Shown here: piece by piece, positions 1 to 64,000 of the stretch
How the letters are laid out: each line of letters starts with the position of its first letter
Numbering within the stretch: the stretch's first letter is position 1
NCBI RefSeq assembly: GCF_003688405.1
Contig: NZ_REFC01000014.1
Location: 483,625-547,624 of the forward strand
Length of the DNA: 64,000 bases
Source of the DNA: Ulvibacter antarcticus
Lineage (GTDB): Bacteria; Bacteroidota; Bacteroidia; Flavobacteriales; Flavobacteriaceae
Direction: 5' to 3'
Program-made: the position numbers and the translations under genes
The notes under the pieces: model-generated
What the model saw: only the letters and a program-made list of their open reading frames with translations
Databases searched by the model: none
Told to the model about the DNA's origin: nothing

Positions 1-1786
1 TCATATTGCCATCTCGGGCGGCTCTATAATGTGGCGAAAGAATTTCGATACCATTCTCATTACAAACATCCTGAATATTTTGGTGTAGGTTCGAATAAAT
101 AACAGCCTGTTTATTGGCTTCACGAATATATGCGTTGATTTGATAAGCGACATAAAAGTCTTCCAAACTGGTTTGCAATACAAAGGGAGCGGGTTCTTTC
201 AATACTAGGTCGGTTCTTAAGGCAGCGTCGATCAAGGTTTGGTACATGTCTTTCCAGGGTACGTCGTAACCAATGGTCACAGTAGTGTGAATTATAAGCC
301 CTTTTTCAGGCGCATCACTACTATAGTTAATAGTATGACTGTTCATTACCGTTGAATTTGGGATAGAAATTATTTCATTCTTGATGGTTCGAACTCTGGT
401 GACTAGCGAGGATTTTTCTATTACATCTCCTACAACTTCACCAATCTTTACACGGTCTCCTATTCGGAATAACCGCATATAGGTTAAAACCAATCCTGCT
501 ATTAAATTAGATAGTGATCCTGCAGATCCGAAGGTGAATAAAAATCCTAAAAAGACCGAAATCCCTTGAAAAATAGGGGAGTCACTTCCAGGTAGGTAAG
601 GGAAAATAACCACAATCATAAACGCGACTACCAAAACCCGAACAATCTGATAGGTAGGGTTTGCCCAATCCGGGTAGAATCCGTTGAGATGTAAATTACC
701 TTTTGCAATCTCGTCTTTTAAAAACCGAATCCCCTTCAGAACATATCTAAAGACAAAAACTATCACAACAATAGTGATGAGGTTAGGTAAAAAATTCCAA
801 AAACTAACAAGGATGTTTTTAATTGGATTCAGAATATAACCAAATAAAGTATCGGCAAAATTTTGTGTCCAAGGGAAAAGGCCGAATAAGATTGGTAAGG
901 CAATATAAATGGCCAATAAAATAACAATCCATTTAAGTATTCTATTTACTAATAACAGTGCAGTTATCTGTCTTTTGGAATCAAATAAAGTGTAGTTTTT
1001 AAATTTGATTCCTTTGATGTATTTATTCTCTTGCTCCTGAATTTTTACCGCAGACCATTTAAATAGCCGAATTATATACTTGATAATAAGCCCAATGATG
1101 ATGATTACTAAAAACGCAAGCCCAATTCCCTTACCAATAGTAAAAAGGCTTGTTTCGCTTCGATATCTTGTTACAGATTCACCTATTATTGTTTTGTAGT
1201 TCTTTGCCAATCCATAAGTAGTATTGTCGTTCCAAAGAGCATCATTTTCAGAAACACTTAAAATGATGCGTTCGCCATACGTAATGTCGAAAGTGGTTTC
1301 TGCTTCAACCAATTTTAATGAATCGGCCGAAAATTCCAGAACTTCCGGTAGTCGTTTTATACGTCTGCTTATAGCATCTGCACGCTCCATAGGGGAAAAA
1401 CTCCCTAATTTATTATGTATTAAAAATAAGGTGTCGTTAAAAAATCCAGTTACGGGGTATCCCTTCGTACTCTTCTTTAGAGCTTCGATTTGCGATCTTC
1501 TCTGCTTAGTAAATTCTTCTTCTTGCTGATTGATTGATTGTAATTGTTCTTCGAGCTGCGCTCTTTTTGTCTCATCGGTAGATTGTAATGATACGATTTC
1601 CGCTTCCAGATTGACTTTTCGAATAGAATCAACAATTCGTTGTTTCTCCATATCCGACAACTTCTTTAAAAGCTGATCGTTACTAATGGTATCTGTAACG
1701 GTAGTGGTGCTATCTGTTTGCGCATACACAAACTGTGAGGTAAAAAAGAAAAAAACACTTATAAAGAGTAGTCTTAAAACTTTCAT
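1..1786 (-). CDS. MscS-family mechanosensitive channel (C-terminus off left edge)
   Basis: Small-conductance mechanosensitive channel of the inner membrane, releasing solutes on hypo-osmotic shock. About 595 residues are visible from the ATG at 1786; no stop is reached before base 1. Seen: an N-terminal signal peptide (about 23 residues ending VYAQ), a charged glutamine/glutamate-rich coiled-coil-like stretch (about 30-90), several hydrophobic segments, the glycine/alanine-rich pore helix around GSAGSLSNLIAG, then the MscS beta domain with IPNSTVMNSHTINYS and a C-terminal alpha/beta part ending SPHYRAARDGN. The long periplasmic N-terminal domain makes it a large MscS paralogue, unlike the 280-residue one at 47320-48162. 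Only a few residues are probably missing. Confidence 0.9.
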   Translation of the reverse strand, partial: MKVLRLLFISVFFFFTSQFVYAQTDSTTTVTDTISNDQLLKKLSDMEKQRIVDSIRKVNLEAEIVSLQSTDETKRAQLEEQLQSINQQEEEFTKQRRSQIEALKKSTKGYPVTGFFNDTLFLIHNKLGSFSPMERADAISRRIKRLPEVLEFSADSLKLVEAETTFDITYGERIILSVSENDALWNDNTTYGLAKNYKTIIGESVTRYRSETSLFTIGKGIGLAFLVIIIIGLIIKYIIRLFKWSAVKIQEQENKYIKGIKFKNYTLFDSKRQITALLLVNRILKWIVILLAIYIALPILFGLFPWTQNFADTLFGYILNPIKNILVSFWNFLPNLITIVVIVFVFRYVLKGIRFLKDEIAKGNLHLNGFYPDWANPTYQIVRVLVVAFMIVVIFPYLPGSDSPIFQGISVFLGFLFTFGSAGSLSNLIAGLVLTYMRLFRIGDRVKIGEVVGDVIEKSSLVTRVRTIKNEIISIPNSTVMNSHTINYSSDAPEKGLIIHTTVTIGYDVPWKDMYQTLIDAALRTDLVLKEPAPFVLQTSLEDFYVAYQINAYIREANKQAVIYSNLHQNIQDVCNENGIEILSPHYRAARDGNM

Positions 1787-1872
1787 TCGATTCTATTAAA
1801 TTCAGGCTAAAGTAGTTATTAAATAGAGAACTGATTTAATTTTAAAAATTAATTAACAATGATATTTTTCGG

Positions 1873-3489
1873 CTAAACCTCACTGTCTAAGGTATCTGTC
1901 ATTACGTAGTAACGCGGATCATCAATATTATGTTCGATAATGGTTTCAAATTCTGGATTCCACTTTAGTAGCAGCGTTTTACAATCTGGACTCAAATGCG
2001 TTAATTTCACTTCTTTCCCAAGGTCCATATATTTGTTTGCGATATTCCGAAGTGCCTCCACACCCGAATGATCACTAACTTTCGATTCCATAAAATCAAT
2101 TTCGACCCTTTCAGGATCAGTTTTTGGATCGAATTTCGTGTTGAAGTTTTGTACAGATCCGAAGAACAACGGCCCCCATACTGTATACACCTTAGTTCCA
2201 TCATCTTTAAGATGTTTTCGTGCTCGAATCATAGTTGCATTTTTCCAGGCAAAGACCAGTGCAGACATTATTACACCAGCGATTACAGCAATCGCAAGAT
2301 CCTGCCAAACAGTTATCGCCGAGACAGCAATCAATACAATAGCATCCGATAATGGTATTTTATGTAATATCCTAAAACTACTCCATGCGAAGGTGCCAAT
2401 TACTACCATAAACATTACACCAACTAAAGCTGCAATAGGTATTTGTTCGATTAGTGGTGCTCCAAATAGAATAAAACACAGTAAAGCTACTGCTGCTACT
2501 GCACCAGATAAACGACCTCGACCACCTGAATTAACATTAATAATTGATTGACCAATCATTGCACAACCACCCATACCTCCAAAAAGACCGTTGAGTATAT
2601 TTGCGCAACCCTGTGCAACACATTCACGGTTTCCGCTTCCACGGGTTTCGGTCATTTCGTCAATTAAGTTAAGAGTCATTAAGGATTCAATAAGTCCAAC
2701 TGCCGCCAATATAGAAGCAGTAGAAAATATGAGACCCCAATTTCCTTTTAAAGTATCTAATAGTCCAAAGATTTGACTTTGAAAAGAAGGAAGCCCTCCT
2801 TGTAATCCTGCACCTCCACCATCTTTTATAAATGATCCAACGGTGCTTACATCAACACCTCCAAATATGGTTACGGAAGCAACGACAACAATAGCTACAA
2901 GTGCTGCGGGTACTTTTTTAGTAAGCTTCGGAAGACCAAACATTATGCCCATCGTGAGTAAAACAAGTACGAGCATAATCCAAAGCTGAGTGCCTTGCAT
3001 ATACACTTGATTTCCATCTACATTTTCTTTGAAGAGTCCCAATTGCGATAAGAAAATCACAATCGCAAGTCCGTTTACAAATCCCATCATTACAGGATGC
3101 GGAATCAATCGAACAAATTTTCCTAAACGAAAAACTCCTGCAGCAATTTGAATAGCACCAACGAACAAAAGCGTTATAAATAGCCATTGAAGGCCTAAGT
3201 TTTCAATTGGAACGGCTAGCGCATCACCAACCTCGTTTCCTTTCTGAATCAAATGCACCATAACAACAGCCATAGCTCCTGTTGCCCCTGAGATCATTCC
3301 AGGACGACCACCAAATAAAGATGTGATTATTCCCATCATAAAAGCGCCGTATAAACCAACTAAAGGGTCTATCCCCGCCACAAAGGCAAAGGCTACAGCT
3401 TCCGGTATTAACGCCAATGCTACTGTTAATCCGGAAAGTATATCGTTTTTTGGATTCTGAGTGAAATTCTTGATCGTTTTCTGCAACAT
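1873..3489 (-). CDS. SulP-family inorganic anion transporter with STAS domain
   Basis: Inner-membrane transporter of the SulP/SLC26 family (sulfate, bicarbonate or similar anions). The 538-residue length is normal for the family. Seen: a transmembrane domain of 10 or more hydrophobic segments over residues 15-420, beginning with the typical GLTVALALIPEAVAFAFVAG and PLVGLYGAF, then a C-terminal STAS domain (about 430-530) carrying DHSGVEAL, the position of the STAS phosphorylation/nucleotide loop. No carbonic anhydrase gene is adjacent, so the substrate cannot be assigned; many marine flavobacterial SulP proteins are proposed bicarbonate importers. It stands alone between the MscS gene and the M14 peptidase, all on the minus strand. 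Confidence 0.9.
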   Translation of the reverse strand: MLQKTIKNFTQNPKNDILSGLTVALALIPEAVAFAFVAGIDPLVGLYGAFMMGIITSLFGGRPGMISGATGAMAVVMVHLIQKGNEVGDALAVPIENLGLQWLFITLLFVGAIQIAAGVFRLGKFVRLIPHPVMMGFVNGLAIVIFLSQLGLFKENVDGNQVYMQGTQLWIMLVLVLLTMGIMFGLPKLTKKVPAALVAIVVVASVTIFGGVDVSTVGSFIKDGGGAGLQGGLPSFQSQIFGLLDTLKGNWGLIFSTASILAAVGLIESLMTLNLIDEMTETRGSGNRECVAQGCANILNGLFGGMGGCAMIGQSIINVNSGGRGRLSGAVAAVALLCFILFGAPLIEQIPIAALVGVMFMVVIGTFAWSSFRILHKIPLSDAIVLIAVSAITVWQDLAIAVIAGVIMSALVFAWKNATMIRARKHLKDDGTKVYTVWGPLFFGSVQNFNTKFDPKTDPERVEIDFMESKVSDHSGVEALRNIANKYMDLGKEVKLTHLSPDCKTLLLKWNPEFETIIEHNIDDPRYYVMTDTLDSEV

Positions 3490-3597
3490 AGTTTTCGCTT
3501 AAAAAGCCGCAAAGATATGATTTTCAGAACTAGTGGCCCCTAAAAAATATGGCTTAGTTTGATTGGGAAAATTAGCTAAGAATAAAGCAACATGGAG

Positions 3598-6120
3598 CTA
3601 CATTTCATTTCCGAAGAAAATAGCATTCATCAGCAATTTATTAGTGCCATACCAAAATGCTCTAAAATTAGTGTTGTCTGTAAAATAAATAATACGCCCT
3701 TTCCCCATTCTTCCTGTTTTAAAAGGCACTGTATTTCCAAGTTCTTTCAAATTGACTTGAGAAATATAACCACTTAACAAGGGGTTGTCGGTGTATTGAA
3801 TTGGGTTATTGTAACTTGTTTTGTCGGCTTCCACAAAAAGTGTAGTATTTCTGAAAATCGGTAAAGTTTCATTTTTATACCCAAAAGCAATGGGGTGGGA
3901 GCGATCCAGTTTTGTTTCAAAAATTGCACCTCCAATTACTTTTGCACCCGAAAACGCCCGTTTTTGCTCAAAAGTGATATTTCTTGCAGTATCTTTTAAG
4001 GTTTTAAATGGAATTTTTAGCATTTTAGTTTTATCAAGCCATTTTCCCGCATTCCTATAGGCTATTAATGTACCTCCGTTCTGCACCCAACTTTTTAAAT
4101 CCTTGACGATTTCATCGCCTAACTCACTTCCAGACGTGCTAGGAACTATAATATCGGTGTACCGACTTAAATCGGCACGGGCCAAGTCTTTAGTGTCCAA
4201 TTTTGTAAGTAAAATATCGTATCGCTGATCAAATAAATGCCACATTTCTCCGGCATCATAGCTGTTAATTCCCTCGCCAACCAGCATTGCAACTTTAGGA
4301 AGTTCTAGTGCTTTAAATTTACTACTGCCCAGATCAATCCCTTGATTAAGTCCTGTAGCAACACTATGAATTTTCACATTTGTTTCTTTTGTTACTTCGG
4401 AAAGAAAAGCATGCAAGTCTGAAGCCGATAATTCCTGATTCCGCACCGGAATTAGAATGGTGCCGTAGTCGTAGTTTTTATTTCCTGCTGAAAATGCCGA
4501 CATGCCCACCTTGGCTCTAAGTCCTTTTTGAAGGATCATTTGAAGCGCTTTCGGACTATAATATTCATGCCATTCCATTAGATAAGCATAATTGGATTGG
4601 GTGGGAATGGTTGATTGTGGCTTTTGTAAATCTGTGATTTTATCTCCGGCCTTACTCATAGTCCCGGATTCATCATAATCGAGGTTAAATGCTAGTGGAA
4701 ACGTCCATGCACTAATGTCGTAGAAGAGACTATCTCTAAACTGTGTTCGTTTTTCAAACATGGCATTGATCAATCTATGTTGTCGTTGGTTCTTCGGAAT
4801 AACATAACTATATCCTTTTTTAAAGTTTTTTCCATTAGAAGAGAAATTTTCTTTCAATTCATGGATTTCAATCTTATGCCTCTGAAGTATTTCAGCTAAA
4901 TGATAAGCCTTAGAGGCATCTTTTTCATCTCCAAAAATAATGGCACCTCCCGAGCTTCCTTCATTTCGGGCTTCGGAATAAAACTTACGTTGATAGTCCA
5001 AGAGCTCTTTTCTCATTGAAACGGCAGCTTCAAGAGTAGAGAGTGCTGCAGTACATTGATTGCGGATAGTAAAAGGAAATGTTAAGATTCCATTCTTGCT
5101 TTCCTGAGCATGCCCGCGAGACGAGGCTTGTTCAAATAGAATACCAATACTTCCATTGATATCAGGAAAGGTGGAGCCTTTACCATAGTAGAAATCGTCG
5201 AAATCCTCTTCAGAATAATACAAACTACCAATCTTATCGAAGGCCTGGGCATGAAATTTACCAATTGCCACGGTCAAGTCTTGATTTTTTTGTGGTGTTA
5301 ACGGATGAGTTCGTGAAGGAATTCCCGGTTGAAAAAAGAAACTTGAATTCGTACCCATTTCATGATGATCGGTTAGAATATTAGGATACCAATTATGAAA
5401 GGTCTCAATACGGGCCCGACTTTCAGGAAGTTGTACAGGTAGCCAATCGCGGTTCATATCGAACCAATAGTGGTTAGTTCGTCCTCCAGGCCAGACTTCA
5501 TCGTACTCACGGTCGTTGGGATCGGGATTTATGTTTTTACTTTTATTGGAATTTGCCCAATACGCGAACCTTTGCAAACCGTCAGGATTGAGAGAAGGGT
5601 CAAAAAGTATCACAGTGTTGTCAAGTAGTTCGTCAATTTTCGGGCCTTGGGCTGCCGCCAAGTAGTAAGCCACAGCGAGAGCAGCATTGGAGCCGCTGGG
5701 TTCATTTCCATGAATCGAGAAACCTTGATACACTACAACAGGCATAGAATTCGTATCGAGATTTGAAGGATTTTTCTCTGTTAGTTCGAGATGAGATTGT
5801 CGGATCGATTCGAGATTGCTGTGATTTTTAGGACTTGTAATGGTTAATAATATCAAAGGACGACCTTCGAACGTTGTTCCTCTATCTTCAATACTAATAC
5901 GATCACTAGCCTCGGCAAGTGCATACATATATTGTAAAAGCTTATCATGTGTAATATGCCAATCACCAACTTCATGTCTTATAATACTTTTTGGCGTGGG
6001 CGTTTTGTCATTGTAGGTGATATTTTGTGGTAAATAATAAGACAGATCGACCTTAAAATCCTGAGCTGCTGTTAGAAAGTAAGAAAGTAAAAAGCTTAGG
6101 TAAAGAAGGGTTCTCATCAT
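3598..6120 (-). CDS. M14-family zinc carboxypeptidase, secreted
   Basis: Large (about 840 residues) secreted metallocarboxypeptidase that would trim C-terminal residues from peptides outside the cytoplasm. I start it at the ATG at 6120 because residues then begin MMRTLLYLSFLLSYF and form a clean signal peptide ending AAQ; the upstream in-frame ATG at 6168 adds a non-signal leader inside a terminator hairpin. Zinc-site motifs seen: HGNEPSG (HxxE) near residue 155 and the later His in LTDHHEMG; GILFEQASSRGHAQ carries the likely catalytic Glu. The C-terminal half resembles the Rossmann-like glutamine-amidotransferase-type domain common in Bacteroidota M14 proteins and may bind rather than cleave. 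Substrate unknown. Confidence 0.88.
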   Translation of the reverse strand: MMRTLLYLSFLLSYFLTAAQDFKVDLSYYLPQNITYNDKTPTPKSIIRHEVGDWHITHDKLLQYMYALAEASDRISIEDRGTTFEGRPLILLTITSPKNHSNLESIRQSHLELTEKNPSNLDTNSMPVVVYQGFSIHGNEPSGSNAALAVAYYLAAAQGPKIDELLDNTVILFDPSLNPDGLQRFAYWANSNKSKNINPDPNDREYDEVWPGGRTNHYWFDMNRDWLPVQLPESRARIETFHNWYPNILTDHHEMGTNSSFFFQPGIPSRTHPLTPQKNQDLTVAIGKFHAQAFDKIGSLYYSEEDFDDFYYGKGSTFPDINGSIGILFEQASSRGHAQESKNGILTFPFTIRNQCTAALSTLEAAVSMRKELLDYQRKFYSEARNEGSSGGAIIFGDEKDASKAYHLAEILQRHKIEIHELKENFSSNGKNFKKGYSYVIPKNQRQHRLINAMFEKRTQFRDSLFYDISAWTFPLAFNLDYDESGTMSKAGDKITDLQKPQSTIPTQSNYAYLMEWHEYYSPKALQMILQKGLRAKVGMSAFSAGNKNYDYGTILIPVRNQELSASDLHAFLSEVTKETNVKIHSVATGLNQGIDLGSSKFKALELPKVAMLVGEGINSYDAGEMWHLFDQRYDILLTKLDTKDLARADLSRYTDIIVPSTSGSELGDEIVKDLKSWVQNGGTLIAYRNAGKWLDKTKMLKIPFKTLKDTARNITFEQKRAFSGAKVIGGAIFETKLDRSHPIAFGYKNETLPIFRNTTLFVEADKTSYNNPIQYTDNPLLSGYISQVNLKELGNTVPFKTGRMGKGRIIYFTDNTNFRAFWYGTNKLLMNAIFFGNEM

Positions 6121-6156
6121 TTTGTTTTTATTGCGACCTAAATATAAAAAATAAAA

Positions 6157-6185
6157 AACCGTTCCCAAGAGTATTGAGAACGGTT
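6157..6185 (-). terminator. Rho-independent terminator of the DUF3276 gene
   Basis: Inverted repeat AACCGTTC (6157-6164) with GAACGGTT (6178-6185) and partly pairing inner bases, followed on the minus strand by a T-rich run. It lies just after the DUF3276 stop and before the M14 peptidase start, separating the two transcripts. Confidence 0.8.
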
Positions 6186-6217
6186 CTGCAAATAGTTAAT
6201 TTTGGTTGGTTTAACTA

Positions 6218-6607
6218 TTAAATATCGTCGAAACTTACATCTGTAAAGCTTGAAGTTGAAGGCTCGTCGTTTTCCGTACTGACTTCAGATGGAGTCATAT
6301 CAGATTCTTTTTTGAAATCTTTTTGATGACGTTCGCTAATTACCTCGTCTCCTTTTTCATCAATAATATATTGAATCATTTCGTTCAAGCTATCTTGAAA
6401 TTCTGAAAAATCCTCTTTATAGAGATAAATCTTGTGTTTTTTATAATGAAATGAGCCGTCGTCGTTTGTGAACTTCTTACTCTCAGTGATGGTTAGATAA
6501 TAATCACCTGCTTTAGTAGATCGCACATCAAAAAAATAGGTGCGTCTTCCTGCTCGCATTACCTTAGAAAATATCTCTTCTTGCTCCATTGAATACTGCT
6601 CACTCAT
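6218..6607 (-). CDS. DUF3276 / PUR-domain protein
   Basis: Small (129-residue) cytoplasmic protein of the DUF3276 family, the Bacteroidota relatives of eukaryotic PUR-alpha, believed to bind single-stranded nucleic acid. Seen: the core from residue 10 to 95 with the hallmark GRRTYFFDVRSTKAGDYYLT and HKIYLYKEDF, then an acidic Ser/Thr-rich tail (about 100-129) likely to be disordered. Length fits the family. It is monocistronic: a terminator follows at 6157-6185, and about 65 bp separate it from the ABC transporter stop upstream. Its precise cellular role is not known. Confidence 0.88.
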   Translation of the reverse strand: MSEQYSMEQEEIFSKVMRAGRRTYFFDVRSTKAGDYYLTITESKKFTNDDGSFHYKKHKIYLYKEDFSEFQDSLNEMIQYIIDEKGDEVISERHQKDFKKESDMTPSEVSTENDEPSTSSFTDVSFDDI

Positions 6608-6671
6608 AGTTTTAATTTATTTATAGCGTTGCTCAAAAATCTAAAAAAAAACCAAATATGGCAACTTTAAC

Positions 6672-8426
6672 TTAAATTTCTTTTTCTGAAAGTTGTTTTA
6701 TGTAAAGCTCTTTGTAATAGCCATCTACGTTTACAAGCTCATTATGAGTGCCTTGCTGAATGATTTTTCCTTCTTCTAACACTATAATCTTGTCCGCATT
6801 TTTGGCTGAAGATATCCGGTGACTTACTATTATCGTTGTTTTATTCTGTGAGATGCGGTGTAAATTTTGTAGGATTTCTTCCTCTGTCTCGGTATCTACC
6901 GCCGATAAACAATCGTCAAATAACAAAATCTGTGGGTTTTTAATAACAGCTCTTGCGATAGATACTCGCTGTTTTTGGCCTCCACTAAGTGTGATACCTC
7001 TTTCTCCTAATATAGTATCATAACCTTTACTAAAACCTTCAATATTCTTATGTACTGAAGCAAGTTTAGCGGCTTCAATTACCTCCTTTTCGGAGGCCGC
7101 TTCCTTACCAAATTTTATATTATTACTAATCGTATCACTAAAAAGAAAAGCATCTTGAGGAACGTAACCAATACTATATCTTAAATCCCGTAGATTCAAA
7201 TCCGTTATTTTTGCGTCGTCTATTGTCAATTGTCCTTCTTCAACATCATATAAACGTCCTATGAGTTCAAGGATGGTTGATTTCCCCGATCCTGTATTTC
7301 CGATGATTGATAAAGTTTCGCCTGGTTTAACTTCAAATGAAACATTTTTTAAAGCCGTGATATTGGTGTCGGTATATGTGAATGACAAGTCTTTAAAGGC
7401 TATTCTACCATTAATAGGGGTGCTTTTATCCACAGTATTTTTAATAGCGGGTTCTTCCATTAAAAATTCATTGATCCGTTTTTGGGAAGCCGCTGCCTGT
7501 TGTATCATTGAGGTCACCCAACCAACTACTGCTACAGGCCAAGTAAGCATATTTACATAGATAAGAAATTCAACGATGGTTCCAAAGTCGATTTTATCTT
7601 CCATAAACTGGTTGCCGCCTACATATATAACCATCAGGTTACTGGCGCCAATAAGCAACATCATTAGTGGGAAGAACAGCGCTTGTACTTTCGCTAAATC
7701 AATATTTTTTTCTTTACTGCCTTTGGCGAGTTCTGCAAATTCAATGTTAGTTCGGCCTTCAATTCCGTAAGCCTTTATCACCGCTATCCCACTAAAACTT
7801 TCCTGTGTAAATGATGTGAGTTTAGATAAATATTGCTGTACCACGGTGCTGCGTTTATGAATTGCAACACTTAGTCTATACACTGCGATCGACAAAACAG
7901 GTAAGGGTGCAATTGCATAGAGGGTGAGTACGGGAGCTGTATAAAACATATAGCTTATAACCACAATAAACAGAGTTACAGTGGTGACACTATACATGAT
8001 TGCCGGTCCGGCGTACATACGTACCTTCGAAACGTCCTCACTAATTCTATTCATAAGATCTCCCGTTCGATTGTTTTTATAAAAACCGAGAGAGAGCCTT
8101 TCATACTGTTTGAAAATTTCATTCTTTAAGTCGAATTCAATATAACGGGAAACGACGATTATTGCTTGTCGCATTAAAAATGTAAAGAAGGCGGCAAGAA
8201 TTGTTGTACCTAAAATGAGAAGAATATTGGTTAACAATTCTGATTTTACATACGCAAGATCCGTTAATTCACCATTGATGTATTTTTCTACAATATCTGT
8301 AGAGTCACCAATAAATTTAGGTGTGAGTAAAGCAAATATCCTTGCGATAATTGTAATAAGTAATCCAAAAATCAAACGACCTCTATACTTATAAAAATAG
8401 CGGTTAAGATACTGGAGTTCTTTCAT
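6672..8426 (-). CDS. ABC exporter, fused permease and ATPase (MsbA-like)
   Basis: A 584-residue half-transporter of the lipid/multidrug exporter type, acting as a homodimer or heterodimer in the inner membrane. Seen: a transmembrane domain with six hydrophobic helices (residues 15-310), then the nucleotide-binding domain with Walker A GNTGSGKST (about 378), signature LSGGQ (about 480), Walker B ILLFDDCLSAVD and the switch His in IIVSHR. All catalytic motifs look intact. Substrate cannot be told from sequence. Divergently transcribed from the leucine dehydrogenase gene at 8542; the 115-bp gap holds both promoters. Confidence 0.92.
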   Translation of the reverse strand: MKELQYLNRYFYKYRGRLIFGLLITIIARIFALLTPKFIGDSTDIVEKYINGELTDLAYVKSELLTNILLILGTTILAAFFTFLMRQAIIVVSRYIEFDLKNEIFKQYERLSLGFYKNNRTGDLMNRISEDVSKVRMYAGPAIMYSVTTVTLFIVVISYMFYTAPVLTLYAIAPLPVLSIAVYRLSVAIHKRSTVVQQYLSKLTSFTQESFSGIAVIKAYGIEGRTNIEFAELAKGSKEKNIDLAKVQALFFPLMMLLIGASNLMVIYVGGNQFMEDKIDFGTIVEFLIYVNMLTWPVAVVGWVTSMIQQAAASQKRINEFLMEEPAIKNTVDKSTPINGRIAFKDLSFTYTDTNITALKNVSFEVKPGETLSIIGNTGSGKSTILELIGRLYDVEEGQLTIDDAKITDLNLRDLRYSIGYVPQDAFLFSDTISNNIKFGKEAASEKEVIEAAKLASVHKNIEGFSKGYDTILGERGITLSGGQKQRVSIARAVIKNPQILLFDDCLSAVDTETEEEILQNLHRISQNKTTIIVSHRISSAKNADKIIVLEEGKIIQQGTHNELVNVDGYYKELYIKQLSEKEI

Positions 8427-8474
8427 TTATTACTAAAATTTTATTAACAAATTCTTAATTTAACAACAATTATT

Positions 8475-8505
8475 TTGCAGTATTGTTAGTTAACCACTAT
8501 TTTTG
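8475..8505 (+). promoter_or_regulatory. Bacteroidota-type promoter of the leucine dehydrogenase gene
   Basis: A -33 TTG (8475-8477) and a -7 box TATTTTTG (8498-8505, TAnnTTTG consensus) are separated by 20 bp, the spacing expected for the Bacteroidota primary sigma factor. The start codon is 36 bp downstream. Confidence 0.55.
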
Positions 8506-8541
8506 CCAGTCCTTTTTAAGGAATCCTAAATTTATCATACT

Positions 8542-9639
8542 ATGCAGACAGAAATAATGACTCCAAATGAATTAAAGAAATTCGATCCGGTTTTTGGACA
8601 ATTATCTTTTGATAATCACGAGCAAATCGTTTTTTGCAACGACAAAGATACAGGTTTAAAAGCAATAATTGGAATACACAATACAGTATTGGGACCTGCA
8701 TTGGGAGGCACACGAATGTGGCAATATAACAGTGAATGGGAAGCGCTAAATGATGTATTAAGACTATCGCGCGGGATGACTTTTAAATCGGCCGTTACCG
8801 GACTTAATCTGGGAGGTGGAAAGGCTGTCATAATAGGAAATGCTAAAACGCAAAAAACTCCTGAATTAATGCTTCGTTTTGGTGAGTTTGTGCATTCGCT
8901 TAGTGGAAGATATATCACAGCTGAAGATGTCGGGATGGAAACTAAGGATATGGATCTTGTGCGTACTGTAACTCCTTTTGTTACGGGTATTTCTGAAGAA
9001 ATTGGTGGTTCGGGAAATCCTTCACCAATTACAGCTTACGGTGTGTTTATGGGAATGAAGGCTGCGGCTAAATTCGCTTATGGAAGCGATGTGCTTGAAG
9101 ACAAGGTCGTATATGTACAAGGAATTGGAAATGTAGGTGAAGCATTAGTTGAAAATCTTACTAACGAAGGTGCTAAAATCTATATTTCAGATATAAATAG
9201 AGAGCGACTAGAAGAAGTTCGAGACAAATATAGTGTTACTATTTATGAAGGGAATAATCTCTATGCTGAGAAAATGGACATTTATGCTCCATGTGCTTTA
9301 GGCGCAACTGTGAATGATGAAACTATTAATCAAATAACCGCTAAGGTTATTGCAGGAGCCGCTAACAACCAATTAGCTGATGAAAATAAACATGGGATGC
9401 TATTGCGAGAAAAAGGCATCGTGTATGCTCCCGATTTCTTGATCAACGCCGGTGGGATAATTAATGTTTACGCGGAATTAGAAAATTACGGCCGACAAGA
9501 AATTATTCGAAAAACTGAAAATATTTACAATACTACTCTGGAGATTTTGACCAACGCAGAGGCGGGGAATATGACCACGCATCAAGCGGCTTTGGCAGTT
9601 GCACAAGCGAGAATTGACTCAAGGAAGAAAGAAAAATAG
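8542..9639 (+). CDS. Glu/Leu/Phe/Val dehydrogenase, leucine dehydrogenase type
   Basis: Cytoplasmic NAD-dependent oxidative deaminase of branched-chain amino acids (leucine to 2-oxoisocaproate). The 365-residue length matches leucine dehydrogenases and is shorter than glutamate dehydrogenases. Seen: catalytic-domain motif GLNLGGGKAVI with the essential Lys (about 95), ALGGTRMW substrate-side loop, Rossmann NAD motif GIGNVGEAL (about 193), and the conserved INAGGIINVYAELE near residue 300. A HMG-CoA lyase, a later step of leucine catabolism, is encoded at 14686 but not in the same operon. Substrate preference between Leu, Val and Phe is inferred from length and motif only. Confidence 0.9.
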   Translation: MQTEIMTPNELKKFDPVFGQLSFDNHEQIVFCNDKDTGLKAIIGIHNTVLGPALGGTRMWQYNSEWEALNDVLRLSRGMTFKSAVTGLNLGGGKAVIIGNAKTQKTPELMLRFGEFVHSLSGRYITAEDVGMETKDMDLVRTVTPFVTGISEEIGGSGNPSPITAYGVFMGMKAAAKFAYGSDVLEDKVVYVQGIGNVGEALVENLTNEGAKIYISDINRERLEEVRDKYSVTIYEGNNLYAEKMDIYAPCALGATVNDETINQITAKVIAGAANNQLADENKHGMLLREKGIVYAPDFLINAGGIINVYAELENYGRQEIIRKTENIYNTTLEILTNAEAGNMTTHQAALAVAQARIDSRKKEK

Positions 9640-9659
9640 TTTTCAATTTTTTAAAAGTA

Positions 9660-9667
9660 TATCTTTG
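9660..9667 (+). promoter_or_regulatory. -7 promoter box upstream of nusB
   Basis: TATCTTTG matches TAnnTTTG. No well-placed TTG -33 element was seen. A leader of about 90 bp precedes nusB. Confidence 0.4.
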
Positions 9668-9763
9668 CAATGCATATGTGAATAGCTGTGCGTTTTGGTT
9701 ATTCCGCGTGAAGCGGAATTGCTTTATTTGTTGTTAAATTTCAGAAATAAGTTCTTTTAAAAT

Positions 9764-10708
9764 ATGCTTACAAGAAGACATATAAGAGTTAAAGTATTAC
9801 AATCTGTTTACGCTTTTAATCAAACAGAGTATTCAGACCTTGATAAGCAGGAGAAATTTCTTTTCTATAGCATAGAGCAAATGCTTGATTTGTATTTGCT
9901 AATGCTTCAGCTTATGGTCGAAATGAGAAATCATGCCGAAAATTATCTGATTGTTTCACAAAAAAAACACCTCCCAACAGCCCTAGAGAAAAATCCGAGC
10001 AGGACATTTATTGAAAATAAAATGCTGCGATTAATCGCCTCCAATCCAATTCTTTCAGAAACTATTAAAAGGAAAAAATTAAATTATTGGGCACAGGATG
10101 GTGAATATGTGGCGGTATTATTCAATTCTTTACGGGAACAGGAATGGTACGCCGATTATTTGTCTCTACCTGAAACTACATTCAAAGATGATCAGGCTTT
10201 TATAATTAAAGTGTTTAAAGAGGTCATTGCTCCAAACGATAAATTATACGATTATCTAGAGGATAAACGACTTACTTGGGTAGATGATTTTCCTATTGTG
10301 AACACTGCTTTGGTGAAAATGTTGTCGAAACTCAACGAAAAAAATGCAGCAGCTACATTAGTTCCTGAGTTGTATAAAGATGAACAGGATCGCGAATTTG
10401 CCTTGAGATTATTACGGAAAGTGGTTCTAAATGAGGAAAAACTCTCTGCCGAAATTGAAGGTAAAACGCCAAACTGGGATAAAGAACGAATTGCAGAAGT
10501 AGATTTAATTATACTAAAAATGGGGATTGCAGAATTTTTGTACTTCCCTTCAATTCCAGTTCGGGCTACTATCAATGAATATCTCGAAATATCAAAAGAA
10601 TACTCTACTCCAAAAAGCAGCCTGTTCATTAATGGAATATTGGATAAGCTGGTCAAAGAATTCGAGACATCCAAGAAATTAAATAAAATTGGGAGAGGGC
10701 TTCAATAA
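9764..10708 (+). CDS. nusB: Transcription antitermination factor NusB (long Bacteroidota form)
   Basis: Antitermination factor of the Nus complex that with NusE binds boxA of rRNA operons. At 314 residues it is about twice the E. coli length: the canonical helical NusB domain is the C-terminal ~130 residues (LLRKVVLNEEKL through VRATINEYLEISKEYSTPKSSLFINGILDKL), preceded by a long charged helical extension that starts with the NusB-like LTRRHIRVKVLQSVYAF. This extended form is usual in Bacteroidota. It is followed about 50 bp later by the DUF1573 gene and then yajC, the same order as in many flavobacteria. Confidence 0.92.
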   Translation: MLTRRHIRVKVLQSVYAFNQTEYSDLDKQEKFLFYSIEQMLDLYLLMLQLMVEMRNHAENYLIVSQKKHLPTALEKNPSRTFIENKMLRLIASNPILSETIKRKKLNYWAQDGEYVAVLFNSLREQEWYADYLSLPETTFKDDQAFIIKVFKEVIAPNDKLYDYLEDKRLTWVDDFPIVNTALVKMLSKLNEKNAAATLVPELYKDEQDREFALRLLRKVVLNEEKLSAEIEGKTPNWDKERIAEVDLIILKMGIAEFLYFPSIPVRATINEYLEISKEYSTPKSSLFINGILDKLVKEFETSKKLNKIGRGLQ

Positions 10709-10722
10709 AAGCAAAAAATTAG

Positions 10723-10730
10723 TATTTTTG
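10723..10730 (+). promoter_or_regulatory. -7 promoter box upstream of the DUF1573 gene
   Basis: TATTTTTG matches TAnnTTTG, 28 bp before the start codon. The nearest TTG is too far upstream (31-bp spacer), so only the -7 element is supported. Confidence 0.4.
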
Positions 10731-10758
10731 CAACTCTTTAAATTTAAATTTAATAACT

Positions 10759-11223
10759 ATGAAAAAATCAATTTTATTATTAGCTGTATTATCGGTATTC
10801 GCTTTTACTTCTTGTAAGGAAAACGCTGCGGATAAAGTAAATGAAGAAAATGTTGCTGCTGCTGCCGACCGTGATGCCAAATCTGGTGATGTGCCAGTAA
10901 TGACTTTCGCAGAAAGTGAATTTGACTTCGGAACAATCGAAGGAGGAACAAATGTTGAACACGTTTTTAAATTTACGAATACGGGTAACGCGCCATTAGT
11001 AATCGTTGACGCTAAAAGTAGCTGTGGTTGTACAGTACCTACATACACTAAGGCTCCAGTTGCACCAGGTGATTCAGGTGAGTTACTAGTGAAGTTTAAC
11101 GGTAGTGGAAAAAATCAGGTAAGCAAAACAGTAACTGTTACTGCTAATACTGAAAAAGGAAAAGAAACATTGGTAATCAAGGCTTTTGTTAATGCAAAAG
11201 AAGGTTCTTTACCAACAAGTTAA
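10759..11223 (+). CDS. DUF1573-domain lipoprotein
   Basis: A 154-residue exported lipoprotein. Seen: a signal peptide with lipobox FTSC (Cys at about residue 19), an Ala/Glu/Asp-rich linker, then a single immunoglobulin-like DUF1573 domain (about 48-150) with the family hallmarks ESEFDFGTIEGGTNVEHVF, FTNTGNAPLVI and SSCGCTVPT. The domain resembles ASPM/SPD-2/Hydin-type folds and is typical of surface or periplasmic Bacteroidota proteins; no enzymatic role is known. It lies between nusB and yajC and is probably cotranscribed with yajC (19-bp gap). Confidence 0.88.
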   Translation: MKKSILLLAVLSVFAFTSCKENAADKVNEENVAAAADRDAKSGDVPVMTFAESEFDFGTIEGGTNVEHVFKFTNTGNAPLVIVDAKSSCGCTVPTYTKAPVAPGDSGELLVKFNGSGKNQVSKTVTVTANTEKGKETLVIKAFVNAKEGSLPTS

Positions 11224-11242
11224 TATATAGCAGTCAATAATT

Positions 11243-11536
11243 ATGGAGCAAATTCAAGGCTTTTTGCCTATTATTCTCTTATTCATGGTGATGTATTTAT
11301 TTTTAATACGTCCTCAAATGAAAAAGCAAAAACAAGAGAAGCAATTTTCCCAAACTTTAAAAGAGGGAGATAAAGTGATAACTAAAAGTGGTTTACATGG
11401 AAAACTCCTGAACCTAAATGACGATGGTACGTGTATCATTGAATCTGGTGCAGGGAAAATGAAGTTTGAAAGATCTTCATTATCTATGGAGCTTACCGCA
11501 AAATTGAATGCTCCGGCTACTCCTGCTAAAAAATAA
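11243..11536 (+). CDS. yajC: Preprotein translocase subunit YajC
   Basis: Small single-pass inner-membrane partner of SecDF in protein export. The 97 residues show one N-terminal transmembrane helix (about 6-23, LPIILLFMVMYLFLIRPQMK), then the cytoplasmic beta-barrel part with LKEGDKVITKSGLHGKL, the family signature. Length and layout are standard. It is the last gene of the nusB-DUF1573-yajC group, ended by the hairpin at 11567-11590. Confidence 0.95.
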   Translation: MEQIQGFLPIILLFMVMYLFLIRPQMKKQKQEKQFSQTLKEGDKVITKSGLHGKLLNLNDDGTCIIESGAGKMKFERSSLSMELTAKLNAPATPAKK

Positions 11537-11566
11537 GGATACCTTATTAGGCATCTATATTAAAAA

Positions 11567-11590
11567 AACCTTCAGTGAAAACTGAAGGTT
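11567..11590. terminator. Bidirectional terminator between yajC and pepT
   Basis: Perfect 10-bp stem AACCTTCAGT / ACTGAAGGTT with a GAAA tetraloop, flanked by A-run and T-run, so it can terminate both converging transcripts. Confidence 0.9.
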
Positions 11591-11614
11591 TTTTATTTTA
11601 GATATGTTCTCTAA

Positions 11615-12850
11615 TTACTTCTTCGCTACGAGCTGTGCGATGTTTATAATAACTTCGATTGCTTTCTGCATGCTCTCTACAGGAACGTATTCATACCTTC
11701 CATGAAAATTATGGCCGCCTGCAAAAATGTTCGGACAAGGAAGTCCCATAAAGCTTAATTGAGATCCATCGGTACCACCTCGAATAGGCTTTATAAGTGG
11801 CTTTATACCAGCCATTATCATAGCTTCCTCTGCCGTATCGACGATGTGCATCACCGGCTCCACTTTTTCGCGCATATTAAAGTACTGATCTTTTATCTCT
11901 ACGGAAATCATCTCTTTTTCATATTGTGCATTCAACTCATCCGCTAGTTGTTGTATCATTTCCTTACGGGCTTCGAAATGACCCTTGTCATGATCGCGAA
12001 TAATATATTGAAGCTTTGTGCCATCCACTTCACCCTTGATGCTGTATAGATGAAAGAAACCTTGACGGTCTTCGGTATGCTCTGGAGTTTCCAGTCTAGG
12101 GAGTGAATTGATGAAATCGGTAGCGATGTACATACTATTCACCATTTTCCCTTTTGCATAGCCCGGATGCACGATTTTACCTTTTACCGTGACCATAGCA
12201 CCTGCAGCATTGAAATTTTCATATTCTAATTCACCCACCTGACTTCCATCCATAGTGTAAGCCCATTCTGCTCCAAATTTTTCTACATCAAACTTGTGTG
12301 CGCCTCGTCCAATTTCTTCATCTGGGGTAAAACCTACTCTAATTTTACCATGTTTTATTTCCGGATGGTTAATCAAGTATTCCATTGCCGATACAATTTC
12401 GGCGATTCCAGCCTTGTCATCGGCTCCTAATAAGGTAGTTCCGTCTGTTGTGATAAGTGTCTGTCCTTTATATAAGAGTAAATCATCAAAATCATCAGGC
12501 GAGAGAATAATATCCAGTTCCTTATTTAATACGATGTCTTTACCATCGTAATTTTCAATAATCTGCGGATTTACGTTTTTACCTGTAAAATCGGGAGTAG
12601 TATCGAAATGGGAAACAAATCCGATAACCGGAGTGTCATGATCCACATTCGAAGGTAGAGTTGCCATTATATAAGCGTTCTCATCGATAGTAACATCTGC
12701 CATCCCTATCTGTTTTAGTTCTTCAACTAATGCATTGGCAAGATCCCACTGTTTGTCACTACTAGGAGTTGTCTCACTTTCCGGATCACTTTCAGTGTCT
12801 ACGGTTACATAACTTACAAATCGTTTAATAAGGTGTTGTTTTTCAATCAT
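11615..12850 (-). CDS. pepT: Peptidase T (tripeptide aminopeptidase, M20B)
   Basis: Cytoplasmic dinuclear zinc aminopeptidase that removes N-terminal residues from tripeptides. Length 411 is standard. Metal and catalytic motifs are visible in order: SHFDTTPDF (His), GADDKAG (bridging Asp), [11 protein letters not shown] (catalytic Glu and Glu ligand), [14 protein letters not shown] (Asp), and the C-terminal [17 protein letters not shown] and [10 protein letters not shown] (His). The dimerisation domain sits between about 205 and 320. Monocistronic; converges on yajC at the terminator and is divergent from pyrD. Confidence 0.95.
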
Positions 12851-12911
12851 AGCATTTCATTTACTCTGCAAATTAAAACATATTCAAAATAATAAATACA
12901 TTCTTTAATAC

Positions 12912-12919
12912 TATTTTTG
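12912..12919 (+). promoter_or_regulatory. -7 promoter box of pyrD
   Basis: TATTTTTG (TAnnTTTG). It lies 18 bp before the ATG at 12938. An in-frame TTG at 12917 falls inside this box, so the ATG is the better start. Confidence 0.5.
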
Positions 12920-12937
12920 CTTCAGATTTTACAACCT

Positions 12938-13951
12938 ATGTATAAAGCGATTGCTCGTCCGATTTTCTTCTTATTCGATCCGGAAAAAATTCACCATTTT
13001 ACCTTTTCATTTATTCGTTTTCTTAGCAGTCTTGGCTTGGGAGGACTTTTCCGAAGCATGTATTTGGTAAAAAACAAGAAACTTGAAAGAGAATTGTTTG
13101 GCCTTACATTCCCTAATCCCGTGGGACTCGCAGCTGGTTTCGATAAGGATGCGAAATTGTATAAGGAGTTGTCTGATTTCGGATTTGGCTTTATTGAAAT
13201 TGGAACTGTGACGCCAAAGCCACAAGCTGGAAACCCGAAAAAACGCTTGTTTCGATTAAAGGAAGACTCTGCAATTGTAAATCGGATGGGATTCAATAAT
13301 GGTGGTGTTTCCGAAGCTGTAGAGCGATTAAAGAAAAACCAGAATGTACTTATTGGCGGTAATATTGGTAAGAATAAAGTAACGCCCAATGAAGATGCGG
13401 TAGATGATTATGTGATCTGTTTTGATGCATTATTCGATCATGTCGATTACTTTGTTGTAAATGTGAGTTCTCCTAATACTCCTAATCTTCGGGAGCTTCA
13501 GGACAAGGAGCCTCTAACAAAATTATTGCAAACCCTTCAGAATAACAACAATACCAGGCCTGCTAGAAAACCTATTCTCTTAAAAATCGCGCCTGATCTT
13601 AGTAATGAGCAATTACTGGATATTATCGACATTGTTTCAGAAACCAAAATTGACGGAATTATTGCAACAAACACCACTATTTCCAGAGACGGTCTCACTT
13701 CAGAAAATAAAAAAGAAATGGGCGGCATGAGTGGTAAGCCTCTTGGTAAGCGCTCTACCGAAGTGATTCGGTTCCTTTCAGAAAAAAGCAATAAAGCCTT
13801 TCCAATTATCGGTGTTGGAGGAATCCATTCTGCAGATGATGCGTTAGAAAAGCTTGCTGCAGGCGCAAGTCTTGTGCAATTGTATACAGGTTTTATTTAC
13901 GAAGGTCCGCAGCTTGTAAAAGACATAAACAAAGCGCTATTAAAAGACTAG
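12938..13951 (+). CDS. pyrD: Quinone-dependent dihydroorotate dehydrogenase (class 2)
   Basis: Membrane-associated FMN enzyme oxidising dihydroorotate to orotate in pyrimidine synthesis, passing electrons to quinone. 337 residues from the ATG at 12938. Seen: the N-terminal amphipathic helix of class 2 enzymes ([20 protein letters not shown]), FMN-site motifs [13 protein letters not shown] and IGTVTPKPQ, the catalytic-Ser region [21 protein letters not shown], and the phosphate loop [11 protein letters not shown]. The LysE-family gene starts 4 bp after the stop, so the two are probably cotranscribed although functionally unrelated. Confidence 0.94.
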
Positions 13952-13955
13952 TTCG

Positions 13956-14570
13956 ATGATTGAAAACCTACTTTCCTTTTCATTGGCAACACTGGCTTTA
14001 GCGCTATCACCGGGTCCCGACAATATCTATGTGCTTACTCAGTCACTAATTAATGGAACGAAAAGTGGTATTGCGACCACCGCGGGTTTAATTAGCGGAT
14101 GCATTGTTCATACTACATTATTAGCCTTCGGCGTTTCAGCTTTGATTACAGCTTCGGAAGGGATTTTTTATGGAATCAAAGTGTTTGGCGCCCTGTATTT
14201 GCTTTACCTTGCCTACAGTGTCTATAAAAGCGATGCTAGTATCGATCTTTCGGAAAGTGCACCCAAAAAATCAAATTGGGAACTTTTTAAGCAAGGCGTT
14301 TTTATGAATTTAGTGAATCCGAAAGTTATGATTTTCTTTCTCGCCTTTTTCCCTGCTTTTTTATGGGATTTGAATGAAAATACTGTCTCCCAGTTTTATA
14401 TCCTCGGAATAACATTTATGATCGTTTCGTTTATTACATTTAGTACGATTGCAGTATTAGCTGGAAGCGTTTCGCAATTTCTTCTGAAACATCAATCGGT
14501 TGGAAAAATATTGAAGTGGCTTCAAATTCTCGTGTTTGTTGGGATTGCGATTTTTATATTGGTTCCTTGA
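13956..14570 (+). CDS. LysE/RhtB-family amino acid exporter
   Basis: Inner-membrane exporter of amino acids or derivatives. The 204 residues show six hydrophobic segments and the family N-terminus ALSPGPDNIYVLTQS with GIATTAGLISG, plus the mid-protein FMNLVNPKVMIFFLAFFP. Substrate cannot be predicted. It follows pyrD by 4 bp. A second LysE-family gene is at 62417 inside the cassette-like region; the two share only family-level motifs by eye. Confidence 0.88.
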   Translation: MIENLLSFSLATLALALSPGPDNIYVLTQSLINGTKSGIATTAGLISGCIVHTTLLAFGVSALITASEGIFYGIKVFGALYLLYLAYSVYKSDASIDLSESAPKKSNWELFKQGVFMNLVNPKVMIFFLAFFPAFLWDLNENTVSQFYILGITFMIVSFITFSTIAVLAGSVSQFLLKHQSVGKILKWLQILVFVGIAIFILVP

Positions 14571-14685
14571 TACCAAATCGACATACTTAAACTTTTAATA
14601 TAGTCTCCAGAAGAGAATTATTTCTGAATAAAATTTCGCATTTCTATTTCCGTAAAACGTATTCCAAAATACTATCTTTACACTA

Positions 14686-15549
14686 ATGCAAAAAGTAAAA
14701 CTTATAGAATGTCCTCGTGATGCCATGCAGGGAATCAAAGATTGGATTCCAACCGAGGAAAAGGTACAGTATATTCAGTCTATTTTGCGCTGCGGTTTCG
14801 ATACTATTGACTTCGGAAGCTTTGTTTCTCCCAAGGCAATTCCGCAAATGCAGGACACTGCCGAAGTGCTGTCAAAATTAGATCTCTCGGCTAGCGATAG
14901 TAAGTTATTGGCGATCATTGCAAATGTTCGAGGTGCTGAAGCGGCCGTTTTACATCCTGAAATTGATTATTTGGGATATCCTTTTTCGATTTCTGAGAAT
15001 TTTCAGATGCGGAATACTCATAAGACAATTGCACAATCCATAGACATTCTCGATGAGATTCTAAATCTGGCAGATGCAAATAACAAAGAGGTGGTGGCTT
15101 ATTTATCAATGGGCTTTGGGAATCCTTATGGTGATCCCTGGAATGTGGAAATAGTAGGTGAGTGGACCGAAAAACTTGCAGCTATGGGCGTAAAAATTCT
15201 CTCTCTAAGTGATACAGTTGGTTCTTCGACTCCAGAAATCATAACCTATTTATTTTCTAAACTGATTAAAGCCTATCCAAATATAGAATTCGGAGCGCAT
15301 TTACACACTACACCAACGGCTTGGCATGAAAAAATAGATGCAGCATATACTTCAGGCTGCAGAAGATTTGATGGCGCAATACAAGGTTTTGGAGGCTGCC
15401 CGATGGCAAAAGATGAGCTTACCGGAAATATGCCTACGGAAAAAATGCTAAGCTATTTTACTACAAATAAAGTCGATAGTAATATAAATCCGATGTCGTT
15501 CGAAAGTGCTCATAACGAGGCATCCAAGGTGTTTAATCGGTACCATTGA
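14686..15549 (+). CDS. Hydroxymethylglutaryl-CoA lyase
   Basis: Cytoplasmic TIM-barrel lyase cleaving HMG-CoA to acetoacetate and acetyl-CoA, the last step of leucine catabolism. The 287-residue length is slightly short but normal for Bacteroidota. Seen: KLIECPRDAMQGI with the catalytic Arg/Asp pair, DTIDFGSFVSPKAIPQM, metal-binding HLHTT, and the signature loop GFGGCPMAKDELTGNMPTE with the active-site Cys. A weak promoter-like TATCTTTA lies about 10 bp upstream of the start. Shares the leucine degradation theme with the dehydrogenase at 8542. Confidence 0.92.
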   Translation: MQKVKLIECPRDAMQGIKDWIPTEEKVQYIQSILRCGFDTIDFGSFVSPKAIPQMQDTAEVLSKLDLSASDSKLLAIIANVRGAEAAVLHPEIDYLGYPFSISENFQMRNTHKTIAQSIDILDEILNLADANNKEVVAYLSMGFGNPYGDPWNVEIVGEWTEKLAAMGVKILSLSDTVGSSTPEIITYLFSKLIKAYPNIEFGAHLHTTPTAWHEKIDAAYTSGCRRFDGAIQGFGGCPMAKDELTGNMPTEKMLSYFTTNKVDSNINPMSFESAHNEASKVFNRYH

Positions 15550-15665
15550 TTAACTGAAAACATAATTGTTTTAATGCCTACGGTCAAACCCGGGTTAGTA
15601 TAGAACATTTTTGGTCTCTATTAAAATGAATCACTTATCTTTAATGTACTAATTTATAAACCATC

Positions 15666-17249
15666 ATGATTATGCGCTATTCTAATCGTACTATTTTCAA
15701 GAAAATGGGTTATTTGCCGATTTTCGTATCGATATTATTGTTAGTTCTCCAAAGCTGTGGTACTCAACAAAGTCTTCCGGTAACAGAAAGCTCTGACGAA
15801 ATAAGCTTTAAATTCATTCAATTAAACGATGTATATGAAATTGCGCCTTTGGGAGGTGGTTTATATGGCGGACTCGCAAGAGTTGCTCATATCAGGGATT
15901 CAGTGGTCAATGTAAATCCGAATACCTATATGTTTATGGCAGGGGATTTTTTGAATCCATCCTTATTAGGTACTCTTAAAGTTGATGGAGAGCGTGTAAA
16001 TGGAAAGCATATGGTAGAGGTGATGAATGCGATGAATTTCGATTTGGTCACCTTCGGAAACCATGAATTTGATGTTGGAGAAAAAGCCCTTCAGAATAGA
16101 TTAAATGAATCAAATTTCATCTGGACTTCTGCCAATGTAAAGCAAATAACTTCCAAAGGCAAGGAGGTGTTTATGGTTAAGAATGATATAGGAAATATTC
16201 CGATAAAAGAGACCTATATACTTACTATAGAAGATAAGGAAGGCGATCGAGTGAAAGTTGGTTTTTTTAGTGTGACTACGCCTACTAATCCGGTAGAATT
16301 TGTTGCTTATGGTGATGTAATTTTAGAAGGAGTTAGGGCGTACAATGAATTAATAGACAAGGTAGATTTTGTAGTTGGTTTTACACATTTAAGTTTGGAA
16401 GAGGATAAAGCGTTGGCAAATAAATTACCTGATTTACAGCTAATTATGGGTGGCCATGAGCATTATGGCATGTTGGTTCCTGTGAATAACACAATTATTG
16501 CAAAAGCAGATGCTAACGCCAAAACCATTTATATACATACGCTTACCTACAATAAGAAAACAAAAAATTTAAAGATAGATTCGCATTTAATGCCTGTAGA
16601 TGACAAGATAAGTTCCAGTCCTAAAGTGAAAGCTTTGGTGGATAAATGGAATGATATATTAGATAAAAACATAAAAGAAGTAATTTCCGATCCTAACGAA
16701 ATTGTATTTCATGCGAAACCTCCATTGGATGGTACAGATAGTGCAAATAGGGGAATACAGACTAATTTAGGCGATATTTTTACTGCCGCAATGGCTACTT
16801 CTTTTAACATACCTGCACAGGCGGCTATCGTTAATGGCGGGTCTTTCCGATTGGATGATATGCTCGATGGAGATATAAGTAGTCTTGATGTTTTTAGGGT
16901 GCTTCCATTTGGAGGAAAGGTGGTGAAGGTGAAACTAAAAGGTAGCCTGCTTATAGAAGTTTTGGAGTATGGGAAATCCAAAAGTGGGACCGGAGCATAT
17001 TTGCAACGTCACAATATTAAAGAGAGTGATATCGCAGGATGGATGATCAATTCGAAACCCATTAGAATTAATGATGAGTATACGATTGCGATGAGTGATT
17101 TTTTAATGAAAGGATATGATATTCCTTTTCTGAAAGCTGATAATCCCGGTATTATAGAGGTCTACGAACCGATTCCATCTGAAGCTGCCTTCGATGTTCG
17201 TAAAGCTGTAATAAATTATATGAAATCTCTAAAACCCATCAAAAAGTAG
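15666..17249 (+). CDS. Bifunctional metallophosphatase / 5'-nucleotidase lipoprotein
   Basis: A 527-residue exported 5'-nucleotidase/2',3'-cyclic phosphodiesterase-type enzyme for phosphate and nucleoside scavenging. Seen: signal peptide with lipobox near LQSC (about residue 31), N-terminal calcineurin-like metallophosphatase domain with FIQLNDVYE, FMAGDF, FGNHEFDVG and MGGHEHYG, and the C-terminal 5'-nucleotidase domain (about 345-500) with NLGDIFTAAM and NGGSFR. The two in-frame Met codons (15666 and 15672) cannot be separated. The haem-binding-domain gene starts 2 bp after the stop, implying cotranscription. Confidence 0.9.
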   Translation: MIMRYSNRTIFKKMGYLPIFVSILLLVLQSCGTQQSLPVTESSDEISFKFIQLNDVYEIAPLGGGLYGGLARVAHIRDSVVNVNPNTYMFMAGDFLNPSLLGTLKVDGERVNGKHMVEVMNAMNFDLVTFGNHEFDVGEKALQNRLNESNFIWTSANVKQITSKGKEVFMVKNDIGNIPIKETYILTIEDKEGDRVKVGFFSVTTPTNPVEFVAYGDVILEGVRAYNELIDKVDFVVGFTHLSLEEDKALANKLPDLQLIMGGHEHYGMLVPVNNTIIAKADANAKTIYIHTLTYNKKTKNLKIDSHLMPVDDKISSSPKVKALVDKWNDILDKNIKEVISDPNEIVFHAKPPLDGTDSANRGIQTNLGDIFTAAMATSFNIPAQAAIVNGGSFRLDDMLDGDISSLDVFRVLPFGGKVVKVKLKGSLLIEVLEYGKSKSGTGAYLQRHNIKESDIAGWMINSKPIRINDEYTIAMSDFLMKGYDIPFLKADNPGIIEVYEPIPSEAAFDVRKAVINYMKSLKPIKK

Positions 17250-17251
17250 GT

Positions 17252-17728
17252 ATGCATAAATTTATAAAGTATTTTTTAATTGTTCTGCTAATTGCTTTAG
17301 TGGTAATTCAGTTTATACGTCCCGATAAAAATCAAGGTGGATATGAAAGTGTAACTACTTTCGAAAATGAAGTAAAACCTTCTGTGGAAGTAGGGATGAT
17401 TTTAAAGGAAAACTGCTATGATTGCCACAGTGATCAAACACGATACCCTTGGTATGCAGAGATTGCGCCAGTTTCTTTTTGGCTGGCAGATCACATTAAA
17501 GTAGGGAAAGGACACTTTAATGTCTCGGCTTGGGATACATATTCGGTGAAGAAAAAGGAACACAAGTTGGAAGAACTGATCGAAATGGTCGAAAAAGAGG
17601 AAATGCCATTGGATTCATATACCTGGTTACATGGCAATTTAAAAGAAAATGAAGTAAAATTACTTCTTCAATGGGCAACGATTGCCAGAATTGAATATAA
17701 AAACCTCCTTAAAGTATCTTCTAATTAA
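17252..17728 (+). CDS. Haem-binding-domain (cytochrome c-like) membrane protein
   Basis: A 158-residue protein with one N-terminal membrane anchor (about 5-21) and a periplasmic haem_bd-type domain. Seen: a single c-type haem attachment motif CYDCH at about residue 53, followed by SDQTRYPWYAEIAPVSFWL, which is the family hallmark, and a downstream EEMPLDSY with a likely axial Met. It is probably a small electron-transfer or haem-carrying protein; the partner is unknown. Lies 2 bp after the 5'-nucleotidase gene. Confidence 0.88.
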   Translation: MHKFIKYFLIVLLIALVVIQFIRPDKNQGGYESVTTFENEVKPSVEVGMILKENCYDCHSDQTRYPWYAEIAPVSFWLADHIKVGKGHFNVSAWDTYSVKKKEHKLEELIEMVEKEEMPLDSYTWLHGNLKENEVKLLLQWATIARIEYKNLLKVSSN

Positions 17729-17763
17729 CTGCAATTGAAGGAAGTATAAATAATTCTAAAACT

Positions 17764-17786
17764 TTATTTAAAATTATTCTAAATAA
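17764..17786. promoter_or_regulatory. Palindromic operator candidate upstream of the porin promoter
   Basis: Inverted repeat TTATTTAAAA - TTA - TTCTAAATAA, arms matching at 9 of 10 positions. It abuts the -33 element (17789). The TTTAGA/TCTAAA-type dyad resembles metalloregulator (Fur/DtxR-like) boxes seen in Bacteroidota; the regulator is inferred, not shown. Confidence 0.4.
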
Positions 17787-17788
17787 AC

Positions 17789-17819
17789 TTGCGTAAAAGC
17801 GATTTCAATTTTATTTTTG
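17789..17819 (+). promoter_or_regulatory. Promoter of the porin gene
   Basis: TTG (17789-17791) and TATTTTTG (17812-17819) with a 20-bp spacer fit the Bacteroidota -33/-7 pattern. The porin start is 45 bp downstream. Confidence 0.6.
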
Positions 17820-17836
17820 CGGCTGAAATTAATAAC

Positions 17837-17857
17837 TATTTATATTCAGTCTAAATA
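17837..17857. promoter_or_regulatory. Second operator candidate in the porin leader
   Basis: Dyad TATTTA (17837-17842) and TAAATA (17852-17857) around ATTCAGTC, sharing TCTAAATA with the dyad at 17764-17786. It sits between the promoter and the start codon, a position suited to repression. Confidence 0.35.
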
Positions 17858-17864
17858 AAAATAA

Positions 17865-19040
17865 ATGAAAAACATTGCATTACTAGCCCTCTTAATTATA
17901 TCAGGAATTACCTTGGCTCAAACAGCTCAGGACTCTGTTAACAATCCTCAGAATCAGATGAATGCTGCTCAAACTTTGCTTTCTGGTAACTTCGGAAACA
18001 AGGTTACAATAGGGGCTTATGGACAAATAGATTATAATCAGCCGGAAGGTGATAATGGTACTTTAGATGTTCATCGATTGGTATTACTTTTAGGATATAA
18101 GTTTAACGACAAAACACAATTCGTTTCTGAAATTGAAATAGAGCATGTAGAAGAAATTTTTGTAGAACAAGCGTTTATTAACTACGCCGTAGGTGATAAT
18201 ATTAGCTTGCGAGGTGGATTAATGTTGGTGCCTATGGGAATAATCAACGAATATCACGAACCTACGACTTACAACGGAGTGGAGCGCCCAGCGGTAGATA
18301 ATGCTATTGTTCCAACTACCTGGAGAGAATTAGGAGTAGGGGTGACGGGTCGTTTCCCGAATGCATCTTTAGGATATCAGGTGTATGTTTTTAACGGATT
18401 TAAATCTACCCAAGCCGATGGTGAAGGAGGAATTTCCGGGTTTTTAAAAGGCAGCAACGGACTTAGAAGTGGTCGTCAAAAAGGGATCGAGTCTACTGTA
18501 GATTCTCCAACTTTATCGACTAAAATTGATTATTACGGCCTTCCGGGACTGCGTTTAGGTTTGTCTGGTTACTTCGGAAAGACTCAGGCTGCAGATGACA
18601 TTGAAGAAATGGAAGGGGCCAACATTGGGATCGCTATGGTTGGGTTCGATGCCCGCTACGCCTTCCGAAGATTTACTGCAAGAGGACAATTTATTTATGC
18701 CTCATTGAGCGATACTGAAGCATACAATAATGCAACAGATAAGGATCTTGGAAGTGCATTACAAGGGTTTTATGTAGAAGGAGCTTACAATTTATTACCG
18801 TTAACGGCTCAGCAAAAACTATATGCCTTTGCGAGATTTGAACAATACGATACCCATGCCGCGACCGATGGAAGTCTTCAAAGAAATGATGCTTTTAACC
18901 GTCAGGATATTACTACGGGTTTGTCCTACCATATTGCTCCGGGAGTTGTAGTAAAAGGAGATTATCAGTTTAGAGAAAATGCTGCGGATAACTTAGAAGT
19001 CGCAAATCAATTAAACTTTGGAATTGGAGTTTGGTTTTAA
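17865..19040 (+). CDS. Outer-membrane porin (phosphate-selective porin O/P-like)
   Basis: A 391-residue outer-membrane beta-barrel. Seen: a signal peptide (MKNIALLALLIISGITLAQ), an amphipathic alternating-strand pattern throughout with many aromatic/Gly turns, barrel motifs such as VTIGAYGQIDYNQ, FNDKTQFVSEIEIEHVEE and a C-terminal strand ending in aromatic residues (GIGVWF) as expected for BAM-dependent insertion. Family assignment to O/P-type porins is by layout. The two dyads around its promoter suggest metal- or nutrient-responsive control; the FMN-binding protein gene follows 162 bp later on the same strand. Confidence 0.82.
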   Translation: MKNIALLALLIISGITLAQTAQDSVNNPQNQMNAAQTLLSGNFGNKVTIGAYGQIDYNQPEGDNGTLDVHRLVLLLGYKFNDKTQFVSEIEIEHVEEIFVEQAFINYAVGDNISLRGGLMLVPMGIINEYHEPTTYNGVERPAVDNAIVPTTWRELGVGVTGRFPNASLGYQVYVFNGFKSTQADGEGGISGFLKGSNGLRSGRQKGIESTVDSPTLSTKIDYYGLPGLRLGLSGYFGKTQAADDIEEMEGANIGIAMVGFDARYAFRRFTARGQFIYASLSDTEAYNNATDKDLGSALQGFYVEGAYNLLPLTAQQKLYAFARFEQYDTHAATDGSLQRNDAFNRQDITTGLSYHIAPGVVVKGDYQFRENAADNLEVANQLNFGIGVWF

Positions 19041-19202
19041 TGCTTAATTAATTGGAATAAATATATTGTTAGTGTTAAGGAGTTAGTTGGGGTTGGCGAA
19101 TTAAAGGAAGTTGATACTGTACTTCTTTTAGATTGACCGGCTCTGATTGACATTTATTTTTTCAATAGCTATTATAAAATTAGTTTTAAATACATTTGCA
19201 AA

Positions 19203-19733
19203 ATGCTAAAAAAATCGTTCTTATTACTCAGCATAGTCGTCTTTTGTTCCGCTTTTATTATTCCTGAAAAGATTGTAAAAAAGGCAGATAAAGAAATTGC
19301 GAAGTTTTATGAATTAGAAACTTTCGAGAAAAGTGCAATCGATATTTCTGAAGCTGCCAACAAGGCAACCACTTCAGAATTTGGTGATGGTAATTTGTTT
19401 AAAATTTCATCAAATGGGAAGTCACTGGGTTACGGTTATATAGGTAATGCTCCCAGTAAAACCGCTACCTTCGATTATTTGGTGCTCTTCGATACTGACT
19501 TTATCATTACCAAAAGTAAAGTGTTGGTATATCGGGAGGAGTATGGGGGAGAAATTGGAAGTAAGCGTTGGTTAAAACAATTTATAGGTGCCTCCTCAGC
19601 TTCAGAAGAATTAGTGTACAATATGGATATTATTCCAATAAGTGGCGCCACTATTTCGGTAAAATCTATGACGCGTGCTGTGAACGATTTGCTTCAGAGT
19701 ATTGCAAAACTTCAGAAAAAATCACTTCTATAA
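19203..19733 (+). CDS. FMN-binding-domain protein, exported
   Basis: A 176-residue exported flavoprotein. Seen: a signal peptide (about 18 residues) and an FMN_bind domain with the flavinylation-type motif near IIPISGATIS, where the Thr would take covalent FMN from an ApbE transferase (known for the family). No apbE gene lies in the window. It probably passes electrons in the cell envelope. Its stop overlaps the next start by one base (TAATG), so translational coupling with the membrane protein is likely. Confidence 0.85.
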   Translation: MLKKSFLLLSIVVFCSAFIIPEKIVKKADKEIAKFYELETFEKSAIDISEAANKATTSEFGDGNLFKISSNGKSLGYGYIGNAPSKTATFDYLVLFDTDFIITKSKVLVYREEYGGEIGSKRWLKQFIGASSASEELVYNMDIIPISGATISVKSMTRAVNDLLQSIAKLQKKSLL

Positions 19734-20227
19734 TGCAGCTTCACGGACTCATACATAGCTTTCCGAAGCACATAAAATTTTTTATCGCTGCCTTCGTAGT
19801 TGTATTGAGCATTGGATATATCAGTGGGCTGCTTTTTGTTGGACAAACAGAATCTACCAACCCAGACGGGATTGAGGAGAATTATCTTGGTAACGAAGAA
19901 GTGGAAGATGTTAAGGTGATGAAATTCGAAAAAGGAGAGCGAGAAATGCTTACTATTATTCACACGCACATTCTCTCGATGTCGTTTATTTTTTTCTTGT
20001 TAGGGGGTTTATTAGCTATTTCTTCTCTGCCTTTAAAGTTGAAGTCCTTTCTAATGATTGAACCATTTGTTTCAATAATTCTCACTTTTGGCGGAATTTA
20101 TTTTCTCTGGAAAGGTGTTGGCTGGATGAAGTATGTGGTGATGATTTCCGGTACTTTAATGACCGCTGTTTTTGTGATAGGAGCGGGAGCGGTTTTAATA
20201 CAATTATTTTCTTCGGAAAAGAAATAG
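19733..20227 (+). CDS. Small multi-spanning membrane protein coupled to the FMN-binding gene
   Basis: Not recognised. 164 residues from the ATG overlapping the previous stop. Four hydrophobic segments are visible (about 15-35, 77-95, 105-123, 130-152), with a loop of acidic residues between the first two. A His pair in IIHTHILSMSF at the start of the second helix could ligate a haem or metal; this is inference. An earlier in-frame ATG (19568) would overlap the FMN-binding gene heavily and is not chosen. The one-base coupling suggests it works with the flavoprotein. Confidence 0.75.
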   Translation: MQLHGLIHSFPKHIKFFIAAFVVVLSIGYISGLLFVGQTESTNPDGIEENYLGNEEVEDVKVMKFEKGEREMLTIIHTHILSMSFIFFLLGGLLAISSLPLKLKSFLMIEPFVSIILTFGGIYFLWKGVGWMKYVVMISGTLMTAVFVIGAGAVLIQLFSSEKK

Positions 20228-20252
20228 TTGTACTTTCATAAAAAATACGTTT

Positions 20253-20717
20253 ATGAATAAGTTCTTTTTCCTCTTCGTCGCAGCTTTTTTACTGATTTCA
20301 TGTGGTGCAAAAAAAACGACAACTGTAGGCACTAATGGTCCTGATATTTTAAGTACCTCAACAAACGGATATTCAACATCGGAAGATTTTGAACCTTTTT
20401 TGGATGTTACACGAGATGCTCCTGACGATAATTATGGGCTTTCGGGAGAAAACCCGGTAATGGTAGGTGAAAAGAGTTCGGTGAATCAGCGCAGGTATCT
20501 AGCTTCGCTTGCTGGTCCTTATGGAGAGCAATTAACATTTCACAGACGCGGAAGTTGTTGTTCTTATGAAAGTGAAAATGGGATGGATGGAGTTGGCTTG
20601 GTGGATGTATATGAAGTGAGTTACGGAAATATAAAGCAACCTATTTTAGTATATATTAGTTTTTACGATAGTGAAACGCTTTATATTCCTCGTGGATTTA
20701 CTAAAAGAAACTTATAG
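20253..20717 (+). CDS. Conserved Bacteroidota lipoprotein with RGSCC motif
   Basis: A 154-residue lipoprotein with lipobox LISC (Cys about 17). The C-terminal half carries a dense conserved-looking block: GPYGEQLTFHRRGSCCSYES, DVYEVSYG and LYIPRGFT. The paired Cys could form a disulfide or bind metal. As I recall, relatives are sometimes labelled as a KDO-8-phosphate synthase-like aldolase, but nothing here resembles that enzyme, and such a name should not be propagated. Function unknown. Confidence 0.75.
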   Translation: MNKFFFLFVAAFLLISCGAKKTTTVGTNGPDILSTSTNGYSTSEDFEPFLDVTRDAPDDNYGLSGENPVMVGEKSSVNQRRYLASLAGPYGEQLTFHRRGSCCSYESENGMDGVGLVDVYEVSYGNIKQPILVYISFYDSETLYIPRGFTKRNL

Positions 20718-20735
20718 TTATCACTTAAATTTCAT

Positions 20736-20743
20736 TATATTTG
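20736..20743 (+). promoter_or_regulatory. -7 promoter box of guaB
   Basis: TATATTTG matches TAnnTTTG; no clear TTG -33 element. It is followed directly by the leader hairpin at 20746-20798. Confidence 0.5.
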
Positions 20744-20745
20744 CA

Positions 20746-20798
20746 CGCAATTAAATAGTAACCAATTACGGTAACTTCACATCTTAAATTTAATTGCG
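20746..20798 (+). promoter_or_regulatory. Perfect inverted repeat filling the guaB 5' leader
   Basis: CGCAATTAAAT (20746-20756) and ATTTAATTGCG (20788-20798) are perfect 11-bp complements with a 31-nt loop. The 3' arm ends at the base before the guaB ATG, so the stem would hide the ribosome-entry region. It could be an RNA switch or an operator. No known riboswitch was recognised. Confidence 0.45.
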
Positions 20799-22271
20799 AT
20801 GACTGCACACGAAAACAAAATTCTAGGAGAAGGTCTTACATACGACGACGTATTATTAATACCCGCCTATTCTGAAGTTTTACCTAGAGAGGTTTCTATT
20901 AAAACAAAATTTTCCAGGAATATTACTTTAAATGTTCCCATTATTTCGGCTGCCATGGATACGGTTACCGAAAGTGCTATGGCGATCGCAATTGCCCGTG
21001 AAGGAGGAATTGGTGTGCTTCATAAAAATATGAGCATCGAAGAACAGGCAGCTGAGGTTCGAAAAGTAAAGCGTGCCGAAAGTGGCATGATTCAGGATCC
21101 GGTGACACTTCCAAAAACGGCAACTGTTGGTGATGCACAAAGCACTATGCGTGAGTATAGTATAGGTGGTATTCCAATAACCGATTCCAAAGGTAAGTTA
21201 GTTGGTATAGTCACTAACCGAGATCTTCGTTTCGAAAAGAACTTCAATCGCAAGCTTAGCGAGGTAATGACCACTAAAAATCTTGTTACTGTTGCCCAAG
21301 GGACTTCATTGAAAGAAGCCGAGCTTATTCTTCAGAAAAATAAAATAGAAAAATTACCTGTAACTGATGAATCCGGGAAATTACTTGGATTAATCACATT
21401 TAGAGATATTACAAAACTTACTCAGAAACCTAATGCCAATAAGGATAAATTCGGAAGACTTCGTGTTGCCGCTGCTCTTGGAGTTACTCCGGATGCTGTA
21501 GAAAGAGCGGAAGCTTTGGTAAATGCGCAAGTTGATGCAGTGATTATCGATACAGCTCATGGTCATACTAAAGGAGTGGTAACAGTTTTAAAAGCGGTGA
21601 AGAAAAGATTCCCAAAACTTGATGTTGTCGTGGGAAATATCGCAACTGCCGAAGCTGCCAAATATTTGGTCAAAGCTGGAGCCGACGCTGTTAAAGTAGG
21701 AATTGGACCAGGATCTATTTGCACGACTCGTGTCGTTGCAGGTGTTGGTTTCCCTCAATTTTCTGCTGTTTTGGAGGTGGCTGCTGCCATTAAAGGAAGC
21801 GGTGTTCCTGTAATTGCCGATGGAGGTATTCGTTACACCGGTGATATACCTAAAGCCATTGCTGCCGGAGCCGATAGCGTAATGTTGGGTTCACTCTTAG
21901 CTGGAACGAAAGAATCTCCGGGAGAAACCATTATTTATGAAGGGCGTAAGTTTAAATCTTATCGTGGAATGGGATCTGTGGAAGCTATGAAACAAGGCTC
22001 AAAGGATCGTTATTTTCAGGATGTGGAAGACGATATTAAAAAACTGGTTCCTGAAGGAATTGTTGGCCGTGTTAATTATAAAGGAGAGTTGCTGGAAAGC
22101 ATGACTCAGTTTATTGGAGGGCTACGTGCCGGAATGGGATACTGCGGAGCAAAAGACATTGAAACTTTAAAGGAAACCGGAAGGTTTGTAAAAATTACTG
22201 CCAGCGGAATTAACGAGAGTCATCCGCATGATGTCACTATTACCAAAGAGTCGCCGAATTACTCGAGATAA
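20799..22271 (+). CDS. guaB: Inosine-5'-monophosphate dehydrogenase
   Basis: Cytoplasmic NAD-dependent enzyme converting IMP to XMP, the committed step of GMP synthesis. 490 residues, standard. Seen: catalytic TIM barrel with the nucleophilic Cys in [15 protein letters not shown] (about 310), the mobile-flap region [16 protein letters not shown] and the Arg-Tyr region after it, plus an inserted pair of CBS domains (about 95-210) that bind regulatory purine nucleotides in this family. A strong terminator follows at 22299-22319 and a hairpin fills the leader. Confidence 0.96.
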
Positions 22272-22298
22272 AATCTTAGAAATTTAGAATATAAAAAA

Positions 22299-22319
22299 AG
22301 GAACTCATTATGAGTTCCT
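22299..22319. terminator. Bidirectional terminator between guaB and ompH
   Basis: Stem AGGAACTCA / TGAGTTCCT with a TTA loop, flanked by A-run and T-run; serves both converging genes. Confidence 0.9.
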
Positions 22320-22346
22320 TTTTTTGTGTCATTAAGCTAAAAAGGA

Positions 22347-22853
22347 TTATTCTCCTTCTTTTACTGTAATACCAAGATCGGTTAAAACCTTGATCGTTAG
22401 GTCCAAAGTAGCATCAATATAAACAATATCATTGCTTATTTGAAACACCTGTGTGAAACCTTCTGTCTTCGAAATCTTGTCTAAAGAGGCTCCAATCTTT
22501 TCGTAAAAGGGACGTAATACTTCGTCTCTCTTGATTTTTATCAATTGTCCTCCGTTTTGTTGAAACTTGTTAATGTCATCTTCAATTTTTGCGATTTCTT
22601 GTTGTTTCTCATTTTTCACAGCTGCTGTAAAACCAGCCTCACCATTTTTATAAGCTTCTATTAAAACGTTATAGGAGTCAAATTTTTTCTTAAGATCTGT
22701 GTCCAGTCCTTGTCCGTAAGCATCTACTTGAGCCTGAGCACCTGCTAAATTTGGCATTTTAGATAATACATAATCAATATCTATAGTTCCAACTTTAGAT
22801 TGTGCGAAAGTGCTAATGCTAATAAATAAAAATAAAATTTTTATAAGTTTCAT
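22347..22853 (-). CDS. OmpH/Skp-family periplasmic chaperone
   Basis: A 168-residue exported Skp-like holdase that protects unfolded outer-membrane proteins. Seen: a signal peptide (about 18 residues ending AQS), an initial beta segment VGTIDIDYVLSKMP, a long charged helical coiled-coil region (about 40-125) and a C-terminal beta part (FQISNDIVYIDATLDLT). Length is typical. Skp genes usually sit next to bamA; here it is alone, so it may be a second paralogue. Confidence 0.88.
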   Translation of the reverse strand: MKLIKILFLFISISTFAQSKVGTIDIDYVLSKMPNLAGAQAQVDAYGQGLDTDLKKKFDSYNVLIEAYKNGEAGFTAAVKNEKQQEIAKIEDDINKFQQNGGQLIKIKRDEVLRPFYEKIGASLDKISKTEGFTQVFQISNDIVYIDATLDLTIKVLTDLGITVKEGE

Positions 22854-23002
22854 GATTCTTTTTTTAAATGAAGTTGCAAAATTAAATAATTTTCTGAGTA
22901 TTTATAGTGTTAGTGCCAGACATTCAATAATTAAGCCAACTTTTTAACTTGGCAGCTACCAAGAAACTGTAATAAAATTGAGTTTTTGATTTTAATTTCT
23001 AC

Positions 23003-23446
23003 CTAACGCTTAAAAAAGATATAATCAGTAACAGCTGGGGAAACACCTTCCAGTTTAAGCGCTGAGACGATCTGACCACGATGATATGTGCTGTGATTGA
23101 TGATGTGAAAAAGAATATCAGCTACGCTATTTTCATAGGTTTTCCCTTTAGTGTTTATGTATGAAACAACTTCCTCGACTTCGAATTGTCTAACAATTTG
23201 CTGACTTGCTTCGAAATTTATTTGATTTATTTCTATTAATTCTGAAGTAGGAAATTTGTCCCATACTCCTGTTGATGAGTTTAGCTTAAGAATACGGCTG
23301 TTCCATATTTCATGGGCAATTAACGAATGACTTATGAGTGTAGCCACTTTATCGGAATAAGCATTGCTATTTTCAATAATTTGATTAATCACCTTTTCAT
23401 TACATTGGTGATTGTATTCGAATTTTTCTTTGAAGAATGCTTTCAT
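23003..23446 (-). CDS. DinB-family protein
   Basis: A 147-residue four-helix-bundle protein of the DinB/YfiT superfamily (putative metal-dependent, often thiol-transferase-like). Seen: metal-ligand-type His in SLIAHEIWNSRI (about residue 50) and HIINHSTYHRGQIVSAL near 115, the family hallmark. Substrate unknown. Its start overlaps the 80-residue gene upstream by 4 bp, so the three genes 24140 to 23003 form one operon. Confidence 0.88.
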   Translation of the reverse strand: MKAFFKEKFEYNHQCNEKVINQIIENSNAYSDKVATLISHSLIAHEIWNSRILKLNSSTGVWDKFPTSELIEINQINFEASQQIVRQFEVEEVVSYINTKGKTYENSVADILFHIINHSTYHRGQIVSALKLEGVSPAVTDYIFFKR

Positions 23447-23685
23447 TTTTTATTATATAGTTGTCCTCGGGTTGGTTTTAAGCTCTCTCTAAGATCGTTC
23501 ATATGTGTTTTATCCACTACCAAATAAGCAATATGATGGTGTTCAGAGAATTTCTCAAATCCGTGTAAGGTATTGAGTAAACCTTCCGTATCCGCAAATT
23601 CTCCCAAATGTTTTGCGTGATGCTTGGCTATGGGTGCTGCATTGGGACCTCTAAAATCCCAAATCAATTTCACTCTTTCTGTCAT
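23443..23685 (-). CDS. Small conserved-looking cytoplasmic protein, unknown function
   Basis: Not recognised. 80 residues, no signal peptide, His-rich (HHAKH, EHHHIAYL). It is sandwiched with a 4-bp overlap to DinB and a 2-bp gap to the SRPBCC gene; this tight packing supports that it is real and translationally coupled. Confidence 0.7.
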   Translation of the reverse strand: MTERVKLIWDFRGPNAAPIAKHHAKHLGEFADTEGLLNTLHGFEKFSEHHHIAYLVVDKTHMNDLRESLKPTRGQLYNKK

Positions 23686-23687
23686 AA

Positions 23688-24140
23688 TTATTCTGCTACC
23701 GAAATTCCTTTTTCGGCAAAATTTTTAAAATCGATTAAATACTTCATGGATTGTTTTTTGAAGGCTCCCGGCATAAGGAACCCCATTACTTTCATCATAA
23801 GGCCTCCAAATTGGAATTCATTTTCACTGACCCATTTAGTGGTATTGGCGTCAACTTCACTAAAATAATTCTTTTGAATATTATGAACTCCTTTTGCGTC
23901 ATATACGGCATGAAACTCTTTGGGAAAGTCATTTTTTATTATGGTTTCTGTCATCTCAATTTCTCTTTTACCCATTTTGTACGAAAGATTCATCTTTGCG
24001 CCGACAGCCTTTGGATCATCACTTAAAAATTCATAACCAATCAGGCCTTTTTGCCAATGCTTCATATTTTTAGCATTATCAAGTTTTTCAATTACTTTCT
24101 CTCTTGAAAGATTAATTTGTATTTCGGAAGTATACTTCAT
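23688..24140 (-). CDS. SRPBCC (START-like) family protein
   Basis: A 150-residue cytoplasmic protein with the helix-grip fold of the Bet v 1/SRPBCC family, used to bind small hydrophobic ligands. Seen: YTSEIQINLSREKVIEKLDN at the start and KHWQKGLIGYEFLSDDP, then beta strands and the long C-terminal helix (AFKKQSMKYLIDFKNFAEKG). First gene of the three-gene minus-strand operon; ligand unknown. Confidence 0.85.
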   Translation of the reverse strand: MKYTSEIQINLSREKVIEKLDNAKNMKHWQKGLIGYEFLSDDPKAVGAKMNLSYKMGKREIEMTETIIKNDFPKEFHAVYDAKGVHNIQKNYFSEVDANTTKWVSENEFQFGGLMMKVMGFLMPGAFKKQSMKYLIDFKNFAEKGISVAE

Positions 24141-24241
24141 TAATTAATGATTTTAACGCTAAATGCAATTTACGAAAATAAACAATGCTAAACTTTCAGA
24201 AAATACACTAGAAAATTGATTAAAACGTTAGGGTATGAAAC

Positions 24242-24271
24242 TTGTGTAACGATAGCTTTTTGTTATTTTTG
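24242..24271 (+). promoter_or_regulatory. Promoter of the SurA/PpiC-MoxR operon
   Basis: TTG (24242-24244) and TATTTTTG (24264-24271) with a 19-bp spacer fit the Bacteroidota pattern. The first gene starts at 24307; the four following genes have no other gap longer than 15 bp. Confidence 0.6.
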
Positions 24272-24306
24272 CCAAGTTTCAATCTCATTAAATAAGTTTC
24301 AGAAAA

Positions 24307-26262
24307 ATGAAGAAGTATATTGTTTCAATTTTAGTATTATTTGTTTGTGCTACATCAATATCACAGAATAAGAAAGATGTCTTACTCACTGTGAATGGAA
24401 AACCTGTTTACTCTTCGGAATTTATAAGGGTATATAGCAAGAATCTTGATTTGGTAAAAGAAGAATCACAAAAAAGTGTTGATGGTTACTTAGACCTATT
24501 TATTGATTATAACCTGAAAGTGGCTGAGGCGCATGCCGAAAAACTTGATGAGAATAAGGCTTACATTGATGAATTCAATAAATACCGGGATCAATTATCG
24601 AGAAACTATATCTATGAAGAAGAAGTAACCAATGAATTGGCGCATGAAGCTTACGATAGGGGTTTAGAGGAAATAAACGCTGATCATATTTTAATTCTGG
24701 CTGACTACGAAGATAGTCCTCAGGATACATTAAAAGCTTACAATAAGGCTAAAATGGTGCTTGATAAAGCACGCGCAGGTGAAGATTTTGAAACCTTAGT
24801 GAAGACTTATTCTGAAGAACCAAATGCTAACAAATCTGCTGGTAAGCTGGGTTATTTCACTGTGTTTAACATGGTGTATCCATTCGAAAATATGGCCTAT
24901 AACACTAAGCCTGGCAAGATCTCCAATATCGTGAGAACTCGTTTTGGGTATCATATTATAAAAGTGAATGATCGTAGAATAAGGGCCGAAAAGATATCTG
25001 TTTCTCATATAATGATCGCCGATAATGGTGAGGAAAGGACCTTTGATCCAAAAGAACGAATAAATGAAATTAGTGCATTGTTAAAACAGGGTGAAACATT
25101 CGAAAGCCTTGCAAAACAATACTCAGATGACAAAAATTCAGCAAAACAGGGAGGGAAGTTAAGTTCATTTAGAAGAGGGGATTTACGTGCTCCGGAATTT
25201 GAAGATGCTGCTTATAATCTTCAAAAGAGTGGTGATGTTTCCGATCCTGTAAAGACTCAGTTTGGATGGCATATCATTAGATTAGAGGAAAAGTTTCCAA
25301 TAACCACTTTTGAAGATGAAAAGGAACAGTTATTAAGTAAATTAAAGGGAGGATTGCGTTCTAAAATGGTAACCTCGGCTCTAAATGATAAAATTAAAGA
25401 GTTGTTCGATTACAAAGTTGTGACCGGATACAAGAAGTATTTTAATGACGAGCTTAAAACCGATTATTTCGGAAAAGACTGGAAGTTTGCTGATGTTGAT
25501 GCTTCAAAAAATAAAGTAATCTTTAAGCTTGATAAGAAGGAGTTTACTTATAATGATTTTGGAGCTTTTCTCACTAAAGGACAAAGAAGAATAGGAGGTT
25601 TTAAGCAAAAAGATAATATGTTGGCTTCTTTTTACGATGAATTTGAAACTTTCGAATTACTAAAGTATTATAAAGAAAACCTTGAAGAAGAGAATGAAGA
25701 ATATGGCGCTATACTTAATGAGTATCGCAATGGCTTATTGATCTTCGATGTGATGAATGAAAATATCTGGACCAAAGCAAAAAATGATTCTGTTGGTCTA
25801 AAAAAATTCTACGAAACCATAAAAAATAATTATCAATGGGGAGAACGAGTGGAAGGAGTTATATACTCCGCCACTAGTAACGAAGCGGCCAAACAGGTTG
25901 AGTCCTTATTGAAAGAAGCTAAAACTGCAGATGAAATTAAAGCTGCTATGAATACAGACGATACTGTAAATGTAATCGTATCGGATGGAAAATTTGAATT
26001 GGGAAAAAGAGAGTTGCCGGAAAGTTTTAATGCAATTAAAGGGGTTTCACCAATTTACTCCAAAGATAATCGATTTGTAATAGTGAATGTTCGGGAAGTA
26101 ATGCCTTCCGAAGTGAAAGAACTAGATGCCGTAAAAGGTAAGGTAATGAGTGAGTATCAAACGTATCTAGAGAAAACCTGGATAGAAGGACTTCGTTCAA
26201 AATACGATGTTGAAATAAACAAAAAAGCACTCAAAAAAGTAAAAAAAGAACTTAATTCTTAA
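24307..26262 (+). CDS. Periplasmic peptidyl-prolyl isomerase with two parvulin domains
   Basis: A 651-residue SurA/PpiC-like folding factor for envelope proteins. Seen: signal peptide (about 19 residues), an N-terminal chaperone segment, then two parvulin domains around residues 123-225 (ADHILILADYED, GKLGYFTVF, TRFGYHIIKV) and 230-335 (SHIMIADNGE, GKLSSFRRG, TQFGWHIIRLE), and a long C-terminal helical part. Its stop overlaps the start of the next gene by one base. This and the next two genes look like an ordered chaperone set. Confidence 0.9.
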   Translation: MKKYIVSILVLFVCATSISQNKKDVLLTVNGKPVYSSEFIRVYSKNLDLVKEESQKSVDGYLDLFIDYNLKVAEAHAEKLDENKAYIDEFNKYRDQLSRNYIYEEEVTNELAHEAYDRGLEEINADHILILADYEDSPQDTLKAYNKAKMVLDKARAGEDFETLVKTYSEEPNANKSAGKLGYFTVFNMVYPFENMAYNTKPGKISNIVRTRFGYHIIKVNDRRIRAEKISVSHIMIADNGEERTFDPKERINEISALLKQGETFESLAKQYSDDKNSAKQGGKLSSFRRGDLRAPEFEDAAYNLQKSGDVSDPVKTQFGWHIIRLEEKFPITTFEDEKEQLLSKLKGGLRSKMVTSALNDKIKELFDYKVVTGYKKYFNDELKTDYFGKDWKFADVDASKNKVIFKLDKKEFTYNDFGAFLTKGQRRIGGFKQKDNMLASFYDEFETFELLKYYKENLEEENEEYGAILNEYRNGLLIFDVMNENIWTKAKNDSVGLKKFYETIKNNYQWGERVEGVIYSATSNEAAKQVESLLKEAKTADEIKAAMNTDDTVNVIVSDGKFELGKRELPESFNAIKGVSPIYSKDNRFVIVNVREVMPSEVKELDAVKGKVMSEYQTYLEKTWIEGLRSKYDVEINKKALKKVKKELNS

Positions 26263-27116
26263 TGCAAAAAACAGTCTGGATAATTCTGATTGCTTTTACA
26301 TTGGTGTCTTGTGAGTATTTTAAACAGGGTCCGAGTGAAACTCCTGTGGCACGTGTGAACGATAATTATTTGTACAAGAAGGATCTTGTGGATTTAACTT
26401 TTGAAGGGACTTCCAAAGAAGATAGTATTCTAATCGTGACAAATTATATCAACCGCTGGGCAACCCAGAAGCTTCTTATAGATCAGGCTAAAATAAACTT
26501 GTCTCAGGAAAAGCTTAATAACTTTAACAACTTAGTACAACAGTACAAAAATGATCTTTATACCGAAGCGTATAAAAGTGCCATAATTGCGCAGCAAATG
26601 GACAATACTATTTCGAATAAAGAGTATGACGAATTCTATGAGTTGAACAAAGAAAATTTTAAACTGAACGATGAATTGATCCAAATTCGATTTATTCATT
26701 TAGACAAGAATTACTCTAATATTCGAGAGACAAAGGATAAATTTGTTCGCTTTAATGCATCCGATAAAAAGGAACTAAGCGACTTGAGTATACAATTTAA
26801 AGCTGTTAATCTTAACGATTCGATTTGGATCGAAAAAAACGCGATTTTTAAGGCATTACCTGTTGTGGAAGCAAATAGTAGTCAAGTGTTAAAAAAATCT
26901 AATTTTACACAATTACAAGATTCATTAGGAGTATATTTGGTGAAAATTGAAAATCTGCTGAAACCTAATGATTTAGCACCACTTTCTCATATTAAACCTA
27001 CCATCGAACAGATTATTTTGAACAAGCGGAAGCTTGAGCTTATAAAAGAATTAGAAAAAGATATTACAAAAGATGCAATTAAAAATGATGACTTTGAAAT
27101 TTATACGCCCAATTAA
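26262..27116 (+). CDS. SurA-like chaperone lipoprotein lacking a parvulin domain
   Basis: A 284-residue lipoprotein (lipobox VSC at about residue 17) placed between two parvulin-type isomerases. The N-terminal half resembles the SurA chaperone fold (VARVNDNYLYKKDL, INRWATQKLLIDQA), but I see no GFH-type parvulin motif, so it probably binds clients without isomerase activity. The stop overlaps the next gene by about 29 bp. The first base of its start is shared with the previous stop, so translation of all three is coupled. Confidence 0.8.
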   Translation: MQKTVWIILIAFTLVSCEYFKQGPSETPVARVNDNYLYKKDLVDLTFEGTSKEDSILIVTNYINRWATQKLLIDQAKINLSQEKLNNFNNLVQQYKNDLYTEAYKSAIIAQQMDNTISNKEYDEFYELNKENFKLNDELIQIRFIHLDKNYSNIRETKDKFVRFNASDKKELSDLSIQFKAVNLNDSIWIEKNAIFKALPVVEANSSQVLKKSNFTQLQDSLGVYLVKIENLLKPNDLAPLSHIKPTIEQIILNKRKLELIKELEKDITKDAIKNDDFEIYTPN

Positions 27117-28542
27117 CCTATTGGTAGTAATGCTTCTATTTGTTCAAACAATTAGTTTTGGACAGGAAGTAATTGTTGTAGATAGCACAGGGGTAGTAAA
27201 AAATAGTACTTCGGAAATCTCTGAATTAAAAAAAGATACAGTACTCCCATTTAAGCGTTTCAAAGCTGAAGGAGTGTCGGCTGTGATTGGTGAATATGTG
27301 ATTCTTGATAGTGATATAGACAAAAGTTACGTCGAATTGCAAAGCACAGGAGTTTCTATTGAAGATATTACCCGTTGTCAATTAATGGGAAAGTTGATGG
27401 AAGATAAATTATACCTTCATCAAGCAAAAATCGATAGTATACTTATCGCGGACGCCGAAATTAATCCACAGGTTGATCAACTTATACAATATATGGTGAG
27501 TGAGATTGGTAGTGAGGATAAGGTCGTACAGTATTATCGCAAGGAGACAATGGCCGAATTGAGAAAAGATTTGTTCGATGCCAAGAAAGACATGGAACTT
27601 GCAAATCGTATGCAATCGAAAGTGGTTGCGAATGTCGAGATTACTCCAGAGGAAGTGCGTTCGTTTTTCTTCGCTATCCCTGAAGATGAGCGTCCTATAT
27701 TTAGTGCTGAAGTTGAAGTTGCCCAAATAGTGATTGAGCCTGAAATTACGGTGCAAGCAAGACAGGGAGTTATAGACAAACTGAATCAAATGCGAGAAGA
27801 TGTAATAGAAAGTGGTTCTAGTTTTGCGACTAAAGCTGTGCTTTATTCAAAAGATCCGGGGTCAGCATCCCGAGGTGGTTTGTATGAAGGAGTTAGGAGA
27901 AATGGTCCTATGGCAAAAGAATTTAAAGATAATGCCTTTTCATTATTGGAAGGAGAGGTGAGTGAACCTTTTGAAACCGATTTTGGTTTTCATATATTAA
28001 CAGTCGATAAAATTCGAGGCCAGGAAGTGGATGTACGTCATGTGCTTTTGTTTCCTGAAGTTTCACAAACTGTGATTGATGGTGCTAAAAGCAAAATAGA
28101 TAGTCTCCGTGATAAAATAATTGCCGGGGATATTAGCTTTGCTGAAGCTGCGATGCGATATTCAGACGATAAGGAAACTCGAAATAACGGAGGACAATCG
28201 GTAAATCCTACCACCTTCGATACGAAATTCGATCTTACCAAAATGGATCCAACCTTGAGTGCGCAAGTTTACAATTTAAAGGAAGGCGAAGTGTCTAAGG
28301 TTTTTACAGACAGAGACAGGACCGGAAGAAGTAAGTTTAAGATATTGACTATTACCAACCGATTGGAAGAACATCCCGCGGATTATGTAAAGGATTACGA
28401 GAAAATTAAGGAATTAGCGCTTAAGGAAAAACAAATCCGAGCAATTGAAAAATGGCAGGAAGAAAAGATTAACGAAACGTATGTGAACGTGAATGAAGAT
28501 TATCGTGATTGTGAATATGCAAGTAATTGGGTAAAAAAATAA
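27088..28542 (+). CDS. SurA-like peptidyl-prolyl isomerase
   Basis: About 484 residues from the ATG at 27088 (27073 and 27085 are in-frame alternatives); this start gives a clean signal peptide ending SFGQ. Seen: the SurA N-terminal region with VSAVIGEYVILDSDIDKSY, then two parvulin-like domains (about 205-300 with GGLYEGVRRNGPM and TDFGFHILTV; about 305-410 with VRHVLLFPE and DDKETRNNGG). It overlaps the previous gene and is followed 15 bp later by moxR. Confidence 0.9.
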   Translation: MTLKFIRPINLLVVMLLFVQTISFGQEVIVVDSTGVVKNSTSEISELKKDTVLPFKRFKAEGVSAVIGEYVILDSDIDKSYVELQSTGVSIEDITRCQLMGKLMEDKLYLHQAKIDSILIADAEINPQVDQLIQYMVSEIGSEDKVVQYYRKETMAELRKDLFDAKKDMELANRMQSKVVANVEITPEEVRSFFFAIPEDERPIFSAEVEVAQIVIEPEITVQARQGVIDKLNQMREDVIESGSSFATKAVLYSKDPGSASRGGLYEGVRRNGPMAKEFKDNAFSLLEGEVSEPFETDFGFHILTVDKIRGQEVDVRHVLLFPEVSQTVIDGAKSKIDSLRDKIIAGDISFAEAAMRYSDDKETRNNGGQSVNPTTFDTKFDLTKMDPTLSAQVYNLKEGEVSKVFTDRDRTGRSKFKILTITNRLEEHPADYVKDYEKIKELALKEKQIRAIEKWQEEKINETYVNVNEDYRDCEYASNWVKK

Positions 28543-28557
28543 ACTAAGGATAAATCT

Positions 28558-29511
28558 ATGTCAGATGTAGCAGCAGTGTCACAACTCGTTTCAAAATATA
28601 ATGCACTTAAGCAGGAAATTAAAAAAGTAATTGTTGGGCAGGATGAAGTCGTAGATCAGGTGCTGTTAGCAATTTTTTCTGGAGGTCACGCCTTACTAAT
28701 TGGAGTGCCTGGACTTGCGAAGACTCTACTCGTTAATACTGTTGCAGAGGCATTAGGGCTCCAATTTAAACGAATTCAATTTACTCCCGATTTAATGCCA
28801 AGTGACATATTAGGATCGGAAATTCTTGATCAGAATAGAGAGTTTAAATTTATTAAAGGCCCAATTTTCGCGAATATTATTCTAGCGGATGAGATTAACC
28901 GTACACCACCAAAAACTCAGGCAGCTCTCTTGGAAGCTATGCAGGAACGAGCGGTAACTGTTGCAGGTCATCATTACAAATTAGACCTTCCCTATTTTGT
29001 TTTAGCTACTCAAAACCCAATCGAGCAAGAAGGAACTTATCCGCTACCTGAAGCTCAACTGGATCGCTTTATGTTTGCAATCAATCTCGACTACCCAAGT
29101 TTTTCGGAAGAGGTTGAAGTGGTAAAAAGCACTACCTCTGGTGAGACTAAAAAGGTAAATGCCCTTTTCACGGCAGAAGAAATTATCGAATTTCAGCAAT
29201 TAATTCGCCGAGTTCCTGTAGCAGACAATGTAATTGAATATGCAGTTACTTTAGTTGGAAAAACCAGGCCAAAGAGTCAGGCGGCTCCCGAAATTGTGAA
29301 AAATTATATCGATTGGGGGGCAGGGCCAAGGGCTTCACAAAATTTAATTTTGGCTGCCAAATCGCATGCTATTTTACATGGTAAATATTCACCCGATATA
29401 GCCGATGTGCAAAATGCTGCTTTTGGAATACTTCGTCATCGTATGATTAAAAATTATAAGGCAGAAGCGGAAGGACTTTCCATTGAAGAAATTATTCAGT
29501 CGTTGTTTTAA
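28558..29511 (+). CDS. MoxR-family AAA+ ATPase
   Basis: A 317-residue cytoplasmic AAA+ chaperone-type ATPase. Seen: Walker A GVPGLAKTLL (about 46), Walker B IILADEINRTPPKTQAALLE (about 110), sensor 1 ATQNPIEQEGTYPLPEAQLD and the C-terminal lid domain. MoxR proteins usually partner with DUF58 and VWA-domain proteins; none follow here. Instead it ends the chaperone operon, which suggests a role in envelope protein maturation. It converges with a possible small ORF on the other strand. Confidence 0.92.
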   Translation: MSDVAAVSQLVSKYNALKQEIKKVIVGQDEVVDQVLLAIFSGGHALLIGVPGLAKTLLVNTVAEALGLQFKRIQFTPDLMPSDILGSEILDQNREFKFIKGPIFANIILADEINRTPPKTQAALLEAMQERAVTVAGHHYKLDLPYFVLATQNPIEQEGTYPLPEAQLDRFMFAINLDYPSFSEEVEVVKSTTSGETKKVNALFTAEEIIEFQQLIRRVPVADNVIEYAVTLVGKTRPKSQAAPEIVKNYIDWGAGPRASQNLILAAKSHAILHGKYSPDIADVQNAAFGILRHRMIKNYKAEAEGLSIEEIIQSLF

Positions 29512-29704
29512 GGTTTCTTTTTCCTGAATAGTTTTCTGCAATACCATTTTTTCTTCTGAAAGCTATTAATTGCCAAAGAATATCTTGAGGATTATAAGTC
29601 TTTCCGAAGTACTTAAATTTATAAATCCTCAATTTTGTATATCTAAAATTACGATATTGATAATTATTGAAATGAATAATGCTATTTTGTTGTGAATAAT
29701 TCAA
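29492..29704 (-). CDS. Possible small basic protein (70 aa)
   Basis: An uninterrupted 70-codon reading frame in a 312-bp gap, overlapping the end of moxR by 20 bp in convergent orientation. It is rich in Lys, Arg, Tyr and Phe, with a plausible patterned stretch (YFGKTYNPQDILWQLIAFRR). No promoter was seen and no family recognised, so it may be a chance ORF. Confidence 0.3.
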   Translation of the reverse strand: MNYSQQNSIIHFNNYQYRNFRYTKLRIYKFKYFGKTYNPQDILWQLIAFRRKNGIAENYSGKRNLKTTTE

Positions 29705-29730
29705 CGAATTGCTTAGTTCGCTAATTATTT

Positions 29731-29759
29731 TTGAATTATTTCAAATTTTCGTACTTTTG
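29731..29759 (+). promoter_or_regulatory. Promoter of the aconitase gene
   Basis: TTG (29731-29733) and TACTTTTG (29752-29759) with an 18-bp spacer fit the Bacteroidota pattern, with a leader of about 60 bp. Confidence 0.6.
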
Positions 29760-29823
29760 CATTTCGTCACTGAGAGTGCTTCTCTTAGGGTGTTAGTTCA
29801 ATCAATTAATAAAAAACAGTATT

Positions 29824-32088
29824 ATGGCATTCGATATAGAAATGATCAAAAAAGTGTATTCCCAAATGGCGGAACGTGTGGATAAAGCACGGGAAATTGT
29901 GGGAAAACCATTAACACTTTCAGAAAAAATATTATACAATCACCTTTGGGATGGTATCCCGTCAAAAGCATTTGCTAGAGGAAAGGATTATGTAGATTTT
30001 GCTCCAGATCGAATCGCTTGTCAGGATGCGACTGCACAAATGGCTTTATTGCAGTTTATGCAAGCGGGTAAAACAAAGGTAGCCGTACCAACAACAGTTC
30101 ATTGTGATCACCTAATACAGGCAAAACAAGGAGCAAAGGCAGATTTAAAACGTGCTAACGAAACCAGTAACGAAGTTTTCGACTTTCTGGAGTCTGTTTC
30201 AGATAAATACGGAATTGGTTTCTGGAAACCGGGAGCTGGAATTATACATCAAGTGGTACTAGAAAATTATGCGTTTCCAGGAGGAATGATGATTGGTACA
30301 GATTCACATACCGTAAATGCCGGAGGATTAGGAATGGTAGCCATCGGAGTAGGTGGTGCAGATGCAGTGGATGTGATGGCAGGAATGCCTTGGGAATTAA
30401 AATTTCCAAAATTAATAGGTGTAAAATTAACAGGTGAATTAAACGGTTGGACAGCTTCTAAAGATGTGATCCTAAAAGTAGCAGGAATACTTACTGTAAA
30501 AGGTGGAACTGGTGCTATTGTAGAATATTTTGGACCTGGTGCCAAAAATCTATCTTGTACCGGTAAAGGAACAATCTGTAATATGGGTGCCGAAATCGGC
30601 GCAACCACTTCTACATTTGGATATGATGATTCTATGGAACGTTTCCTTAGAGCGACAGACCGATCTGATATAGCGGATGAAGCAAATAAAATTAGAGAAC
30701 ACCTAACTGGAGATGATGCGGTGTATGCAAATCCGGAAAAATACTTCGATGAGGTTATTGAGATTGATTTAACTACTTTACGCCCACATTTAAATGGACC
30801 ATTTACTCCAGATTTGGCAACACCGGTTGGAGAACTAGGCGAGAAGGCTAGAAAAAATGACTGGCCACTAAAAGTAGATTGGGGTTTAATAGGGTCGTGT
30901 ACTAATTCATCTTATGAAGATCTTACACGTGCGGCTTCTATCGCTCAACAAGCCATTGATAAAAAATTAAAACCTAAAAGTGACTTCGGAATTAATCCGG
31001 GATCGGAACAGATTCGATTCACAGCCGAAAGAGATGGGTTGCTCAAAGTTTTTGAAAACCTTGGTGCTACTATATTTACTAATGCCTGTGGACCATGTAT
31101 TGGACAATGGGACAGAAGTGACCGAAAAGGGGAAGAGAAAAATACTATAGTACACTCTTTTAATAGAAATTTCTCTAAACGTGCTGACGGAAATCCAAAT
31201 ACACATGCTTTTGTGGGATCTCCGGAAATGGTAGCGGCTATCGCAATTTCTGGCCGACTAGATTTCGATCCAATGAATGATACTTTACTTAATGAAGATG
31301 GTCAGGAAGTGAAACTTGAAATCCCTCAGGGTATAGAATTACCTCCAAAAGGTTTTGACGTTGAAGACAATGGATATTTGGAACCGGTTGAAGATGGAAG
31401 TAAGATTGATGTTAAGGTGAGTTTGACTTCGGAAAGATTACAATTGTTGGAACCCTTCCTTCCAATTAAAGACAGTGAATTACAGGGCATGAAATTATTG
31501 ATAAAAGCCTTTGGTAAATGTACAACCGACCATATTTCTATGGCTGGACCTTGGCTGCGTTTCAGAGGACATCTTGATAATATTGCAAACAATACTTTGA
31601 TTGGTGCGGTAAATGCATTTGGAAAGAAAACAAACTTTGTTAAAAATCAATTGAATGGTGAGTTTGGTGGTGTACCGGATGTTCAACGTCAATACAAAGC
31701 GGCAGGTATAAAAACCATTGTAGTTGGGGATCATAACTATGGTGAAGGGTCTTCACGTGAACATGCGGCAATGCAACCAAGATTTTTGGGTGTAGCGGCT
31801 GTATTGGTAAAATCATTTGCTCGTATTCATGAAACCAACCTTAAAAAACAAGGGATGCTGGGACTTACTTTTGCTAACGAAGCTGATTATGATAAAATCC
31901 AAGAGGATGACACTTTCAACTTTGTTGATATTGCAGACTTTGCTCCGGGAAAACCATTAATGATTGAAGTTGTCCACAAGGATGGAAGTAAAGACATGAT
32001 AAAAGCAAATCATACATATAATGAGGCACAAATTGTATGGTATCGTGAAGGATCTGCATTGAATCTTATTAAGAAACAAAACGCTTAA
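29824..32088 (+). CDS. Aconitate hydratase (mitochondrial-type)
   Basis: TCA-cycle 4Fe-4S enzyme interconverting citrate and isocitrate. 754 residues, the length of the mitochondrial-type subgroup rather than AcnA (about 890) or AcnB (about 865). Seen: cluster cysteines in [10 protein letters not shown] and [13 protein letters not shown], the N-terminal [10 protein letters not shown] and [15 protein letters not shown], and the swivelling domain [19 protein letters not shown] with the catalytic Ser. It has its own promoter and terminator, so it is monocistronic. Confidence 0.95.
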
Positions 32089-32110
32089 CTCCTAAATAGT
32101 TTAAATAAAA

Positions 32111-32136
32111 AAAAGCTCCCAATTTTGGGAGCTTTT
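32111..32136. terminator. Bidirectional terminator after aconitase
   Basis: Stem AAAAGCTCCCAA / TTGGGAGCTTTT with a 2-nt spacing at its centre, A-run before and T-run after, between converging genes. Confidence 0.92.
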
Positions 32137-32152
32137 TTTTATTTACATTGTT

Positions 32153-32815
32153 TTAACGAATTTGATGAATGGTAAAATAACTATCTTCATTGGCACCTAT
32201 AACATCTACTGTAGCTAGCGTACATATCGTTTTAATGGTGATAGTATCCCCTTCATTAAGTTGCAAAAGAGTTTGTGCATTTCGGACAGGTGGGGTGACA
32301 TTGACTCCAATTACTCCAACATTCGCAAAGTCGCTTTTCGCAGTAGTTACGTTGTTTTTTAGGATTACAATTCCAAAATTTGTTGCAGCCGATATTAAAG
32401 CGCTGGCCTTTATCTGAGCATATACATCATAGATCCCATCTTGTTTGGCCGTAAATGTACTTGTGGTTGTATTGAATTCATTGTTTAAATCGAATTCTTC
32501 GTCATTGAAAGTGAGCAAAGCTGTGTTTGATACCAAAGAAAGTGAAATAAGACCGGTAGATGAAAAATTTCCTTTAACTGCCGTTCGTAGTGCACTGCTT
32601 ACCACTGTTTTTGATGATATTCTATTGACAGTACCGTTCCTGGATATGACCAGCATTGAGTCTTTTGCAATTTCTATTTCGGTTTCTTGAGTTGTATTTC
32701 GTATTCGCAAGTCTCCGTTAATATCTAATGTTGCTGTTGGGGATGTGATGCCGATTCCGACTTGTGAAAATAATGGAAGGCTCACCAATAAAAATAGAAT
32801 AGCTTTGATATACAT
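32153..32815 (-). CDS. Secreted protein with C1q-like jelly-roll C-terminus
   Basis: A 220-residue exported protein. Seen: signal peptide ending LFSQ, then VGIGITSPTATLDINGDLRI, the short segment that opens many Bacteroidota surface/tail-fibre-like proteins, and a C-terminal beta-sandwich (about 90-220) with FTAKQDGIYDVYAQI, FGIVILKNN, LLQLNEGDTITI and DSYFTIHQIR, the strand pattern of C1q/TNF-like domains. Likely a surface or adhesion protein. No T9SS tail. Confidence 0.7.
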   Translation of the reverse strand: MYIKAILFLLVSLPLFSQVGIGITSPTATLDINGDLRIRNTTQETEIEIAKDSMLVISRNGTVNRISSKTVVSSALRTAVKGNFSSTGLISLSLVSNTALLTFNDEEFDLNNEFNTTTSTFTAKQDGIYDVYAQIKASALISAATNFGIVILKNNVTTAKSDFANVGVIGVNVTPPVRNAQTLLQLNEGDTITIKTICTLATVDVIGANEDSYFTIHQIR

Positions 32816-33003
32816 AAGTAGGTCGTTAAGTTATTAGTCTATTGCCGGGGAGCATTTCAAATGTAGGAAAAATCTTTAATATTTTCGATTAAAAACCAAA
32901 ATAATCGATTAAAAGCATATATTTTATAATATTTTAACTTTTATTGTTAAATTTTTAAATCATCTATAGCACTCACAGCCTAGGATAAGTTCATTTACTA
33001 GAA

Positions 33004-33870
33004 CTAAAACTTAAAATTGAAATTAATTTTCAAAAATTCATTTAGTGTAAGAATATCACCTTTCGCGGTCAAATCAGGAACGTGCTCACTTAATGGAATG
33101 CCTTTTACCGCATTTGGAATGTCCTTACAAAGCGACAATATCGCTGTGGGAAGTTCCTTTTCATTACGAATTTCATGAATAGGGCAACTTTCAAGATATG
33201 GGAATATCTCTAAAGCATCCAGTTTGAAAAGATTCATGCTCACCCGAAGTTTTCCGAAGGGATCCTTAAATGCATTCAATTCATTAGAATTGGGTTTCTC
33301 TATAATATCTTTCAAATAATTTGATTCATCTGTAACTACCAATGCAAATTGTGCGATTCGATCTTCACTAAATTGTAAGCCGTCTCTGTCATAACAAATA
33401 AGAGCATTTCTATGATTGCATTCCCGAATAGTCTTTAGCGCCATAATAGAGTATAGATTATCACCATTACAGACCGTAAATTTTTCTTTATGAAGTTGTG
33501 GAAATTGATTTAATGTCTGATATATGGCATCTGCTGTACCCCAAGGTTTAGTTCGATCTTTGGGGATATACTGTGTCGCGAAATAAATGTTGAGCTTATT
33601 AAAATTTTTAGTGGGAGTAGGGGTTTCAAAGTATTCCTTGAATTCTTTTGCATCTTCACCTATTACAATATAGACTGATCGATACCCGGCTTTTTCGGCA
33701 TTGTAAAGTACATAATCTATCATAGGGCGATTGTCTTTACCGATTCCAATCATGGCTTTACTCTTTGAATTGGCCTGTTTTTTCTCAGCTTCGGAAAGGG
33801 AAGAAGTCGCCACAGAATTTTTCATTCTTGAAGATGCTCCGGCGGCTAGTATGATAAGATTTTTATGCAT
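33004..33870 (-). CDS. Sugar-phosphate nucleotidyltransferase
   Basis: A 288-residue NTP-transferase that would activate a sugar-1-phosphate to an NDP-sugar. Seen: N-terminal LIILAAGASSRMKN (the GxGxR-type nucleotide loop), the GTADAIYQTL motif and the metal-binding Asp in CNGDNLYS. It overlaps the GHMP kinase gene by 8 bp. The kinase-plus-nucleotidyltransferase pair suggests salvage of a free sugar. The insertion at residues 19-36 (SVATSSLSEAEKKQANSK) is unusual. Confidence 0.82.
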   Translation of the reverse strand: MHKNLIILAAGASSRMKNSVATSSLSEAEKKQANSKSKAMIGIGKDNRPMIDYVLYNAEKAGYRSVYIVIGEDAKEFKEYFETPTPTKNFNKLNIYFATQYIPKDRTKPWGTADAIYQTLNQFPQLHKEKFTVCNGDNLYSIMALKTIRECNHRNALICYDRDGLQFSEDRIAQFALVVTDESNYLKDIIEKPNSNELNAFKDPFGKLRVSMNLFKLDALEIFPYLESCPIHEIRNEKELPTAILSLCKDIPNAVKGIPLSEHVPDLTAKGDILTLNEFLKINFNFKF

Positions 33871-34945
33871 TTATTTCTTTTGAACCCTGAGTTACTGAAA
33901 CTTTGTAAGCCGCTTTGGCTCCATTTTTAAGTAAAGCGTCTATTATTATTTTTTCTTTGTTGGGTGGTGATAAGACAACTATGCTTCCACCATCTCCAGA
34001 ACCAACGATTTTCGCTCCATAGGCTTCATGCTGTAAAGCAGTCGTGATCATGGTATCAATTGTTGGGACTGTAATTTTCAATACATCTTTTAATATAGTA
34101 TGATGCTCATTCATCAATTTCCCAATAAGCTTAAAATTTATAATATCGCTTTTAAATAGTTTCAACGCCTTTTGCGTAATCTCATGATTTGCGATAGCGG
34201 CATAAAAGTAAGCTTGAAGATCCTCAGGAATATATTTTTTAAGGACTTCAAATTCGGAAAGCTTTGAATTTTTAATTTCAAATTTTGGATCCTTTTTCTG
34301 AACGTATTCTATAGATAAAACAGCTTTTGATCGCAAATCTTTTAAAGTAGTTAGCGTTTGTTTAGGTACCCCTGACTCGGCCAGAATCAATCCATTAAGT
34401 GTAGTTCCAATAGTATTAAAACCTGAATTTGTTGAAGTATCAATATAAAGAACATTGCCTATTGCGATTGCATATTGATCCATCCTTCCACCGGGAGCAT
34501 CGTGTTCTACAATTTCGGCTTCGTAAGCTAATTGTGCAATTAATTGAGAAGTGACAGGTTTGTTACATCCAAATGCCTTCAGAAGAAAATGAATCCAAGC
34601 AACGACTATTGCAGATGAACTGGAAACTCCTGCATTAATTGGAATATTCCCTTGAATTGAAACCGTATATCCTTCCGAAGGAAAACAACCATGCCTTTTT
34701 ACTACCCTTAAAGCTGCTCCAAAAAAGTCCAATGATTCAAGTTGTTCGAAAGTATTATCAAGTGAAATATGCCTTTCCGAAGAAATATCGGGCATGCTAA
34801 TACTAAATATTTTATCGTTGTTCTTCTCCGCTTTCAGAAAAACGAATCGATCGATAGCACAAGCGATCACCGGTAAACCCAGATAATCCTGATGATCTCC
34901 AAAGAGACAAATTCGGGCGGGAGTTCTTATTTCAATTCTATTCAT
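33863..34945 (-). CDS. GHMP-family sugar kinase
   Basis: A 360-residue cytoplasmic kinase of the galactokinase/homoserine/mevalonate/phosphomevalonate superfamily. Seen: RTPARICLFGDHQDYLGLPV (substrate loop, galactokinase-like), the ATP-binding GINAGVSSSSAIVVAWI-type P-loop as PINAGVSSSSAIVVAW and the C-terminal GAKIVGSGDGGSIVVL. The substrate is probably a free sugar, because the next gene encodes a nucleotidyltransferase; galactose, fucose or a hexosamine are all possible. Confidence 0.85.
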   Translation of the reverse strand: MNRIEIRTPARICLFGDHQDYLGLPVIACAIDRFVFLKAEKNNDKIFSISMPDISSERHISLDNTFEQLESLDFFGAALRVVKRHGCFPSEGYTVSIQGNIPINAGVSSSSAIVVAWIHFLLKAFGCNKPVTSQLIAQLAYEAEIVEHDAPGGRMDQYAIAIGNVLYIDTSTNSGFNTIGTTLNGLILAESGVPKQTLTTLKDLRSKAVLSIEYVQKKDPKFEIKNSKLSEFEVLKKYIPEDLQAYFYAAIANHEITQKALKLFKSDIINFKLIGKLMNEHHTILKDVLKITVPTIDTMITTALQHEAYGAKIVGSGDGGSIVVLSPPNKEKIIIDALLKNGAKAAYKVSVTQGSKEINA

Positions 34946-34966
34946 ACAACTTATGAGTGCTATTTA

Positions 34967-36328
34967 TTAATAGGAATCCTTCATCCATTGATATGGCTTG
35001 CGTTTTACCCAGTTTCCTCTCGTAAAATCGGGAAAACCCTGAGGCTCACCATTGTTAGCAATGGATACTTCAGAAAGAGGAGTGATAGCACTCCAGGCGG
35101 CCGCATCATAAGCGTCCAAAGGCGGTGCTATATTTTGTTTCGCAGATTCAATAAAAGCATTAATCACAAAGAAATCCATTCCGCCATGTCCTGCACCTAA
35201 AGCTTTTTCACCATATTTTTTCCAAAGGGGATGGTCGTATTTTTCTAACCAATTTGTGGCTTCATCCCATCGATGTGGCGTTTCTGCTTTATCCTCAATA
35301 TATATCCGATTGCCATCAACTTCCCATATCCCTTCACTGCCTTGAACCCTGAACCCGAGTGAATAGGGACGTGGCGAATTGCAATCGTGTGTTACTATTA
35401 TTGTTTCTCCGTTTGCAGTCTCAATCATGGAAGTTATTACATCACCTTGTTTAAATTTCAACTTTGCATTGGGGTGATCCTTTCCGCCATTTTTAACGAT
35501 ATAATTATGAATTCCGACACCTTTTGAAGCCATAGAGGTGATGGAAACAAATCGATTTCCACGGTTTATATCGCACATTACAGCAATCGGTCCAATACCG
35601 TGGGTAGGATAAACATCGGCATTCCGAAGTAATGAATGTTGCGTTCTCCATGCAGATTCTGAAATGCCTTTCTCACCAAATTCGACACCCTTGCCATAAG
35701 CTGTTTTGCCATCATTTAGTTTTACAAACCTAAGATCGTGCTGATAGCCACATCTAAAATGAATCAATTCCCCAAAAAGATCCTGCTTTACCATATTTAA
35801 TACTGCCAGAATATCCCGTCTGTAACATACATTTTCTAATATCATAAGATGGGTGCCGGTTTGTTCATGTGTATTAACTAAATCCCAGCACTCTTCCATG
35901 GTATTAGCCGCTGAAACCTCCAATCCTGTATACTTGCCAGCCACCATTGCATCTTTAGCCATTCGAGTATGCCAAAGCCAGGGAGTAGAAATAATTACAG
36001 CGTCAACGTTCGATAACGCTAACAGATTTCTATAATCATACTCATTCTTATCAAAAACCTGGGGCACCTTCATACCAGCCTTCTCGATAATATCCAGAGC
36101 AATGGTATTTCTTCTTGAATCGATATCACAGATGGCTACCACATTTACATCATCCCTTAGAAGTATATTATTTAAGTGATTCGTCCCACGAAGTCCTACG
36201 CCAATAAATCCAAGATTGAGGTTTACTTTAGAATTATTATATCTGCTTCCCATTGCAAGACCGGGTAATAGCGCAATACCAGTGCTTGCTATGGCCGTTT
36301 TTTTAACAAAATCTCTCCGTGATCCCAT
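34967..36328 (-). CDS. Gfo/Idh/MocA oxidoreductase-fold glycosidase, GH109-like, Tat-exported
   Basis: A 453-residue protein with twin-arginine signal (MGSRRDFVKKTAIASTGIAL) and a Rossmann domain (LGFIGVGLRGTNHL). The central block EVSAANTMEECWDLVNTHEQ, ENVCYRRDILAVLNMVKQ and FRCGYQHDLRF matches my memory of the GH109 family (alpha-N-acetylgalactosaminidase using NAD in an elimination-addition mechanism). First gene of the operon with the GHMP kinase (21-bp gap) and nucleotidyltransferase, so released sugar may feed that salvage route. Other Gfo/Idh oxidoreductase functions remain possible. Confidence 0.82.
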   Translation of the reverse strand: MGSRRDFVKKTAIASTGIALLPGLAMGSRYNNSKVNLNLGFIGVGLRGTNHLNNILLRDDVNVVAICDIDSRRNTIALDIIEKAGMKVPQVFDKNEYDYRNLLALSNVDAVIISTPWLWHTRMAKDAMVAGKYTGLEVSAANTMEECWDLVNTHEQTGTHLMILENVCYRRDILAVLNMVKQDLFGELIHFRCGYQHDLRFVKLNDGKTAYGKGVEFGEKGISESAWRTQHSLLRNADVYPTHGIGPIAVMCDINRGNRFVSITSMASKGVGIHNYIVKNGGKDHPNAKLKFKQGDVITSMIETANGETIIVTHDCNSPRPYSLGFRVQGSEGIWEVDGNRIYIEDKAETPHRWDEATNWLEKYDHPLWKKYGEKALGAGHGGMDFFVINAFIESAKQNIAPPLDAYDAAAWSAITPLSEVSIANNGEPQGFPDFTRGNWVKRKPYQWMKDSY

Positions 36329-36416
36329 ATTCTAGATTTATAATGACCATATAAATTTAGGATAATTTTGATCGACTTACCACTTTGATTCTCAATTCCT
36401 AATAGGGCTGTTACTT

Positions 36417-36426
36417 TTACTAGTAA
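36417..36426. promoter_or_regulatory. 10-bp palindrome in the divergent GH109 / Crp-Fnr gap
   Basis: TTACTAGTAA is a perfect palindrome in the 176-bp intergenic region shared by the GH109 operon and the Crp/Fnr gene. A short palindrome can arise by chance in AT-rich DNA. Confidence 0.2.
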
Positions 36427-36504
36427 GGGGATAGCGTACTTACAAATTTATGTAAGGAATATGACAATAATCCGACTACACTCGAACACTAAAACCAACT
36501 TACA

Positions 36505-37173
36505 ATGCAATCAATTTGGGTGCTGGAGGATGTTAACCTCTTCCGAATGCTTTGTCCTCATAAATTTAAGGCATATAAGAAGCAACACAATTTTCTAAAT
36601 TATAAAAAAGAAGACTTTATTTATTTTGAAGAAGACCATGCAAGTAAAGTTTACCTTATTGAAAAAGGAAAAGTAAAGATTGGGCACTACACTGAAGCGG
36701 GGGATGAAATTGTAAAAGCTATTCTGTCGAAGGGCGAACTTTTTGGGGAAAAGGCAATTTTGGGGGAAGAAAGAAGAAAAGAGTTTGCTAAATCTATTGA
36801 CAATACCACCTCTATTTGTCCTGTAAGCGTGGAAACCATGCATGAATTAATGCGCGAAAACAGGTCTTTTAGCTTTAGAATATATAAATTAATCGGTTTT
36901 CGAATAAAAAGATTAGAACGCCGACTTGATTCGATTTTGTTCAAGGATGCCGAAACCAGAGTTCACGAATTCTTGCAAGAGTTGGCCGAAGATTATGGTT
37001 ATTGCTGTCCAAATACTGGCGATACGGTTATTAAGCATCCATATACGCAAAAAGATATTGCTCATCTTATCGGTACATCACGTCCCACCTTTAATGCAAT
37101 AATGAATAAAATGAAAGAAAACGACTTAATTGATTTCTCCCGAAAGGAGATCCGATTAAAAATTTCTGCCTAA
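36505..37173 (+). CDS. Crp/Fnr-family transcriptional regulator
   Basis: A 222-residue cytoplasmic regulator. Seen: cyclic-nucleotide-binding-type beta roll (about 15-120; VYLIEKGKVKIGHY, GELFGEKAIL), a dimerisation helix (about 125-150) and a C-terminal winged helix-turn-helix with TQKDIAHLIGTSRPTFNAIM. There is no N-terminal Cys cluster, so it is not an Fe-S Fnr. It is divergent from the GH109-kinase-nucleotidyltransferase operon and may control it, as many such neighbours do; that link is inferred. Confidence 0.88.
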   Translation: MQSIWVLEDVNLFRMLCPHKFKAYKKQHNFLNYKKEDFIYFEEDHASKVYLIEKGKVKIGHYTEAGDEIVKAILSKGELFGEKAILGEERRKEFAKSIDNTTSICPVSVETMHELMRENRSFSFRIYKLIGFRIKRLERRLDSILFKDAETRVHEFLQELAEDYGYCCPNTGDTVIKHPYTQKDIAHLIGTSRPTFNAIMNKMKENDLIDFSRKEIRLKISA

Positions 37174-37362
37174 TCTTAGCTGGCTGACAGTTGGTTAAAA
37201 GAGGGTGGGCTGATTTAGAAATTTTCTCCTGAAACATTTATTTCCATTAGTATTCCCGATAATTTTTTAGGCATCCTTTCACACTAGAACAGAAAATTGT
37301 TAAAAAGCCCACAATATTAATGAGAATAGGGTGATGCGTTATAAGTAGCGTCTTTTTTTGGT

Positions 37363-37370
37363 TATTTTTG
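37363..37370 (+). promoter_or_regulatory. -7 promoter box of the TlpA gene
   Basis: TATTTTTG matches TAnnTTTG and ends only 4 bp before the ATG, so the transcript would be leaderless or nearly so. Confidence 0.4.
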
Positions 37371-37374
37371 AGGC

Positions 37375-37935
37375 ATGAAATTTATAAAGAAACATTGGGG
37401 TAATATTGCATTTTTCCTAGTAATTGGTTTGTTGATCTTTCCACCAACCGCGATACCGATTAAAGTTTTTATTACAAGAGTATTTTCATTTAGTCCTTCG
37501 GAAGTGGAAGCTGAGGATAGGGCAGTTTTGGATACTTACGATTGGCAATTAACAAATCTAGAAGGTGAAACAATTAATTTTAGTCAATCTGAAGGAAAGG
37601 TAGTCGTACTAAATCTCTGGGCTACCTGGTGTCCTCCCTGTATTGCTGAAATGCCATCGTTTCAAAAGTTGTATGATGCTTATGGAGATAGGGTTGATTT
37701 TTATTTTGTTTCTTCAGAAGAAGCCACAAAAATTAAGAAGTTTCTTCAAAAGAAAAAATACAACTTCCCGGTATATTTAGAATCTCAGGCACCCCCTAAA
37801 ATGCTTCAGTCTAAATCCATTCCAAAGACATATCTAATCTCAAAGAGCGGAATGATAGTTATGAATACCGAAGGCGCGGCCGATTGGAACAGTGAAACGG
37901 TCCATCAAATTCTGGATAAATTGTTAGCGGACTAA
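37375..37935 (+). CDS. TlpA-family thioredoxin-like membrane-anchored protein
   Basis: A 186-residue periplasmic thiol-disulfide reductase with an N-terminal membrane anchor (about 10-32). Seen: redox motif WATWCPPC in NLWATWCPPCIAEMPSFQ (about 85), the cis-Pro region SIPKTYLI and the redoxin fold. It may act in cytochrome c maturation or disulfide repair. Its 3' end overlaps the converging GNAT gene by 12 bp. Confidence 0.9.
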   Translation: MKFIKKHWGNIAFFLVIGLLIFPPTAIPIKVFITRVFSFSPSEVEAEDRAVLDTYDWQLTNLEGETINFSQSEGKVVVLNLWATWCPPCIAEMPSFQKLYDAYGDRVDFYFVSSEEATKIKKFLQKKKYNFPVYLESQAPPKMLQSKSIPKTYLISKSGMIVMNTEGAADWNSETVHQILDKLLAD

Positions 37936-38379
37936 CTTTTTTTCGAAACAAACACTGTTCTCGATACCTTGGTAAGGAGGGTAATTAGGAGTAACCACAT
38001 ATCCATTCTTTTCATATAATCGAATTGCTTCAGGCTGCTTTTTTCCTGTTTCCAACACAGATTTTTTAAAGCCATTACTGGCTGCCCATTTTTCAAGATC
38101 ATTTAAAATAATGGTAGCTAGACCTTTTCCACGCATTTTGGGCAAGGTGTACATTCGTTTGATTTCTACGGTTTCCGCTTCGATTTGCTTGAATGCTCCG
38201 CAACCTACGGCAATATCATTTTCAAAAAGTACCACTGTATGTTTTAAAGTATCGATCTTATTGAATTGATCATAAAAACCGTGATCCTCCCCATCCCTAA
38301 CAGCCAAATCAGCATCAAGAAGTTTAACTAGTTGAATAAAATCACTGTCTTCGGAAGTGGTTCTAAGTATTTTTATCAT
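37924..38379 (-). CDS. GNAT-family N-acetyltransferase
   Basis: A 151-residue cytoplasmic acetyltransferase. Seen: the acetyl-CoA binding loop in RMYTLPKMRGKGLATIIL (Q/RxxGxG/A-like, about 90) and the C-terminal GKKQPEAIRLYEKNGYV, both characteristic. Substrate unknown. First gene of the minus-strand run that continues to 64 kb. Confidence 0.88.
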   Translation of the reverse strand: MIKILRTTSEDSDFIQLVKLLDADLAVRDGEDHGFYDQFNKIDTLKHTVVLFENDIAVGCGAFKQIEAETVEIKRMYTLPKMRGKGLATIILNDLEKWAASNGFKKSVLETGKKQPEAIRLYEKNGYVVTPNYPPYQGIENSVCFEKKLVR

Positions 38380-38391
38380 ATAAATTAAGAT

Positions 38392-39159
38392 CTATAAATT
38401 ATTGAGTTCCTGGTACTCGAATTCTTCTGAAATTTCTTCAACATTGCCCAAATACTCCTTGCCTCTAAGGCGACGCACAGTATAAGCTTCCAATAAATCT
38501 TCAGACAGCGGTTTGATGTTTTTTACAATATTCTCGCGATCTGTATTACTTTCGAACGGCTTCAACCATTCCTCTTCACTTTCCGAAGTTAAAATCACTG
38601 GCATTCTAGGCTCTTTAAGTTTCGGATTGTTATGAATTTTAGCCATTAGTGGATTACCAACTGTCGTAACAATGGTAAAAGTATTTACTACTCCACCCGA
38701 ATTCGGATTTGTCCATTCACTCCATAATCCAGCAAGGACCATAGGTTTCTTATCTTTTCGACGGATGTAATACGGATAGACATTACCTTCAAAATGATGA
38801 TGTTCGTAAAATCCATCAACATAGACGACACAGCGATTATGCTCAGCTGCAGTCCGAAATGAAGGTTTTTCGAAAATAGTTTCGCCTCTTGCGTTCAAGG
38901 TGTTATTCCAAAGCTTTTTGAGTTGTTCCTCATCGTTAACCCAGTGTGGTACGAGACCCCAGGTCGCTACTTCGGGAAAATTGGGTGAGCGATTGGTGTA
39001 GATCAACATTTCCGGATGACTAAATCCTGAAGCATGATAAATAGGTAAATCTGTTAATGGCGCTAATTTTTCGATGATCTCTTCAATGGCCTGAAGGTCA
39101 TTTACACGACGGGCTTTATTCAATTGCGCTTCAAGGCTGGCTTTTATATCGTAGCACAT
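38392..39159 (-). CDS. SRAP/YedK (HMCES) family abasic-site protector
   Basis: A 255-residue cytoplasmic protein that covalently traps abasic sites in single-stranded DNA through its N-terminal cysteine, a family known for SOS response and genome protection. Seen: the initiator Met followed by Cys (MCYDIKASLE), the Asn in NTLNARGETIFEKPSFR, YVDGFYEHHHF with Glu, and the His in KIHNNPKLKEPRMPVIL. All catalytic positions are present. It is 12 bp after the GNAT stop, in the same tight run. Confidence 0.9.
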   Translation of the reverse strand: MCYDIKASLEAQLNKARRVNDLQAIEEIIEKLAPLTDLPIYHASGFSHPEMLIYTNRSPNFPEVATWGLVPHWVNDEEQLKKLWNNTLNARGETIFEKPSFRTAAEHNRCVVYVDGFYEHHHFEGNVYPYYIRRKDKKPMVLAGLWSEWTNPNSGGVVNTFTIVTTVGNPLMAKIHNNPKLKEPRMPVILTSESEEEWLKPFESNTDRENIVKNIKPLSEDLLEAYTVRRLRGKEYLGNVEEISEEFEYQELNNL

Positions 39160-39239
39160 CTAAATTTCAATATTTTACACTTGACAAAAATATGGTTTTA
39201 ATTAATCCTGAGTAATAAGATTTTTGAAATGATTTGGTA

Positions 39240-39797
39240 TTAAGTTGTAGCTATTTTATTTACAATTCTTACTATAGTATTCCAGTTTCGCGTGGTAATG
39301 TCTTTTCCATAGTGTTTTTCAAGAACTTCCATAGCTTTAGGTGTTTTATTGATGGAAAGATCTAATATGCTAATGATATTTCCGTTGCTGTTTTGAAGCA
39401 CTTTAAACGAACCATCCTGGCTTATCCATGGCAATTCTAATTCAATTTTCTTGTCTTCTTTTAGGAATGAAATATACAATCGTATGTCTTTTGTAACTTC
39501 AATATTTTTGAAAGGAGCTTCAACGAACGTCCTGTTAATTTCGTTGTAGGTTCTTGTTATCGTAGGAATAGCGAAGCCAAAGTGACTTTCTAGCTTCGAT
39601 GAAAGTTTTTGCTCGAGACTTTTTATAGGCTGTTCATCTGCTTCAAAAATAATATTGCCGGAGTTTAGAAGCGTAATGCAGTTTTCAAAGCCTAAGTTCT
39701 TTAGCACTTTTTTTAAATCGGCCATGGGTACTTTGTGATGCCCCCCAACATTTATCCCTCTTAAAAATGCGACATATTTTTCTTTATGTAATTTCAT
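39240..39797 (-). CDS. DUF1697-domain protein
   Basis: A 185-residue cytoplasmic protein of the DUF1697 family. Seen: the family N-terminus YVAFLRGINVGGHHKVPMADL and LGFENCITLLNSGNIIFEA, then RNWNTIVRI near the C-terminus. Length is normal. Function of the family is unknown. Separate from the SRAP gene by 80 bp. Confidence 0.85.
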   Translation of the reverse strand: MKLHKEKYVAFLRGINVGGHHKVPMADLKKVLKNLGFENCITLLNSGNIIFEADEQPIKSLEQKLSSKLESHFGFAIPTITRTYNEINRTFVEAPFKNIEVTKDIRLYISFLKEDKKIELELPWISQDGSFKVLQNSNGNIISILDLSINKTPKAMEVLEKHYGKDITTRNWNTIVRIVNKIATT

Positions 39798-39903
39798 ATC
39801 TTTTTAAATAATTAGTCGAAGGGCTTCTTTTTAAACTCTGTTGCTAAGGTGTCTATATAAGATGACATATTAAATTTTAAAGATTGTGGCTTTTCCGAAG
39901 CTA

Positions 39904-40446
39904 TTAGTCTGCCTTTGTGTAGGCTTCTTTTAGCCATAAAATAAGCTCTTTATCCAGCTGAGATGTTTCCGTTAATTGTACCCTATGAGTGCACATGGAT
40001 CCAAAAGGACCCGAATTTTCAAGACGATTGGTAATTGGTTTATCCTTTATTTTCAATCCTAGATCAATTCTGGTTTTGGTGGCAGGTTTAATTAAAGCGA
40101 ATTGTTTTTTGCGAATAATACTTACGCTTGTTTTCTTAGGAGTTATGGTTACATCAGCTCCAAATTTCTTCACAATTTTTAGCAGGTCTTCATAGATAGA
40201 AAATAACGATTCCTTCCCTTTATACTGATTCTGCACTAGGTCTTCGGGTGAATTGTTTTCTTCTTTTGATAAAGAAACAATCGTATTGGCAAAGCCGTGT
40301 GTTACTTTATGTTCTGATTTCAGAAAATTAACAGCTTCAGAATGTTTCGCGAAAGTCATTGTTTTTAAAACGGCTTTCCATTCTTTTAAGGACTTACCCG
40401 TTTTTTCGGGCATATTGTCAATCATTGTTTGGAGTGCTAGATCCAT
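39904..40446 (-). CDS. DUF4287 / DUF5655 protein
   Basis: A 180-residue cytoplasmic protein in two parts: an N-terminal helical DUF4287 domain (about 1-65; GKSLKEWKAVLK, VTHGFANTIV) and a C-terminal DUF5655 domain (about 80-178; ITPKKTSVSIIRKKQFALIKP and RIDLGLKI). Function unknown. Such domain pairs are frequent accessory genes in Bacteroidota. No promoter could be assigned. Confidence 0.82.
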   Translation of the reverse strand: MDLALQTMIDNMPEKTGKSLKEWKAVLKTMTFAKHSEAVNFLKSEHKVTHGFANTIVSLSKEENNSPEDLVQNQYKGKESLFSIYEDLLKIVKKFGADVTITPKKTSVSIIRKKQFALIKPATKTRIDLGLKIKDKPITNRLENSGPFGSMCTHRVQLTETSQLDKELILWLKEAYTKAD

Positions 40447-40506
40447 AATATTGGGTGTTTAGTTTTAATAATCTATGCTTCGGAAGTCATTTAAACACAA
40501 CCACGA

Positions 40507-40878
40507 CTAAACGTGTTGATCGAACAAAATAGTATTACCATCTGGATCCTGTAAAACCATACTCGCGGGACCATTACTCTTTTCGTCAGCTTCTGTTTGA
40601 AGTTTGATTCCATTAGTTTTTAAATGAGCTTGAATTTTTCGAACATCATCAAAATGTTCAAGCTTTGAAGCATTTGCATCCCATCCCGGATTAAAAGTCA
40701 TAATATTGTTTTCGAACATTCCTTGAAACAAGCCTACGATGGTCTCCTCATTCTTCATTATTAAATAGTTCTTGTCCATATCACCGGCAAAGACAGTAAA
40801 ACCTAGAATTTCGTAGAATTCTTTTGATTGTTTAAGATCTTTTACATTCAAGCTGATGGAAAATACTCCTAGTTTCAT
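40507..40878 (-). CDS. VOC-family (glyoxalase/bleomycin resistance-like) protein
   Basis: A 123-residue vicinal-oxygen-chelate protein. Seen: the two beta-alpha-beta-beta modules with SLNVKDLKQSKEFYEILGF at the start and GPASMVLQDPDGNTILFDQH at the end, the standard VOC signature. Ligand unknown; stand-alone VOC genes often serve in detoxification. Confidence 0.88.
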   Translation of the reverse strand: MKLGVFSISLNVKDLKQSKEFYEILGFTVFAGDMDKNYLIMKNEETIVGLFQGMFENNIMTFNPGWDANASKLEHFDDVRKIQAHLKTNGIKLQTEADEKSNGPASMVLQDPDGNTILFDQHV

Positions 40879-40908
40879 AATATCTAATTATTTGTTAGTA
40901 GTTTGCTT

Positions 40909-41793
40909 TTAAGCATTTATTGAGGATGTAGTTTCTTTTCTTTTTCCTAATTGCCACATTAAAATGCCTCCTGTAGTAAACATCCATATGGCATAAGCAC
41001 CCGTTGGAATTCCCATTTCAATGTTATTCAAAATTGTTGTGGCAATGACAAAAGCAAGGGTTCCGTTTTGTATTCCGCTCTCGACGCTAATTGATATAGC
41101 GTTTTTTAGATTCAGTTTAAACAATCTGGCCGTTAAATAACCTGCACCCATGGTGAGGATATTTAGTAACAATGTTACTATTCCAACTCTTTCCATTGCA
41201 TCACCAAGCATGTGGAAATTTGCTGCAATAACTGCAATGAAAACTAATATGAAAATGACGGTTGATGCAATTCGCATTGGTTTTTCCATTCTAATAGCGA
41301 AATTTGATTTGTATTTTCGAATAAACATTCCGATGGAAATAGGAATCACAGTGATCACCATTATTTGTAAAATAGTATCCATTATGGGTAATTTTATGAT
41401 TACATCTGTACCAGTTCCGAAGTACTCCAAAGCATACGATAAAATAAAAGGTATTGTTATAATGCTAGCAAAACTGGCAATTGCAGTTAAGGTTACCGAC
41501 AATGCGATGTTTCCTTTACAAACCTGTGTAATTAAATTGCTCGTAGGTCCTCCGGGACAAGCTGCCAGAATCATTACGCCAACCGCCATTATTGGATCCA
41601 AATTAAAGGCAACAGCTAAAGAGAAAGCGATGATGGGTAACAACAGCAATTGATTCACAAGGCCAATAAAGATAGCTTTGGGAAATTTAAAAATTCGTGT
41701 AAAATCGGCTGGAATTAAGGTCATTCCCATTCCCAGCATGATAATAGCAAGAGACAATGGTAAGAACACTTTTGTCAATAGCGTTACTATCAT
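40909..41793 (-). CDS. Bile acid:sodium symporter (BASS)-family transporter
   Basis: A 294-residue inner-membrane transporter with nine to ten hydrophobic helices. Seen: MGMTLIPADFTRIFKFPKA near the start and ACPGGPTSNLITQVCKGN (about residue 90), the crossing-helix signature of the family, then ESGIQNGTLAFVIATTIL. In bacteria these carry organic anions such as keto acids. Substrate unknown. It precedes the VOC gene by about 30 bp in transcription order. Confidence 0.87.
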   Translation of the reverse strand: MIVTLLTKVFLPLSLAIIMLGMGMTLIPADFTRIFKFPKAIFIGLVNQLLLLPIIAFSLAVAFNLDPIMAVGVMILAACPGGPTSNLITQVCKGNIALSVTLTAIASFASIITIPFILSYALEYFGTGTDVIIKLPIMDTILQIMVITVIPISIGMFIRKYKSNFAIRMEKPMRIASTVIFILVFIAVIAANFHMLGDAMERVGIVTLLLNILTMGAGYLTARLFKLNLKNAISISVESGIQNGTLAFVIATTILNNIEMGIPTGAYAIWMFTTGGILMWQLGKRKETTSSINA

Positions 41794-41938
41794 ATTTTGA
41801 TTGGTTTTTTAAGTTGAAACTTAATTGGTCTTTTACAAGATAGTCAATAAATAATGAGATTTCCAATGATCAATTTAAACAAGATTGAAGAATAACGTTT
41901 GACTTTTAAAGTGGAAGCTAAAATATTTATAAAAGAAA

Positions 41939-42358
41939 TTATGCTCCTAAAAGCGGTAAGTGCTTTATTTTATGGTAGGTCAAAGCCATTTTGATACAAT
42001 GTTCTAATTCTGCTCTAGGCAATTCGTCATCCATTTTAAATAGTAAGGCTCTTTTTCCTTCGAATTGGAAGACGTCTTTATAAATTATTCTGAAACTAGG
42101 AATTAAACTAGTATTGCAATTGAAATACATAGCAAACTGATTTGGAGACTTTTCTTTCCAGTCGATTCGAATGGTGCTACCATTTTTTGTTTTATAGCTT
42201 GGTTCACCCCATTTTAATGTTTCCTCTAATTTTTGAAGCCCATATACTTCAGAAGCTATGCTTAGAATTATCTCTCTTAATTGTAATAATTTATGTCGTA
42301 CAATCTCTGGATAGTTATTGAATACTTCTTTTACTTCATGACCACTTTGTAATTCCAT
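41939..42358 (-). CDS. DUF1801-domain protein
   Basis: A 139-residue cytoplasmic protein of the DUF1801/YdhG-like fold. Seen: the characteristic EETLKWGEPSYKTKNGSTIRIDW and FAMYFNCNTSLI. Some DUF1801 proteins are iron-chaperone-like, but the role is not settled. A second member of the same superfamily is at 45850. Confidence 0.82.
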   Translation of the reverse strand: MELQSGHEVKEVFNNYPEIVRHKLLQLREIILSIASEVYGLQKLEETLKWGEPSYKTKNGSTIRIDWKEKSPNQFAMYFNCNTSLIPSFRIIYKDVFQFEGKRALLFKMDDELPRAELEHCIKMALTYHKIKHLPLLGA

Positions 42359-42398
42359 TCATTTTATTTGAAGGGTTATTCTGAAAATCGATATACGT

Positions 42399-42442
42399 AT
42401 TAAAAATCGCGATATTTTTAATTTGGCGTAGTACAAACTACG
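42399..42442. other. Two adjacent hairpins between DUF1801 and DUF4256
   Basis: ATTAAAAAT / ATTTTTAAT (9-bp stem, loop CGCGAT, 42399-42422) and CGTAGT / ACTACG (6-bp stem, loop ACAA, 42427-42442). They may terminate the DUF4256 transcript or regulate the next gene; no clear T-run follows the second stem on the minus strand. Confidence 0.4.
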
Positions 42443-42486
42443 AAGAATAGCTTAACATTTCATTTCATCACCAGCATCTTATTAAT

Positions 42487-43038
42487 CTATATTCTTAACA
42501 TGCCTCTAAATCCTCTAGCGGCATAATATGATTCAGCTCCGTTATGATATACGAATACTTGGTCGAATCTAAAATCGGCAAAAATGGCTCCACCGAGTTC
42601 TCTAATTTCAGTCGGTGTCTTTAACCAACTAGACGTTTTAGTGTCGAATTTTCCGAGTTTCTGCAAAGATTTATATTGAGCTTCAGTCAAGATTTCAATC
42701 CCCATTGTGTTCGCCATATCAATAGCATTATTTTTAGGTTTATTTGTTTTTCTCGATTCTAACGCTTCTCGATCATAGCAGATGCTTCTTCGACCTATAG
42801 GGCTTTCAGAAACACAATCGTAAAAGATAAATTCTTCCGTTTTTTGATCGTAATCAACGACATCTGGTTCACCTCCAGTTCTTTCCATTTCAAGGAGTGA
42901 CCATAAACTTTGAGAATTGGCTTTGAGTCTGGTTTCAAGTTTTTTCCATTCAAGCCCTTTATGGCGATCCATATTATTATTAAAACGGACTTTTAAAACT
43001 TGGATAAATTCTTCTTCTTGATTTTTAGACAATCTCAT
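42487..43038 (-). CDS. DUF4256-domain protein
   Basis: About 183 residues from the ATG at 43038; an upstream in-frame ATG at 43122 overlaps the preceding gene by 4 bp and adds a less conserved-looking leader. Seen: the family blocks TGGEPDVVDYDQKTEEFIF, DCVSESPIGRRSICYDREAL and GGAIFADFRFDQVFVYHNGA. Function unknown. If the upstream start is used, it is translationally coupled to the cysteine-cluster gene. Confidence 0.82.
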   Translation of the reverse strand: MRLSKNQEEEFIQVLKVRFNNNMDRHKGLEWKKLETRLKANSQSLWSLLEMERTGGEPDVVDYDQKTEEFIFYDCVSESPIGRRSICYDREALESRKTNKPKNNAIDMANTMGIEILTEAQYKSLQKLGKFDTKTSSWLKTPTEIRELGGAIFADFRFDQVFVYHNGAESYYAARGFRGMLRI

Positions 43039-43118
43039 TTGAACATTTTTTATAATGTATTGTTTATTGTTGAGTGCATATTCGTTCCAACATCTACTTA
43101 AAGAATACTTCTTAATTT

Positions 43119-43622
43119 TCAATATAACGAGACTCCAAAATTCTGTGAAATCAGAATATTTAGTTGATCGATGTCAGACATTAATTCTAGATGGTTTTGT
43201 GTAATTAATGAATCAGTCTTCATTTTTTGCAACAACTTTTTTAATTCAACCATTTTAAAGGAAAATGATTCGGATTTCAGTGGAAATGGTAGTATTGCAA
43301 GCTTTTTTTCTAAGGCTATCTTTTTTTGTTTAACCATATTGATTATTTCAATAGCCGAATCAAAATCCATTTTTTTTTGTTCCACAGATTTTAAAAGTCC
43401 GCACTCAAAACTAGCGCATTGTTTAGGTCTTTTTAAATATATACTACAACCATCACAATAGTTTTTACAAGGTTGAAGAAAAAACCCATTACCATTTGCA
43501 TCCTCTATATCCATTAATTCTCTTATTACAGGCAACTCTTTACTTTCAAGCTCTACATAGCCTATCAAGGTTCCGTCACAGCAGAACCCACAAGACAAAC
43601 AAATATTTGATGCATCATTCAT
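43119..43622 (-). CDS. YkgJ-like cysteine-cluster protein
   Basis: A 167-residue cytoplasmic protein with a Cys-rich N-terminus: CLSCGFCCDGT (about 8-18) followed by CKNYCDGCSIYLKRPKQCASF and ECGLL (about 53-77). This eight-or-more-Cys pattern is that of the CxxCxxCC zinc/iron cluster family. The C-terminal half is helical. Metal and function are unknown. The first copy of the long repeat family, decayed, lies just upstream in transcription order. Confidence 0.8.
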   Translation of the reverse strand: MNDASNICLSCGFCCDGTLIGYVELESKELPVIRELMDIEDANGNGFFLQPCKNYCDGCSIYLKRPKQCASFECGLLKSVEQKKMDFDSAIEIINMVKQKKIALEKKLAILPFPLKSESFSFKMVELKKLLQKMKTDSLITQNHLELMSDIDQLNILISQNFGVSLY

Positions 43623-43641
43623 GTTTTTTGGTTTTGATTTG

Positions 43642-43859
43642 TGACATATGGTTTAGCGTGTGATTGCTATCAGTAAGCTAAGTTTGTAACAGCGACTTTT
43701 ATTCAATTCTCATCGAACTAAAATTTCTCCGGAATCACGGGATGTTGGGTAAAGCTAACTTAAACGTATTAATCCGAGCACCAATTTAGTTAATAATTCT
43801 TTGGGAATATAATTCGAGTAGGTGAGAAACCATAATGACTAATATGAGGAGGTATTGCG
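43642..43859 (-). repeat. Cassette-boundary repeat, copy 1 (decayed)
   Basis: A degenerate copy filling the gap between the cysteine-cluster gene and the COG4705-like gene. Recognisable blocks include ATCCGAGCACCAATTTAGTTA (near 43771-43790) and CATAATGACT near the right end, as in the copy at 49834. Strand is given by gene direction. Confidence 0.6.
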
Positions 43860-43861
43860 TA

Positions 43862-44608
43862 TTATTCCACAATTTTCTTGTTCAATGTCCTATGAGAAAT
43901 TATGATCAATATCGTCATAAGTACGATTGAAATTATTGAAGAATTTAATGTTCCTAAATCCAAACCACCTTTTGCTATTGGTTTGGTTAAAAAATCTCCA
44001 AATGTTGCACCAAATGGTCTAGTAAAGATAAATGCTATCCAAAATAATATGATATGATTTATTTTAGTCAGATAATGTAATAATACAACAATCATTATAA
44101 TTCCAGCAGTTACCATTGCTCCATTTAAATAGCTGAATCCAACTACGTCACTCAAATAATCTCCGAATGCCGTTCCCAAACTATTTGAGAATAATATGGC
44201 AATCCAATAATAAATTTCTTTGTTTCTATTTAAGATTGGAAAGACACTCAACGACTTGAACTTTTTATACCAAAGTAATAGAGTCATAATCAGGCAGGAG
44301 AACAGTATTAGACTTCCCCAAGTATATCCTAAATTCAGACTTCTATCCATAAAATCGGAAATTTCGGTGCCAAGTGTAGTCGTTGCAATTATGACTAGCC
44401 AATAGAAAACTGGTATATATTTTTTGGCAACTAATTGTTTGAAAAGAACAATTAAAAAGAAAATCAGAGTTATAATTATTCCTGTTAAGTAACCAAGATT
44501 TAGTGTCATTGACAAATAATCTCCTAAGGTCTCGCCAAGGGTTGTTGCAACAATTTTCATTAACCAAAAGATTAATGTTATTTCGGCAACCTTATTCAGC
44601 TTATCCAT
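43862..44608 (-). CDS. COG4705-like membrane protein with four repeats
   Basis: A 248-residue inner-membrane protein with eight hydrophobic helices. It consists of four internal two-helix units, each with a related motif: TTLGETLGDYL, TTLGTEISDFM, NSLGTAFGDYL and RPFGATFGDFL. This layout fits the uncharacterised COG4705 membrane proteins. Gly/Asp-rich helix motifs in four-fold repetition suggest an internally symmetric channel or transporter, which is inference. The start is 2-3 bp beyond copy 1 of the repeat at the 3' side. Confidence 0.8.
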   Translation of the reverse strand: MDKLNKVAEITLIFWLMKIVATTLGETLGDYLSMTLNLGYLTGIIITLIFFLIVLFKQLVAKKYIPVFYWLVIIATTTLGTEISDFMDRSLNLGYTWGSLILFSCLIMTLLLWYKKFKSLSVFPILNRNKEIYYWIAILFSNSLGTAFGDYLSDVVGFSYLNGAMVTAGIIMIVVLLHYLTKINHIILFWIAFIFTRPFGATFGDFLTKPIAKGGLDLGTLNSSIISIVLMTILIIISHRTLNKKIVE

Positions 44609-44831
44609 AGTGCTTGCGATTAAGTTTAAATATCAACCATCTAAACTTCAAAAGTTTAAACAAATTGTGGCTAAAAGTGTTAAGTGTTGCTTCGATTAGT
44701 TTTAGTTCATTATTCACTACCGAATTCAGATTAACTAAAGTTACAAACAACTTAGAAAGGTAAGCGAATTCGACTTTAACAGTAACTAAGATAAGCTAAT
44801 TAATTAGACTGAAAATGTAATAGCTAAAAGC

Positions 44832-45704
44832 CTAGGAAATAGGCAATTTACTCTGCTGTAGCTTGTTTCTAACTATTTTATTCTCTTTTATAGATAATCT
44901 TAAAAATACAATACACAATAGAAGTAGCAAAAATATAGATAAAATAGAATCCTCTATCCCATATATGCTTCCTGTGATTAACTCCGGGCCATTAAACTCG
45001 GCACTAAATATAGTTCCCACATCTTGAATTCCAGATAAATTAGATCCATAAAAGGGTTGTGCAAAATTCCAACCCAAATGAAATGCAAATGGCAGCCAAA
45101 TTCTTTTTGTGTACGTATACATTATCCCGTGAGCAAAACCAAATAGAAGACCTAATAGTACTGATAATAGTGTCACATTATCATTAAAGATATGTGGTAA
45201 TTCAAACAAAATTGAAATAATAATAAGTACAATATAAGTACCAATCCAATTTTCTAAAATCCTATATAAAATAGCTCTAAACAGAATTTCTTCAATTAAA
45301 GCAGCAATAACTAAAAAAGAAAAAGGGGCTAGAAAGTAAGAAAATCCTGCGAATTCGATGATTTTATAATAGCCTAGTAGATATAAAATTAAAATCACAA
45401 AGGATAAAATAGAAAAGCCTAAAAGGAAACCACCAGTTAATACTTTTAATATATTTTTCTTAGATAGTTCAAAAATTTGCCTTTTCTCGTAGAATTTAAA
45501 GAGATAGTAATAGGTAGCCAATAATACTGCAACAGATGTGTAATTTATGAAAGTATCTGCTAATGGATTGGAATCAATTAATAAGTAAAATATGGGCTTG
45601 GATATGAAATTCTGAAAACCAATAAGTACCAATAAGCAAATTCCAATTCCTAATATAATTTTTGTCAGTGGAAACTCGATTACCCTTTTTAAAGTTTTAT
45701 TCAT
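44832..45704 (-). CDS. CPBP-family intramembrane metalloprotease
   Basis: A 290-residue multi-spanning protein of the CAAX-protease/bacteriocin-processing (Abi) family. Seen: the active-site motifs EEILFRAILYRILE (EExxxR, about 152), FGFAHGIMYTY (about 190) and FAFHLGWNFAQP (about 208). All four conserved residues are present, so it is probably active. Targets unknown; some relatives act in bacteriocin immunity. The flanking gap 44609-44831 shows only faint similarity to the repeat. Confidence 0.87.
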   Translation of the reverse strand: MNKTLKRVIEFPLTKIILGIGICLLVLIGFQNFISKPIFYLLIDSNPLADTFINYTSVAVLLATYYYLFKFYEKRQIFELSKKNILKVLTGGFLLGFSILSFVILILYLLGYYKIIEFAGFSYFLAPFSFLVIAALIEEILFRAILYRILENWIGTYIVLIIISILFELPHIFNDNVTLLSVLLGLLFGFAHGIMYTYTKRIWLPFAFHLGWNFAQPFYGSNLSGIQDVGTIFSAEFNGPELITGSIYGIEDSILSIFLLLLLCIVFLRLSIKENKIVRNKLQQSKLPIS

Positions 45705-45765
45705 AAATGGTGATTATATGTTTAATCCGTTTACTTTTCACCTTAATTAAATCAAGTTTGGCTTA

Positions 45766-45853
45766 ACGATTATTCCGATGAATTGTGTTTTGATTAAAAG
45801 TAGTAAATACAATTCACTTTTCTATTAAGCCTTGTTTGCATACACTTAGCTAT
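45766..45853 (-). repeat. Cassette-boundary repeat, copy 2 (right half only)
   Basis: GATTATTCCGATGAATTGTG and TTTTGATTAAAAGTAG, then ATTAAGCCTTGTTTGCATA, match the right half of the copies at 62195, 63073 and 63716. The left half is missing, indicating a deletion in the 145-bp gap between the CPBP and DUF1801 genes. Confidence 0.7.
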
Positions 45854-46320
45854 TTACTCGCTTTTCTTTTTGGCCTTATTTTCTTTTCAGAAATTGACAT
45901 TACAATGCTCTTGGGTTGAACATTATTATCGGTTAAATCAATATTTAGTTTTTCTGAAATTCCGACGGCCTCCCAAATCAAATTTTTAATTTTTTCCTTT
46001 GGAAATGTTTTTAGATCCCTTACAGAAATATGTCTTATTAGTTTTCCTTTTCCTTCTAGCTTAAGGTCCTTTCCTGTCAATTCTGCACCACGATTAAATC
46101 CGAAGTTTACATGTTTCGAATAAACAGCGATATGACAAAAGGCATCTTTGAGTTTTTCAGATTTCGAATAGGCCATGGCAACTGCGTTATAATTGTCCCA
46201 AATTAACTCATTGGCTTGTGGCACTAAATCAGTAATAAAATTCCTCAATTCTAATGACAAATTTTGAATTTCTTCGTCATAAGGTTCTAGGAATTTTTTA
46301 AGCTTTGAGTTGGGTTTCAT
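45850..46320 (-). CDS. DUF1801-like protein
   Basis: A 156-residue cytoplasmic protein of the DUF1801/YdhG-like superfamily. Seen: LVPQANELIWDNYNAVAMAY and SKHVNFGFNRGAEL, then LIRHISVRDLKTF and a basic C-terminal tail (KKIRPKRKASK). It follows the VOC gene by 31 bp with no repeat between, so these two genes may travel as one unit. Function unknown. Confidence 0.78.
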   Translation of the reverse strand: MKPNSKLKKFLEPYDEEIQNLSLELRNFITDLVPQANELIWDNYNAVAMAYSKSEKLKDAFCHIAVYSKHVNFGFNRGAELTGKDLKLEGKGKLIRHISVRDLKTFPKEKIKNLIWEAVGISEKLNIDLTDNNVQPKSIVMSISEKKIRPKRKASK

Positions 46321-46351
46321 CTTGGTTTTTTAGGAATTTCAATTATTAATT

Positions 46352-46708
46352 TTAAATACTTTGTCCAAATGTCAATAGGTTATTATCTGGGTCGAGTATG
46401 GAAAATTCCATTTGCTTCCAGGGTTTAACTTCCAATTTCCCATTTGGATGAATAGTTGTTTTATTATCTAATAATGTTTGGTAAAAATTATCTATGTTGT
46501 CAAGTCTAATATAAACTTGGCCATAATTATCTTTTGGTTCAATTTCTTTAAATTCAAAGAAGTGAATTTGAATTTTGTCTTTTTCTAGCATCAGATAACC
46601 ATCAAAGTCCTTTACTCCAAATTCTTTAAATCCCAACTTTTTGACGTAGAATTCTCTCGTAACATTTTTGTCACGCATTGGTAATTTCGGATTAATATCT
46701 GTTAACAT
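46352..46708 (-). CDS. VOC-family protein (bleomycin resistance-like)
   Basis: A 118-residue vicinal-oxygen-chelate protein. Seen: PKLPMRDKNVTREFYVKKLG at the start, YLMLEKDKIQIHFFEF, QVYIRLDNID and MEFSILDPDNNLLTFGQ, typical of BLMA-type binding proteins. It probably sequesters or modifies a small toxic compound; ligand unknown. Confidence 0.87.
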   Translation of the reverse strand: MLTDINPKLPMRDKNVTREFYVKKLGFKEFGVKDFDGYLMLEKDKIQIHFFEFKEIEPKDNYGQVYIRLDNIDNFYQTLLDNKTTIHPNGKLEVKPWKQMEFSILDPDNNLLTFGQSI

Positions 46709-46945
46709 AATTAAACTAATAGCTTTTGTAAATTAATACTTTTCTTGTGTTTAAAATCAGTTTAATTTGTCTGATTTTGTTCTCTCAATATTAATGAATG
46801 TACTTTCCATTTCTTTGAATTCACAAATTGTAAGCTTTCGGTCAATCTTGCTGAGATCTTTTTTTGTAAAGAACATATATTAATCGTCGTTCAGCTTTGA
46901 GGTTATCCTTTTTGTTAATTCATATTAATCAATTTCTCCAGCGAT

Positions 46946-47185
46946 TTAATATTTTCTTTTATATTTTAAGAGTGAGATTAGAGATACAATTGCCCATATT
47001 CCCTCTAGAATTATGAAAGGGAGATATTCCATTAGTATTGAAGCAAGACAAGCCATACTAGCTCCAATTAAATTCAGTACAATAAAAGTTAAATCATCTG
47101 TCTTTAATTTTCCTGCAATATTTAATAAGTAAGCAAGAAGTATTTGAAAAACCCCGACAAATCCAATCCAATCTATGGTATTCAT
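46946..47185 (-). CDS. CBU_0592-like two- to three-helix membrane protein
   Basis: A 79-residue membrane protein with about three hydrophobic segments (8-26, 33-50, 54-73). The layout and IDWIGFVGVFQILLAYLLNI plus LNLIGASMACLASIL match the small CBU_0592 family. Function unknown. The 47186-47319 gap has faint remains of the repeat (ATTAGCGTTATAC). Confidence 0.72.
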   Translation of the reverse strand: MNTIDWIGFVGVFQILLAYLLNIAGKLKTDDLTFIVLNLIGASMACLASILMEYLPFIILEGIWAIVSLISLLKYKRKY

Positions 47186-47319
47186 TATTTATTTTAAACT
47201 TAAAAAGTTAGTTTCATCGTCTTATTCCCAATTAAAAGTAATTGATAATTTATAAGAATTTCCTTATTTAAAGTCTAATTATACATTAGCGTTATACGAG
47301 TTTGTGCCTCATTGAATCT

Positions 47320-48162
47320 TCAATCTTGTTTATTGTTAGATTTTATATGAACATCCATTTGAGGAAAAGGAATTGTGATTTTATTTTTAATAAATTTCTT
47401 GTTTATTATTCTACGGATATCACTTTTCATTCTATCTGAACCAAAAATTGTACTGCTATAAAAAAGAACTTGGAAATCTAATGATGAATTTCCAAAATTC
47501 ACAAGTCTTGCTTCAATTAATTTTTCATCATTAACTTCAGGATGCTCTTTAGCACTTTCTTGAAGAATCTTTATAACGAGTTCAACATCACTTCCATAAG
47601 AAACTCCAATTTCAATTCTAAAGCGATTTTGTCTTTTCTGATGGCTCCAATTAATGACTTTATTCGTAGTAATTAAAGAGTTAGGGATTATTATAGAAAT
47701 ATCATCCGTATTTAGCCCTTTAGAAGTGCGTAAACCTATCTCCTGTATTTTCAAAATACCTCCATCTACTTCCAAAATATCACCTATTCTAATAGTCCTT
47801 TCTGAGAGCAAAATGACTCCAGAAATAATGTCGTTGAACGTTTGTTGCAAACCTAATCCAATACCAACGAGTAGCGCCGCAGAACCAGCTATTAAAAGTG
47901 ACACTTTAACCCCAAATGTTTCTAATATTATTCCAAGAGCAATAACCCAAACTATGTATTTAATTATTTGATATAACGAATAAGTATTTCCTTCATTAAA
48001 TTTATCTAATTTTCTTCTGCGGAAAATGGATTTTTTAACTATCCATAAAATAGCCTTTGTAATAACTACAATGAATAGGGCTAGAACTATAGTACTAACC
48101 ATCAAACTATATTTTCCAATACTAAATAACTCAAATTCTAAAAATTTGTTCAATAGTTCCAT
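47320..48162 (-). CDS. MscS-family mechanosensitive channel, compact form
   Basis: A 280-residue inner-membrane channel. Seen: about three transmembrane helices (18-40, 62-85, 90-112), the pore-helix region LLIAGSAALLVGIGLGLQQT, and the beta-domain hallmark GLRTSKGLNTDDISIIIPNS with the following NWSHQKR. Smaller than the 595+ residue paralogue at 1-1786. It lies inside the repeat-bounded region and would be a cassette payload. Confidence 0.9.
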   Translation of the reverse strand: MELLNKFLEFELFSIGKYSLMVSTIVLALFIVVITKAILWIVKKSIFRRRKLDKFNEGNTYSLYQIIKYIVWVIALGIILETFGVKVSLLIAGSAALLVGIGLGLQQTFNDIISGVILLSERTIRIGDILEVDGGILKIQEIGLRTSKGLNTDDISIIIPNSLITTNKVINWSHQKRQNRFRIEIGVSYGSDVELVIKILQESAKEHPEVNDEKLIEARLVNFGNSSLDFQVLFYSSTIFGSDRMKSDIRRIINKKFIKNKITIPFPQMDVHIKSNNKQD

Positions 48163-48193
48163 ATAATTTGTTTTTACAACAATGTTTTCAAAA

Positions 48194-48420
48194 ATGTACC
48201 TCGCACATTAATATGAGGATTAAGGCACTTGGCGGAGCGCGCATTTTTAATTAGCGACCGCTATCCAATTCTCATTCGGCAGTAATTATCCGAAGCTGCG
48301 TGAGACTCAGATGGGTAATGTTGTGCGGATTATTCCGAGAACCAGTTTAGTTAAATAATAACTCAAAATCTAAATTTATTATTGAACAAGGAATGAACAT
48401 TATGCAATATTAGCTTATGT
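48194..48420 (-). repeat. Cassette-boundary repeat, copy 3
   Basis: 227 bp between the MscS gene and the 147-aa gene. Contains GGCACTTGGCGGAGCGCGCA, TCCGAAGCTGCGTGAGACTC and TATTCCGAG. Its right end TTAGCTTATGTC overlaps the next stop codon and mirrors the left box of copy 4. Confidence 0.8.
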
Positions 48421-48864
48421 CTATTCAGATTTTAATAATTCAAATGATTTTTTTTTGAATCCGAATATGACCTTATCATATTTTTTATCCTTTATTAAGT
48501 GAATTTCATTTTTAGTAATATCAAAACTAATTCTTGTAATAAAACGATTTGAAACATTCGAAAATTCAGATTCAATCTCTTGCGTATCCGATTTGAGTTC
48601 AAAATCAGACGAGCCAATAAATTTTAAAGTAGCTCCTTTAAACGTTTTGATGTTCATTCGACTCAGAATAACGGTTTCTAAAAATAAATAACCGTTCAAT
48701 TCATCAATTCCACCGTAAATTATTCCATCTTGAGATTCAGCTATTTTATCACCTCCTATGTTTTCGATTTTTTCCTCTGTGACTGTGTCGACATGAAGCC
48801 TTTCCATTGCTCGAATATTTCCAAGAGCTGCTAATACTTTATCTACTTTTTTAAATAATGCCAT
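48421..48864 (-). CDS. Unrecognised 147-aa cytoplasmic protein
   Basis: Not recognised. No signal peptide or membrane segment. N-terminal half is mixed, then a beta-rich, Lys/Asp-rich C-terminal half (FKGATLKFIGSSDFEL, RISFDITKNEIHLI). It is bracketed by matched inverted ends: TTAGCTTATGTC after its stop and the complement of GATGTAAGCTAA before its start, which supports a self-contained cassette. Confidence 0.72.
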   Translation of the reverse strand: MALFKKVDKVLAALGNIRAMERLHVDTVTEEKIENIGGDKIAESQDGIIYGGIDELNGYLFLETVILSRMNIKTFKGATLKFIGSSDFELKSDTQEIESEFSNVSNRFITRISFDITKNEIHLIKDKKYDKVIFGFKKKSFELLKSE

Positions 48865-48874
48865 TTTTTTTTCT

Positions 48875-49100
48875 GATGTAAGCTAACGGGTTTGTAAAAC
48901 ACTTGTTGCGGCTGGCGCAGTGTGCGGCTTGTAGCAGCGACCACCTCAAAGTTATTCTTTTTTTAAATTATTTGGAGCCGCGTGGGACTCAGAAAGGCAA
49001 GCTTACTTTCTTATTACGAGTACCAATTTAATCAATTATTTGCAGCTACAACAATTCTAATTAAAGAGAAGCCATGATGACTTATATATAGTTGGGCATA
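48875..49100 (-). repeat. Cassette-boundary repeat, copy 4
   Basis: 226 bp. Left box GATGTAAGCTAACGGGTTTG; body contains GGCTGGCGCAGTGTGCGGCT and GCCGCGTGGGACTCAGAAAG; right box AGTTGGGCATAG. On the gene strand its leading box reads GCCCAAC, an exact RYYYAAC. Confidence 0.85.
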
Positions 49101-49147
49101 GTTATAATATTTTCGATGCATTCTCAACATGAATTCTTATTGTCAGC

Positions 49148-49816
49148 TTAGTTAGAATGGTTTATTTCTTCTTCACTAAGTTCACCAGAAAACTCATCCC
49201 TTTCAAAGTCTTCATTATTCAGCCAATAATCTGATGTGATAATTTGATATAAATTTTCATCAACCGATTTTAATTCCCATATAATACTTTCGGCATCGTC
49301 AAATTCTTTCTCTGAATCAAGTTGGTCATTAAATAATCTTTTCATTAAGCTTTTAGCTGAAAGTAGATCACTTATGGATCGCAGTACAATTTCTTTTGTA
49401 ATGTTAATCTTCTCTTCAAAAATGAGTTCAATGTCAATAACAGATGCGAGTGTTTTTGGAAATTTACCATTATAAGTCTGATAAAGTAACTGGTTAATAT
49501 TGAAAAGTGGGTAATGCAAAGAAATATCAGGATATTCTTCAGCTATCTTATCTATCAGCATTTCATGAGAAAGATTGGCTATTTGACTCTCCTTAAGTAC
49601 ATTCTTCAGTTTATAACTTAATACAATAGTAGCAGCTTCATTTGGTTCAAAGTCAGAAATGGCCATTGAGAGCATATCAAATAACTCTAATTCCGGTACT
49701 TTGTTAGCCTCCGTATAATCAAATAATTCAAGTAAATTAATATAATCTTCGTTCTTCCAATATCCTTCAATTACTTCAATTGATTTGATTTTTTTAAGTT
49801 TTATAGTGAAGTTCAT
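49148..49816 (-). CDS. Unrecognised acidic 222-aa protein
   Basis: Not recognised. A Glu/Asp-rich, mostly helical cytoplasmic protein; it ends in an acidic tail (GELSEEEINHSN). No signal peptide or membrane helix. It is the payload of the unit with the best integron-like ends: GTTGGGCATA on its 3' side and the complement TATACCCAAC on its 5' side. On the gene strand these read GTTGGGT (exact GTTRRRY) at the 5' end and GCCCAAC (exact RYYYAAC) at the 3' end. Confidence 0.7.
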   Translation of the reverse strand: MNFTIKLKKIKSIEVIEGYWKNEDYINLLELFDYTEANKVPELELFDMLSMAISDFEPNEAATIVLSYKLKNVLKESQIANLSHEMLIDKIAEEYPDISLHYPLFNINQLLYQTYNGKFPKTLASVIDIELIFEEKINITKEIVLRSISDLLSAKSLMKRLFNDQLDSEKEFDDAESIIWELKSVDENLYQIITSDYWLNNEDFERDEFSGELSEEEINHSN

Positions 49817-49833
49817 TTTTCGTTTTTATTATT

Positions 49834-50057
49834 ATACCCAACGGGTTTGTATAATGTTTGCTACGCTAATCGCAGCGTAAGGCTTGAAGAAACAACAGCC
49901 ACCAAGTCTCGTTTCGGCTCAATTATCTGAAGCTACATGAAACCCTGAAAGGCAAGCTTTCACGTTTTATTCCGAGCACCAATTTAGTAAATTAATTGAA
50001 GCTAACATAATTCTAATAGGATAGAAGCAATGATGACTTATACTTGGTTGTGGTGCG
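49834..50057 (-). repeat. Cassette-boundary repeat, copy 5
   Basis: 224 bp. Left box ATACCCAACGGGTTTG (gene strand GTTGGGT); body contains CGCAGCGTAAGGCTTGAAG and GTTTCGGCTCAATTATCTGA; right end GGTTGTGGTGCG. About 70 bp of other sequence separate it from the CorA stop. It fills most of the 310-bp gap here. Confidence 0.85.
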
Positions 50058-50126
50058 TTTTCTCCAATGCCATTCTAGATCAATCAGTATCGGGCTATTT
50101 TATTTTTACATCTGTCTAATAATTCA

Positions 50127-51191
50127 TTAAAACCATTTTTTCTTCTTGAAAAACAAAAGCATTCCTATAGCGACTATTATCATTATTATCCACATAATAA
50201 AATAACTGTATTTATAAGATAATTCTGGCACATATTCAAAGTTGGTTCCATAGATTCCTGCTATAAAAGTTAATGGAATGAATATTACGGAAAACACAGT
50301 AAGAAATTTCATAATATCATTTAGCTTGCTACTAATGGTTGTATGATAAATATTGAGTTGGTCCGACAATATTTCACGGTAATCGTCCGAAGCGTCATTA
50401 GCTTGACTAATATTATCCTCAAGCTCCTTGAAATGAACATAAGTGCTTTCAGTAATAAAGTCGGAATCGGTCTTTGCTAGGGAAAAAATCATTTCTTTAG
50501 CGGGTTTTATGCTTTTACGTAAAAAGTTCAGCTCACGTTTGTAATTATTAATTTCATTAATAATATTTTGATTTGGATTTAGTAAGAGGTTTTCTTCTAA
50601 TGTTTCGATTTTTTCCCCTAAAACACTTATTACGTATAAATAATTATCAATTACTATATCCAATAGTGCAAAAGTTAAATAATCAGTTCCACCATTTCGA
50701 ATTCTTTTCTTTTGCTTTCTTATTCTTTCCCGAACAGGTTCAAATACGTCTCCTTTTTGTTCCTGGAAAGATATTAAAATTGGTTTTGTAAGTATTAAAC
50801 TTAGATTTTCAACAATTGTTTTACCATTTTTTTCGTCTAACCTTAACATTTTAATGGTAATTAAGGTGCAATTGTCATATTCAATTACTCTTGGTCTTGC
50901 ATCTGTATTAAGTACTTCAGCCATAACCAAGTTGTCAAAGTTAAAAGCTGATGTTATTTCTTGCATTATCGAAGTATTATGAAGCCCATCTACATTTATC
51001 CAAGTAACTGTGTCTTTATGTTGAAATTTACTAACTTCATTAACAGTTTTGACATCATCTTCTGTTAGATTAGTAGAGTCAAAATCTATAATTCGCAATA
51101 ATACTTGATCAGTTTTTTTCTGTCCTCTAAAAACTAATTCGTCTGGTGAAAGACCAATTTCTTGTTTATCTTTTTTTATAAATCTTGTCAT
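50127..51191 (-). CDS. CorA-like magnesium/cobalt transporter with GTN in place of GMN
   Basis: A 354-residue inner-membrane divalent-cation channel protein of the CorA family. Seen: a cytoplasmic alpha/beta domain, a long stalk helix (about 195-300) and two C-terminal membrane helices (300-315, 328-347). The pore-loop signature, normally GMN, reads Gly315-Thr316-Asn317 (IAGIYGTNFEYVPEL). The Asn and Gly are kept, but the Met is replaced by Thr; selectivity may differ, or it may be a Zn/Co exporter-like variant. Its flanks TGTGGTGCG and GCGCCACA match, as for other units. Confidence 0.9.
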   Translation of the reverse strand: MTRFIKKDKQEIGLSPDELVFRGQKKTDQVLLRIIDFDSTNLTEDDVKTVNEVSKFQHKDTVTWINVDGLHNTSIMQEITSAFNFDNLVMAEVLNTDARPRVIEYDNCTLITIKMLRLDEKNGKTIVENLSLILTKPILISFQEQKGDVFEPVRERIRKQKKRIRNGGTDYLTFALLDIVIDNYLYVISVLGEKIETLEENLLLNPNQNIINEINNYKRELNFLRKSIKPAKEMIFSLAKTDSDFITESTYVHFKELEDNISQANDASDDYREILSDQLNIYHTTISSKLNDIMKFLTVFSVIFIPLTFIAGIYGTNFEYVPELSYKYSYFIMWIIMIIVAIGMLLFFKKKKWF

Positions 51192-51222
51192 ATTATTTCT
51201 TTGGCATTGTGTGTTTAATCAA

Positions 51223-51448
51223 ATGCGCCACATCTGGTTTGAATAAGCATTGTGGTGCCTAGCGCAGCGTGTGACTTGAGGCGGCGACAATTATCCAGTG
51301 CTCGTCTTTATTTCTATTATTCGGAGCTACGTGAGACGCAGAAGGGCAAGCGTGTTCGGATTAAGATGAGTACCAATTTAGTTAAATAATATTTCAAATA
51401 CTAAATTTATTACTGAACGAGCAATTTACATTATGAGATGTTTGCCAC
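51223..51448 (-). repeat. Cassette-boundary repeat, copy 6
   Basis: 226 bp. Left box ATGCGCCACATCTGGTTTG (a diverged CCCG|TT side); body contains GCCTAGCGCAGCGTGTGACTT and CTACGTGAGACGCAGAAGGG; right box GTTTGCCAC. Its ends pair with copy 5 (CorA unit) and copy 7 (decarboxylase unit). Confidence 0.82.
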
Positions 51449-51458
51449 TATTTTAATT

Positions 51459-52901
51459 TTATTCAGATAAGGTTTGATTTATCAGTTTTTTAATAATATC
51501 AAGCAAAAGATCTATCTGTTCTAGGTGTGTTCTAAATTGTACCACTGCTATCCGTATCCAAAACACATTATTTATGTTAGTTGATGAAAGAAATATACGT
51601 CCATCTTTTTGAATAGCTTCAATTAATTCTCTGTTGAATAAGTTTGCGTTTTTATTTTTGGGAACATACCTAAAAATAGCAACAGAAAGTTCCGGTTTCG
51701 GTCCTACTTCAAATCCCGTTATTTTTTGTATTTCTTCATAGAAATACTTAGTTAAATATAATTTTTCTTCTAATGCTGCTCTAAAAGGCCTTAAGCCAAA
51801 TAATTTTAATGGTAACCACAATCTCATTCCTCGGAAGTGCTTTGTCTGTTCAGCCGATATATCTGCAGGAGAAATTTCATCCTCTTTGCCAATTATATCT
51901 TGCATATAGTCCGCTAAACAATGATAAGCTTTTAATAGATTCTCCTTATTCTTTATAAGTATGGTGCCTGTTCCGTAAGGAATAAAAAGTGTTTTGTGAG
52001 GATCTAAGGTAATGGAATCGGCTTCTTTTATACTTTTAAATTTAGAATCTAATTCGTGCACTAATTTAAAGAAACCTCCATAAGCTGCATCTACATGAAA
52101 CCACAGCTTGTGTTTTTTAGCAATAGCAGCAATTGATTCTAGAGGATCTATTGTTCCTGTATTAGTTGTTCCGAAAGATGCATTGATATAGAAGGGTATT
52201 AATCCATTTTTTTTATCTTCAATAATTGCCTTTTCTAACATATCTGGGGAAAGCCTTAGTTCTTTATCTAGGGGTATATAACGTAACTGAGCTTCAGATA
52301 AGCCTGATATTCGGATAGCTTTTAAAATAGAATGATGTGCTTGTTCAGAAAGATAGATCACAGATTTTTCAAAATCTCTAGCTTTGATGTTATGAACCTC
52401 TCGTGCTGTTACCAAAGCCATCAGATTAGCGATAGATCCGCCTGATGTTAAATTTCCAAAAGCGTTATCAGGATAATCCATTAAACGACACATCCATCGA
52501 ATAAGCATGTTTTCTAAACGAACTGCTCCTGGTGCAGCATAAAATACCCCTGCATACCGATTACTAACCGACGCAATATAATCTCCTAATGCAGAAGGGT
52601 AAAGCCCTCCACCAGGAATATAGCCCATATGTCCACCTGAAGCAGGATTTATACCCACTCCGTCAATATTTTTTGTGGTGCTATCTAATAATGGAGCTAA
52701 TTCAATAGCTTGTTCTTCAATGTCTAAATTGTATATCTCTTTGCCGTTTTCTTCGGAACTAATAAAAGCTTTGGAAGTATCTAAGTTGTTAATAAATGTG
52801 TTAGAATAATCTAAAACCTCAGAATTCCATTTTTCTCTTTGACTCTCTTTTGGATCTAGAAGTCTCGACAATTTTTCTAACTCCTTAATTTTATTAATCA
52901 T
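51459..52901 (-). CDS. PLP-dependent group II decarboxylase
   Basis: A 480-residue cytoplasmic decarboxylase of the aromatic-L-amino-acid/glutamate/diaminobutyrate group. Seen: GHMGYIPGGGLYPSALGDYI near residue 90, NLTSGGSIANLMAL (about 150), the PLP-Asp in WFHVDAAYGGFFKL (about 269) and the lysine that forms the Schiff base in LDPHKTLFIPYGTG (about 303). Intact and normal length. Substrate (tyrosine, tryptophan, diaminobutyrate or other) is not predictable. Product amines could serve in biofilm or stress. Confidence 0.9.
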   Translation of the reverse strand: MINKIKELEKLSRLLDPKESQREKWNSEVLDYSNTFINNLDTSKAFISSEENGKEIYNLDIEEQAIELAPLLDSTTKNIDGVGINPASGGHMGYIPGGGLYPSALGDYIASVSNRYAGVFYAAPGAVRLENMLIRWMCRLMDYPDNAFGNLTSGGSIANLMALVTAREVHNIKARDFEKSVIYLSEQAHHSILKAIRISGLSEAQLRYIPLDKELRLSPDMLEKAIIEDKKNGLIPFYINASFGTTNTGTIDPLESIAAIAKKHKLWFHVDAAYGGFFKLVHELDSKFKSIKEADSITLDPHKTLFIPYGTGTILIKNKENLLKAYHCLADYMQDIIGKEDEISPADISAEQTKHFRGMRLWLPLKLFGLRPFRAALEEKLYLTKYFYEEIQKITGFEVGPKPELSVAIFRYVPKNKNANLFNRELIEAIQKDGRIFLSSTNINNVFWIRIAVVQFRTHLEQIDLLLDIIKKLINQTLSE

Positions 52902-52935
52902 AAATAAATGTTCTGGATGTTATTCGTTTTAAAAC

Positions 52936-53160
52936 TTGTGGCAACGGGTTAGTTTAATAATCGTGGCGCTTGGCGTAGCTTGCTGCTTGAAGCAGCAGCA
53001 GCTATCAAACTCTCTTCTTAGTTCCAATTGTCCAAAGCTGCGTGAGACTCAGAAAGGCGAGCTTTACGTCATATTCCGATCTTCAAGATAGTTAATTATT
53101 TACAGCAAACATCATGCTTTTCAGCTCTAAAGCCATGATTTTTATACATGGTTGGCAAAC
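52936..53160 (-). repeat. Cassette-boundary repeat, copy 7
   Basis: 225 bp. Left box TTGTGGCAACGGGTTAG; body contains TCGTGGCGCTTGGCGTAGCT and AAGCTGCGTGAGACTCAGAA; right box GTTGGCAAAC. Ends pair with copy 6 across the decarboxylase gene and with copy 8 across the T9SS gene. Confidence 0.85.
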
Positions 53161-53174
53161 GTTTTTCCGTTAAT

Positions 53175-54215
53175 TTACTCTTTAACGAATTTGACCGCTT
53201 CCAATTCGTCTATTTTTAATAGATAAATTCCGTGTTCTAGATTTTGAACGTCAATAATAGAGTTTTCATTAATTTCTAATTCAGCAACTCTTTGTCCAAG
53301 TACAGTGTAAATAATTGCATTTTTTACATCTTTAAAATTTTGAATTTTAAGAAAGTTGTTTGTCGGATTTGGGTATAAACTAATATTTTCATTTTGAAAA
53401 CTCTCTACAAACAATGCACTTACATCAATTTTGTTTACCTGACCTCCTTCAAAATCAGACACAAAGATATAATCATCAACATACACAATATCCCATGACG
53501 ACACTAAATTAGTTGGAAATAAACTCGTATAGGATTCCGAATTTAGATCTAATTCATAAATTGAATTTGGCGAATAACTTGTAAATAACATTTTATCGTC
53601 AGTAAATTTCACAATTCCGGTTAAACCATCTAAATCCGATATAACAATTTCTCTTATCGGGTTGGAAAGTTCATATTTTACAATTTGACTATTCTCTGTT
53701 ATGTATAGATGATTCTGCGCAATTGCTAAACCAATCGTACCAAAAGTATCAAGATCATTTATAATTTCGATTGGAATAGGATTGCTATTATTTGTATCAA
53801 TATGAAAGATTTTTTCTTGTGAGTTGACATACATATCACTACCATTAAAAACAATTCCATCAGGATTCTCAACGACGATATAATTATCAACTGTAGGATT
53901 GGGATCATTAATATTCAAACGGATTATTTTATCATTTGCCGGATTATTGGAATTTATAGCAGCATATAAATATTCTCCATTTATCGCAATTCCTTGTACA
54001 ATATCAATGTCATCTATAAAAGTTGTAGCAATAGGGTTATTTTCAGTCCAATCTAAAACTTGAATTCTACCATCAAATGGATTTGCAACAAAAAGCTTAT
54101 CATCATTTAGTGCTAATCCTGTTGAATTAAATGATTCATTATAAATTGTTGTTACTGTTTGAGAATAAAAGGAGAATGTTATAAATAGTAGTAGAATAGT
54201 AATTTTTAATTTCAT
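53175..54215 (-). CDS. T9SS-exported beta-propeller-like protein
   Basis: 346 residues from the ATG at 54215, which gives a clean signal peptide (MKLKITILLLFITFSFYSQ). A longer frame from 54368 reads only through the repeat and is rejected. Seen: an NHL/SMP-30-like series of beta blades (about 30-270), then a type IX secretion C-terminal sorting domain (about 275-346) with LYPNPTNNFLKIQN and IYTVLGQRVAELEIN. The protein should be exported to the cell surface or medium. Ligand unknown. Confidence 0.85.
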   Translation of the reverse strand: MKLKITILLLFITFSFYSQTVTTIYNESFNSTGLALNDDKLFVANPFDGRIQVLDWTENNPIATTFIDDIDIVQGIAINGEYLYAAINSNNPANDKIIRLNINDPNPTVDNYIVVENPDGIVFNGSDMYVNSQEKIFHIDTNNSNPIPIEIINDLDTFGTIGLAIAQNHLYITENSQIVKYELSNPIREIVISDLDGLTGIVKFTDDKMLFTSYSPNSIYELDLNSESYTSLFPTNLVSSWDIVYVDDYIFVSDFEGGQVNKIDVSALFVESFQNENISLYPNPTNNFLKIQNFKDVKNAIIYTVLGQRVAELEINENSIIDVQNLEHGIYLLKIDELEAVKFVKE

Positions 54216-54230
54216 GTTATTTTTTTTAAT

Positions 54231-54441
54231 GTTTGCCAACGGGTTTGTATAATGCTTGTGACGCCTTGCGCAGCGTGCGGCTTGAAGCGGTGACAGTTTT
54301 CCTGTTCCGGGTATTCGGAGCTGCGGGAAACTCAGAAGGGCAAGCCTCCTCGATTTATCAGAAACCAAGATACTTAATTATTTGTAATGAACATTGCATT
54401 AAGTTCCTCAAAAGCCATGATTTTTACACAGAATTGGCAAC
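54231..54441 (-). repeat. Cassette-boundary repeat, copy 8
   Basis: 211 bp. Left box GTTTGCCAACGGGTTTG; body contains CGCAGCGTGCGGCTTGAAG and GAGCTGCGGGAAACTCAGAA; right box ATTGGCAAC. Ends pair with copy 7 (T9SS unit) and with the stub at 54921-54934 (GNAT unit). Confidence 0.85.
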
Positions 54442-54450
54442 TGGCTTTTA

Positions 54451-54903
54451 TCAGAGGTGTAATTTCATTCCTTCGTGTGATGATTCAAATCCTAAATCTT
54501 CATAAAACTTAATTGCTTTTGGTCTTTTCTTGTCAGTAGTTAATTGTATCAAATGTGCATTCCGTTCTTTTGCTCTATTTATTGCCCATTCAAACATTGT
54601 TTTTCCAATTCCGATTCCTCTTTTGTCTTTTCTAATTCTTACTGCTTCTATCTGCGCTCTAACTCCGCCGCGATATGTAAGATATTGGATAAATGAGAGT
54701 TGTAAAGTTCCGATAATTTCAGAATTTTCATTCTCGACAACTATTAGTTCTTGATTTTTATCAGAATTAATTTCCTTAAAGGCTTTTACGTATTCAGATA
54801 GCAATGGGATTTGAAAGCTTTCTCTTTTAATGCCAAGCTCATCATCAGAAATCATTTCCACGATTTTTGAAAGATCATTTTTAGTCGCTTTTCTTAAATT
54901 CAT
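54451..54903 (-). CDS. GNAT-family N-acetyltransferase
   Basis: 150 residues from the ATG at 54903; the upstream in-frame ATG at 54936 would translate the cassette edge (ending KSEIE) and is not chosen. Seen: acetyl-CoA loop RKDKRGIGIGKTMFEWAI (about 95) and KKRPKAIKFYEDLGFESSHE (about 130). The stop lies 10 bp after the copy-8 right box, and a GTTTGCAACAG stub sits upstream. A decayed relative of this gene is at 59422-59616. Confidence 0.87.
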   Translation of the reverse strand: MNLRKATKNDLSKIVEMISDDELGIKRESFQIPLLSEYVKAFKEINSDKNQELIVVENENSEIIGTLQLSFIQYLTYRGGVRAQIEAVRIRKDKRGIGIGKTMFEWAINRAKERNAHLIQLTTDKKRPKAIKFYEDLGFESSHEGMKLHL

Positions 54904-54920
54904 TTCTATTTCAGATTTTT

Positions 54921-54934
54921 GGTCTGTTGCAAAC
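54921..54934 (-). repeat. Cassette-edge stub upstream of the GNAT gene
   Basis: On the minus strand GTTTGCAACAGACC, corresponding to the right box of copy 8 (TTGGCAACTGGC) as an inverted match. The rest of a repeat that should follow is missing. Confidence 0.5.
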
Positions 54935-55565
54935 ACTCCCAGTTAACATCGAAACCTTATTAGTTTCTTAAAAGTAATAATTTAAAAGGTATAGCGAAAT
55001 GTCGCGATTAATATTTACAGTTTTTTTGTGGCAGCACCTATTTTTGACTGTAGGTAAGAATTTGAAGTCCGCCAGTAAACCTTTCATTTTCTATCAAATG
55101 CCTAACCAATTATACTTTGGAGCTTCCAAAATTGAACTTTCTTCATAAGTTATTATCGGGCACAACATCACTTTTAATTGGTTGATTAATTCAAAATTCA
55201 AAATACAAAATACAAAAGACAAGCTGCAAACTGTTTACAACCACATGGATTGATGGCTGTATTAGGTGCCTCAGTTATTTCTTTTATTCCAGGGATTGAT
55301 ATTTTTCAATCTTAACATTAGCGGCAAACCGATTAGTTTTATGAGTTACTGAAAGAATATAATTATTTTGTTATTCCAACCATATTGGGGATGAGCTTAT
55401 TTATGTCTTTATGCACTCTAGTAATAAATCCATGAAGAGAATTAGCTACATAATATATTAACTTTTGCATCACGTCTTATTATTAAAATCAATGAAGTAT
55501 TTTTAAAATTCTTTAGCTTCAAATATAGAATATTTTGATTATTGAGTTTTAATCCTACAATAAAG

Positions 55566-55601
55566 GGTGCCCACTTATCCGCTAAAGATTTTATGGGCAC
55601 C
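55566..55601. other. Hairpin after the 182-aa lipoprotein gene
   Basis: GGTGCCCA (55566-55573) and TGGGCACC (55594-55601) form a perfect 8-bp stem with a 20-nt loop, just past the stop of the lipoprotein gene at 55629. There is no T-run, so termination is uncertain. Confidence 0.4.
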
Positions 55602-55628
55602 AATTCTAACTTAAGAAACTATTTTTAA

Positions 55629-56177
55629 TTAGTGTGTTTCTAAATCGATAGTAAAATTGCAATTGAAGGTAATAATGTTTTGATCAAACTGTGAAAGGTC
55701 AACCTCTCCAATGAGGGTAGTTCTTCCTTTCATACCTTCAAAATCTCCTGTAATTTCAACTATATTATCTTCAAATGGAGTAAATTCTGTTGAGAATCTT
55801 TCATCTCCAATCGGCTTTTGTAGCACATCACCCCTTGAAATTATTGAACCCTCATTGGTGATAATAAATTTTGTAACAATTTTTGAAATTAAAGTTCCAT
55901 CAGAGTTCTCTGTGGTTCCCATATCACAATCTTCGAGTGTGCCAATAATTTCACCTGTTTCGGCGTTAATCAATTCCATTAAAAAACAAAATGCTTCTAT
56001 GGGTTGGCCGGTATCGGGATTGTTAATTATTTTCAACTGGGCAACTGCTGTTCCCTTTCCTATTACTCTTAATTGTGTTTGTTCCAAATCTGGTACTTCT
56101 TCATGGTAATCGTCACTTGTACAGGAAATAGTTAAGATGATAAGCATTGCTAAAAAAATGTTCTTGATAGTTTTCAT
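55629..56177 (-). CDS. Unrecognised 182-aa lipoprotein
   Basis: Exported lipoprotein with lipobox TISC (Cys about 19). The mature part is beta-rich (residues 30-180) with an internal GMKGRTTLIGEVDLSQF and acidic loops; the pattern is reminiscent of lipocalin-like or allene-oxide-cyclase-like barrels, but I do not claim that. No T9SS tail. It may be transcribed with the sterol-desaturase-family gene just upstream (65-bp gap). Confidence 0.75.
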   Translation of the reverse strand: MKTIKNIFLAMLIILTISCTSDDYHEEVPDLEQTQLRVIGKGTAVAQLKIINNPDTGQPIEAFCFLMELINAETGEIIGTLEDCDMGTTENSDGTLISKIVTKFIITNEGSIISRGDVLQKPIGDERFSTEFTPFEDNIVEITGDFEGMKGRTTLIGEVDLSQFDQNIITFNCNFTIDLETH

Positions 56178-56242
56178 GATAAATTATTTAAATTATTATT
56201 GATTTCTAATTTTAGATTTATTGATATTTCTAGTTGTGTATA

Positions 56243-57019
56243 TTATTCGCCTCCTTTCGAAATATCCTTAAACAATAGCATTTCTTTCACTTTGGCAGAT
56301 GCCCCTTGATAAAATCCTGTTTCATGTTTGTAGTTTTTAGGATTTCTGAAAGTGCCGAAAAGTATATCAAAAAGGGTGATTCCTGCATAATTATACGCAT
56401 GAATACCGCGGGCATGGTGAATTGTATGCGCTTCAGGACGTTGAATTAAATAGCCTATCCACCTAGGTGTTTTTATATTGCTATGTTGAAAAATGGTTAA
56501 AAAGGTGGTTATCAAAATGATCAATGTTGTAGCTTCAGGGGTGAAACCTGCTACTACTATAAGGCAGATGCTACTCAAGGCTACCCATCCAACCATATCG
56601 AGTGGGCTGAAATAGAAAGCACCATAACTATCAAGTCGTTCGGCGCTATGATGCATTTGATGCATACCTTTCCACAATATATTGCTGCTGTGCATAGTGC
56701 GATGCCAAACATACTCGCCAAATTCATAGACTAGGATACCTGCTAGTGCTCCCCAAAATGTTCCTATACCGGTAAGGTTAAAAATTTGGTAGGCTGCTAG
56801 ATATTCATCCCAGAGTAAAGGCAAATAGGACGAAAGCAAGAAAAATAATATGAAGGCAATTATTCCTTTTAGCTTCCAATATTTAACCTTTGGTAATTGT
56901 CGTGCTGGAAAGAGAGCCTCCCAAATCATTAGGCTTACATATATTCCTAATATCACTAATGAAAGGGGATCTAGAATCAATTCTAAAGGACTTGGTAATT
57001 GGTTTAATAGATTCTTCAT
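56243..57019 (-). CDS. Sterol desaturase / fatty acid hydroxylase superfamily enzyme
   Basis: About 258 residues from the ATG at 57019 (earlier in-frame ATGs at 57058 and 57085 give a poor leader). Integral membrane di-iron oxygenase. Seen: the four-His-box pattern: VWHRTMH (about 105), HQMHHSAERLDSYG, FQHSNI (about 178) and HTIHHARGIHAYNYAG (about 195). Catalytic ligands all present. Product not predictable; Bacteroidota members make hydroxylated lipids or carotenoids. Confidence 0.87.
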   Translation of the reverse strand: MKNLLNQLPSPLELILDPLSLVILGIYVSLMIWEALFPARQLPKVKYWKLKGIIAFILFFLLSSYLPLLWDEYLAAYQIFNLTGIGTFWGALAGILVYEFGEYVWHRTMHSSNILWKGMHQMHHSAERLDSYGAFYFSPLDMVGWVALSSICLIVVAGFTPEATTLIILITTFLTIFQHSNIKTPRWIGYLIQRPEAHTIHHARGIHAYNYAGITLFDILFGTFRNPKNYKHETGFYQGASAKVKEMLLFKDISKGGE

Positions 57020-57408
57020 AATGTTAGATTTTGTTTTTGTACTTTTTCTGAAATTCATTTTTTCGTATGTGCCAAAACGTTTCAATGTTATTGGGCTTAA
57101 CGATTCTTGTAATCATTGTTTGTTTCTTCATAGGATTTTGTTTTACGGTAAATACCATCAGAGGATGGGAGTAACCAATTGAGGGAGCAAATATATTGGC
57201 AGGTATTTAAGGAAACTAAAGAACAGTGTAGACACCGTGTAAACAAGGGTTTATCATTAGGTAGACCGATAGAAGAAGATTCTAATAAACAGGTAGACAA
57301 CGGGTAGACTATAAAACACAATATAATTGAAATACAGGTGTTTACTTTTTAAAAATAGATGTGTCTATGAAAGCTTCAGATGCAAATCTAAGTAAACTAA
57401 AAGGTGGT
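57020..57408. other. Gap with phased GTAGAC direct repeats
   Basis: 389 bp with no supported gene. It contains TGTAGAC (57227) and three copies of GGTAGAC (57260, 57292, 57303), with start-to-start spacings of 33, 32 and 11 bp, close to whole turns of the helix. It could be a regulator-binding cluster. Confidence 0.4.
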
Positions 57409-59061
57409 TTATAGTGCAAACAGGAAGTTGAAGAGGTCGACTTCCGGAAATAAATCCAATTTTTTACGTAGCCTATACCGCGCTGTTTTAGCACTTTCGG
57501 GTGAAATCCCAAGAATAGCAGCCGTTTCCTTGATAGATAGATTGAGGCGTGTAAGTATGGCCACCTTTAGGTCATTTCCACTTAGTGATGGAAATTTTGT
57601 TTTTAACTTCTGGGTAAAATTGGTATGTACTTGATCAAAATGAAACTTGAAATCCTCCCAGTCTTTTTCAGTACTTCTGTGTAGTTTTATGATCTTTTCC
57701 AGCTCTGAAAGTTGATAAGCGGGTATTGAGCTACTTCCTGAAGCATTCAATGTTTTAATTTTTTCTTCAAGAGATTCCAGCAATTCGTTCTTTTGAACAA
57801 AATTGAGTGCGTAACTGGTAAGTTCTTTATTCTTAAAATCAAGTTCTTGTTGCAACTCAGCTTGTTTAAGCTTCTGATTTTCAATTGCTGTTTGTGAATT
57901 TTTTTCTTGTGTAGATAATAAAGTTTTTTGATTTTTATTTCGAATACGGAGGCTTTTAATTAGAAAAAATGACAGTAAACCGATGATCCATATACCCGCA
58001 ATGAGTATCCATTGTGTAATACGACTACTACGGTTTTTATCGCTTAGATGGTCTAATTCGAGGTTTTTTTCCTTAATTTCATTTTTGAACTCTAATGCCG
58101 CAATTTGTTTGGATTTATCTAAACTATAAACCGAATCTCTTAAAAAAATATAGGAATCACTATATAGCAACGCTGAATCCAGTCGACCTTGCCGAACTTT
58201 TAGTTCTTTCAATTCTTGATATGCTGCTAATTTGTAATTATTTTGATGTTTTTCTCTTGCTCTTCGCAATGCAGATTTCAAATGCATTTCGGATAACCCT
58301 AAATCACCCTGCAAACGCTGTAACTTACCCATTTGGATCAAATTATTAATAAGCCCATCCTCATCATCTACCATTCGACCGTTTATAATAGACTGACGAA
58401 TGTGATAGTCGGCCTGTCCCAGATCTCCCTGTAGAAGGTATAACTCACCTAATCTTGAATGTGCTTCAGAAACGCCATAGGTGAAATCATGCACAGTATG
58501 TATCTTCAATGCATTGGTGAAATAATTCATGGCATCGGCATATTGTTGCCGCTGCATATACACCATGCCCAGTTTTGTGAATGTTGTAGCGACCCGTACT
58601 TGTAAATTGAGCGTTTCAAAATCTGTAATAGCCTTTCGATATAATTCTATTGCACTATCAAGATCTCCAATATCTGCATAGACCATTCCAATGTTTAAAG
58701 TACAATTTGCAATACCTTCAGTATCATGCAAATTAGCATAGAGTTCTTTTGCTTCTGTAAGTTTTTCCAATGCGAGTTTGGGCTGGCCTAGAGCCCAATG
58801 TGCCACTCCTTCAACTCTTCTGGCTCTTGCCATTCCGGGAAGATAGCTCATTTCACTTGACAATGAAAATGCCATTTTTCCGTTTTCAACCGACTGTCGC
58901 GGGTTACGAATCCATAATGAATACCCCAGTTCATTAAGTAAGTCTATATGTTCTTTGGAATTAGGGATGGATATTGCTATTTCACGCTCTAAGCTGTCAA
59001 TTATTTGGCCTGTTGTGAAAGTGGTAGTTATAAAAGCAATAAATAGAAATAAATAGCGCAC
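57409..59061 (-). CDS. TPR-containing membrane regulator with LuxR-type helix-turn-helix
   Basis: A 550-residue regulator. Seen: N-terminal signal peptide ending TTGQ, tetratricopeptide repeats (about 60-310; MARARRVEGVAHWALGQPKL, ANCTLNIGMVYADIGDLDSA), a transmembrane helix (about 345-367), a coiled coil (about 375-430) and a C-terminal helix-turn-helix (about 495-535; LSIKETAAILGISPESAKTA). This periplasmic-sensor/cytoplasmic-output form is common in Bacteroidota. An 18-bp palindrome lies 41 bp upstream of its start. Ligand unknown. Confidence 0.85.
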   Translation of the reverse strand: MRYLFLFIAFITTTFTTGQIIDSLEREIAISIPNSKEHIDLLNELGYSLWIRNPRQSVENGKMAFSLSSEMSYLPGMARARRVEGVAHWALGQPKLALEKLTEAKELYANLHDTEGIANCTLNIGMVYADIGDLDSAIELYRKAITDFETLNLQVRVATTFTKLGMVYMQRQQYADAMNYFTNALKIHTVHDFTYGVSEAHSRLGELYLLQGDLGQADYHIRQSIINGRMVDDEDGLINNLIQMGKLQRLQGDLGLSEMHLKSALRRAREKHQNNYKLAAYQELKELKVRQGRLDSALLYSDSYIFLRDSVYSLDKSKQIAALEFKNEIKEKNLELDHLSDKNRSSRITQWILIAGIWIIGLLSFFLIKSLRIRNKNQKTLLSTQEKNSQTAIENQKLKQAELQQELDFKNKELTSYALNFVQKNELLESLEEKIKTLNASGSSSIPAYQLSELEKIIKLHRSTEKDWEDFKFHFDQVHTNFTQKLKTKFPSLSGNDLKVAILTRLNLSIKETAAILGISPESAKTARYRLRKKLDLFPEVDLFNFLFAL

Positions 59062-59421
59062 AATATATACATCTACTACAAATATACTTCATAATTTGTT
59101 AATTTTGAATATTCAAAATGAACAGAACGATTCATCGACAGGCTCAGGACAAACATATTTGCATAAAGAAGCGCTAGAGATTTCGAACTATTCTACGAAA
59201 TGACATTCATCTCATTTTTCGGAAACTCGATCGGCGTTATTTGCAGTAAAAACTAACTGTTATTAAATTAATAGATATATAACCCTAACGATCTCCAAAG
59301 AATTTGGTGCGTTTCTCCTCCAGAAATGAGAAGATCGATGTTGGGTATAGATGGAAAAAGGCGATAGACTCTGTAGTTATTTGTCATTTTCAGTTCTCAC
59401 TTCATTTGTTTGCGTTTTAAT
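59062..59421. other. 360-bp gap with no supported gene
   Basis: Holds the palindrome at 59102-59119 and, at 59135-59154, TCGACAGGCTCAGGACAAAC, which resembles a short REP-like sequence seen widely in bacterial intergenic DNA. Nothing else was recognised. Confidence 0.5.
59102..59119. promoter_or_regulatory. 18-bp perfect palindrome upstream of the TPR regulator
   Basis: ATTTTGAATATTCAAAAT is fully self-complementary, 41 bp before the start at 59061. It could be an operator; it is AT-rich, so chance is possible. Confidence 0.35.
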
Positions 59422-59616
59422 TTTGTCACGATATGTCAGATATTAGATAAGTGAGAATTGTAATGTATTAATAATTGAGAAATTTATTTCCTCAAAGGCC
59501 TGTATGTATTCAGATAGCAAGGAGTTTTAAAAGCTAACTTTTTATTCCAAGCTCATCATCAGCAATCATTTCTACGATTTTTGAAACATCGTTTTCAGTC
59601 GCTTTTGTGAAGTTTA
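59422..59616 (-). pseudogene. Decayed GNAT gene fragment
   Basis: A broken relative of the N-terminal half of the GNAT gene at 54451-54903. Conceptual pieces: TKATENDVSKIVEMIADDEL (compare RKATKNDLSKIVEMISDDEL), then LLSEYIQAFEEIN after a stop and frameshift, then NTLQFSLI, stop, YLTYRD. The start codon is lost and parts are deleted. It lies between a repeat-free block and copy 9 of the repeat, so it is probably a dead cassette. Confidence 0.85.
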
Positions 59617-59638
59617 TTTATAGATCGAATTTTAGCTT

Positions 59639-59856
59639 GTCACCAACGGGTTTGTATAATAATCGTGGCGCTTGGCGCAGCGTGCGGCTTGAAGCAGCGA
59701 CACCTCTAAATCTCGTTTCGACACAATTGTCTGAAGCTGCGTGAGACTCAGAAAGGCAAGCGTTACGTATAGTTCCGATGACTAAAATAGTGAATTTTAA
59801 GTACTAAATAAACTGAAATTATGGAAAAGCTATGATTATTATGCGATGTTGGCAAT
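59639..59856 (-). repeat. Cassette-boundary repeat, copy 9
   Basis: 218 bp. Left box GTCACCAACGGGTTTG; body contains GTGGCGCTTGGCGCAGCGTG and GAAGCTGCGTGAGACTCAGA; internal hairpin variant TTCGACACAATTGTCTGAA; right box GTTGGCAAT, which sits 3 bp before the next gene's stop codon. Confidence 0.88.
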
Positions 59857-59858
59857 AG

Positions 59859-62183
59859 TTATTGTTTTATCATTTTAAAAATTTTTATTGAGCTATTAGT
59901 CTGAACTTTTAAAAAATATACATTAGATGATAATTGTCTAGTATTGATTACAGTAACACTATCAGCTATCTCATAAATGATACGTCCATTCATATCGAAC
60001 AAATAAACCGAGAGAATATCTTCCTCAAGATCTAAGTAGATATTATCAGTAAATGGATTCGGATATATATTAAAATTATTCTGTGAACAATCAATAGTTA
60101 CTTGTTGACTTTGTGTACTGGAATTTCCATAACTATCAACAAAAGTCCAAGTAATGTTTGAGGATGATGTGATTGGCAAACTAATTGTTGTATTACCAAC
60201 AATGGATCCATCACAATTGTCATTGGCTATAGGTTGAGTAAGTTGTTCTATACTGCATTGCTCAGTAAGAATTGGGAGTTCGTTTAAATTTGGAATAGGT
60301 GAAATAGTATCTTCAATAATTACTTGTTGAATTTGCGTACTAAAATTTCCATTACTATCAGCAAAAGTCCAAGTAATGTTTGTGGATGCTGTAATTGGTA
60401 AACTAATTGTTGTATTACCAACAATGGCTCCTTCACAATTATCATTAGCCGTAGGTTGAGTAAGTTGTTCTATACTGCATTGCCCAGTAAGAATTGGGAG
60501 TTCGCTTAAATCTGGAATAGGTAAAATAGTATCTTCAATAATTACTTGTTGACTTTGTGTGCTAAAATTTCCATTACTATCAACAAAAGTCCAAGTAATG
60601 TTTGTGGATGTTGTAATTGGTAAGCCAATTGTTGTATTACCAACAATGTCTCCATCACAGTTATCATTAGCTGTAGGTTGAGTAAGTTGTTCTATACTGC
60701 ATTGCCCAGTAAGAATTGGTAGTTCGCTTAAATCTGGAATAGGTGAAATAGCATCTTCAATAATTACTTGTTGACTTTGTGTGCTAAAATTTCCATTACT
60801 ATCAGTAAAAGTCCAAGTAATGTTTGTGGATGCTGTAATTGGTAAGCTAATTGTTGTATTACCAGCAATGGCTCCATCACAGTTATCATTAGCTGTAGGT
60901 TGAGTAAGTTGTTCTATACTGCATTCCTCAGTAAGAATTGGTAGTTCGCTTAAATCTGGAATAGGTGAAATAGCATCTTCAATAATTACTTGTTGGCTTT
61001 GTGTACTAAAATTTCCATTACTATCGGTAAAGGTCCAAGTAATGTTTGTGGATGCTGTAATTGGTAAGCTAATTGTTGTATTACCAACAATGGCTCCATC
61101 ACAGTTATCATTAGCTGTAGGTTGAGTAAGTTGTTCTATACTGCATTCCACAGTAAGAATTGGTAGTTCGCTTAAATCTGGAATAGGTGAAATAGCATCT
61201 TCAATAATTACTTGTTGACTTTGTGTACTAAAATTTCCATTACTATCGGTAAAGGTCCAAGTAATGTTTGTGGATGCTGTAATTGGTAAGCTAATTGTTG
61301 TATTACCAACAATGGCTCCATCACAGTTATCATTAGCTGTAGGTTGAGTAAGTTGTTCTATGCTACATAGACCAGTAAGAATTGGAAGTTCATTTAGATC
61401 TGGAATAGGCGGAGTTATATCTTCTGTTGGATTAGGACAATCACAGTTTTTATCGATTAAAACTGCATTGCAAGTACTAGCTTCAATTTCATTGGTAGAG
61501 GCTAAACCCCAAATTTCAAAAGTCAATGAAACTGGAATTTCAGAAATGGTTCCCTCCTCAATATTTAGTTCATATAAATTTAAAGGAGTAGCAACTATTA
61601 TTTTATTATCTGTTTCACAAAACTGACAATCATTTACAATTCCATAAATCACACTTGGGAAAGAATCTGGACAATAGAAATCATAAATAGTATCCTCTAT
61701 AATGTTATAGGCCAGAATTTCAGCCTGTGCATCAATGGGAGGGAAAATTAAATTTCCTTTAAAGAACGACAAGTCTCCACCTGTACCATAACCTAAATGT
61801 GATATAAGTGTTAATGTATCAGTTGCTACATTGTACTTATATAGATTCAAGTCAGTATTATTAATGGAAAATAATTCATTTTGGTTGTTTCCTGCTAAGG
61901 AAGTATATAATCCGACTGGAAAAGATGTAATTAAAATTGTATTACCAGTGTCAATATCAATTTCATAAAGACTGCCAGATGCTTCTATACCATATAATGT
62001 ATTATCTGAAAATGCGATATCAGTTGGGATTGTATTTATTCCGTTAATGGTACAGTGAAACTGTAAGGAGTTATCAGAATTTAGACTATAAATACTTTTC
62101 CAATAATCTATTAAATAAACATTCTGAGCTATGCAATTGGTAGAGAATAGTAATAGTAAATATAAACACTTCATTTTTGTCAT
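59859..62183 (-). CDS. Large T9SS-secreted protein with six HYR-like repeats
   Basis: A 774-residue surface or secreted protein. Seen: signal peptide ending IAQ (start at 62183 or 62174), a beta-propeller-like N-terminal part (about 20-245), six near-identical 74-residue HYR-like immunoglobulin repeats from Cys273 to about 700 (each CSIEQLTQP...ANDNC), and a T9SS sorting domain (about 702-774; FNIYPNPFTDNIYLDL, VYLFDMNGRIIYEI). The repeats would form a stalk. The gene is bracketed by GTTGGCAATAGTTAT and its near-complement at 62195. Confidence 0.87.
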   Translation of the reverse strand: MTKMKCLYLLLLFSTNCIAQNVYLIDYWKSIYSLNSDNSLQFHCTINGINTIPTDIAFSDNTLYGIEASGSLYEIDIDTGNTILITSFPVGLYTSLAGNNQNELFSINNTDLNLYKYNVATDTLTLISHLGYGTGGDLSFFKGNLIFPPIDAQAEILAYNIIEDTIYDFYCPDSFPSVIYGIVNDCQFCETDNKIIVATPLNLYELNIEEGTISEIPVSLTFEIWGLASTNEIEASTCNAVLIDKNCDCPNPTEDITPPIPDLNELPILTGLCSIEQLTQPTANDNCDGAIVGNTTISLPITASTNITWTFTDSNGNFSTQSQQVIIEDAISPIPDLSELPILTVECSIEQLTQPTANDNCDGAIVGNTTISLPITASTNITWTFTDSNGNFSTQSQQVIIEDAISPIPDLSELPILTEECSIEQLTQPTANDNCDGAIAGNTTISLPITASTNITWTFTDSNGNFSTQSQQVIIEDAISPIPDLSELPILTGQCSIEQLTQPTANDNCDGDIVGNTTIGLPITTSTNITWTFVDSNGNFSTQSQQVIIEDTILPIPDLSELPILTGQCSIEQLTQPTANDNCEGAIVGNTTISLPITASTNITWTFADSNGNFSTQIQQVIIEDTISPIPNLNELPILTEQCSIEQLTQPIANDNCDGSIVGNTTISLPITSSSNITWTFVDSYGNSSTQSQQVTIDCSQNNFNIYPNPFTDNIYLDLEEDILSVYLFDMNGRIIYEIADSVTVINTRQLSSNVYFLKVQTNSSIKIFKMIKQ
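60086..61367 (-). repeat. Tandem 222-bp coding repeats in the HYR gene
   Basis: Six in-frame repeats (five full, the last shorter), nearly identical in DNA, for example TTGGTAAGCTAATTGTTGTA recurs. Copy number may vary by slippage or recombination. Confidence 0.9.
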
Positions 62184-62194
62184 TCTTTATAATT

Positions 62195-62414
62195 ATTGCA
62201 ATTGGTTTGAACATAAATCGTGGGGCTTGGCGCAGCGTGCGGCTTGAAGCAGCCCAGCCATCAATAGCTCGTTTCGGCTCAATTCTCCGAAGCTGCATGA
62301 GACTCAGAAGGGCAAGCGAGTTCGGATTATTCCGACGAATCATATTTTGATTAAAAGTAGGAATTTCAATTCAATTTCCCACTAAGCCATGATTGCATAT
62401 TCGTTGTTGGCAAC
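62195..62414 (-). repeat. Cassette-boundary repeat, copy 10
   Basis: 220 bp. Left box ATTGCAATTGGTTTG; body contains GGCTTGGCGCAGCGTGCGGC and GTTTCGGCTCAATTCTCCGA; right half TTGATTAAAAGTAGGAATTT; right box GTTGGCAAC, 2 bp from the LysE stop. It is very close to copies 11 and 12. Confidence 0.9.
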
Positions 62415-62416
62415 AG

Positions 62417-63049
62417 TTAATTTTTTGTAAGCGCAAGTTTTATTCCGAGTGCAATAAAAATTCCGCCAGTTATTTTGTCCAGCCATATCTTTATTTTATA
62501 GTTTCTTCTAATTCGGTCAGATAGTTTTGAAGCAAATAAAGCTAAAATCAAACACCAAATTGTTCCGGTTAGTAAAAATGTAAATCCGAGAATTAGAAAT
62601 GGAAGTGAGTTTTGCACATAATTTGGATCAATAAATTGTGGTAAAAATGCAAGAAAGAATAATGCTACTTTAGGATTCAAAATATTAGTCAGAATTCCAG
62701 AAAAGTAAATCTTTTTGTAATCCGAAATTTCATTTTCTTTATTCAATTCAAATTTTTCATCTCTTTTTTTGGAGATTGCTCTAAGTCCTAAAAATATCAG
62801 ATATGCAGCTCCTAGATATTTAACAACTTCAAAAGCCAAGGCGGATTTAGCGAGTATAATTGATAATCCTAATGTTGCAAAGATGATATGAAAAATTGCG
62901 CCTGTTGATATTCCTAATGCAGACAAAACTCCAGCTTTTTTTCCTTGGGCAATACTTCTCCCAAGGATATACATTGTATCAGCTCCAGGAGTCAAATTCA
63001 GAATTAATCCCGCTATTAAAAAGGTTTCAAAGTTTATTATTCCAAACAT
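62417..63049 (-). CDS. LysE-family amino acid exporter (cassette payload)
   Basis: A 210-residue inner-membrane protein with about six hydrophobic segments. Seen: LNLTPGADTMYILGRSIAQG, ALGISTGAIFHIIFATLG and LTNILNPKVALFFLAFLPQF, the LysE/RhtB hallmarks. The stop is 2 bp from the right box of copy 10, and the start is 24 bp before the left box of copy 11; these boxes read GTTGGCAACAGTTAA and GTTGGCAACAATTAA on matched strands. Confidence 0.9.
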   Translation of the reverse strand: MFGIINFETFLIAGLILNLTPGADTMYILGRSIAQGKKAGVLSALGISTGAIFHIIFATLGLSIILAKSALAFEVVKYLGAAYLIFLGLRAISKKRDEKFELNKENEISDYKKIYFSGILTNILNPKVALFFLAFLPQFIDPNYVQNSLPFLILGFTFLLTGTIWCLILALFASKLSDRIRRNYKIKIWLDKITGGIFIALGIKLALTKN

Positions 63050-63072
63050 AATTTTCTTGGTTTGTCTTAATT

Positions 63073-63293
63073 GTTGCCAACGGGTTTGAATATGAATTGT
63101 GGCGCTTGGCGCAGCGTGCGGCTTGAAGCAGCTCAGCCATCAATCGCTCGTTTCGGCTCAATGCTCCGAAGCTGCGTGAGACTCAGAAGGGCAAGCGTGT
63201 TCGGATTGTTCCGACGAATCATATTTTGATTAAAACTAGGAAATATTATTCAATTTCCCACTAAGCCATGATTGCATATTCGTTGTTGGCAAC
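63073..63293 (-). repeat. Cassette-boundary repeat, copy 11
   Basis: 221 bp. Left box GTTGCCAACGGGTTTG; body contains GCGCTTGGCGCAGCGTGCGG and GAAGCTGCGTGAGACTCAGA; right half ATTCAATTTCCCACTAAGCC; right box GTTGGCAAC. Confidence 0.92.
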
Positions 63294-63307
63294 AGTTTTT
63301 TACTTTT

Positions 63308-63673
63308 TTACCAAATGTTTATAGTTTCTTTAAATTCAGATTCTCCGGTTACACTTATCTTAAGTTTTGATGGAACAACACTTTTTCCTTTATATTCAGG
63401 TTCTGCTGAATAACCCAATTTTTTTCCTTCAATTAATAATTCCTCTATCATTTTGTCAAATCGTTGCTTAAAAATTTGTGCAAATTCAGGAACATAAAGA
63501 ATATTTCTTTCACTATCCTCTCCACCAAATTCTAATGCCATTAGATGAACTTTTACCAATTCTCCTTTTTCGCATAAATCAATTGCTTTACTTTTAGTAG
63601 TAATTCTGCTGAAATCAGGTTCTTTTTCGTTTTCAGATATCAGATTCTCCTTTTTCTTAAACCAATTAAACAT
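63308..63673 (-). CDS. Unrecognised 121-aa cytoplasmic protein
   Basis: Not recognised. A charged protein starting MFNWFKKKENL (a short amphipathic N-terminus), a helix around residues 28-45, then FGGEDSERNILYVPEFAQIF and a C-terminal beta part (SKLKISVTGESEF). No signal peptide or membrane helix. Bracketed by copies 11 and 12 with ends GTTGGCAACAGTTT and GTTGGCAACAATTT. Confidence 0.72.
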   Translation of the reverse strand: MFNWFKKKENLISENEKEPDFSRITTKSKAIDLCEKGELVKVHLMALEFGGEDSERNILYVPEFAQIFKQRFDKMIEELLIEGKKLGYSAEPEYKGKSVVPSKLKISVTGESEFKETINIW

Positions 63674-63715
63674 ATTTTTTCTTCTTTTTCAATTAAGTTC
63701 GGTTTTTCACAAATT

Positions 63716-63936
63716 GTTGCCAACGGGTTTGTATAATAATCGTGGCGCTTGGCGCAGCGTGCGGCTTGAAGCAGCTTTGCCGACAATCGCTCGTTTCGGC
63801 TCAATTCTCCGAAGCTGCGTGAGACTCAGAAGGGCAAGCGAGTTCGGACTATTCCGACGATTCATATTTTGACTAAAAGTAATGATTTCAATACAATTTC
63901 CCACTAAGCCATGATTGCATATTCGTGGTTGTGCTT
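63716..63936 (-). repeat. Cassette-boundary repeat, copy 12
   Basis: 221 bp. Left box GTTGCCAACGGGTTTG; body contains GCGCTTGGCGCAGCGTGCGG and GTTTCGGCTCAATTCTCCGA; right end GTTGTGC, different from copies 10 and 11, so the next gene's unit has its own ends. Confidence 0.9.
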
Positions 63937-63948
63937 TCGTTATTTATT

Positions 63949-64000
63949 TTAAGTATTTGTATTATCGTTTTCTAATATTTTAATAAGTTCAACAGATCTT
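63949..64000 (-). CDS. C-terminal end of a gene entering from the right (probable)
   Basis: An open frame on the minus strand encodes RSVELIKILENDNTNT then TAA (63949-63951), 12 bp from the right end of copy 12. The position of the stop just outside the repeat matches all other units. Too short for identification. Confidence 0.35.
   Translation of the reverse strand, partial: RSVELIKILENDNTNT

What the first reader, a model, noticed from the sequence alone, without database searches (positions are those of the whole stretch)
43642..64000. Integron-like gene-cassette array built on ~220-bp attC-like repeats
Seen directly: 12 copies (10 near full length, one decayed, one half) of one repeat family, all in the same orientation, each placed at a gene boundary, with every gene on the minus strand. 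From copy 3 on, most units are one gene plus one repeat, the repeat beginning 2-70 bp from a stop codon. Known: mobile gene cassettes of integrons have exactly this layout (gene then attC, same strand, little spacer). Inference: this is a cluster of attC-like sites lacking an integrase in the window, with unusually long sites and large payloads. I cannot say whether it has been described.
Basis: partly seen in the sequence, partly recalled or inferred. Interest (0 to 1): 0.95.

Follow-up and report, generated by a model that had tools for sequence, protein, structure and literature searches.

The report
Integron-like gene stockpile, unusual integrase
This bacterium's draft genome holds over ninety gene-plus-repeat units, lined up behind a DNA-recombining enzyme that likely captures and shuffles them; related bacteria carry the same layout, which appears to be an unreported sister lineage of the integrons known for collecting antibiotic-resistance genes.

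Summary
The contigs I scanned hold 97 good copies of the repeat (92 outside a sparse second cluster). The integrase is found: a 393-aa tyrosine recombinase on contig C9. The first cassette begins 33 bp after its stop codon, at ATAACAA|GTT, and reads in the same direction. Decisive test: the ~10 bp opening a cassette are the reverse complement of the ~10 bp before the repeat closing the SAME cassette (63 of 89 neighbouring pairs match over 9 or more bases; shuffles stay at chance). That is the signature of circular cassettes joined at G|TT. The layout recurs in relatives: cassette calls in 31 of 37 named loci with at least 2 kb downstream, and in 12 of 12 distant homologues. The integrase lacks the IntI-specific insertion (65-66 versus 107 residues) and its clade is sister to IntI in my tree. 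It fails the published definition of an integron integrase but works like one. Unexpectedly, payloads shared between genera keep their cassette ends but carry dissimilar repeats. Recombination itself is inferred, not shown.

The parts
43655..43841 (-). decayed attC-like repeat
   Evidence: profile hit 25.8 bits
45769..45849 (-). half attC-like repeat
   Evidence: profile hit 17.1 bits
48204..48411 (-). attC-like repeat, damaged core (trail ends AAT)
   Evidence: 93 bits
48421..48864 (-). cassette gene, 147 aa, no Pfam match
48887..49093 (-). attC-like repeat
   Evidence: 161 bits
49148..49816 (-). cassette gene, 222 aa, no Pfam match
49842..50049 (-). attC-like repeat
   Evidence: 165 bits
50127..51191 (-). 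cassette gene, CorA-like Mg2+ transporter, 354 aa
   Evidence: PF01544
51234..51442 (-). attC-like repeat, damaged junction (GATG)
   Evidence: 155 bits
51459..52901 (-). cassette gene, pyridoxal-dependent decarboxylase, 480 aa
   Evidence: PF00282
52945..53153 (-). attC-like repeat
   Evidence: 195 bits
53175..54215 (-). cassette gene, secreted protein with Por sorting tail, 346 aa
   Evidence: PF18962
54224..54454 (-). attC-like repeat (junction at 54240; left end not placed)
   Evidence: 173 bits
54455..59632 (-). several genes without a detected repeat between them (acetyltransferase-like ORF, others, TPR protein at 57409-59061)
59647..59850 (-). attC-like repeat
   Evidence: 195 bits
59859..62183 (-). 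cassette gene, HYR-like repeats and Por sorting tail, 774 aa
   Evidence: PF23237, PF18962
62202..62408 (-). attC-like repeat, damaged junction
   Evidence: 217 bits
62417..63049 (-). cassette gene, LysE-type translocator, 210 aa
   Evidence: PF01810; lead and trail match over 10 bases
63081..63287 (-). attC-like repeat
   Evidence: 234 bits
63308..63673 (-). cassette gene, 121 aa, only a sub-cut-off Pfam match
   Evidence: lead and trail match over 10 bases
63724..63930 (-). attC-like repeat nearest the contig end
   Evidence: 224 bits

Best explanation
This is an integron-like chromosomal array: a tyrosine recombinase gene, an attI-like site 33 bp behind its stop codon, and over ninety gene-plus-repeat units that the recombinase likely inserts, excises and reorders as circles joined at a G|TT point. 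Shown by sequence: (1) the repeat, its orientation and its copy number; (2) each cassette's first ~10 bp complement the ~10 bp before the repeat that closes the same cassette, not the repeat that they touch, as expected if the cassette once closed on itself so that the two core boxes pair; (3) an inner stem in the repeat supported by compensatory changes; (4) a recombinase gene with all six catalytic residues at the head of such units on contig C9, and the same arrangement with a conserved TATAACN(A/C)|GTT site in relatives; (5) duplicated cassettes in new neighbourhoods whose identity runs from the junction to the closing core. Inferred: that this recombinase cuts there, that the repeat acts as a folded single strand, that a promoter in attI (TATATTTG-like) drives the first cassettes, and that C9, C8, C10, C11, C13 and the window form one array.
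For: Lead/trail complementarity within the same cassette: 63 of 89 pairs match over 9 or more bases, mean 8.2, against 3.9 for the same physical repeat and 3.8 for shuffles, largest of 1000 shuffles 4.3. Integrase, attI-like junction, first cassette and first repeat in a row on C9. Conserved attI-like site in 33 of 33 aligned loci, chosen because a first cassette was called within 60 bp of the stop. Cassette calls downstream of the integrase in relatives: 163 in 297 kb, against 30 in 805 kb upstream, 44 on the reverse strand and 16 in shuffled sequence, each of 1102 kb; distant homologues 105 in 143 kb against 8 reverse and 3 shuffled. Inner-stem covariation. Swapped cassette order between C8 and C10. 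Catalytic residues kept in 98 of 98 relatives.
Against: No excision, circle or strain-level gain or loss was seen. The IntI-specific domain, reported as necessary for activity in IntI (as cited in PMC9668308, passages), is absent. Strict attC cores fit few copies (5 and 4 of 96). Payload and repeat do not travel together between genera. Two of the five covariation measures do not exceed shuffles. A self-comparison found no repeated stretches in 20 kb behind L086, L100, L103 and L104, 4 of 14 long loci, and 6 of 37 named loci gave no cassette call. The array is spread over several contigs of a draft.
Confidence: 0.87

Rival explanations
1. The array is run by the housekeeping recombinases XerC and XerD acting on folded repeats (as elements that borrow Xer do; recalled), and the 393-aa protein beside it is incidental.
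For: XerD and a XerC-like protein are encoded in the genome; best solved-structure matches of the 393-aa protein are Xer-type proteins.
Against: The 393-aa family sits directly before cassette arrays in many genera, with a conserved junction 25-42 bp behind its stop in 33 aligned loci, and homologues of other subfamilies do too.
Confidence: 0.05
2. The system is a relic in this genome: cassettes were once mobile, but the array is now fixed.
For: In the window the lead/trail match runs 10, 10, 0, 10, 3, 1, 6, 0 from the contig end towards the distal end, and the cluster on C2 is mostly decayed.
Against: On the other array contigs most pairs match over 9-10 bases, and payloads 97-99% identical occur in different places. 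The integrase frame is open with its catalytic residues.
Confidence: 0.06
3. The repeats are a dispersed repeat family spread and shuffled by homologous recombination or a transposase, and the gene-boundary placement is a by-product.
For: Repeats in one array are alike, repeats of one type occur in several genera behind different genes, and repeats following duplicated payloads differ in some pairs.
Against: Cassette-specific complementary ends are not expected from it, nor a recombinase with a fixed junction at the head of the array in many genera.
Confidence: 0.02

Closest known systems
Chromosomal (sedentary) integrons with IntI (PMC9024848, PMC8618304, PMC9668308: passages read; Vibrio superintegrons recalled)
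   Same: Tyrosine recombinase, attI beside it, long one-way array of gene-plus-attC cassettes with AAC/GTT cores, R''/R' pairing in the circular cassette, distal decay.
   Different: No IntI-specific insertion, separate sister clade, an extra N-terminal domain, longer repeats here (~205 bp), strict cores rarely met, repeats not faithfully tied to payloads between genera.
Treponema integrons (PMC3607928, passages read)
   Same: There too intI is transcribed towards attI, in the direction of the cassettes.
   Different: Those were found as intI-type integrons; attC sites of 63-132 bp were reported there.
CALIN (attC clusters without integrase; PMC9024848, passages read)
   Same: The window alone would look like one.
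   Different: The genome has an integrase at the head of the same kind of array.
Archaeal XerA and bacterial XerC/XerD recombinases
   Same: Nearest solved structures by sequence and fold, then IntI4 2a3v; same catalytic residues; no IntI insertion.
   Different: XerC/XerD form another clade, and the 393-aa family is tied to arrays.

Membership tests
Integron (published definition) | Integrase with the IntI-specific additional domain | tested here: not met
   GKG-to-HxLRH span 65-66 residues in 98 of 98 rows, 107 in 30 of 30 IntI; TIGR02249 198.7 bits, cut-off 265; definition from PMC9668308, passages
Integron (published definition) | Integrase in the IntI clade | tested here: not met
   separate group, 100/99; sister to IntI, 96/92, in a limited sample
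Integron (published definition) | Integrase gene next to the cassette array | tested here: met
   C9; 31 of 37 named loci; 12 of 12 distant homologues
Integron (published definition) | attI site beside the integrase where cassettes join | tested here: met
   TATAACN(A/C)|GTT in 33 of 33 aligned loci, by sequence only
Integron (published definition) | Cassettes with R''/R' cores complementary within the cassette | tested here: met
   63 of 89 pairs match over 9 or more bases; shuffles at chance
Integron (published definition) | Cassettes are excised and inserted by the integrase | not testable with these tools
   needs an experiment
attC site | AAC and GTT triplets in the two cores | tested here: met
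   AAC 95 of 96, GTT 93 of 96
attC site | Strict RYYYAAC / GTTRRRY cores | tested here: not met
   4 and 5 of 96; consensus recalled
attC site | Imperfect hairpin with inner stem and unpaired spacer | tested here: met
   covariation 0.247 against 0.085, 91.5% of cells paired; folds z -3.9 and -3.1; single-strand use not tested
Mobile gene cassette | Gene and attC move as one unit | tested here: inconclusive
   similar repeats after some duplicates in the genome, dissimilar ones between genera
CALIN | No integrase with the array | tested here: not met
   integrase on C9 with the same repeat behind it; contiguity with the window inferred
XerC/XerD recombinases | Falls in the XerC/XerD clade | tested here: not met
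   Xer rows form their own group

The most novel reading that the evidence does not exclude
A second integron superfamily, sister to all IntI integrons, fills the Flavobacteriaceae. It split off before IntI acquired its specific domain, so that domain is not needed for cassette recombination as such. In it payload and attC are separate modules that are re-joined at the core boxes, which would give a concrete route by which genes acquire attC sites.
Probability: 0.45. Interest if true: 0.96.

Novelty: new variant of a known kind. Interest (0 to 1): 0.9.

Why it matters
Integrons are known from the phylum (PMC8618304, passages) but seem rare in Bacteroidetes proper: the IntegronFinder 2.0 survey names one complete integron there, in Salinibacter ruber M1 (PMC9024848, passages), and a Tenacibaculum genome was reported to have none with that program (PMC10013915, passages). 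Here homologues of this integrase at E 1e-45 or better occur in about 188 of 299 Flavobacteriaceae genomes (hand count), and cassette calls stood behind most of those that I opened with enough sequence. If the mechanism holds, a large cassette pool has been overlooked, because search programs ask for the IntI-specific domain (PMC9668308, passages). The sister position bears on where integrons came from and on what that domain is for. The mismatch of payload and repeat between genera makes the open question of how cassettes get their attC testable.

Tried and rejected
Plasmid collection, distant blastn with the repeat: no match. Rfam: three matches, all below the curated scores, all snoRNA families, taken as chance. 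I expected payload and attC to move together; searches do not bear that out between genera. The 450-aa recombinase on C7 was set aside: 27.6-28 bits with the phage-integrase family, and no repeat in the first 20 kb of C7, where it lies. One 270-bp cassette was sought in 299 genomes and found only in this one (at most two candidates scored per genome). Ten literature searches in a library of open-licence papers: no listed title or abstract start reports integrons or attC arrays in Flavobacteriaceae; full texts were not read, and papers outside the library were not seen.

Rows dropped or unevenly chosen: the profile search covered only the contigs that I fetched (window, C8-C18, C2 705-745 kb, C7 first 20 kb), and the whole-genome search scored 40 of 129 candidates. 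One search used sites of 90 bits or more on the array strand, which leaves out the two weakest window copies and one reverse fragment on C8; two of its 89 pairs are mis-ordered by my sorting and count as misses. Of 100 fetched integrases, 2 under 370 aa were left out, and some of its 98 rows are the same gene fetched from two collections. Trees used 28 and 14 of 35 sampled relatives, 22 and 16 of 30 IntI, 30 and 19 of 30 Xer. The pair count used 45 of the 85 copies listed. The cassette caller asks for exact 9-base ends and an exact 6-base stem, so it misses many and also gives some chance calls (rates in the text).
Full report
What was checked. The window is G000:C4:483625-547624 and ends exactly at the end of contig C4. 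A whole-genome search with one copy gave 41 matches, with 40 of 129 candidates scored. A profile built from 85 aligned copies gave 111 hits at E 0.01 or better in the contigs that I had fetched; C1, C3, C5, C6 and the rest of C2, C4 and C7 were not scanned with it. At 90 bits or more on the array strand there are 97 sites: 37 on C8, 29 on C10, 11 on C11, 10 in the window, 4 on C13, 1 on C9 and 5 in a sparser, partly decayed cluster on C2 (my tally). C8, C10, C11 and C13 are made of such units almost throughout, with one gap of about 8 kb and one reverse fragment on C8. That these contigs and the window form one array of roughly 100 kb is inference.

The junction test. If units move as circles cut at G|TT, the bases after the junction (lead) must pair with the bases before the AAC (trail) of the same unit, because in the circle they form the outer stem of the repeat. 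In the array the lead touches the previous unit's repeat instead. Over 89 neighbouring pairs the contiguous match from GTT averaged 8.2 bases, and 63 matched over 9 or more. The same physical repeat gave 3.9 (95 sites) and shuffled partners 3.8; the largest of 1000 shuffles was 4.3. In the window the matches are 10, 10, 0, 10, 3, 1, 6, 0 from the contig end towards the distal end, as expected if distal units are older.

The repeat. Besides the outer core there is an inner stem: GTATAATAATC/GATTATTATAC in one type, GAATATG/CATATTC or GTATAACGCTT/AAGCGTTATAC in others. On 45 of the 85 listed copies 91.5% of cells pair, against 81.2% in shuffles and at most 43% when slid; the covariation score is 0.247 against 0.085, reached by 0 of 500 shuffles. 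The two measures that count pairs and pair types do not exceed shuffles (reached by 128 and 470 of 500). A comparison of the two arms without that alignment gave 11.0 for the same copy and 7.8 for mixed copies, largest of 200 shuffles 8.7. Single-strand DNA folds of one window copy score z -3.9 and -3.1 for the two strands. Strict cores (recalled consensus) fit few copies: 5 of 96 GTTRRRY, 4 of 96 RYYYAAC; GTTR fits 93 of 96 and YAAC 92 of 96.

The integrase. The genome has four matches to the phage-integrase family: XerD over its model's cut-off, a XerC-like protein under it, a weak 450-aa protein, and a 393-aa protein at C9:28474-29655. Behind the last, 33 bp after the stop codon, comes ATAACAA|GTTCTACGCA, then a gene with a NACHT domain, its trail TGCGTAGAAC, a repeat at C9:31502-31741 and the next unit up to the contig end. 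Array and integrase read in the same direction, as reported for Treponema integrons (PMC3607928, passages). The protein scores 209 bits with NF040815 (cut-off 220) and 198.7 with the integron integrase model TIGR02249 (cut-off 265), the latter in two stretches. The span from the GKG motif to HxLRH is 65-66 residues in 98 of 98 relatives, 107 in 30 of 30 IntI of the phylum and 69-73 in 30 Xer: the IntI-specific insertion is missing. The catalytic R, K, H, R, H and Y are kept in all of these rows. The predicted model (mean pLDDT 82.9, pTM 0.57) has a well-predicted N-terminal alpha/beta domain of about 75 residues and a loose linker before the recombinase part; its best matches in the Protein Data Bank are XerA-type proteins, then IntI4 2a3v. 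In a tree of 81 rows the flavobacterial proteins, IntI and Xer each form one group at 100/99. With more distant homologues and two archaeal Xer added, the flavobacterial group holds together (98/92) and joins IntI apart from the Xer rows (96/92). Many other recombinase families were not sampled, so the sister position is provisional.

Relatives. In the family 78 of 299 genomes have a match at E 2e-95 or better, and about 188 at 1e-45 or better (hand counts). In the class 5 of 247 pass 1e-85, three of them in this family. The model TIGR02249 is over its cut-off in 84 of 296 genomes of the phylum; none of the 85 genomes with a match belongs to this family. Of 80 named loci (Ulvibacter, Maribacter, Gillisia, Mesonia, Winogradskyella, Lutibacter, Polaribacter, Tenacibaculum and others) 37 have at least 2 kb behind the integrase, and 31 of these gave at least one cassette call. 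Calls number 163 in 297 kb downstream, 30 in 805 kb upstream, 44 on the reverse strand and 16 in shuffled sequence, each of 1102 kb. In 32 loci the first lead lies 25-42 bp behind the stop; with this genome that makes 33 aligned sites, all with TATAAC 8 to 3 bases before GTT. A TA..TTTG box (the Bacteroidetes -7 element, recalled) lies within 40 bp in 11 of 33, shuffled mean 1.0; a looser form in 20 of 33, shuffled mean 2.5.

More distant homologues. Of ten loci with 38-43% identity, 9 gave at least one cassette call; four of the nine gave only one, and with some 0.04 chance calls per kb (upstream rate) single calls are weak. Of twelve loci with 33-39% identity all gave calls, 105 in 143 kb against 8 on the reverse strand and 3 shuffled; a palindrome stands before the junction in most, by eye. 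Against this, a self-comparison found no repeated stretches in 20 kb behind L086, L100, L103 and L104, out of 14 loci of 13.9 kb or more, although L104 has one unit by its ends. The same-genus genome G063 has a contig of the same length as a Ulvibacter litoralis record, so the window's genome is likely Ulvibacter.

Movement inside the genome. Near-identical payloads recur in new neighbourhoods, with identity running from the first base after the junction to the AAC; two payloads occur in swapped order on C8 and C10. In ten such pairs that I chose, the repeat behind the payload is 0.63-0.99 identical, against a background of 0.73 (sd 0.11); the left neighbour's repeat is 0.67-0.94 in nine (the tenth lies at a contig start). 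So whether repeats travel with payloads is not settled by this.

Movement between genera. The payload at C11:3119-3811 is the first cassette at attI of Mesonia mobilis (87%, full length) and a cassette in G255 (83%). In G157 (87%) it has cassette ends but, by eye, no attI or repeat on its left. In eleven further genomes only the gene region matches; by eye one of these (L254) has decayed lead-like bases, so some may be old cassettes. Between the four carriers payloads are 82-87% alike and the non-coding 34-bp leads 65-97%, but the repeats only 46-57%, against 36-49% for shuffled sequence; Mesonia and G255 are the most alike, with similar repeat length, and may be distant relatives (repeat ends set by me). 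In Tenacibaculum pelagium the first payload is shared (82%) with G101 from the junction to the AAC, whereas its repeat is 79-84% identical to repeats of Algibacter, Spongiivirga, Maribacter and Bizionia, where the match does not extend into the gene before it. So payload and repeat look separable between genera. Fast turnover or conversion of repeats is an alternative that I cannot exclude, and the clean cases are two.

Cargo. Of 89 cassettes 75 have an ORF of 60 aa or more, 72 of them on the array strand; 14 have none. Seventy cassette proteins matched 59 Pfam families, nearly all listed ones once each, and 33 defence-type models, among them IetS, a type IV restriction enzyme and TIR effectors.

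Verdict. By sequence it works like an integron. It is not an integron by the current definition, because the test for the IntI-specific domain fails. I file it as an integron-like sister lineage: a new variant of a known kind.

Noticed in passing
L034:12050-12322 and about a dozen similar units on C8 and C10 (L031-L034): A family of small cassettes, mostly of about 270 bp, without an ORF of 60 aa, sharing CTCGGAA...TTCCGAAC and GGTTCGTGTCTCGC blocks; possibly a non-coding RNA or regulatory cassette. One of them was found in no other of 299 family genomes.
   Followed up: partly
window 54451-54936 and 59481-59633: An acetyltransferase-like ORF and a shorter, diverged copy of two of its stretches (81-83% identical) bracket the 54.9-59.5 kb stretch that has no repeats.
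   Followed up: no
G000:C2 about 710-741 kb (L038, L039, L054): A second, sparser cluster: five good sites and many decayed or split ones, away from the main array contigs.
   Followed up: partly
L286-L297, first ~90 bp behind the integrase stop: In the distant subfamily the attI-like junction follows a perfect or near-perfect palindrome in most of the 12 loci (by eye), unlike the TATAACN(A/C)|GTT site of the window's subfamily.
   Followed up: no
L251 (G157): The C11 payload with cassette ends stands beside a left flank that does not look like attI or a repeat, perhaps an insertion at a secondary site.
   Followed up: no
window 60091-61500: Six tandem units of 222 bp inside one cassette gene, in a protein with HYR-like domains; unrelated to the attC-like repeats.
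   Followed up: no
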